A DNA stretch of 26,694 nt from a virus, in the IMG/VR virus record IMGVR_UViG_3300028388_004717, positions 1 to 26,694 of that record; one strand, written 5' to 3'. The notes under the pieces were generated by a model. That model did no database searches. It was not told the DNA's origin and saw nothing but the letters and a program-made list of their open reading frames with translations. The translations under genes and the position numbers were made by a program. Shown piece by piece: positions 1-26,694 of this stretch (the first letter of the stretch is position 1; each line of letters opens with the position of its first letter).

Positions 1-48
1 GCCTATGACCGGGGATACCTCGACGGTGAGCGCTTGGCCCGGCACTAA
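1..48 (+). CDS. 3' fragment of small hypothetical gene (complete copy at 26482-26643)
   Basis: The last 15 codons and TAA stop of the 53-residue gene at the right end, reading YDRGYLDGERLARH before the stop. It is only a fragment because the circular contig was opened here; it is not a second gene. Confidence 0.85.
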   Translation, partial: AYDRGYLDGERLARH

Positions 49-79
49 AAAACCCCTCACGCGCTCGGAGGGATTTTTT
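47..79 (+). terminator. Bidirectional intrinsic terminator
   Basis: A run of six A and CCCTC pairs with GAGGG and a run of six T across a 9-nt loop. The U-tract is present in both directions. It sits at the stop codon of the preceding small gene and separates it from the promoter at 133-161. An identical copy lies at 26642-26674 because of the terminal repeat. Confidence 0.8.
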
Positions 80-132
80 AGCCAACAGCTTTAGTATACA
101 TCACACTACCCCCGGCACCACAAAACAGAGTA

Positions 133-161
133 TTGACTTTATTTACCTATGGGTGTATACT
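133..161 (+). promoter_or_regulatory. Sigma70-type promoter with inverted repeat
   Basis: TTGACT at 133-138 and TATACT at 156-161, separated by exactly 17 bp. Transcription would start near 168, leaving a leader of about 22 nt before the ATG at 190, so this gene is not leaderless. The arms ACCTAT (145-150) and ATAGGT (162-167) form an inverted repeat that embraces the -10 box, a plausible operator. This is the only clear two-box consensus promoter I see in the window. Confidence 0.7.
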
Positions 162-189
162 ATAGGTATAGTAATAACCAATCAACACT

Positions 190-735
190 ATGACCAACAC
201 ATTCAAAGCAGAATTCGATACCTATTCAATCAGTAGCGGCACCAAAATAGGGAATACTTACCAAGTGGTAGACGAACTCGCCACCCGCAAGAGCATCAGA
301 AAGACACTCGAGGAGCACAACGTGCCAAAGGCGACCACCCAATGGGATGATGATGGTGACTACCATTTCTCTATCACCACCCTCGATGGGTACAGAAACT
401 CAGACCGAAAAAAGTTTCGCATCTACCTCGATGATGACAGCTACGGCTCAAAGTCATTCATTCAATCAAATGATGAGGGCGAAATCCCCCTCGCAAAACT
501 CATCGAGAAGATGACTGAGCACCAGCAGTATTTTCAAAATCGCACTGACCGCAAACGCAAAGAGAATGAGGCCAGTGAGAAGCGTGAGAAACTAGCCGAG
601 CAGCTCAGCGACAAGCTCAGCAAATACGGTATCCGGGTGCAGAACAGCTACGGCCGCATCGTTATCAAAGCCGAGTTTTACGACAACGCCGAGGCCGAGG
701 CATTCGCTAACGAATTAATCAATAAACTCAACTAG
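190..735 (+). CDS. Hypothetical protein, early-type, 181 aa
   Basis: I do not recognise the family. The N-terminal half (residues 1-100) is mixed and acidic, with WDDDGDYHF and YLDDDSYGSKSF segments. Residues about 105-145 are strongly charged and likely a helical coiled coil (KRKENEASEKREKLAEQLSDK). The last 35 residues look like a small alpha/beta unit. It is the first gene after the only consensus -35/-10 promoter and is followed at short spacing by two very small genes, so the three probably form an early operon. A DNA-binding or regulatory role would fit the position but nothing in the sequence proves it. Initiation at ATG 190 is preceded by an A-rich leader without a clear Shine-Dalgarno. 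Confidence 0.75.
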   Translation: MTNTFKAEFDTYSISSGTKIGNTYQVVDELATRKSIRKTLEEHNVPKATTQWDDDGDYHFSITTLDGYRNSDRKKFRIYLDDDSYGSKSFIQSNDEGEIPLAKLIEKMTEHQQYFQNRTDRKRKENEASEKREKLAEQLSDKLSKYGIRVQNSYGRIVIKAEFYDNAEAEAFANELINKLN

Positions 736-756
736 ACCTATGACCATCGATGAAGC
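728..756 (+). repeat. 29-bp direct repeat over a gene start, copy 1
   Basis: Bases 728-756 are identical to 873-901. Each copy covers the end of one gene, the short spacer ACCT and the first five and a half codons of the next. This points to a recent duplication or recombination that placed the same translation-start cassette in front of two different small genes. Confidence 0.9.
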
Positions 757-880
757 AATCGAAGCACTGACACTCGCAATCGAAAAACACAACGTATACC
801 CAATGACCCAAGAGCAAGAGCACCTCACATTCGTCGACGGACTACTCCACGCGCGGGGCATTATCAGTAAAATCAACTAG
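740..880 (+). CDS. Small hypothetical protein, 46 aa
   Basis: A 46-residue frame starting ATG 740, only four bases after the previous stop. It begins MTIDEAIEALTLAIEKHN and looks helical and soluble; no domain is recognised. The 29 bp spanning its start (728-756) are repeated exactly at 873-901, where they form the start of the next gene. The two proteins therefore share the first seven residues MTIDEAI and then diverge. Coding is supported by the spacing, the shared start module and typical codon use, but not by homology that I can name. Confidence 0.6.
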   Translation: MTIDEAIEALTLAIEKHNVYPMTQEQEHLTFVDGLLHARGIISKIN

Positions 881-901
881 ACCTATGACCATCGATGAAG
901 C
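873..901 (+). repeat. 29-bp direct repeat over a gene start, copy 2
   Basis: Second exact copy of 728-756, giving the gene at 885 the same start region as the gene at 740. Confidence 0.9.
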
Positions 902-1031
902 TATCGCAACACTAACCCGAGAGTGCCAACGCTGCGGCCACAAATGGCTCCTCCGCCGCAACGTAAAGCCAACGGTGTGCCCAAAATGCAAGAGCGCATA
1001 CTGGGATACGAAAAAAGAAGCGACTGGATAA
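885..1031 (+). CDS. Small zinc-ribbon protein, 48 aa
   Basis: A 48-residue frame with two CxxC knuckles (CQRCGH and CPKCKS) separated by about 16 residues, a classic zinc-ribbon layout, often used for nucleic-acid or protein binding. It starts with the same MTIDEAI as its upstream neighbour because of the 29-bp repeat at 873-901. It is followed by a strong terminator at 1049-1074 that would close the early operon starting at 190. Specific function unknown. Confidence 0.65.
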   Translation: MTIDEAIATLTRECQRCGHKWLLRRNVKPTVCPKCKSAYWDTKKEATG

Positions 1032-1034
1032 CCA

Positions 1035-1201
1035 CTCCCCCAGTACCTAAAGACCCCCCCAGCGGGGTCTTTTTGGTGGGGGAGAGCAAACACCGCTCTA
1101 TAGAGCCATATCTCGGATAACCCTACCACTCCCCCACCGGTACCACTCCCCCACCGATATGGCCGATATCAGCAAAAATCAGCGACCTATCAGTGGGGGA
1201 G
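1035..1201. repeat. Iteron-like CTCCCCCAC repeats upstream of terS
   Basis: An 8-9 bp word CTCCCCCA(C) occurs at 1035-1042, 1129-1137 and 1146-1154, and its reverse complement GTGGGGGAG at 1076-1084 and 1193-1201. Two copies lie in a 17-bp tandem repeat (1124-1140 and 1141-1157, differing at the last base). The patch is non-coding and ends about 40 bp before the small terminase gene. A packaging (cos/pac) site or replication origin would suit the place and form, but neither can be decided from sequence alone. Confidence 0.55.
1049..1074 (+). terminator. Intrinsic terminator
   Basis: AAAGACCCC (1049-1057) pairs perfectly with GGGGTCTTT (1064-1072) across a 6-nt loop, with five T from 1070 on. 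It ends the small-gene operon 190-1031. Confidence 0.85.
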
Positions 1202-1242
1202 GGGGGAGCCCCTGGCACACAACTATGATATGCTGATAGGGT

Positions 1243-1686
1243 ATGGCAACTAAAAAGCGCCCGAGCAAAAAGACACTCAAGAACAGCAGCTCAACAGCTG
1301 TGGCGACCAAAAAGACAACCAAAAAGACAACCAAAAAGGTCATCGGCCGGCCATTTAAGAAAGGGCAGAGCGGCAATCCAGGTGGTCGACCCAAAGGAGC
1401 CCGAGACCGCCGCACCGTTATCTGGGAGGCATTAAAGGTCCTGGCCGAACGTAAAGGACACACTCCCGAGGAGGTCGAGACCGCTCTCCAGGTGGCGGCA
1501 ATAGAAAAAGCCGGCAAAGGCTCATTCCTCCACTACGCCGAGCTCTCCAATGGCCTTTATGGCAAGGTCACTGATGATATCGATATCAAGAGCGGCGGTA
1601 AATCTATCGCCGACCTAATTGCCCTGGCCCACAATGCAAAACGACCCCCAACAGATACTCCAGCTGCAGGAGAGAGTACGGACTGA
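1243..1686 (+). CDS. terS: Terminase small subunit candidate (DUF5681-like)
   Basis: 147 residues. The first 40 are lysine/threonine rich with repeated TTKKTTKK. Residues about 41-60 carry FKKGQSGNPGGRPKGARD, the signature that I associate with DUF5681 proteins, which commonly occupy the small-terminase slot. The rest is helical. In phages of this layout the small subunit recognises the packaging site and recruits the large subunit. It overlaps the large terminase start by 53 bp, and the repeat patch 1035-1201 lies just upstream. A TATGAT box at 1224-1229 lies 13 nt before the ATG. Assignment rests on the domain phrase plus position. Confidence 0.75.
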   Translation: MATKKRPSKKTLKNSSSTAVATKKTTKKTTKKVIGRPFKKGQSGNPGGRPKGARDRRTVIWEALKVLAERKGHTPEEVETALQVAAIEKAGKGSFLHYAELSNGLYGKVTDDIDIKSGGKSIADLIALAHNAKRPPTDTPAAGESTD

Positions 1687-2995
1687 CCCCGAATTCTTCC
1701 ACAACGAAATCTTGGGCTATAAACCCTGGGAGCGGCAGCTCGAGATTTCGGACAGCATCACACACAATCGCAATACTGCCGTGCGCAGCTGCAACGGTGC
1801 CGGCAAAACATTCCACATCGCGCGGGAGGGCCTGCGCTTTATGTATAGCTACTACCCCGCCGTGGTATTCAACACCGCTCCAGTCTGGACCCAGGTTGAA
1901 AATCAATACTGGCGGTATTTCAGAGATGCCTACGCTAAAGCCCAATACCGCCTCGGCGGCCGGCTCCTTAAAACCGCCCTCAACATCGATGAGGACTGGT
2001 ATGCGATGGGTCTCGCTAACGACCCCAACCGGATGGAGGCATTCCAAGGATGGCACGGTAAACACATTCTCGTTATATTCGATGAGGCATCTGGTATCAG
2101 CCCGAAAATTTATGAGGCCGCCGCAGGCGCGATGGCTGGAGGGCAGGTGGTGCGGTCGGTGATGATTGGCAACCCGACCCAGAACTCGGGACCATTCCAC
2201 GATGCCTTTAGTGACCCCAATTTCTCCAAAATCACCATCAGCGCACACGATGTGCCCAACGTAAAGGAGCGCCGCCAGGTCATCCCAGGGCTCATCACTC
2301 ACGACTGGGTGGAGGAGATGGCCAGCCGGTACGGTGAGGACAGTGATGTATACAAGGTGCGCGTGCTGGGGCAATTCCCGCGTAACGCCTCAGACACGCT
2401 CATCAGTGTGGATAGTGTGCAGCAAGCTATCGAGGCAGACCGGGAGCGTTATGGCGATGATGAATACCTCGGGCTCGATGTGGCACGCTTCGGTGATGAC
2501 ACCACTGCCCTCGTATACCGGCGCGGTAACTATGCCCGCGTGCTCGGCAAGTGGCACGGCAATGACACAATGCAGACCACGGGCAAGGCGGTCCAGGCGC
2601 TACGCGACTATCCCAACGCAAATATATACATCGATGTGGTCGGAGTGGGGGCAGGCGTATTCGACCGGCTCCGGGAGCAGCCCAAGGTATCCGGTCGGGT
2701 CTTTGGTGTGAATAGCGCCGGCCGGGCGCGAGATAACGAGGAGTATATCAACATCCGAGCAGAGAGCTGGGCGACCGCTCGGGAGTGGCTCAAGGATGCT
2801 GTGCTCGAGCAACACGAGGACTGGTACCAGCTCGGGGTCCCCAAATACAAAATCACCTCGGCCGGTAAAATCCAGCTCGAGAGCAAGGAGGATATGAAGA
2901 AGCGCGGAGTGAAATCACCCGACGTGGCGGATGCCCTTGCCCTCACCCTCTCTCGACCAACCGAGGGAGAGAATATCGGCTTGGTGTGGCTGTAG
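1634..2995 (+). CDS. terL: Terminase large subunit
   Basis: ATPase-nuclease that packages DNA into the prohead. From ATG 1634 it is 453 residues, a normal length for the family. Walker A is SCNGAGKT at residues about 52-59 and Walker B ILVIFDE ends near residue 151. The C-terminal RNase H-like nuclease is visible as LGLDVARFGDDTTA, then IYIDVVGVGAGVFDRL, then a late acidic segment SPDVADALAL. A TTG at 1619 would add five residues, but ATG 1634 is preferred. It overlaps terS and is followed by the portal after 27 bp. No intein or frameshift is visible. Confidence 0.95.
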   Translation: MQNDPQQILQLQERVRTDPEFFHNEILGYKPWERQLEISDSITHNRNTAVRSCNGAGKTFHIAREGLRFMYSYYPAVVFNTAPVWTQVENQYWRYFRDAYAKAQYRLGGRLLKTALNIDEDWYAMGLANDPNRMEAFQGWHGKHILVIFDEASGISPKIYEAAAGAMAGGQVVRSVMIGNPTQNSGPFHDAFSDPNFSKITISAHDVPNVKERRQVIPGLITHDWVEEMASRYGEDSDVYKVRVLGQFPRNASDTLISVDSVQQAIEADRERYGDDEYLGLDVARFGDDTTALVYRRGNYARVLGKWHGNDTMQTTGKAVQALRDYPNANIYIDVVGVGAGVFDRLREQPKVSGRVFGVNSAGRARDNEEYINIRAESWATAREWLKDAVLEQHEDWYQLGVPKYKITSAGKIQLESKEDMKKRGVKSPDVADALALTLSRPTEGENIGLVWL

Positions 2996-3010
2996 CTGAT
3001 ATGGGCGTGA

Positions 3011-3016
3011 TACAAT
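3011..3016 (+). promoter_or_regulatory. Extended -10 box for leaderless portal mRNA
   Basis: TGA-TACAAT ends 6 nt before ATG 3023. Transcription is expected to start 6-7 nt after the box, that is at the start codon itself. Confidence 0.6.
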
Positions 3017-3022
3017 ACTGAT

Positions 3023-5134
3023 ATGGATATTCGCTCAAGATTGGCTCAACTTTTTGGCACTAAAAACTCACCCACAACATCCTACACGGGCACTTGGGAT
3101 GTCGCCGGAGGACCTACGAACTCGTACCAGGAGCGCAACGCCCTCGAGGCCAATCGAGAGTGGGTAGGTATCGCCGTCGACCTGGTAGCCAAGAGTGCCG
3201 GCGCGGTGCGGCTCAAGGTGATGCAGTACAAAAACCAGGAGGATGCAGAGGTATTCACCGGCCCGTTGTATGATTTTATAGAGCAGCCTGGCCAAAATCT
3301 CACCATCACTGATTTCGTATATCTCAATACGGTATACAAAGAGCTTACCGGCAATGCATTCTGGTACCGAGAAAAACCCAGCCGCCACCTCGAGCCAATC
3401 CTCCCCACCAGCATCCGACCAATTCTCGATGACACAAAAACCAGGCTGCTGCGCTATGAGCAGTTTGCGGGAGGCAAGTCTCGCCACCTCGAGCTCGATG
3501 ATGTGCTGCACGACCGCTATATCGACCCCGCGCGACCGTACTGGGGGGCGGGTAAACTTGCCAAGATTGCGCCCTGGGTCGATACCAGCACATACGCCAC
3601 TGAATTTCTGCGCCGCTTTTTTCTCAACGGTGCGACCTTTGGTGGCTTTATAGAAACTGAGGAGGAGAGCCAGGAGCGCATCAAACTCATCAAAGCCGGG
3701 CTCCAGAATGACCACGTGGGGGTCAATAACGCACACAAAATCGGTATCCTGCCCAAGGGCTCAAAATTCACCCAGACTGTCGCCAATATGCAGCAGATAG
3801 AGATGGGCGCGACCGATGACCGCTACCGAGACAAAATCCTCTCGGCCTTTGGGGTGCCCAAAAGTATGGTGGGGCTTGTGCAGGATGTAAACCGAGCCAA
3901 CGCCGAGGCCAACGAATATCTGTTCGCGCAGCATACTATCAAACCAATCATCCTCGACCTGATAGACTTCCTCAATCTGCACGTAGCCAAAGAGCTGGAC
4001 CCCGCTGGCCAGTATTATTTCAGTTTCGATGAATTCGTACCGACCAATATGGATATAGAGCTGCGAGAGCGTGAGATTGCACTCAACCGCCAGCCATACA
4101 AGACGGTCAACGAGGTACGAGCTGAGCAAGGGCTGCCGCCGGTCGATGGTGGAGATGTGGTCTATGGTCCACCATTCCAGTCACCCCTCGGCTCCTCATT
4201 CAATTTCGATAATCAACCCGCTGCGCCTGCGCCAGTAAAAAGCAACCCGCCCAGCCGCTCGGCCTACTCACGCATTCGCAAGGTGGTACAAAAAGAGAAA
4301 AACCGCGATGCGCTCGCCGAGAAACTAGCCGAAAAAGCTATCGAACGTGAAGCCAATCGCACTACTGAGGAGCTGGATGCGATTGCTCACCGCTCATTCG
4401 TTGGCCGGGTCGAGAGCTACCTGGACCGGGTAGGTGAGGCGGTCCGAGGCTTCAATAACAAGCAGAAGCAGCAAGTGCTGCAGGACATCTCTCGTATCAC
4501 TAAAGCAGTGAGCAAGGATGACCTATTCGATATGGACCAAAGCATAGCGGCGATGGTCGATTTCGTGAGCCCGGTGCTGCGTGGGCTGATGACCGAGCAA
4601 GCCTTTGCAGAGTATGAGGCGCAAGGTTTCGAGGGCTCATTCGATAGCGGCGACCAAATGCTCGAGAAGATAGTCGACCGCGAGACCGAGCGCCTGGCCA
4701 AAGCGTACAACGCCACCACCGCCAACCTCCTCAAAAACACCCTCGACCAAGGTATCCGCGAGGGCGATGGCCTGGCCGAGCTCACCGAGCGCGTGCAGCA
4801 GGTGTACGAATTCAGTGATGCGACCCGCGCCAAGGCTGTGGCTCACACCGAGGCGTTCCACATTGCCAACCAGGGCAACCTGGAGGCATACCGCCAGAGC
4901 GGGGTAGTGCAATCGCAGCGCTGGTACACAGCCGAGGATGAGATGGTCTGCCCGTACTGCCAGCCGATGAATGGTACGGTGATTGGCCTCAACGATGTCT
5001 ATTTCGAGAAAGGTAGCACGATGATAGGCAGCGACGGCAAGCCACTCCAGCTTAATTACCGCGCAATCGATGCGCCGCCGCTGCACACCAACTGCCGGTG
5101 CTTTATTCGCCCAGATACTATCTCAATAGACTAG
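3023..5134 (+). CDS. Portal protein fused to MuF-type head protein
   Basis: 703 residues. Residues about 1-400 form an HK97-type portal: an N-terminal stretch with NALEANREWVGIAVDLVAKS, a central FLRRFFLNGATFGGFIE and a stem region AFGVPKSMVGLVQDVNRANAE. A charged helical linker (about 410-560) follows. The C-terminus is a MuF domain, with AVAHTEAFHIANQGNLEAY, MVCPYCQPMNG and the terminal PPLHTNCRCFIRP, where cysteines and histidine may bind metal. These two functions are usually separate adjacent genes, so the fusion ties the minor head protein to the portal ring at a fixed stoichiometry. The gene starts at a leaderless-type promoter. Confidence 0.93.
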   Translation: MDIRSRLAQLFGTKNSPTTSYTGTWDVAGGPTNSYQERNALEANREWVGIAVDLVAKSAGAVRLKVMQYKNQEDAEVFTGPLYDFIEQPGQNLTITDFVYLNTVYKELTGNAFWYREKPSRHLEPILPTSIRPILDDTKTRLLRYEQFAGGKSRHLELDDVLHDRYIDPARPYWGAGKLAKIAPWVDTSTYATEFLRRFFLNGATFGGFIETEEESQERIKLIKAGLQNDHVGVNNAHKIGILPKGSKFTQTVANMQQIEMGATDDRYRDKILSAFGVPKSMVGLVQDVNRANAEANEYLFAQHTIKPIILDLIDFLNLHVAKELDPAGQYYFSFDEFVPTNMDIELREREIALNRQPYKTVNEVRAEQGLPPVDGGDVVYGPPFQSPLGSSFNFDNQPAAPAPVKSNPPSRSAYSRIRKVVQKEKNRDALAEKLAEKAIEREANRTTEELDAIAHRSFVGRVESYLDRVGEAVRGFNNKQKQQVLQDISRITKAVSKDDLFDMDQSIAAMVDFVSPVLRGLMTEQAFAEYEAQGFEGSFDSGDQMLEKIVDRETERLAKAYNATTANLLKNTLDQGIREGDGLAELTERVQQVYEFSDATRAKAVAHTEAFHIANQGNLEAYRQSGVVQSQRWYTAEDEMVCPYCQPMNGTVIGLNDVYFEKGSTMIGSDGKPLQLNYRAIDAPPLHTNCRCFIRPDTISID

Positions 5135-5150
5135 AGAGAAATCACCGTGG

Positions 5151-5156
5151 TAATAT
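5151..5156 (+). promoter_or_regulatory. Extended -10 box for leaderless protease mRNA
   Basis: TGG-TAATAT ends 6 nt before ATG 5163, with no Shine-Dalgarno between them. Confidence 0.55.
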
Positions 5157-5162
5157 AAATAT

Positions 5163-5975
5163 ATGAGAAAAATCAGCGACAACCAGGCCGAAAAAATGAG
5201 TGCAGTCTTTGCAGACACAGCTGCCCAGGAGCTCATCGAGAGCACTACCAAGGCAGCCGATGCAGACACGGGCTCATTTCGTGTAGTAATCACAACCGAG
5301 GACCTGGACCGATACAATGAGGTGATAAAAATGGAGGGCTGGGAGCTCAACCACTACCGCTCCAACCCCGTCGTACTATGGGGACACGACCACAGCCGCA
5401 TCATCGGTGTCGCTACCGACATTCGCATCGAAAATAATCAAATGATTGCGGAGGGCAAGTTTGCACCGACTGAGGAGGGCCAAGAGAAGCGCAAGCTATA
5501 CGAGCAGGGATTTCTAAAGGCTACGAGTGTAGGCTTTATCGAAAAAGAGCGCGAGGGCAATATCGTGACCAAGGCTGAGCTCATCGAATTCAGTTTCGTA
5601 TCGGTCCCCGCTAACCCTTACGCCCTCTCACTCGCTCTCGAGCACGAACGCAGCATCGATGAGCTCGTAACCAAGGGTATTTTCACTATCGAAAAGGACA
5701 CGCAAAAAGACACGCAAGCGACTGAGGCGCACCGCGTAAAGGACACCGATACGGCCGCCATCACTGATGAGCATATAACCAAGATTGCCGAGGCGACCGC
5801 ACTCGCCGTAACCCGTGCCTGGGAGGCAGCTCAAGAGAGCGAGCCGGAGGGTACTGAGGGAGAGGCTGACCCAGTGGAGCGTGAGTTTCAACTCAAGCGA
5901 GCCCTCCAGGGTGCCGCTACATTGCTAGGCGATGACCTAGCCAAGCGCAAAGCAAAGCGCCTCTCCTCCAATTAA
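5163..5975 (+). CDS. Prohead maturation protease (HK97-type, S78)
   Basis: 270 residues. The serine protease that cleaves the capsid scaffold in HK97-like heads. The family pattern is clear: WGHDHSRIIG around residues 73-82 contains the catalytic histidine candidate (H75), LKATSVGF contains the serine (S122), and EFSFVSVPANPYA (about 142-154) closes the core. Residues after about 165 are acidic and helical and may act as a fused scaffold or be removed on maturation. It lies between portal and capsid, the standard place. Confidence 0.93.
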   Translation: MRKISDNQAEKMSAVFADTAAQELIESTTKAADADTGSFRVVITTEDLDRYNEVIKMEGWELNHYRSNPVVLWGHDHSRIIGVATDIRIENNQMIAEGKFAPTEEGQEKRKLYEQGFLKATSVGFIEKEREGNIVTKAELIEFSFVSVPANPYALSLALEHERSIDELVTKGIFTIEKDTQKDTQATEAHRVKDTDTAAITDEHITKIAEATALAVTRAWEAAQESEPEGTEGEADPVEREFQLKRALQGAATLLGDDLAKRKAKRLSSN

Positions 5976-5986
5976 AAACTAAAATT

Positions 5987-5992
5987 TATAGT
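5987..5992 (+). promoter_or_regulatory. -10 box for leaderless capsid mRNA
   Basis: TATAGT ends 5 nt before ATG 5998. Unlike most boxes here it lacks the TGn extension; the region before it is A/T-rich. Confidence 0.5.
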
Positions 5993-5997
5993 GTTAT

Positions 5998-7161
5998 ATG
6001 GAGAAGCACGAAATCAAAGAAGTGTTCGGTGAGGTCCTTACCGAGCACGATGAAGAAATCAAGGCAGAACTCCGCGCCATCGCAGGCGATGAGGCTGCTG
6101 AGAAAGCTGCCGCAGCAGTAAAGGCTGCCCGCATCGATGAGATGCGCAATGGCACCCGACTGCTCGATAACGACAGCAAGGCTGCATTCGCAGAAGATAT
6201 GCGAAAGCTCGCCTCGGGCGAAAAAGCTGCCTACCTTACGGTCTCAGACCAAACGGGTGGCTACCTCGTACCAACTGAGGTACATAATGAGATTATGCGT
6301 ATCGCAGCTACTACCGGTGTAGTAGCCCGCGATGCACGCCGCTTCCCCGTCGCCGATATCGAAATCCCAACCTACAGCGGAGCTGTGATGCAGGGACAGT
6401 ACATCGGTGAGGATAGCGCAGGCTCAGAGACCCAGAACGACATCGGGATGGCTCGCCTCAAGTCTGCTCAGTGGGTGGAATTCTTCCGCGTGAGCAACCG
6501 CCTCATCCAAAAAGCCACACCATCTATCGGTGAGTGGCTGATGGGTCTTGTGGGCGAGGGCTTGGCCTACCGCCTCGACCGTGAGGGCTTTATGGGAGGT
6601 ACTTACGCTGGCTCGCCATTCGTAGGGCTCCTCGGCTCAAGCGATGTCACTACCCAGACCCTCGGCTCTGGCCTGACCGACTTTAACGATGTCACCCCAG
6701 AGGAGGCATCAGAGGCTATTGGTGCAGTAGATACTGCCGCCCTAGCTAACGCCGGTTTCTACTTCCACCGCACCGTGTGGGCGCAAATCCGCGCACAAAA
6801 AGACGGTACCAGCGGCGAGTATGTATTCCGCCAGGACCACGCACCATTCGCGCAAATCCAGCGTGAGAGTGGTATCCAACCTGTTGGCTCAATGTGGGGC
6901 TACCCGGTATACACCACCGATGTACTACCTACATTCGCCGATACAGCCGTGAGCACCAAATTCGGTGTATTCGGCAACCTTTCACTCGCCTTGGCGATGG
7001 GAGAAGATGGCCCAATGGATATGGCACGCTCTGGCGATGCTGTTATCGGTGGCAAGTCTACATTCGAGCGAAATCAAACTGCATTCCGCTTCACCCACCA
7101 ACACGCGCTCAGCGTAATGCTCGGCAGTGCTGCAGTGGTATTCGAGACCGCCGCATCTTAA
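5998..7161 (+). CDS. Major capsid protein (HK97 fold)
   Basis: 387 residues. The N-terminus (about 1-55) is charged and helical, a short delta-like scaffold domain to be removed by the protease. The mature part starts near the TVSDQTGGYLVPTEVHNEIM segment (about residues 81-100), the usual start of HK97-type capsids. Further family-like segments are the IPTYSGAVM, the AQWVEFFRVSNRLI and the GNLSLALAMGEDGPM stretches. It is followed directly by two small genes typical of the head region. Cross-linking residues cannot be judged by eye. Confidence 0.92.
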   Translation: MEKHEIKEVFGEVLTEHDEEIKAELRAIAGDEAAEKAAAAVKAARIDEMRNGTRLLDNDSKAAFAEDMRKLASGEKAAYLTVSDQTGGYLVPTEVHNEIMRIAATTGVVARDARRFPVADIEIPTYSGAVMQGQYIGEDSAGSETQNDIGMARLKSAQWVEFFRVSNRLIQKATPSIGEWLMGLVGEGLAYRLDREGFMGGTYAGSPFVGLLGSSDVTTQTLGSGLTDFNDVTPEEASEAIGAVDTAALANAGFYFHRTVWAQIRAQKDGTSGEYVFRQDHAPFAQIQRESGIQPVGSMWGYPVYTTDVLPTFADTAVSTKFGVFGNLSLALAMGEDGPMDMARSGDAVIGGKSTFERNQTAFRFTHQHALSVMLGSAAVVFETAAS

Positions 7162-7180
7162 TAGCTAAAGCCATACTCGT

Positions 7181-7483
7181 ATGCTTTATAAAACAACCTG
7201 TGCAATTCTCTACCGAGGCAGCCGCGTCGAGCGCGGTACCGAGCTGGAGATGAGCCAAGAAGATGCAGCCCGCCTGGCTGGTAACGTGGTCCCGGTAACT
7301 GATAGCAATATCAGCACCGAGCCAACGCCCGAGCCAGAAGCAAAGGAGCTCGAGGATATGAGCAAGGCTGAGCTCGAGGAGGCCGCCGCAGAACGTGGCC
7401 TCGCCACCTCTGGCACTAAAGCAGAACTCATCGAACGCATCCAGCTGCACGATGAGGCTCCCGAAGATGACGCTGGTGAATAA
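7181..7483 (+). CDS. Small head-region protein with C-terminal SAP-like motif
   Basis: 100 residues. The N-terminal 40 residues (MLYKTTCAILYRGSRVERG...) form a beta-rich unit like those found in small virion genes after the capsid. Residues about 60-95 contain MSKAELEEAAAERGLATSG then TKAELIERI, the pattern of a SAP / Rho-N-like helix-extended-helix DNA-binding motif. The linker between them is acidic and proline-rich. It may be a minor head protein that touches DNA. It lies 19 bp after the capsid gene and is probably co-transcribed with it. Confidence 0.75.
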   Translation: MLYKTTCAILYRGSRVERGTELEMSQEDAARLAGNVVPVTDSNISTEPTPEPEAKELEDMSKAELEEAAAERGLATSGTKAELIERIQLHDEAPEDDAGE

Positions 7484-7506
7484 TTACCAAATAAACAATC
7501 AGAACT

Positions 7507-7899
7507 ATGAAGCTATTCGACAACATCAAAGCAGTACCGTCTATCGTACCGGCGGTGTACACTGCTGACGAAAATGGCGCAGCCGTCGATACCCGTGGGT
7601 ATCGTGATGGTATGCTCGTGGTGAACGCGGGCGATATCGACCTGGCCAACGCTGATGAGACCTACGTGGTCGAGCTCGAGGAGAGTGACGACAACTCAAC
7701 CTGGACCGACGTTGCCACCATCTCAGTCACCATCACCGCTGATGATGAGGTAGGTGTGGCACGCATCGCAGAGCTCAACGTGGCTCGCAAGCGATACCTC
7801 CGCGCGGTCCTCAATGTCGGTGGTACTACGCCATCATTCCCCGGTGGTGCGGTCATCCTCCTTGGTGAGGCAGCCAGCAATCCAGTCAACAGCGACTAG
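7507..7899 (+). CDS. Conserved head-region protein (possible decoration protein)
   Basis: 130 residues, beta-rich, with no membrane segment. Phrases such as PAVYTADENGAAVDTRGY, ESDDNSTWTDV and KRYLRAVLNVGGT match a type of small phage protein that I remember directly after capsid genes, of unproven function. A capsid decoration or stabilising role is a guess from position. It ends the capsid transcription unit, since a strong terminator follows at 7913-7946. Confidence 0.75.
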   Translation: MKLFDNIKAVPSIVPAVYTADENGAAVDTRGYRDGMLVVNAGDIDLANADETYVVELEESDDNSTWTDVATISVTITADDEVGVARIAELNVARKRYLRAVLNVGGTTPSFPGGAVILLGEAASNPVNSD

Positions 7900-7912
7900 A
7901 TACGCACCCACA

Positions 7913-7946
7913 GAAAAAGCCCTCCAGCCTGGGGGGCTTTTTCTTT
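7913..7946 (+). terminator. Intrinsic terminator after the capsid operon
   Basis: GAAAAAGCCC (7913-7922) pairs perfectly with GGGCTTTTTC (7934-7943), with a T-rich tail. It would stop most transcripts between head and connector genes, and a fresh promoter follows immediately at 7949. Confidence 0.9.
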
Positions 7947-7948
7947 GG

Positions 7949-7954
7949 TATACT
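7949..7954 (+). promoter_or_regulatory. Extended -10 box for leaderless connector mRNA
   Basis: TGG-TATACT ends 6 nt before ATG 7961. It lies directly downstream of the terminator, so the connector and tail genes depend on it. Confidence 0.65.
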
Positions 7955-7960
7955 AGAGAT

Positions 7961-8800
7961 ATGGCAAATGCTATCACTACCAAGGCGCGAGTAAAGAGCC
8001 GACTGGCTATCAGTACGACTGACTACGACGATTTATTCGACAACCTCATCATCGCTGTGACCAAGCGGATGGAGGTAATGACTGACCGTGATTTCGCCCT
8101 GGCCACCTATACCAACGAGCTGCACGATGGCGGCGATTGGTACGGCAGCAATCGCACTATCCTCCGACCTCGCAACGCGCCTATCAGTAATGTGGCCAGT
8201 GTGGAGTACAAGTCTGGTACCAACGAGCAACCCAACTGGACCGCATTTAATACCAATGATTATGATGTCGATGAGACTGTGGGCATCATATATTTCGACC
8301 GACCACTCCCGAGTGGCAAGCGCAACATCCGCATCACCTACACGGCAGGCTGGGAGAGCTACGACATCGCCCAGGTGTCGGGATTGTGGTATTTCAATAC
8401 CGTACCCACCGGCACGGTCAACGGCAGTAACGCGACATTCACTCTGGCAGAGGATGCTGATGAGGTCATTGTGTACGCCGATGGCGTGCGTGTGAAGCCC
8501 GACCTCGTAACCCACACCGCCGGCACTGATACGTTCACCCTCGCTGCCGCTGCGGTGCCATACTCGAGCATCGCCGTCGATTACAAAGCCACCACCGCCG
8601 GCAACAGCGGCAGCAGCACTATCCCCGCCGACCTGGTAGAGGTGTGTGAGCGAGCCGTGGTCACACTATTCAAACGCCGCGACAACGAGGGTAAAACAAG
8701 CGAGAGCTACAACGAGAGCAGCATCACGTGGCGCAGCCAAGTGTTCACCAATGAGGACCTGGCCACTATTAAAAACTACAAACGAGGCGATGCGGTATGA
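7961..8800 (+). CDS. Head-tail connector with inserted beta domain
   Basis: 279 residues from ATG 7961, chosen because the TATACT box lies 6 nt before it. The N-terminus (AITTKARVKSRLAISTTDYD, then helix) and the C-terminal helices (IPADLVEVCERAVVTLFKRR) resemble gp6-like head-tail adaptors, which are usually about 100-200 residues. The excess lies in the middle. Residues about 145-210 hold a block that reads like a tail-fibre beta module: TVNGSNATFTLAEDADEVIV, YADGVRVKPDLV and TAGTDTFTL. This insert may project outward from the neck. The stop overlaps the next start. Confidence 0.8.
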   Translation: MANAITTKARVKSRLAISTTDYDDLFDNLIIAVTKRMEVMTDRDFALATYTNELHDGGDWYGSNRTILRPRNAPISNVASVEYKSGTNEQPNWTAFNTNDYDVDETVGIIYFDRPLPSGKRNIRITYTAGWESYDIAQVSGLWYFNTVPTGTVNGSNATFTLAEDADEVIVYADGVRVKPDLVTHTAGTDTFTLAAAAVPYSSIAVDYKATTAGNSGSSTIPADLVEVCERAVVTLFKRRDNEGKTSESYNESSITWRSQVFTNEDLATIKNYKRGDAV

Positions 8801-9198
8801 TTGAGATGCAGGTCGACATCGAAAATCTCGACGAACTGCGCTCCAATTTTCAGCGCTCGCCCGGTATTACGCTTAAATACCTGGCTCGAGCAACCAAGGC
8901 CAGTATCCTAGATGTCGAGAAGCAATCAGTCGACCGTAACTTCCAATTTAAGACACCGCGCTCACAGCGAACGGGATTTCTGCAGAAATCATTTAGCAGT
9001 GGTCGGTATATCTCTCCCGACGGCCTCCAGGCCAGCATCGGTCCGACCGTGCGGTATGCGCCGGCAGTGTACTACGGCAAAAACGGCCGGCCTGGTAATA
9101 AATATATGGACCGTATCGCTCGCGCCGCTGAGCCTGCTGCGGTAAAACACTTCAACCGCGCCGTCGACCGAATTGCTCAAAAACTATCACAGACCTAG
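8797..9198 (+). CDS. Tail completion protein (HK97 gp10-like)
   Basis: 133 residues. The helix-rich N-terminus (LDELRSNFQRS, then YLARATKASILDVEKQSV), the FKTPRSQRTGFLQKSF segment and the RYAPAVYYGKNGRPGN loop fit the HK97 gp10 / minor-tail family that joins the neck and tail. ATG overlaps the upstream stop (ATGA), so the two proteins are translationally coupled. Confidence 0.85.
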   Translation: MIEMQVDIENLDELRSNFQRSPGITLKYLARATKASILDVEKQSVDRNFQFKTPRSQRTGFLQKSFSSGRYISPDGLQASIGPTVRYAPAVYYGKNGRPGNKYMDRIARAAEPAAVKHFNRAVDRIAQKLSQT

Positions 9199-9199
9199 T

Positions 9200-9640
9200 A
9201 TGTCAATCACCACCATCAAAAACCAAGTCAAGGCCAAGCTCGATACCCTCGTTACCGATGGTGTTATCGCTAACGCGGTGCAGAGTGATATCAAACTCGA
9301 CCCACTCAATATGGATGTGGGCAACTTCCCCGTTGGTGTCGTAATGCCGCCGGCGGTGGAGAGTGAGGTGCTCGACAACGTGACCATCACGCGTACCTAT
9401 ATCTATGACCTCATTTTCGTATTTAATGCCGAGGACCTGGACACCACCAACGAGCTCGAGACCAAGATGGAGGCAATCCTCAACGCATTCGACAACGACC
9501 CCACGCTCGGCGGCGCAGCCAATGCCGGAGTGCTGCCGATTGCTAGTGCGCCCGAGCCATTTCAACACAACGGCAACGACCGTATTCTATTCGTGGTCAA
9601 CCTCCGCGCCGCTGAGACAGTGCTCCTCACTTTTTCGTAG
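9200..9640 (+). CDS. Putative tail terminator protein
   Basis: 146 residues, starting one base after the previous stop. Alpha/beta composition with VITNAVQ-like N-terminal helix, a central ITRTYIYDLIFVFNAEDLDT strand pair and a final strand FVVNLRAAETV. Size and the place between gp10-like protein and tail tube match the tail terminator (gpU-like) position in siphoviruses. Sequence identity to a named family is not certain. Confidence 0.65.
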   Translation: MSITTIKNQVKAKLDTLVTDGVIANAVQSDIKLDPLNMDVGNFPVGVVMPPAVESEVLDNVTITRTYIYDLIFVFNAEDLDTTNELETKMEAILNAFDNDPTLGGAANAGVLPIASAPEPFQHNGNDRILFVVNLRAAETVLLTFS

Positions 9641-9652
9641 GAGTGACTGTGC

Positions 9653-9658
9653 TATCAT
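9653..9658 (+). promoter_or_regulatory. Extended -10 box for leaderless mRNA
   Basis: TGC-TATCAT ends 6 nt before ATG 9665. Confidence 0.6.
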
Positions 9659-9664
9659 TTATAT

Positions 9665-9817
9665 ATGGCAAAGATTAAAAAATCAGACCGGCAACTAGCA
9701 CCCAAGCCAGAGGAGCGGGCATATTTCTTCCCTAAAGCAGAGGGAGGACCAAGAACGGTGATAGCCAAGAGCCGGGAGGATGCCGAGGCAGTTATTGGTA
9801 AAGATAAAAACAAATAG
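9665..9817 (+). CDS. Small basic protein upstream of tail tube, 50 aa
   Basis: A 50-residue frame, lysine and proline rich (MAKIKKSDRQLAPKPEERAY), soluble, with no recognised domain. Support comes from its own leaderless promoter and from tight spacing to the tail-tube gene, whose ATG lies three bases after this stop. It may be a small tail accessory protein. Confidence 0.65.
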   Translation: MAKIKKSDRQLAPKPEERAYFFPKAEGGPRTVIAKSREDAEAVIGKDKNK

Positions 9818-9820
9818 AGT

Positions 9821-10795
9821 ATGGCAAAGTTTATAGGGCGTACTGCCGATGTCGGCATTGCAAAGGAGGCGAGCCGGGGCACTGCTGAGGCCAGTGCTGA
9901 TTTCTGGGTCCCCAAGGTATCACTGACACTCGATGATGGCATCGAGCAGGTCATCGATGAGAGCAGCGTAGGTGTCATCGAGGATGCCACCGATGCAGTC
10001 GTGGTAGGTAAATACGCCACCGGAGAAATCGAGGGCAATATCGGCAGCGACAGCATCGGCCTCATCCTCCTCTCTGCTCTGGGCTCAGTCTCTACCTCGG
10101 GACCAGCCGATACCTCGGTCTACACTCACACCTTTACGGTAGCGCAATCAGCGCAGCACCAATCACTCACACTATTCCTCGACAATGGTGTGCAGGATTA
10201 CGCATTCCCTCTGGCAATGCTCGACACCTTTGGCCTCGACATCTCCCTCGGGCAGTTTGCACGCTTCACTGCTGGATTTCGCTCGAAAGCCGGTGAGACC
10301 GACACGCTTACACCGTCGTATACCGCAGAGAGCACATTCCTGCCGCAGCACGGCACGGTGAAGCTCGCCGCCAACGTCGCAGGCTTGGGCGCAGCATCCG
10401 CTATCGATGTGCGCAGCGTACAGCTCAACATCTCCAAAAACTTAATGGATGACTATAAACTGGGCTCTATCAACCAGGATGATATTCTCAACCAGCAGTT
10501 TGCGGTAGAGGGTACAGTGGAGCTCGTATTCGATGCAGAGACATTCAAAGACGATATGCTCGCCGATACAGCCAAGGCGATGCGCATCGCGCTCACCAAT
10601 TCAGATGTGACCATCGGCGGCTCGAGCAACCCGTCGCTCACGGTCGACCTGAGCAAAATCAAGGTGGTGAGCTTCGAGACTAACTATGACAATAATGGCA
10701 TTGTTACCGCTACAGCCAACTTCAAAGCGCTCTATAACACTACCGACAATGATATGATAGAGGTGGCGCTCGTAAACGAGACCACTAGCTACTAA
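9821..10795 (+). CDS. Major tail (tube) protein
   Basis: 324 residues, beta-rich and without Cys-rich or membrane regions. It starts MAKFIGRTADVGIAKEASRG and contains repeated acidic strands typical of tail-tube proteins. TGEIEGNIGSDSIGLILLSA, the FTAGFRSKAGE block and YKLGSINQDDILNQQFAVEG are the parts that recall phage tail-tube families. It precedes the frameshifted chaperone and the tape measure, which fixes its role by synteny. Confidence 0.85.
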   Translation: MAKFIGRTADVGIAKEASRGTAEASADFWVPKVSLTLDDGIEQVIDESSVGVIEDATDAVVVGKYATGEIEGNIGSDSIGLILLSALGSVSTSGPADTSVYTHTFTVAQSAQHQSLTLFLDNGVQDYAFPLAMLDTFGLDISLGQFARFTAGFRSKAGETDTLTPSYTAESTFLPQHGTVKLAANVAGLGAASAIDVRSVQLNISKNLMDDYKLGSINQDDILNQQFAVEGTVELVFDAETFKDDMLADTAKAMRIALTNSDVTIGGSSNPSLTVDLSKIKVVSFETNYDNNGIVTATANFKALYNTTDNDMIEVALVNETTSY

Positions 10796-10807
10796 CCCCA
10801 CACCAAT

Positions 10808-11131
10808 ATGGACCAACGACCAACCCAACAGCTCACCATCGGCGAGCACACCTTTACTGTAAAAACTTACGCCACCGCCCGCGAGGCGCACGATATACAA
10901 GCCGTGTACTTTGCAGGAGCCAAGGTGGATGTGGTCGGCCAAGAGCCGCGCATCAGTGAATTCAACCCCAATGTGCAGTGGGATGTGCAGTGCAAGATGG
11001 TCGAGGTGATGGTCATCGAGATGGATGGCACCAAGGAGAATATCGTGCAACGCGCCGAGAGTATGCTCCCCGATGAATTCGAGGAGCTTACGACCACCCT
11101 CGATGGGCTGGTCACAAAAAAAAAGAGCTAG
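10808..11131 (+). CDS. Tail assembly chaperone, short form (gpG-like)
   Basis: 107 residues, alpha/beta, starting MDQRPTQQLTIGEHTFTVKT and ending DGLVTKKKS. Lying between tail tube and tape measure, it is the expected chaperone that keeps the tape measure soluble while the tube polymerises. The last codons run through nine consecutive A (11116-11124), giving the slippery heptamer A-AAA-AAG directly before the stop. See the next entry for the predicted frameshift product. Confidence 0.85.
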   Translation: MDQRPTQQLTIGEHTFTVKTYATAREAHDIQAVYFAGAKVDVVGQEPRISEFNPNVQWDVQCKMVEVMVIEMDGTKENIVQRAESMLPDEFEELTTTLDGLVTKKKS

Positions 11132-11337
11132 CGGATAGCGTGCGGCTATATAGTCTCGGCAAGCTCGACAACTTAATGCTCACCGCCACCATCTGCGAAA
11201 TGTATGGCTGGACCTGGGATGAGTACCACAGCCAGCCCGCATTTTTTCTCGAGGCTATCAGAGAGAAAATAGTGCGAGATAATAAAGAGAGGGAGCTCGA
11301 GGTAAAGAAAATTAAAAATGGCCAGCCGAGATACTAA
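11125..11337 (+). CDS. Frameshift extension of tail chaperone (gpGT-like)
   Basis: A -1 shift on A-AAA-AAG (11119-11125) bypasses the TAG at 11129-11131 and continues through ELADSVRLYSLGKLDNL to the stop at 11335-11337, giving a fusion of about 176 residues. The extension has no ATG of its own; the only early start is a GTG at 11140. It overlaps the tape measure start by 20 bp. The helix FFLEAIREKIVRDNKERELE is typical of the T part. Long-tailed phages often make G and GT forms this way, so this is a strong prediction although the event itself cannot be seen in DNA. Confidence 0.85.
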   Translation, partial: ELADSVRLYSLGKLDNLMLTATICEMYGWTWDEYHSQPAFFLEAIREKIVRDNKERELEVKKIKNGQPRY

Positions 11338-12697
11338 ACTCAACATCATAGTCAACGCCCAGGACCGCACCAAGCGGGGGCTGAACGGTGTCAACAAAGG
11401 GCTCGGCTCGATGCGAGACCGAGCAGAGAAGCTCGGCGGCACGCTTCGCTCGATGGGTAAATACGGCGCGGTGGCATTCGCTGCACTCTCTGCCGCTAGT
11501 GGCAAGCTCATCAAAGATAGTGCGCAGAGCCTCCAAATAGAGGAGAGCTACCGCCGGATGACCGAGCAGGCCGGTATATCATCCGATGCCCTGCTGCAGC
11601 AGCTACAAAAAACCTCCGCCGGTACCGTGGCCGCCTCAGATTTAATGCTCTCAGCTAACCGTGCGATGGCGCTTGGTGTCGGCGATGATATGGACACCGT
11701 GACCACCCTGATGGAGATTGCGCGGCTCAAGGGTCGGGCGCTCGGTCTCGACACCACACAAGCATTTAATGATATCGTGACCGGTATTGGTCGCGGCTCG
11801 CCTCTCATTCTCGACAACCTTGGTATCACCATCAAACTCGGTGAAGCGCAAGAGATGTACGCTCAGAAGCTCGGCAAGACAGCCGCCGAGCTTACTGATG
11901 CAGAGAAAAAGCAATCGCTCCTTAACGCAGTGATGGAGACCGGCAAAAAGGAGCTCGAGGCCGCTGGCGAGGTGCAGGGGACCACTGCGGAGCAGCTGCA
12001 AAAACTCCGCGCCTCATTCAAAGACACCGCCGACACCCTCGGCCGCACCCTGATACCCGCCGCCACCCGCATCCTCGAGGCAATCACGCCAGTCATCGAA
12101 AAAGTAGCGGTGTGGATAGAGAAAAACCCCAAGCTCACTGCCGCCATCATCGGCATCAGTATCGCAGCTGCCGGCCTATTGGTAGTGCTGGGTGCGATTG
12201 GTATCGCTATCCCGGCAATCACTGCCGCGCTTGCTATATTCTCGGGTACTGCCGGTATCGTGATTGGTATATTGGCCGGGCTGGGCTTGGCAGTGACCCA
12301 GGTGGTGCGCATCGTACAGCTACTCAGTACCAGCTGGAGTGAGGTCTGGCTCGGCATCAAACTCATCACCATACAAGTGGCCAACGGGGTCATCAGTGTA
12401 GTAGAGAGTATGATGAATTTTATCATCGGCCGCATCAATAAATTCATTGAGAAAATCAATCGAATAGTAAAGAAAGCCGCCCGGCTCACCGGCCGCGACC
12501 TCCCTACCATCGGCACGCTCGACACCGTATCCCTCCAGCGTATCGACCCGCAGAATACTATCGACCGAGCGCTCGGCAATCAAAGCGGCGGGCAGAGCAC
12601 CGTGGTCATCACTGGTAATAACTTCCTGAGTGAGGATGCAGCCGAGCAATTCGGCGATGAGCTGATGAGTAAATTAAAACTCAGCACCGCGATGTAG
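11318..12697 (+). CDS. Tape measure protein (short)
   Basis: 459 residues, which sets tail length and is injected or released on infection. N-terminal half is helical (LGSMRDRAEKLGGTLRSMG, then repeated amphipathic helices). Residues about 270-345 hold two long hydrophobic segments (LTAAIIGISIAAAGLLVVLG and the AALAIFSGTAGIVIGILAGL region). The C-terminus is polar. At the usual rule of about 0.15 nm per residue the tail would be near 70 nm, short for a siphovirus. It overlaps the frameshift extension, as is common. Confidence 0.9.
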   Translation: MASRDTKLNIIVNAQDRTKRGLNGVNKGLGSMRDRAEKLGGTLRSMGKYGAVAFAALSAASGKLIKDSAQSLQIEESYRRMTEQAGISSDALLQQLQKTSAGTVAASDLMLSANRAMALGVGDDMDTVTTLMEIARLKGRALGLDTTQAFNDIVTGIGRGSPLILDNLGITIKLGEAQEMYAQKLGKTAAELTDAEKKQSLLNAVMETGKKELEAAGEVQGTTAEQLQKLRASFKDTADTLGRTLIPAATRILEAITPVIEKVAVWIEKNPKLTAAIIGISIAAAGLLVVLGAIGIAIPAITAALAIFSGTAGIVIGILAGLGLAVTQVVRIVQLLSTSWSEVWLGIKLITIQVANGVISVVESMMNFIIGRINKFIEKINRIVKKAARLTGRDLPTIGTLDTVSLQRIDPQNTIDRALGNQSGGQSTVVITGNNFLSEDAAEQFGDELMSKLKLSTAM

Positions 12698-12698
12698 T

Positions 12699-14114
12699 AT
12701 GGCCTTTAGTATTACGATTAATGCAGTAGACCGGACCTCCTTGGTATCACGCGGCAGCTTCCGCAAGCGTGACAACCTCAATCAACAGGTCGATGAGTGT
12801 GTGTTTACTATCAACCGCACTGGCTCCGAGACCTACGAGCCCGAGGTCGGCCAGGAGGTAATTGTTACCCGAGACAGCAATACCGTATTCGGCGGTGTAA
12901 TTCTGCGCATCAACGAAACGGTAGTGGCCAGCACCATCATCAATTACGAGGTCAAGTGCATCGATTATAGCCAGTACCTCAAACGCAAGCTCGTGACCGA
13001 GCGCTACACCAACACCACCGTCGGTGCAATCATCTCCGACATCGTAACCAACTACACTGAGGCAGGTGATGGCCTCACTACCAATAACGTGGTCGGCGGC
13101 CAGAGCATCCGGTCTTTTTCGTTCGACCGGCTCACTGCTGCAGAGTGCCTCGAGAAACTAGCCAAGGCGCTCTCGTATGTGTGGTATGTCGACTATAGCA
13201 AAGACATCCATTTCTTCCCCAAAAACACCGAGACAGCTCCCTACAACCTATCCGACACCTCGGGCAATTACATATACAACAGCCTTAAAATTACCGCCGA
13301 CCTCTCGCAAATCCGCAACAGCATCCTCGTACAGGGCGGCGAGGCAGTCTCAGCTGATGAACGCACTGAGCTATTCGACGGTGATGGCACCAAAGACACG
13401 TTCGCCCTGGCGCTGCGATATAGTGGCAAGCCAACGGTCGAGGTCGGGGGGGTCCCCGTAACGGTGGGCACTGAGTTTCTCGATGATGAGGCGAGCTTCG
13501 CGGTGATGTGGAACTTCAATGAGAAATATCTCCGCTTCACGCTAGGCAACGTACCCGCTGCCGGGACCCGCAACATCGAGGTGACGGGTAACTATCTATT
13601 CCCTATCGTGGTAAAGGTACCCGCGCCCTCATCAATAGCGACCTATGGTGAGTACCAGTTTGCACTCACCGACCGCTCTATCCGCTCCGACGATGAGGCT
13701 ATCGACCGTGCTCTGGCTGAGCTCGAGGGCTACCGGGCCGAGCTGTACGAGGGAGAGTTTCGCACCCGCAACGACGGCCTCCGCTCGGGACAGGTCATCA
13801 CCATTAATAGTACCCAACGCGGTAAAAACATCGATGTGCTCATCCAATCGGTCAACTGTAAACTCGTCGACCCCAACGCCGACCGGGTGGAGTACCTCAT
13901 CCGCTTCGCCACCCTCAAGAGTATCGGCATCATCGAGTACCTCCAGGACCAACTGCGTAATAAAAACGTGATTGTAGATGATGACGAAATCCTTACCAAT
14001 TACTATCCGCTGGCTGACACCTTTGGCAGCACTGACAGCATCGCCACACCTACTGCCACCACCGGGCCGTATACCTGGGACAATTTCGATTGGGGCTATG
14101 CCACGTGGTCCTAG
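12699..14114 (+). CDS. Tail hub / distal tail protein
   Basis: 471 residues, starting one base after the tape measure stop. The N-terminus (MAFSITINAVDRTSLVSRGS) and the central CIDYSQYLKRKLVTERY followed by the VGAIISDIVTNYT region look like gp44/gpD-type tail hub modules with OB-like beta barrels. The C-terminal TFGSTDSIATPTATTGPYTW segment may contact fibres. Its place directly after the tape measure supports a hub at the tail tip that anchors the adhesins encoded downstream. Confidence 0.8.
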   Translation: MAFSITINAVDRTSLVSRGSFRKRDNLNQQVDECVFTINRTGSETYEPEVGQEVIVTRDSNTVFGGVILRINETVVASTIINYEVKCIDYSQYLKRKLVTERYTNTTVGAIISDIVTNYTEAGDGLTTNNVVGGQSIRSFSFDRLTAAECLEKLAKALSYVWYVDYSKDIHFFPKNTETAPYNLSDTSGNYIYNSLKITADLSQIRNSILVQGGEAVSADERTELFDGDGTKDTFALALRYSGKPTVEVGGVPVTVGTEFLDDEASFAVMWNFNEKYLRFTLGNVPAAGTRNIEVTGNYLFPIVVKVPAPSSIATYGEYQFALTDRSIRSDDEAIDRALAELEGYRAELYEGEFRTRNDGLRSGQVITINSTQRGKNIDVLIQSVNCKLVDPNADRVEYLIRFATLKSIGIIEYLQDQLRNKNVIVDDDEILTNYYPLADTFGSTDSIATPTATTGPYTWDNFDWGYATWS

Positions 14115-14117
14115 TGG

Positions 14118-14123
14118 TACAAT
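14118..14123 (+). promoter_or_regulatory. Extended -10 box for leaderless mRNA
   Basis: TGG-TACAAT ends 6 nt before ATG 14130. Confidence 0.65.
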
Positions 14124-14129
14124 AGAAAT

Positions 14130-14591
14130 ATGCACACACACGATATAGCCAACATCGGCGGGCTCCTCACCATCGACACTTACCAAGACGGGCGGCTGCT
14201 GCGCTCACTCGGTCCCGTTCACAATAAAGTGGTCAGTAGTGATGGCTATGGGCGCAACCTCCTCATCCGGCAGCTGGGAGGTGATACGACTTACCCTATC
14301 GAGATAGATAGCATCTCACTCGGGGATAGCGCCACGGCAGCCGTAGACGGTGATACCGCTCTCGGCAACAGCTTGGTGAGTGGCCTCTCAATTACCGAGG
14401 CAACCGTCGCCAATAACGTACTCACTCTCAAAGTATTCGCCAACGATGCGGCGGTGGCCGATGATACCTACGCCGAGGTCGGCTTTTTCTGCGGTGGGCG
14501 GCTATTCTCTCGCATCATCATCGACCCAGCCTATACCAAGGCCAGCAACGAGGACACTCTATTCACGTACACCCTCACGTTTACGGGCTAG
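14130..14591 (+). CDS. Tail-tip associated protein, 153 aa
   Basis: Beta-rich, with no membrane segment. It begins MHTHDIANIGGLLTIDTYQD and ends with a FTYTLTFTG strand. The central ISLGDSATAAVDGDTALG region and the AEVGFFCGGRLFSRIII strands fit a baseplate or fibre-base protein seen between the hub and the fibres. I recognise the type from synteny rather than a named family. It is transcribed from its own leaderless-type promoter. Confidence 0.7.
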   Translation: MHTHDIANIGGLLTIDTYQDGRLLRSLGPVHNKVVSSDGYGRNLLIRQLGGDTTYPIEIDSISLGDSATAAVDGDTALGNSLVSGLSITEATVANNVLTLKVFANDAAVADDTYAEVGFFCGGRLFSRIIIDPAYTKASNEDTLFTYTLTFTG

Positions 14592-14599
14592 AGCTGTGA

Positions 14600-14605
14600 T
14601 ACAAT
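14600..14605 (+). promoter_or_regulatory. Extended -10 box for leaderless mRNA
   Basis: TGA-TACAAT ends 7 nt before ATG 14613. Confidence 0.6.
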
Positions 14606-14612
14606 TTAATAT

Positions 14613-15668
14613 ATGCCAATTACCACCGGCCAAAATGCAGAAGCGAGTGATTTTATAAATCAGAGCGAGAGGGATGCCACCCCCTCCAATGATGCAGGTC
14701 GGGTGCCAAAGCTCGAAAGCAACGGCAAGCTGCACCCGGTATTTCTCTCTGGCTTTGGTGGTGACGGCTCCGATGGAGCACTGACAGTATCATCAGGCAC
14801 TACAACTATAGATTTAGGCTCAGCAAAATACGTCACGAAAAATTACACTGATATATCAATTACCGGCACCGGCGCAATAAACTTCTCAAACCCTCACGCA
14901 AACGGTACAGTGATTATTTTCAAAGTGCAGGGCGATGTAACTATTACCACCTCCGCAACTCGAGCGATAGATATGCGAGGTATCGGAGCTGCAATCGGTA
15001 ATACCCCAACCGGAGTAGTATTTGGCTTAACACTACCAACAGTCACCCAATATACTGAAGCAAGTGCAGGCTCGCAATATACATCTAACGCATATTACAC
15101 AGATACGCTCGAGCAATTTTACCTGGAGCGCTCCCTGCGACTTGCCTGTGGTGCGGCTGGTGCAAATGGCGGTGCAGGGCCAAGTGGCACCCCAGGAGTA
15201 GGCGGGCGCGGTGGTGGAGTATTTTTAATGGAGGTTGGTGGTACTTATAACTGCTCAGGTACTATCGACGCAAGCGGTGAGGATGGTACCGCCGGTACAA
15301 CCCCAGATGTAGACGATGAAGCTCCTGGCGGCGGAGGCGGAGGTAGCGCCGGTGCTATTTGCATACTATACAATACGCTCACAAGCGACACAGGTACTTA
15401 CACATTAGCTGGTGGTGCGGGTGGTGCGTCTGGTGCACCCCGTGGGCCTGGCGGTACTGGAGGCGCAGGTGGAGGCGGTGGCGGTAGTGTTGCTGCCGAT
15501 GGGGGGCACGGCGGCTGGAGTACTGGTGCACCGCAAGCAAACGGCTCACCAGGTGGACTTGGTGCTGGTGGCGGTGGCGCTAGTGGTATGGCAACGTCAA
15601 ACGAACCCGCTCGACCAGGTGGCGCTGGCGGGGCTTCATTAACTGCTATTGTAGGCCAACTGAATTAG
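14613..15668 (+). CDS. Glycine-rich tail adhesin
   Basis: 351 residues. Residues 1-45 (GQNAEASDFINQSERDA and GRVPKLESNGKL) form a short attachment module. Residues about 50-185 are beta-structured. From about 186 onward the protein becomes extremely glycine rich, with runs GGRGGG, GGGGGG and GGAGGGGGG, ending in an AIVGQLN tail. Such polyglycine II domains are known in phage receptor-binding adhesins. Its codon use is visibly different from its neighbours (many GGT, GCA, ACA and AT-rich stretches at 14800-15120), so the gene was probably acquired or exchanged separately, as expected for host-range genes. Confidence 0.8.
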   Translation: MPITTGQNAEASDFINQSERDATPSNDAGRVPKLESNGKLHPVFLSGFGGDGSDGALTVSSGTTTIDLGSAKYVTKNYTDISITGTGAINFSNPHANGTVIIFKVQGDVTITTSATRAIDMRGIGAAIGNTPTGVVFGLTLPTVTQYTEASAGSQYTSNAYYTDTLEQFYLERSLRLACGAAGANGGAGPSGTPGVGGRGGGVFLMEVGGTYNCSGTIDASGEDGTAGTTPDVDDEAPGGGGGGSAGAICILYNTLTSDTGTYTLAGGAGGASGAPRGPGGTGGAGGGGGGSVAADGGHGGWSTGAPQANGSPGGLGAGGGGASGMATSNEPARPGGAGGASLTAIVGQLN

Positions 15669-15669
15669 T

Positions 15670-15675
15670 TATAAT
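15670..15675 (+). promoter_or_regulatory. TATAAT box abutting the ATG of the HTH gene
   Basis: A perfect TATAAT occupies the six bases directly before ATG 15676. Transcription from it would begin near 15682, inside the gene, so it cannot give a full-length leaderless message. Together with the hairpin at 15734-15757 it could produce an RNA of about 80 nt. Confidence 0.45.
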
Positions 15676-16026
15676 ATGCGACTAGACCGGCAAACAATAT
15701 ACAAAATTGTGGCCGAATACGAACGTACCGGGCAGCGCTCAGTGGTGGCTGAGCGCTTTTCTATAGACCCGAGCACGGTAGATTACCAGGTGACCAAGTT
15801 TGCGCGGGAGTATGGAGATACAAGCTATGTCTTTTCTCTCATCACTCCTAAAAAGGAGAAAACCTGCGAATGCACCCGGCTCAAGTGCCCGGAGTGCGGC
15901 CGGTCCCAAGATAATATGCGCACCCGACAGAGCGAGCAAATCCGGCAGCTGCGCCGTGCCCTCGAAATAGCTAACCAAAAACTAGAGCAGCTTGGCAGCA
16001 CCGCGGTCGGACTGGAGCTGCTATAA
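15676..16026 (+). CDS. HTH protein with zinc knuckle and coiled coil
   Basis: 116 residues. Residues about 5-40 form a helix-turn-helix of the transposase/Fis type (IYKIVAEYERTGQRSVVAER, then FSIDPSTVDYQVTKFA). Residues about 64-78 hold CECTRLKCPECG, a likely zinc site, and the C-terminus is a coiled coil (QIRQLRRALEIANQKLEQLG). A DNA-binding regulator is plausible. Its position between two adhesin genes is unusual for a regulator, and a terminator-like hairpin lies inside the coding sequence. Confidence 0.75.
   Translation: MRLDRQTIYKIVAEYERTGQRSVVAERFSIDPSTVDYQVTKFAREYGDTSYVFSLITPKKEKTCECTRLKCPECGRSQDNMRTRQSEQIRQLRRALEIANQKLEQLGSTAVGLELL
15734..15760 (+). terminator. Terminator-like hairpin inside the HTH gene
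   Basis: AGCGCTCAG (15734-15742) pairs perfectly with CTGAGCGCT (15749-15757), followed by TTT (four T counting the last stem base). It lies 58 nt into the coding frame and encodes normal residues of the HTH. It may act as an attenuator that limits expression unless ribosomes or readthrough keep RNA polymerase going. Confidence 0.5.
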
Positions 16027-16027
16027 T
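16022..16027 (+). promoter_or_regulatory. Extended -10 box for leaderless mRNA
   Basis: TGC-TATAAT, a perfect -10, ends 6 nt before ATG 16034. It lies in the last codons of the HTH gene. Confidence 0.7.
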
Positions 16028-16033
16028 GACGGT

Positions 16034-17593
16034 ATGAATAAAGAAATCAAAATCATTTTGGCACTCCTCATCGCGGTGCCTGTAATCGCTGCCGCACAGG
16101 TCATCTTCCCTAACCGTGGGGGTACCGGTGTGAGTGATGCACCCGGCCAAGACCAAATACTCATTGGTAATGGCAGCGCCTATGACCTCCTCACCCTCAC
16201 TGCAGGCGATAATATATCGATTGCTACAACTAGCGGCGCACTCACCCTCACTGCCTCTATTCCCGGTGGTGGCCTCTCCAGTGCAGACATCGATACCTAT
16301 ACCGAGCTCGATACGTTAGTGGCTGATGTGACCCTGGCTCACACAGGGCTATTCGATACTGAGGCAGAGCTGGAGAGCCTGCTTGGTGATGTATCAAACG
16401 TATTCACCAACACCGACGGCAGCCTAGCTGATGATGACCTCTCAAACAATGACACCGATGACCTACTGGAGGGAGCGAGTAACCTCTATTTCTCCAATGC
16501 GCGGGTATCGAGCTACCTCACCGGCGGCACGGGTATCACAGAGAGCGGCGGCACGCTCAGTTTCGATTGTAGCGAGGTCGAGGGTGTTGGTATCAACTGT
16601 GTCGGTGAAGCTATCACCCTCGATACAATCACGCTATCTGGCGACCTCTCTGGCACCGGCACCGCCGCCATCGTAGCGAGCATCGCTGCCGGTGCGGTAG
16701 CTGATGCAGAGCTCGATTACACCGCAGTCACGCTTGCAGACTTTACCAATGATGCGGGATATCTCACCACCGTCGACATTAGCAACGACACCAACCTGGC
16801 CGGGGATAGCGAAATCGTACTCACGGGGGACACACTCTCTATCGCTAGCACCATCGCCCGCGATACTGAGCTGCACAGTGCAGTCACCCTGGCTGGCCAG
16901 GATTACCTCGGCATCGCTGGCCAAGTTATTACCGCCGGCGCTATTAATGCCGATGACCTCGGCACAGGGAGTTTCGGTGACTGGAGCTGCAACGGCACTA
17001 CCTGCAGCCTCGACACCGGTACGGTCGGCGATAACGAGCTCGACTATACCTCTCTCACCCTCAACGACCTCACATTCGATGTGGGCTCAGTATCTAAAAC
17101 CGAATTCGGCTACCTCAACGGTGTGACCAGCGCTATCCAAACCCAGCTCAACACAAAGCTCGAGACCGTCGACATCAGTAACGACACCAACCTGGCCGCC
17201 GGCCGGTCCCTTACCCTCACGGGGGATAGTGTCGCGGCCGATGCAGAGCTATACACTGAGAGTTTCTCTATCATCCTATCCGCCGCCACCACTACTGACA
17301 GCGGCAAGGCGCAGCACATTCCCAACACCGCCATCACCATAACTGAGGTAGAGTGCAGCACCGACACCGGCACGGTCACTATTCAACTCGATGAGCGTAC
17401 CGCCACCACACCCAACACTGGCGGTACCGATGTGATGACCAGCGCCTTGGTATGCGATGATAACCAGCAGACCACCTCCAGCTTTACCAACGCCGGTATC
17501 GCAGCGGGGGCGGTAATCAACCTCGACATCGATGCGATATCAGCCGGTACCCCGGCCACCCGCATCCACGTGCATTACACTATCGACGACTAA
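16034..17593 (+). CDS. Fibre-like repeat protein with N-terminal signal peptide
   Basis: 519 residues from ATG 16034 (start fixed by the TATAAT box). It begins MNKEIKIILALLIAVPVIAA followed by AQ, a clear Sec-type signal or anchor. The body is fibre-like: PNRGGTGVSDAPG, then repeated beta segments, TEFGYLNGVTSAIQTQLNTK (a well-known phage-fibre motif) and a duplicated TVDISNDTNLA block. A C-terminal beta domain carries paired cysteines (VECSTDTG, ALVCDDN). Phage fibres are normally assembled in the cytoplasm, so an export signal suggests that the protein is placed on the host surface or was taken from a host surface gene. Confidence 0.8.
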   Translation: MNKEIKIILALLIAVPVIAAAQVIFPNRGGTGVSDAPGQDQILIGNGSAYDLLTLTAGDNISIATTSGALTLTASIPGGGLSSADIDTYTELDTLVADVTLAHTGLFDTEAELESLLGDVSNVFTNTDGSLADDDLSNNDTDDLLEGASNLYFSNARVSSYLTGGTGITESGGTLSFDCSEVEGVGINCVGEAITLDTITLSGDLSGTGTAAIVASIAAGAVADAELDYTAVTLADFTNDAGYLTTVDISNDTNLAGDSEIVLTGDTLSIASTIARDTELHSAVTLAGQDYLGIAGQVITAGAINADDLGTGSFGDWSCNGTTCSLDTGTVGDNELDYTSLTLNDLTFDVGSVSKTEFGYLNGVTSAIQTQLNTKLETVDISNDTNLAAGRSLTLTGDSVAADAELYTESFSIILSAATTTDSGKAQHIPNTAITITEVECSTDTGTVTIQLDERTATTPNTGGTDVMTSALVCDDNQQTTSSFTNAGIAAGAVINLDIDAISAGTPATRIHVHYTIDD

Positions 17594-17604
17594 CCCGACC
17601 AACT

Positions 17605-18492
17605 ATGAATACATTTATCGTACACCTCAGACTGGCAATCGCAGGCATCATCATTGCGGCATTAATTGTGGCAGCATTCGTTGCGGGACCACTCCAGCTC
17701 CGCGCGGCGCTGTTCGATTACCAAAGTTTCAGCTATGACTACACATCATCGCAAGGAGGCAATGTGTGGGACCTCCACTTCGATGGCACGTATCTGTATA
17801 TGGCAAACTACAGCACTGATACTATCTATGTATACACGCCCGACTGCGGCGCAGGCAGTCTCACTAAAGAGGTGACTGAACTCGACTTTAGTACCTACGG
17901 CGGCTCTCCATCCGGTATGACCTCAGACGGCACCTATCTATACGTCGCCGACTTGGGCGCTGATGAGGTATTTATCTTCAACCTGAGTGACCTATCCTAT
18001 ACAGGCACCTCATTCGATACCCTTGACGATGGTGCGGGCTTGGTGGGAGGTATGACCTATGACGGCACCCATCTCTACCTCGCCGATTTACAAGATAGTG
18101 ATTACTACAAATATGAGACCGACGGCACATTCGTCACTACCGGCAATTTAAGTCACTCCTCAGCCTGGGGTGCGACATATACCGGCAGCAATTTTTACGT
18201 CGCCGACCGAGGGACCGGCCGGGTCTATGAATACAACAGCAGTTTCGTATACACGGGTAATTTCTATACCCTCACTGCACAAACGAGCAACGACGTTCGC
18301 GGCATCGCCTGGGATGGAGAGTATTTCTGGATTGCAGACCCATCCAATGACCGTATCTACTGCTACGAGGGACCAAGTGGCACTCATTCGTGGTGGGGCG
18401 GAGGAGGCGGTGGAGGCGGTGGTAGTGAGGAGCCCGCTGCTGGTAGCATTATCATCATCGCCAGCAATAGAGAGGAGAGCAGCAGCGTATAA
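17605..18492 (+). CDS. Exported beta-propeller-like protein
   Basis: 295 residues. A hydrophobic segment at about residues 10-32 (LAIAGIIIAALIVAAFVAGP) is a signal peptide or anchor. Residues about 35-255 contain at least five repeats of the pattern LHFDGTYLYMANYST-DTIYVY / MTSDGTYLYVADLGADEVFI, as in NHL- or SMP-30-like propellers. A glycine run then links to a short hydrophobic strand (GSIIIIASNREE). The repeat type suggests binding of sugars or proteins outside the cell. It directly follows the other signal-bearing gene, so both are probably made together. Enzymatic activity is not evident. Confidence 0.75.
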   Translation: MNTFIVHLRLAIAGIIIAALIVAAFVAGPLQLRAALFDYQSFSYDYTSSQGGNVWDLHFDGTYLYMANYSTDTIYVYTPDCGAGSLTKEVTELDFSTYGGSPSGMTSDGTYLYVADLGADEVFIFNLSDLSYTGTSFDTLDDGAGLVGGMTYDGTHLYLADLQDSDYYKYETDGTFVTTGNLSHSSAWGATYTGSNFYVADRGTGRVYEYNSSFVYTGNFYTLTAQTSNDVRGIAWDGEYFWIADPSNDRIYCYEGPSGTHSWWGGGGGGGGGSEEPAAGSIIIIASNREESSSV

Positions 18493-18493
18493 T
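18488..18493 (+). promoter_or_regulatory. -10 box for leaderless mRNA
   Basis: TATAAT ends 6 nt before ATG 18500. It overlaps the stop codon of the previous gene. Confidence 0.65.
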
Positions 18494-18499
18494 GTATAA

Positions 18500-18907
18500 A
18501 TGATGTGCAACAAAGAAGAAACCAAGCAAGCCGTTCACGAAGTTATTTTCGAGACCAACGAGGATGGCGAGACCTACATCGGCCGGGAGGTTAATCGGCA
18601 CGTGGACCACAAAGCTACCGAGATAGTGAGCCAGCTCACGCTGCGCTTTGGTATTCCCTTTATCGCCCTCGTATTCGCCAGCGCCGGCGCGTGGTACACC
18701 CTACGGGCCGACGTAGCCGACAACACCGAGGCGCTACAGGAGGGTGGCCGGTATACCGAAAATGATGCAATCCAAGACCAACGGCTACAGGAGGGCCGCG
18801 ACAGCCGGCAGGATGAGGAGATTGCAAACCTGCGGCAGGACACCAACGTTCGACTGGATAACATCGATAATAAACTCGACCGGCTCATCCAGTCACTACT
18901 GCCGTGA
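18500..18907 (+). CDS. Membrane protein with C-terminal coiled coil (lysis region)
   Basis: 135 residues. The soluble N-terminus (1-48) is acidic; one TM segment follows at about 51-70 (IPFIALVFASAGAWYTL). The C-terminal 65 residues are a heptad-rich coiled coil (EIANLRQDTNVRLDNIDNKL). This TM-plus-coil layout with endolysin and holin directly downstream resembles XhlA-type or spanin-like lysis accessories. Which side of the membrane the coil faces cannot be told. Confidence 0.7.
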   Translation: MMCNKEETKQAVHEVIFETNEDGETYIGREVNRHVDHKATEIVSQLTLRFGIPFIALVFASAGAWYTLRADVADNTEALQEGGRYTENDAIQDQRLQEGRDSRQDEEIANLRQDTNVRLDNIDNKLDRLIQSLLP

Positions 18908-18913
18908 TATCAT
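18908..18913 (+). promoter_or_regulatory. Extended -10 box for leaderless endolysin mRNA
   Basis: TGA-TATCAT ends 7 nt before ATG 18921. Confidence 0.6.
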
Positions 18914-18920
18914 TCTCTAT

Positions 18921-19982
18921 ATGAATATCAAACTCTACACCACCAGCCGCACCGCCCGCGTTGAACAGGTGGCGGATGAGTGGGCGCTGGGCTTAATGCA
19001 GACACCCGGCCGGCCAACGATTACCGTCGAGGTCATCCGCAAGGTACCGCGCCGGGTAGAGACAACACACGCACTCGACGGCGGCGGCCGGCTCGACTGG
19101 GATTGGCTCCTGGAGCAATTCCCCAAAGCGGATGATGAGGGTGTGATATTTCACTTCACCCCGTACTACCGCAGCAAGTGGGGTCTCAAACCCGGCATCA
19201 ACGGCAGCCGCAATACGAGCCACAAAACAACTCCGGTATTTTGGGTCTGCGCCAATGTAGGTGCGCCGGCATCACGCCGTGATGGTCCCGGCTACCCCGA
19301 GCACATCACCGAGCTCCACCGCCTGCTCTATCACGAAATGGCGCACTTCGATGAGGACCAAGACGATTTACTCGGTAATCAACTCCCCCAAGAGAGTGTT
19401 CACTATATGGACTATACCCAAAATGCAATACACCGCTACCCGGAGCTTGTAAACTACCGCAAGCTGACCCTGCTCGAGCGCATCCGCACCACCCTGGCAG
19501 CTATCGTGGCGCGGCTCCTCAACGAGCAACAGCGCGATGATGACATCAGCTACCTGCACCCTATCAAAGAGAAACGAGCCTACATCTCCCAGGTGTATGG
19601 TGTGCGTAATGCGCTATACAAAAAGACCGGCCGCCACATCGGGACCGATTACGCCATCCCCGTCGGCACTAAACTATTCGCTCCGCGCTACTGCCGGGTC
19701 ACAGCTACCGGCACGCACCGCGTGCTCGGTAATTGGTGCATCCTGCAGTACACCATCGGCAGCCAGCAGTATGAGGAGCGCTGGCTGCACCTCCAGGCTG
19801 CACCGGCCTTGGGTCACTACCCCCAGGGTGCAGTAGTGGCTCGGTCTGGCAATACCGGCCTCTCAACTGGACCACACCTCCACCGGGAGGTGTGGCTGGA
19901 GCAGGTAGATATTGCCGCTATTAATCACCGCAACTGGGCGCAACTTACCCGCGACCCAGAGGCACCATTCGTATCATTATGA
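18921..19982 (+). CDS. Endolysin with two metallopeptidase signatures (HExxH + M23)
   Basis: 353 residues from ATG 18921 (start set by the -10 box). The C-terminal domain is a LytM/M23 endopeptidase: GRHIGTDYAIPVGTKLFAP at about 237-255 gives zinc ligands H239 and D243, WLHL gives H290, and GPHLHREVW gives H321. M23 enzymes cut peptide cross-bridges of the cell wall. The N-terminal domain holds HEMAH at 138-142 followed by FDEDQDD, an independent zincin-like HExxH motif. A helical linker (about 176-205) separates them. There is no signal peptide, so export depends on the holin. A protein with both motifs is unusual among phage endolysins that I know. Confidence 0.85.
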   Translation: MNIKLYTTSRTARVEQVADEWALGLMQTPGRPTITVEVIRKVPRRVETTHALDGGGRLDWDWLLEQFPKADDEGVIFHFTPYYRSKWGLKPGINGSRNTSHKTTPVFWVCANVGAPASRRDGPGYPEHITELHRLLYHEMAHFDEDQDDLLGNQLPQESVHYMDYTQNAIHRYPELVNYRKLTLLERIRTTLAAIVARLLNEQQRDDDISYLHPIKEKRAYISQVYGVRNALYKKTGRHIGTDYAIPVGTKLFAPRYCRVTATGTHRVLGNWCILQYTIGSQQYEERWLHLQAAPALGHYPQGAVVARSGNTGLSTGPHLHREVWLEQVDIAAINHRNWAQLTRDPEAPFVSL

Positions 19983-20224
19983 CATTACAAAAATTTCTCA
20001 CCTCATCCGCCAACCCAAATGAGGTCTCACTCACTATCCGCTCGCTACTCGTTGCAGTGGTCCCGATTATGATGATTGTCACCGGCCTGCCCGAGGCAGA
20101 CATCCAGCCGATTGTGGATACCGTTGTGGATATCGTATATCTCGCGGCTTCACTACTGGCTGCAATCGGTACGTGCTACGGCCTCCTCCGCAAGCTCTAC
20201 CACAAACGCTGGAGCGCAGTGTAG
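19979..20224 (+). CDS. Holin candidate
   Basis: 81 residues with two hydrophobic helices (about 20-38, LRSLLVAVVPIMMIVTG-like, and about 50-70, IVYLAASLLAAIGTCYGLL) and a basic tail RKLYHKRWSAV. It overlaps the endolysin stop as ATGA, so it is translationally coupled. Size, topology and neighbourhood fit a class II-like holin that releases the endolysin. Confidence 0.8.
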   Translation: MTLQKFLTSSANPNEVSLTIRSLLVAVVPIMMIVTGLPEADIQPIVDTVVDIVYLAASLLAAIGTCYGLLRKLYHKRWSAV

Positions 20225-20230
20225 TATAAT
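20225..20230 (+). promoter_or_regulatory. -10 box of intergenic small RNA
   Basis: TATAAT starts within the holin stop codon (20222-20224 boundary) and ends 6 nt before the first paired base of the hairpin at 20237. The same 6-nt rule holds as at the leaderless genes. Confidence 0.55.
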
Positions 20231-20236
20231 GAGTGA

Positions 20237-20330
20237 GGTCTGGAGGTAGGTGTAGCAGCTATCTCTCCAGACCGGCTCAACGACATCAATATATTCCGCA
20301 AAGCCCACTCCCCTCGGTGGGCTTTGTGCT
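20237..20330 (+). ncRNA. Candidate small RNA 1 (5' hairpin + terminator)
   Basis: The stretch between holin and the next promoter has no gene. GGTCTGGAG (20237-20245) pairs perfectly with CTCCAGACC (20265-20273), and the first G of the stem is exactly at the transcription start predicted from TATAAT. A linker of about 25 nt with GCTCAACGACATCAATA follows. The 3' end is a 10-bp terminator hairpin (20299-20308 with 20317-20326). No start codon with a meaningful frame is present. Function unknown; similar architecture is seen at 22456 and 23243. Confidence 0.55.
20299..20326 (+). terminator. Terminator hairpin
   Basis: CAAAGCCCAC pairs perfectly with GTGGGCTTTG across an 8-nt loop; the T run is within the stem and no long U-tract follows, so efficiency is uncertain. 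Confidence 0.7.
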
Positions 20331-20346
20331 ATCCACAGTATGCTCC

Positions 20347-20376
20347 GTATACTAGTATACTAAAATATGCTATACT
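20347..20376 (+). promoter_or_regulatory. Promoter with 14-bp palindromic operator candidate
   Basis: GTATACTAGTATAC at 20347-20360 is a perfect 14-bp palindrome covering the -35 region of an extended -10 (TGC-TATACT, box at 20371-20376). Transcription would start near 20383 and give a leader of about 31 nt before ATG 20414. The palindrome is a likely site for a dimeric repressor or activator, perhaps the HTH proteins encoded at 15676 or 20753. Confidence 0.55.
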
Positions 20377-20413
20377 CTGGGCAGGTCGACGTTATGAGCC
20401 AATCAATATATAT

Positions 20414-20749
20414 ATGGATAAATTACAACCAATCCACCTCGTTGCCATTGTGGCACTCGTAGTATTCGCCATCGCCATCATTGGTGTGCTGAGCAACCAA
20501 CGAGCAGAAATCGCGGCCGATGAGGCAGCTGCTACGACGGCTACTGAGCGAGCGGTGTACCTGGAGCAGATGCGCCAGGCCAACCTGGATGAGTGTTTTG
20601 CTAACGCTTGGCAGTTGTACAGTGCTGACTGGGATGGCCAGTGTGAGCTGGCTGGTGAGCCGGCAGACTGCACACTTTATGAGACCCAATACGAGCTGGT
20701 CGAGCAACGCTACGCCGAGGCTAAAGCGCTCTGCCTCGCCCGGTACTAG
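20414..20749 (+). CDS. Small membrane protein with spaced cysteines
   Basis: 111 residues. One N-terminal TM (about 7-26, IHLVAIVALVVFAIAIIGVL) is followed by a charged helix and a cysteine motif: NLDECFANAWQLYSADWDGQ, then CELAGEPADC, then a final KALCLARY. The YxxxWxxxC...C layout is one that I remember from many small proteins in Patescibacteria genomes; this is a memory-based hint for the host. In this place it may serve as a spanin-like or membrane accessory lysis protein. ATG 20414 is chosen because it directly precedes the TM segment. Confidence 0.7.
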   Translation: MDKLQPIHLVAIVALVVFAIAIIGVLSNQRAEIAADEAAATTATERAVYLEQMRQANLDECFANAWQLYSADWDGQCELAGEPADCTLYETQYELVEQRYAEAKALCLARY

Positions 20750-20752
20750 CCT

Positions 20753-20962
20753 ATGCCTAAAAACGTACTCACTCCGTACAAACTAAAACCAAAGCAGCGC
20801 CGCATCCTGGCTAACTACCTCGCACACCGAGGCGGCCGCGATGAGACCGCTGCCGCACTTGGCATCAGTACGCAACGCCTGTACACGATGACCAATGCAA
20901 TTATTCGACACGCCTGCCGCACGAAACGCATCGACATCGATGCTGTGCTAAAGGATTACTAA
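20753..20962 (+). CDS. Small HTH protein, 69 aa
   Basis: A basic protein, MPKNVLTPYKLKPKQRRILA, then NYLAHRGGRDETAAALGIST, then QRLYTMTNAIIRHACR. The middle segment has the shape of a helix-turn-helix (DETAAALGISTQRLYTMTNAI) as in sigma-like or Fis-like small regulators. It is three bases downstream of the previous stop and belongs to the same transcript. Probably a phage transcription regulator; target unknown. Confidence 0.65.
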   Translation: MPKNVLTPYKLKPKQRRILANYLAHRGGRDETAAALGISTQRLYTMTNAIIRHACRTKRIDIDAVLKDY

Positions 20963-20974
20963 ACCAACCACACT

Positions 20975-21076
20975 ATGAGCAATCCTCTCTATGATGTACC
21001 GGCCTGGCAACAGCTACACTGGCTGCAGCACGGCGCAGAGCAATCTATCGAGCGTGACCTGCCCGAGTGTGAATAA
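20975..21076 (+). CDS. Very small hypothetical protein, 33 aa
   Basis: ATG 20975 to TAA 21076, MSNPLYDVPAWQQLHWLQHG and an acidic end. It fills the 121-bp gap between the HTH gene and the SSB with good spacing, but no domain is visible. It could be a leader or a chance frame. Confidence 0.4.
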   Translation: MSNPLYDVPAWQQLHWLQHGAEQSIERDLPECE

Positions 21077-21083
21077 AACTGCT

Positions 21084-21803
21084 ATGACCAACACAACAGA
21101 TGACTTTTTCGCTAACGCGCCAACTGATTACGAGGTACCCAAAGGCGAAAGCCGGTACCTAAAATTCAAGCAGCCCGGCCAGTACAAGCTCCGCATCCTG
21201 CAGCGCCCAATCTTTGGGTGGGAGGCCTGGACTGTCGGTGAGGATGGCAAGGACCATCCAGTGCGCTTTGCAATGGATAGCCGCCCAACTGATGTGAGCC
21301 CGTACCGTAACGGCAAGCTGAGCCACTTCTGGGCGATGCCGGTGTACAACTTCAATACCCAACGGGTAGAGGTACTCAACATCACCCAAGCCACTATTCA
21401 GCAGCAAATCGAAGCCTATGCCCGCAATACTGACTGGGGCAGCCCACTCGCGTACAACCTAACCATCACCCGCGCCGGCACCGGCCTCAACGATACCAAG
21501 TACAGTGTAGTGGCCAGCCCACACTCAGCCCTGCCCGAGGAGGCGCTGGCTGAGTGGGAGCAAGTACAAGCTGATGGCTTCGACATCACTGAGCTGATGC
21601 GTGATGGCGACCCGTTCACAACTAAAGACGGCAACCCGCAGCACGTAGCGCCAGAGGCTCCACAAGCGCCTCAGACGGCCGCACCCGCTCAACCCGAGCC
21701 AGTAGCCGCACCGGCTCCAGAAACGCCGCAGGTGGCACCACAGCCAGCCACACCGCCTGCTCCAGCCGCAGCACCGGTCAATACTAACCAACCAACCGCA
21801 TAG
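21084..21803 (+). CDS. Single-stranded DNA-binding protein
   Basis: 239 residues from ATG 21084. The core (about residues 20-150) shows the pattern of phage SSBs: SRYLKFKQPGQYKLRILQ, the RVEVLNITQATIQQQIEAY segment, DWGSPLAYNLTITRAGTGL and YSVVASPHS. These form an OB fold that coats ssDNA during replication and recombination. Residues about 180-239 are a long Pro/Ala/Gln linker (PEAPQAPQTAAPAQPEPVA-like), a flexible tail; unlike cellular SSB it does not end in a typical acidic tip. No polymerase is encoded nearby, so it probably works with host replication proteins. Confidence 0.8.
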   Translation: MTNTTDDFFANAPTDYEVPKGESRYLKFKQPGQYKLRILQRPIFGWEAWTVGEDGKDHPVRFAMDSRPTDVSPYRNGKLSHFWAMPVYNFNTQRVEVLNITQATIQQQIEAYARNTDWGSPLAYNLTITRAGTGLNDTKYSVVASPHSALPEEALAEWEQVQADGFDITELMRDGDPFTTKDGNPQHVAPEAPQAPQTAAPAQPEPVAAPAPETPQVAPQPATPPAPAAAPVNTNQPTA

Positions 21804-21805
21804 CT

Positions 21806-22138
21806 ATGAAGAAACTGCTACTCAACATCTCGGTGAACGGCAACATCATTCACACGCGCGAAATCACCGCCGCCGAGGCACTAAAGGAATTCGAGCGGGG
21901 TGCAGATACAGCACCCACCGCACCCGCTAAACGCGCAAAGCGCAGCGGCCGCCAAGCAGGCAAACCAAACCGCTGCCGCATCTGCGGCAAGGTAGGCCGC
22001 ACGGCACTGAGCTGCAAAGCGGACAAAAAACATCCGCGCCAAAAAGACAACGATGGTCGACTGCTTACTACTGAGCCATCCGAGGAGCGCTCAGAATGGC
22101 AACCGCTCAGCAGCCTCAACCGTACCGTGACCGTATGA
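21806..22138 (+). CDS. Basic protein with zinc knuckle, 110 aa
   Basis: Begins two bases after the SSB stop. Residues about 1-35 form an alpha/beta unit (KKLLLNISVNGNIIHTREIT). Residues 45-65 are Ala/Lys/Arg rich and the centre has CRICGKVGRTALSC, a plausible three-cysteine zinc knuckle, followed by a basic stretch KADKKHPRQKD. Likely nucleic-acid binding. Being in one operon with the SSB it may take part in DNA handling. No named family. Confidence 0.65.
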   Translation: MKKLLLNISVNGNIIHTREITAAEALKEFERGADTAPTAPAKRAKRSGRQAGKPNRCRICGKVGRTALSCKADKKHPRQKDNDGRLLTTEPSEERSEWQPLSSLNRTVTV

Positions 22139-22251
22139 TAGAGGAGCTGCACGGTCCTATCCGCCGCAAACCATCCCAACCCCGGCGCAACCATACGCTG
22201 AGCATCGGGCTCATCATCCTGGTCGCTATCGTGTGGGTACTCATCACCTAG
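22135..22251 (+). CDS. Small single-TM protein, 38 aa
   Basis: Overlaps the previous stop as ATGA. A basic N-terminus (IRRKPSQPRRNH) is followed by one hydrophobic helix LSIGLIILVAIVWVLIT that ends at the C-terminus: a tail-anchored miniprotein. An in-frame ATG at 22096 would add 13 residues. The positive-inside layout favours a real membrane protein. Confidence 0.5.
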   Translation: MIEELHGPIRRKPSQPRRNHTLSIGLIILVAIVWVLIT

Positions 22252-22253
22252 AT

Positions 22254-22451
22254 ATGGCACAGAAAAAACTAGACCCCACCATCCGCTACATCACCATCAC
22301 CCTCCGCGCAGAGCTGAACTCGGGTGCAGTGGAATTCGTGAGCAGTGGCACCGAGCCTGTCGACACGATGATACGCAAGATGAAGCTCCAGGTGCGAAAT
22401 AAATATCCCGGCCTCGAGGGTAAAACAATTCGCACAATCGATGTATACTAG
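22254..22451 (+). CDS. Small hypothetical protein, 65 aa
   Basis: MAQKKLDPTIRYITITLRAE, alpha/beta, soluble. It begins two bases after the TM protein and ends with a -10 box for the downstream RNA overlapping its last codons. No recognised domain. Confidence 0.6.
   Translation: MAQKKLDPTIRYITITLRAELNSGAVEFVSSGTEPVDTMIRKMKLQVRNKYPGLEGKTIRTIDVY
22444..22449 (+). promoter_or_regulatory. -10 box of intergenic small RNA 2
   Basis: TATACT is embedded in the final codons of the gene ending at 22451 and ends 6 nt before the hairpin at 22456. Confidence 0.5.
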
Positions 22452-22455
22452 GTGA

Positions 22456-22522
22456 GCAGCTAACGCTGCGAGCTCTACGTCGATACACAACACACCCGTC
22501 AGTGGCCTGGCGGGTGTGTTGT
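22456..22522 (+). ncRNA. Candidate small RNA 2 (5' hairpin + terminator)
   Basis: GCAGC-TAAC-GCTGC (22456-22469) forms a perfect hairpin starting exactly at the predicted transcription start. The linker contains GCTCTACGTCGATA, similar to the linker of RNA 1 (GCTCAACGACATCAATA). The 3' end is a 12-bp perfect stem (22487-22498 with 22511-22522). No coding frame fits. It probably belongs to the same RNA type as the one at 20237. Confidence 0.5.
22487..22522 (+). terminator. Terminator hairpin
   Basis: ACAACACACCCG pairs perfectly with CGGGTGTGTTGT across a 12-nt loop; only a weak U-tract (ATTATGT) follows. Confidence 0.7.
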
Positions 22523-22562
22523 ATTATGTAAAGAGGAGCACCTATAAAAAAGGAGAGACACG

Positions 22563-22757
22563 ATGACCAAAGCCGTTACCGAAGATGGTCACACCTTTGG
22601 CCTCACCCAATGCGCTGCCTGCGGGGACCTTATCCACCAAGAGGAGGCCCTCGTTAAGACGGTACACGCCGGGCAGAGCACATTGCAGGAGCATTTCTGC
22701 GGCACCAACTGCCATCACCGCTGGTATATCAACCGGCTCAACACAATGGGGCTGTAA
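22563..22757 (+). CDS. Small zinc-finger protein, 64 aa
   Basis: Preceded by AAAAAAGGAG at 7-8 nt from the ATG, one of the few clear Shine-Dalgarno sites in the window. The protein has CAACGDLIH and, about 28 residues later, CGTNCHHRWY, a C2-C2/H type zinc site. The same layout occurs in the next gene (CANCGLIHY and CRPSCHRRYH), so the two are tandem paralogues or members of one family. Possibly nucleic-acid binding. Confidence 0.7.
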   Translation: MTKAVTEDGHTFGLTQCAACGDLIHQEEALVKTVHAGQSTLQEHFCGTNCHHRWYINRLNTMGL

Positions 22758-22960
22758 TGCGGCGGGGGCTAGAAAAATGCGCCAACTGTGGCCTCATCCA
22801 CTACATCAACCAATCACCCGCGGTATATATTGGCGGGCAGTACTACTGCCGGCCATCCTGCCATCGCAGGTACCACGAAACCAAAAAGGAGATATCCAAT
22901 GCGGATGGTACTACTCGCATCGCTGCTCCTCACGGCAGCGGCATCTGCGGCCGAGACTGA
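22757..22960 (+). CDS. Small zinc-finger protein, 67 aa (paralogue of previous)
   Basis: Start overlaps the previous stop by one base (TAATG). CANCGLIHY at residues 8-16 and YYCRPSCHRRYH at about 29-40 form the zinc site shared with its neighbour. The last third is different and overlaps the signal-peptide gene at 22899 by 62 bp in another frame, so the C-terminus may be under little constraint. Confidence 0.6.
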   Translation: MRRGLEKCANCGLIHYINQSPAVYIGGQYYCRPSCHRRYHETKKEISNADGTTRIAAPHGSGICGRD

Positions 22961-23243
22961 ACGCTCGCCGCGGATAATGCTCAACCCCGGCGCTCTGTTG
23001 TGCGACACGCCGGAGCAACTGCTGGAGTACATCGATGGCCAGGCAATGGCCACGGTCCCCGGCTGCGGCCTCTCTACCCAACCGATGTGGGTGGAGATAG
23101 AGCCGCTCGAGAGCTACGAGGCGCACCACCGGCGCTTCGACCTCATCGTGTATCACTTCCCGATGATGACCGCCTCGGGCCTGCAGTGGTGGACCCAGTA
23201 CGGCTACTGGGGAGTGCCCGAGCACCTCAATACGGCGCTGTAG
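22899..23243 (+). CDS. Exported small protein, 114 aa
   Basis: ATG 22899 has a strong Shine-Dalgarno (AAGGAG, about 7 nt upstream). The N-terminus MRMVLLASLLLTAAASAA is a textbook signal peptide with an AxA cleavage site. The mature part (about 96 residues) has two cysteines (LLCDTPEQL and VPGCGLS) that may pair, and a Trp/Tyr rich end (QWWTQYGYWGVPEHL). The CDTPEQ phrase is reminiscent of small periplasmic/exported proteins. A role at the cell surface or in superinfection control is possible; no direct evidence. Confidence 0.75.
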   Translation: MRMVLLASLLLTAAASAAETERSPRIMLNPGALLCDTPEQLLEYIDGQAMATVPGCGLSTQPMWVEIEPLESYEAHHRRFDLIVYHFPMMTASGLQWWTQYGYWGVPEHLNTAL

Positions 23244-23314
23244 CACTTGGCAGAGAAACCAAAACCGACCAGTGCCGGCAACTATGCACCCGCCCTCCCT
23301 CGGGTGCTTTTTTT
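23243..23314 (+). ncRNA. Candidate small RNA 3 (5' hairpin + terminator)
   Basis: GCACTTGG (23243-23250) pairs with CCAGTGC (23269-23275) with one bulged T, followed by a short linker and the strong terminator at 23286-23314. A weak box TACGGC (23231-23236) lies 6 nt before the first stem base. The organisation copies RNA 1 and RNA 2, but the promoter is poor and the transcript could simply be the 3' end of the upstream mRNA. Confidence 0.35.
23286..23314 (+). terminator. Intrinsic terminator
   Basis: GCACCCG (23286-23292) pairs with CGGGTGC (23301-23307), followed by seven T. Confidence 0.9.
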
Positions 23315-23319
23315 CGCGG

Positions 23320-23325
23320 TATAAT
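23320..23325 (+). promoter_or_regulatory. -10 box for leaderless rusA mRNA
   Basis: A perfect TATAAT ends 6 nt before ATG 23332, six bases after the terminator T-run. Confidence 0.65.
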
Positions 23326-23331
23326 AAACCT

Positions 23332-23679
23332 ATGACCATCACGGTCCCACTACCAACCAAAGTATCCCTCAATAAAATATACGGCGGGGTCCACTGGAGC
23401 ACGCGCAAGCGCCACAAAGATGAGTTTGCGGAGGCGGTCTGGGCGTGCCGCCCTAAAACCTATACTGGAGCGTACCCGGTACACATCACCTACTACTTTC
23501 AATTCAAAGGCCGCCGGCTCGATAGCACCAACTGCGCCTATATGGCCAAGCTGCTCGAGGATGCCCTCATCACCGAGGAGGTCATCCCCGATGATGCGCC
23601 CAGATTTGTGGCCAGCACGCAGCTGGTCCCGTGTGCGGGTAATAACGAGGTACTTATCGAAATCACACCGTGCGAATAG
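23332..23679 (+). CDS. rusA: RusA-like Holliday junction resolvase
   Basis: 115 residues, the usual length. N-terminal PLPTKVSLNKIYGGVHWSTR and the active-site region LDSTNCAYMAKLLEDALI followed by VIPDDAP match RusA, which cleaves four-way DNA junctions with carboxylates around the KLLEDAL...DD block. The classical first aspartate (often D-x-DN) appears as LDSTN, with D and N in the expected places. In this phage it probably resolves recombination or replication intermediates before packaging. Transcribed from a leaderless promoter. Confidence 0.88.
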   Translation: MTITVPLPTKVSLNKIYGGVHWSTRKRHKDEFAEAVWACRPKTYTGAYPVHITYYFQFKGRRLDSTNCAYMAKLLEDALITEEVIPDDAPRFVASTQLVPCAGNNEVLIEITPCE

Positions 23680-23897
23680 TTTTTATAATTTTGTGCTGGG
23701 TTTTTTGGGGAGCAATAATCGGCTTCTACTTTGGGCACAGCAGCGGCGACCCTATCCAGTACACCGAGGCGCAAGGGCAGCGGTGGTGCTTGGTCGCCCA
23801 GCACCAACGGGTGTCGGGGATACAATACCCCGGCCGGGAGGTGTACCTCATCGATATCGATGGTAGCTGGGTGCGGATATTCGAGCGGTGTGGATAG
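23670..23897 (+). CDS. Small membrane-anchored protein, 75 aa
   Basis: Starts with GTG 23670, overlapping the rusA stop by 10 bp. A hydrophobic N-terminus (IVFIILCWVFWGAIIGFYFG) acts as signal anchor, followed by a soluble region of about 50 residues with beta-type sequence (REVYLIDIDGSWVRIFERCG). No family recognised. The overlap suggests translation coupled to rusA. Confidence 0.6.
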   Translation: MRIVFIILCWVFWGAIIGFYFGHSSGDPIQYTEAQGQRWCLVAQHQRVSGIQYPGREVYLIDIDGSWVRIFERCG

Positions 23898-23936
23898 TGT
23901 GGGGAGAATGGGGATGGCACTCGAGCGTGAGTGTGG

Positions 23937-23942
23937 TAGCAT
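23937..23942 (+). promoter_or_regulatory. Extended -10 box before the structured region
   Basis: TGG-TAGCAT ends 6 nt before position 23949, which is an ATG and also the predicted 5' end of the structured RNA. Confidence 0.5.
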
Positions 23943-23948
23943 ACTGGT

Positions 23949-24080
23949 ATGCCTAGTAACAACGTAAAATACGATAGTATTTTCAGTGCGAGCAAGGATG
24001 CGACATTCGTTTCTTTTCTCGCGTTGTTACGCGGCATCACATTCTCCCTGGCTTCGGCTGGGGATTTTGTGTGTTGCTAA
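23949..24080 (+). CDS. Possible 43-aa frame inside structured RNA (doubtful)
   Basis: ATG 23949 is placed 6 nt after a TAGCAT box as at the leaderless genes, and opens a frame MPSNNVKYDSIFSASKDATF to TAA 24080. However, the same bases form several perfect helices, the composition is unlike a protein gene, and no domain is visible. I list it only as the alternative to a non-coding RNA. Confidence 0.25.
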   Translation: MPSNNVKYDSIFSASKDATFVSFLALLRGITFSLASAGDFVCC

Positions 24081-24220
24081 CCAGCCGGTAGCGCTGTTCT
24101 CGTAATCAGCGACACCAAATAGACGAAACCCCCGGCCGGTTGGTAGATGCAAAGCGCTGGCCCTGTCGCCGCCTGACAACCAGCGACCTCATCTGCCCGC
24201 CGGTCGTTTCTCCCACCACT

Positions 24221-24226
24221 TACAAT
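24221..24226 (+). promoter_or_regulatory. -10 box candidate
   Basis: TACAAT in the 3' part of the structured region; a transcript would start near 24233 and could serve the small genes from 24366 on. No ATG follows at the leaderless distance. Confidence 0.35.
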
Positions 24227-24262
24227 AGAAGCCACGGGGCAACCTTAGTGCGGAGGGAATAG

Positions 24263-24418
24263 GTGGCAAGGGAGTACTACTGGCCTACATACACCACCAC
24301 CCAACACGACCGAAAGGGTATGAGGGAGATAGAGGCGGTGTACCTATCAAATAACTATTCACATTATGACAACACCTCTACCAAAAACGCGCGGGCAATA
24401 TCTCAAAGCGCTGAATGA
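24263..24418 (+). CDS. Possible small GTG-start frame, 51 aa (doubtful)
   Basis: GGAGGG at 24252-24257 is a good Shine-Dalgarno five bases before GTG 24263. The frame reads VAREYYWPTYTTTQHDRKGM onward and ends inside the next gene (overlap 53 bp). The ribosome site is the only support. Confidence 0.3.
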   Translation: MAREYYWPTYTTTQHDRKGMREIEAVYLSNNYSHYDNTSTKNARAISQSAE

Positions 24419-24587
24419 TATAAAGCTCGAGCTCCTATCGAACGACCAACCAAACGGGCGCGGTATTACCGAGGCCCTCTGCCTCCTCACTATGGCCGTT
24501 GTAGAATTAAAGGAGGCGCTCGAGCCAGAATACAAATACACCCCAGAATATGAAGCAGCCGACATTCAACCATCTCAACCTGAGTAA
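24366..24587 (+). CDS. Small hypothetical protein, 73 aa
   Basis: Helical and acidic: KTRGQYLKALNDIKLELLS and EALCLLTMAVVELKEALEP. No domain named. It opens a set of four tightly packed or overlapping small genes that continue to 25410. Confidence 0.6.
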   Translation: MTTPLPKTRGQYLKALNDIKLELLSNDQPNGRGITEALCLLTMAVVELKEALEPEYKYTPEYEAADIQPSQPE

Positions 24588-24822
24588 CCCCACTACCGGT
24601 CCCCGCAATCAACGTGAGGACCTCATCGAGCAAATCGTGGCGCAGTGCCAGCACCGGACCCCAAAGGATGCACGCAACCTGGCCCGGCTCCTGGCTATCA
24701 CCACCAACAGCGCTGGCTGGACCACCACGGACCTCCACGCGCTCCTCAAGAAGAAGCAGGACCCAGGTATTAACAACTACACCGCATTCGTGTGGTGGAG
24801 CGCTAAAATGAAGAAACTATGA
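24550..24822 (+). CDS. Small hypothetical protein, 90 aa
   Basis: Overlaps the upstream gene by 38 bp. Polar N-terminus, then helices REDLIEQIVAQCQHRTPKDA and NLARLLAITTNSAGWTTTDL, ending KQDPGINNYTAFVWWSAKMK. The regular helix pattern suggests a small DNA- or protein-binding fold, but no family is recognised. Confidence 0.6.
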   Translation: MKQPTFNHLNLSNPTTGPRNQREDLIEQIVAQCQHRTPKDARNLARLLAITTNSAGWTTTDLHALLKKKQDPGINNYTAFVWWSAKMKKL

Positions 24823-25121
24823 ACCTACCAAAAGAATGGCCGGAGAAAGGCATAAAGTATATGCAAGAGGGTCACAATAAAGACCGCAAAGGGTACACAG
24901 ACGGCTACAATCAGTGCTGGGAAGACTGCACCGCAGCCCTACCAGCCGTGGTGGAGGAAGCGAGGCGAGAGGAGCGGGAGAGGACACGAGTAATTATAGA
25001 AACGCTCAAATCTACTTTGGATTTTACAGTACTCACCCTCAATAGAGGAGAGGCGGGGGAACTCGCATTAGATAAAGTGATAGAAGCCCTTACCCAACCA
25101 ACCGACGTAACCGATAACTAG
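24819..25121 (+). CDS. Small helical protein, 100 aa
   Basis: Overlaps the upstream stop by 4 bp (ATGA). GYTDGYNQCWEDCTAALPAV is followed by a long charged helix (VVEEARREERERTRVIIETL). A GYxxGY-type element also appears in the small protein at 26482 (YDRGYLDG). Composition is more A/T-rich than the structural genes, as in the next two genes. Confidence 0.6.
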   Translation: MNLPKEWPEKGIKYMQEGHNKDRKGYTDGYNQCWEDCTAALPAVVEEARREERERTRVIIETLKSTLDFTVLTLNRGEAGELALDKVIEALTQPTDVTDN

Positions 25122-25122
25122 T

Positions 25123-25410
25123 ATGACAAACCAACCAGAGAGAAGTGTCGAGGAGATAGTGGAAGACAAGTATCAACATTTTCTGTTACAAAAAGGCAAA
25201 AACGACGCAGAAACCATAGTTCTCAGAGCACTTAAATACCGTCAAGACATTACTAATCTTCTCCAAGCCGAACGCCAGAGGCGTGATGAGATGGTGGAGG
25301 AGAGGATGAAAATGATGTTACATATGATTGGAGAACACCCAGAGCTAACAAAAGAACAGGTATTAGAGTTTATTCGTAGAGAGTTCACCCCACCCAATAA
25401 CCCTAACTAG
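25123..25410 (+). CDS. Small helical protein, 95 aa
   Basis: Starts one base after the previous stop. Highly charged and helical (EIVEDKYQHFLLQKGKND, ERQRRDEMVEERMKMMLHMI, ending in HPELTKEQVLEFIRREF). Possibly a coiled-coil partner of its neighbour. A/T-rich codon use. No domain recognised. Confidence 0.6.
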   Translation: MTNQPERSVEEIVEDKYQHFLLQKGKNDAETIVLRALKYRQDITNLLQAERQRRDEMVEERMKMMLHMIGEHPELTKEQVLEFIRREFTPPNNPN

Positions 25411-25411
25411 T

Positions 25412-25498
25412 ATGAAGCAGCACCTCATTATCTACACCCAGCGCCTCTACCGCACCGCTTGGCGGCTCTGGCTGCGTATCACCGGGCGTGTATCATAG
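25412..25498 (+). CDS. Very small basic peptide, 28 aa
   Basis: ATG 25412 lies one base after the previous stop. MKQHLIIYTQRLYRTAWRLW is amphipathic and rich in Arg, Trp and Tyr. Position in the run of linked genes is the only support for coding. Confidence 0.35.
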   Translation: MKQHLIIYTQRLYRTAWRLWLRITGRVS

Positions 25499-25524
25499 AT
25501 ATTATAAAAGTAAAAAAATTGGCT

Positions 25525-25530
25525 TATACT
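25525..25530 (+). promoter_or_regulatory. -10 box candidate before the methyltransferase
   Basis: TATACT lies just upstream of the methyltransferase. The predicted transcript would start at 25536-25537, just before the Dcm motif I codons, but no ATG is found there. Confidence 0.4.
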
Positions 25531-25540
25531 AACTCATTAC

Positions 25541-26470
25541 GACTTATTCGCTGGTATTGGGGGCTTCTCTTACGCCTTGGACCAAGTATTCTATGAAGAA
25601 AAAATCGAACACATTTTCTGCGAGTGGGAAGCGTTCCCCACAGCAATCCTTAAAAAGCACTGGCCAGACGCAACCTACTATGGTGACATCGCCGACCTTG
25701 TTGCCGACACCGAACACGATGGACAGTTTACCCCCACGGGACAACACCAAGCTGAGAGAATGGAACAACAGTCGAGATGGTCGAAAGAACCGCGTAGCAC
25801 TAAGCAATCTAAGGGAAGCGATACAAGACCCTCACTATCTATCCTCACAGGAGGCTTCCCCTGCCAACCATTCAGTCACGCTGGACAAAGAAAAGGAACG
25901 GCAGATGACCGCTACAAGTGGCCAGAAATGTATGCGGTCATTAAAAACGTCAGACCAGATTGGGTCATCGCTGAGAATGTGCGTGGCTTCGCTACTTGGA
26001 ACGACGGCTTGGTACTCGAGCGCACGTGCACTGACCTGGAAAACCAAGGTTACAAGGTCCAACCGTTTATTATTCCAGCTGTCGCCGTCGGTGCGCCGCA
26101 CCAACGAGAAAGAGTTTGGATTATTGCTCACACCATCAACGGTGGACAGAGGCGAGCGGAGCGAAGCAGCGATGAAACACCGGATAGCGTACCGCAAGAG
26201 TATCGGTCGCAAGACGGTGCCACCGGGGAGTCTGAGCGAGCAGCTGGCGACGGGTACGACCACCGACCTTGGGAAGCAAACTGGCGAGAAATTGCGCTTG
26301 CAACCTGCAATGACGGAGTGGATGATGGGCTTCCCCGATGGATGGACAGAGTTACCATCAGCGCAGCCAAACACCGCAAGGAACGCCTAAAAGCGTGCGG
26401 GAATGCAATCGTTCCACAGGTAGCAATGGAGATATTCAAAGCAATAAAAATTACTCAAGAGCAGGACTAA
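25541..26470 (+). CDS. dcm: C5-cytosine DNA methyltransferase (start codon unclear)
   Basis: Transfers methyl from S-adenosylmethionine to cytosine in DNA. Motifs in order: I DLFAGIGGFSYAL (from 25541), a CEWE segment, YGDIADL, IV TGGFPCQPFSHAGQRKG with the catalytic Cys (codon 25862-25864), VI VIAENVRGF, VIII APHQRERVWIIA and X ACGNAIVPQVA near the end. The frame is open from 25514, after TAA at 25511-25513, but has no ATG, GTG or TTG before motif I; the first canonical start is TTG 25577, which would delete the SAM-binding glycines. About 50 extra residues lie between YGDI and motif IV compared with usual Dcm enzymes, and exactly there another frame looks conserved. It probably protects phage DNA from restriction. 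Confidence 0.85.
   Translation, partial: DLFAGIGGFSYALDQVFYEEKIEHIFCEWEAFPTAILKKHWPDATYYGDIADLVADTEHDGQFTPTGQHQAERMEQQSRWSKEPRSTKQSKGSDTRPSLSILTGGFPCQPFSHAGQRKGTADDRYKWPEMYAVIKNVRPDWVIAENVRGFATWNDGLVLERTCTDLENQGYKVQPFIIPAVAVGAPHQRERVWIIAHTINGGQRRAERSSDETPDSVPQEYRSQDGATGESERAAGDGYDHRPWEANWREIALATCNDGVDDGLPRWMDRVTISAAKHRKERLKACGNAIVPQVAMEIFKAIKITQEQD
25593..26390 (+). CDS. Overlapping frame inside dcm resembling a known phage protein type
   Basis: A 265-residue frame (ATG 25593; TTG 25557 also possible) runs across almost the whole methyltransferase in another phase. It is not random in content. LLPTPNTMDSLPPRDN with NSRDGRKNR and LSNLREAI, then LTWKTKVTRSNRLLFQLSPS, then RRTNEKEFGLLLTPSTVDRG, and finally AMTEWMMGFPDGWTELPSA. 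These phrases recall a family of phage proteins that I remember near or fused to phage cytosine methyltransferases. Two conserved frames over the same DNA would be true dual coding. The alternative is a shadow frame whose look-alikes in databases are themselves mispredicted shadows. Confidence 0.45.
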   Translation: MKKKSNTFSASGKRSPQQSLKSTGQTQPTMVTSPTLLPTPNTMDSLPPRDNTKLREWNNSRDGRKNRVALSNLREAIQDPHYLSSQEASPANHSVTLDKEKERQMTATSGQKCMRSLKTSDQIGSSLRMCVASLLGTTAWYSSARALTWKTKVTRSNRLLFQLSPSVRRTNEKEFGLLLTPSTVDRGERSEAAMKHRIAYRKSIGRKTVPPGSLSEQLATGTTTDLGKQTGEKLRLQPAMTEWMMGFPDGWTELPSAQPNTARNA

Positions 26471-26481
26471 AATAATCGTGT

Positions 26482-26643
26482 ATGCCAAGCCTCGAAAAAC
26501 AACTCGACCAGATGCGCCAGGTACTCCTCGAGCACCGGGTCTCTCCCTCGCAATCGTTTCACATAATGAATACCTACGAGCAAGCGCTGCGCACCGCCTA
26601 TGACCGGGGATACCTCGACGGTGAGCGCTTGGCCCGGCACTAA
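26482..26643 (+). CDS. Small hypothetical protein, 53 aa
   Basis: ATG 26482 to TAA 26643, crossing into the terminal repeat. MPSLEKQLDQMRQVLLEHRV and YEQALRTAYDRGYLDGERLA are helical and charged. The end carries the YDRGYLDG element also hinted at in 24819-25121. It is closed by the terminator at 26642-26674. Function unknown. Confidence 0.65.
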   Translation: MPSLEKQLDQMRQVLLEHRVSPSQSFHIMNTYEQALRTAYDRGYLDGERLARH

Positions 26644-26694
26644 AAAACCCCTCACGCGCTCGGAGGGATTTTTTAGCCAACAGCTTTAGTATAC
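26596..26694. repeat. 99-bp direct terminal repeat, right copy
   Basis: Exact copy of bases 1-99. Joining the two copies gives an uninterrupted small gene, a bidirectional terminator and then the promoter at 133-161, so the junction is biologically sensible. Confidence 0.9.
26642..26674 (+). terminator. Bidirectional intrinsic terminator (second copy)
   Basis: Same hairpin as 47-79, duplicated only by the contig overlap. It ends the methyltransferase and small-gene unit. Confidence 0.8.

Follow-up and report, generated by a model that had tools for sequence, protein, structure and literature searches.

The question raised by this locus is how the DNA of a tailed phage could come to lack two four-base palindromes, CATG and GATC, over its entire length. 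The window, by which we mean the whole stretch of DNA that was analysed, is a contig of 26,694 bp from an uncultured tailed phage (IMG/VR record IMGVR_UViG_3300028388_004717) and may be incomplete. Its GC content is 54.7% and its predicted genes lie on the + strand. The gene set comprises an HK97-type head, a terminase, a portal-MuF fusion, an S78 protease, a major capsid protein and tail proteins including a tape measure protein, together with an M23 endolysin, a RusA-like resolvase and a C5-cytosine DNA methyltransferase frame. The features to which we refer are listed in Table 1.

Table 1. Positions of features in the window
Feature	Position	Strand	Basis or remark
CATG-free, GATC-free contig, both strands	1..26694		Direct count
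Terminase large subunit	1619..2995	+	phrog_2, E 1.3e-38; query for finding relatives
Portal-MuF fusion protein	3023..5134	+	PF04860 and PF04233
Major capsid protein	5998..7161	+	PF05065; relatives at 55-63% identity mostly near-normal in GATC and CATG
TTA-ATG example (rare Leu codon ahead of Met)	10442..10447	+	Codon-context count; others at 11173, 11642, 15225, 18993
C5-cytosine DNA methyltransferase frame	25529..26470	+	PF00145, E 6e-36; phrog_363, E 3.6e-62
Open +1 frame inside the methyltransferase gene	25557..26390	+	Conserved part 25863..26355
GAGTC, sole GANTC site in the window	26228..26232		1 found; 88 expected (Markov), 46-58 (codon shuffles)

Neither CATG nor GATC occurs in the window, against 90 and 122 copies, respectively, expected from a maximal-order Markov model. 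Synonymous-codon shuffles of the 38 predicted genes gave expectations of 51 ± 5.5 for CATG and 120 ± 7 for GATC, and under the strictest null, in which the dinucleotides at codon junctions were also preserved, these were 53 and 81; the lowest counts in 300 such shuffles were 43 and 65. The non-coding DNA (about 2.9 kb) is likewise free of both words. A preliminary description of the window had reported that CATG was missing and that other palindromic four-base words were present. The tetranucleotide counts and the shuffles confirm that the absence is real, and the remaining 14 palindromes are all found, with 36-212 copies each. The two codon-aware nulls rule out a by-product of amino-acid composition or codon usage. 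A count far below both composition-aware and protein-aware nulls, as expected of restriction-site avoidance, is found for GATC, CATG and a third word, GANTC, which is discussed below.

The preliminary description also rested on codon choice ahead of ATG. Among the 110 codons that directly precede ATG none ends in C, where 38 would be expected (log10 P = -23.6); the third base is G in 50, T in 34 and A in 26. Aspartate before ATG is GAT in ten cases out of ten and tyrosine is TAT in six out of six, glycine is GGT four times and GGG once, and leucine is TTA five times and CTG five times. Histidine before a codon starting with G is always CAC (35/35) and aspartate before codons starting with C is always GAC. 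The choice of TTA or CTG, GGT and GAT ahead of methionine, as previously described, therefore holds apart from the single GGG, and the TTA-ATG positions given there agree with those in Table 1 to within one base. Because codon choice is adjusted at each ATG and each His-G junction, an artefact of the library or of assembly is not plausible. We do note a small unexplained excess of TTA: its five cases before ATG, out of ten, are more than avoidance of CATG predicts (26 of the 301 allowed leucine codons are TTA; P = 0.0008), and in the relatives described below the corresponding figure is 3/46.

Start codons had been described as never preceded by C, in agreement with our count for ATG starts, of which 29 follow a T, three an A, one a G and none a C. 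The predominance of T at 29 of the 33 starts exceeds what avoidance of CATG needs. Seven genes (3023, 5163, 7961, 14130, 16034, 18500 and 23332) have a TANNNT box that terminates exactly six bases ahead of the start codon, and few genes of the window have a Shine-Dalgarno-like stretch; this spacing and scarcity suggest that the transcripts may be leaderless.

Capsid, portal and terminase searches yielded relatives of the phage, both phages and prophages, that have its head and tail genes in common, with protein identities of roughly 45-80%. In those whose capsid proteins are 55-65% identical, GATC and CATG are mostly near-normal. Exceptions include the prophage of the gammaproteobacterium LSUCC0112 (L012), with 24 GATC found for 91 expected, and L010, with 5/21 for GATC and 11/23 for CATG. 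Two further prophages lie in Parerythrobacter (L013) and in a Sphingomonadaceae MAG (L014). All three prophages are temperate relatives that have the head-gene order of the window and capsid and terminase proteins that are 55-69% identical, but they sit in bacterial chromosomes and their GATC and CATG counts are near-normal, except for GATC in LSUCC0112. At residue-identical positions the window keeps 0/153 of the GATC sites and 0/100 of the CATG sites of its relatives; control palindromes at such positions are kept at 7-72%, and the average tetramer at 36%. The loss is thus specific to the lineage of the window and could be achieved silently, with no change to the proteins at the compared positions.

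Could the absence nevertheless have followed passively from protein composition, from codon usage or from a composition inherited by the whole clade? The relatives are themselves mildly low in CATG, with a median of about 0.83 of expectation, but both codon-aware nulls, the counts in the relatives and the residue-matched comparison all contradict such a reading. For GATC and CATG it is refuted, and we attach a negligible probability to it. Inherited clade composition in particular is ruled out for these two words by the relatives' counts but is a candidate for GANTC, a word that most relatives also lack in part and that shows no lineage-specific deficit of the kind seen for GATC and CATG.

Joint poverty in CATG and GATC is uncommon, not unique: of the 76 sequences with terminase-related loci that are 7 kb or longer, only L046 (IMGVR_UViG_3300035698_020178) is also poor in both. 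This low-GC sequence has CATG 0/18, GATC 2/21, GGCC 0/15, GTAC 0/15 and CTAG 2/25 (found/expected). Another, L052 (IMGVR_UViG_3300042922_000211; 19.3 kb), has GATC 0/37, GGCC 0/17 and GGNCC 0/28. The search for a host gave capsid relatives in bacterial genomes that were at best 55-58% identical; in 385 sampled genomes from the class of one prophage host no terminase was closer than that of its 69% prophage, and a lysin-based search found no relatives. DpnII-type endonucleases (PF04556) are present in nine of these 385 genomes, with no link to the phage of the window.

GANTC is a third depleted palindrome that the preliminary description overlooked, with a single copy in the window (Table 1). 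When words containing GATC or CATG are set aside, the only 5-mers missing from both strands are GAATC, the absence of which is part of the GANTC deficit, GAAGG/CCTTC and GGACG/CGTCC. For GAAGG and GGACG 21-28 copies are expected under the strict null, and at residue-identical sites of relatives they have been lost at 99/99 and 61/61 positions, respectively. Their standing as avoided words stays suggestive because other 5-mers deviate strongly without being absent. Clearance against about five specificities at once, the palindromic GATC, CATG and GANTC with the asymmetric GAAGG and GGACG, is conceivable, though we are inclined to doubt it; loss of asymmetric sites, if true, would be unusual, as orthodox Type II sites account for most of the eliminations that have been published. 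GRCGYC and GGSSCC are also absent (21-30 expected), and GGAAA and GAACC are among the other reduced 5-mers. We do not claim these four as avoided sites, as several 5-mers lie off the null without being plausible restriction sites. At the level of tetramers, GAAC/GTTC is found 56 times for 103 expected and GAAG, GACG and GGAA are likewise reduced, none of them being absent; in the relatives the frequency of GAAC/GTTC is normal. In L008, L009 and L015 GAAGG is almost gone (1/11, 2/16 and 2/15 found/expected) and GATC and CATG are just mildly low, which hints that a sister lineage avoids other words.

In our view, the best explanation of the missing GATC and CATG, and a likely one, is that two or more restriction specificities of its hosts have selected against these sites over a long time. 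The phage would infect a host or hosts whose restriction enzymes act at GATC and CATG and perhaps at further words. Every unmodified site would expose the incoming genome to cutting, and selection on the whole molecule would strip all of the sites, mostly via synonymous changes, and purge new ones. In favour of this are the zero counts under the strictest null, the near-normal counts in most relatives, the residue-matched comparison, the neighbouring words considered below, the published precedents and the occurrence of DpnII-type endonucleases in the class of one prophage host. We infer Type II restriction as the agent and at least two specificities, and the phage may seldom or never be lysogenic, no integrase having been detected among the scanned proteins of a contig that may be incomplete. 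The preliminary description had proposed two separate restriction specificities. Separate specificities are indeed the best reading of a loss that is lineage-specific, affects coding and non-coding DNA alike and depends neither on protein sequence nor on any single mutation type, but 'two' may be an undercount in view of the one copy of GANTC and the absence of GAAGG and GGACG. Several points count against restriction-driven counter-selection: no GATC or CATG endonuclease is tied to the host of the phage, as the DpnII matches come from different members of the class; the C5-methyltransferase frame of the phage could offer an alternative means of protection; and the reduction, short of absence, of GAAC, GAAG and GACG points to some composition bias unrelated to restriction.

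Methylated cytosines are prone to mutation, and deamination at methylated sites could have removed both words with no selection against cutting. The spectrum of neighbouring words disfavours such mutational decay. The C-to-T products are not in excess (AATC/GATT at 0.95 and CATA/TATG at 0.67 of expectation), whereas the single-base neighbours CATC/GATG, GAGC/GCTC and GACC/GGTC stand at 1.5-1.7 of expectation, with several transversion neighbours enriched; nor do the third bases before ATG show a surplus of T. On this evidence selection against the site is a better fit than a single mutation process, and we consider a mutational origin very improbable. The cutting might instead have been directed at modified DNA, by DpnI-like Type IIM, Mrr-like Type IV or phosphorothioate-dependent defence, with sites that are modified in one host being attacked in another. 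GATC (Dam) and GANTC (CcrM) are classical orphan adenine-methylation sites, and GAAC/GTTC, the low count of which in the window is not seen in the relatives, is a known phosphorothioation word. To our knowledge, however, CATG is not a usual orphan-methylation or phosphorothioate site, and GAAC is lowered, not eliminated. Methylated GATC is restricted by Mrr in Haloferax (PMC7230728), yet published eliminations mostly concern orthodox Type II systems (PMC6286503). We regard modification-directed defence as rather unlikely; a methyl-directed nuclease is a weaker contender than restriction, and chiefly where GATC and GANTC are concerned.

The GANTC deficit taken alone may have an origin other than restriction, namely the host-wide depletion of GANTC in CcrM-bearing Alphaproteobacteria, adopted by their phages. 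Most relatives are poor in GANTC (for example, 3/37 in L006, 18/78 in L014 and 19/68 in L020, found/expected), Sphingomonadales account for two of the three prophage hosts, the count in the gammaproteobacterial prophage is normal (101/93), and Ensifer genomes hold 0.9-1.8 GANTC per kb for about 3.5 expected (PMC8725594). One copy for 88 expected is, however, a deeper deficit than in most relatives, comparable only with L006 and the short L021 (0/12). The chances that host background accounts for this word seem to us even, which makes it about as likely as restriction. The depletion of GANTC in most relatives and in CcrM-bearing Ensifer, and not in the gammaproteobacterial prophage, points weakly to an alphaproteobacterial host.

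The C5-methyltransferase frame has motifs I, IV (PCQ), VI (ENV), VIII (QxRxR) and X in order, as read from the translations, and could possibly protect the phage at some site other than GATC or CATG. Its expression is uncertain because the frame contains no ATG, GTG or TTG before motif I (window 25505-25577), only ATA or CTA; this may reflect a rare start, a dead gene or a sequencing error. The +1 frame inside this gene is open and conserved (Table 1). The encoded protein has counterparts, in the same relative frame, in four divergent phages: Paenibacillus phage Lily, Lacticaseibacillus phage R9.1, Salmonella phage SalP219 and phage C72C1. The similarity lies 5.9-7.2 SD above synonymous shuffles of both genes, and for the stretch of the gene that precedes the overlap the corresponding value is about zero. 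The annotation of phage Lily lists this frame as 'g62 internal gene', and our literature search found no paper on a +1 frame within the methyltransferase gene. It is probably a dual-coding gene, which merits a study of its own and may be more novel than the avoidance of sites.

Site avoidance, including the simultaneous loss of two palindromes, is already known, and the window adds a different set of words. Roughly one viral genome in ten was reported to have undergone complete or almost complete elimination of sites, chiefly orthodox Type II ones and more commonly in non-temperate phages (Rusinov et al., 2018; PMC6286503). The site-avoiding non-temperate dsDNA phages of that study have, like the window, wholly lost short Type II-like palindromes genome-wide. 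They differ in having hosts and enzymes that are known or predicted (PMC6286503) and in that the window combines the loss or near-loss of two tetramers with that of one interrupted pentamer. In the HF1 group of haloviruses CTAG and GATC are wholly missing from isolates, GATC persists in related proviruses at 0.45 of its expected frequency and most members carry a methylase gene (PMC7230728). These viruses thus share with the window the complete loss of two tetranucleotide palindromes, the site-bearing related proviruses and, in most, the methylase gene, but they are archaeal myoviruses in which CATG is only reduced (0.24-0.44; PMC7230728); CTAG, which they have lost, has 36 copies in the window. 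Our literature search found no description of a phage from which CATG and GATC are jointly missing. The site loss in the window is unusually complete and, for GATC and CATG, is not common to its relatives.

As site avoidance is well established, the interest of the window as a case of it is moderate. On the explanation that we prefer, the missing words would be a readable record of the nucleases met by the phage lineage, and would thus hint at which hosts it infects and how wide their range is. Relatives that share its head genes still bear the sites, and three of these relatives reside in chromosomes, so that the case provides a clean natural comparison of how the loss of sites tracks restriction by the host.
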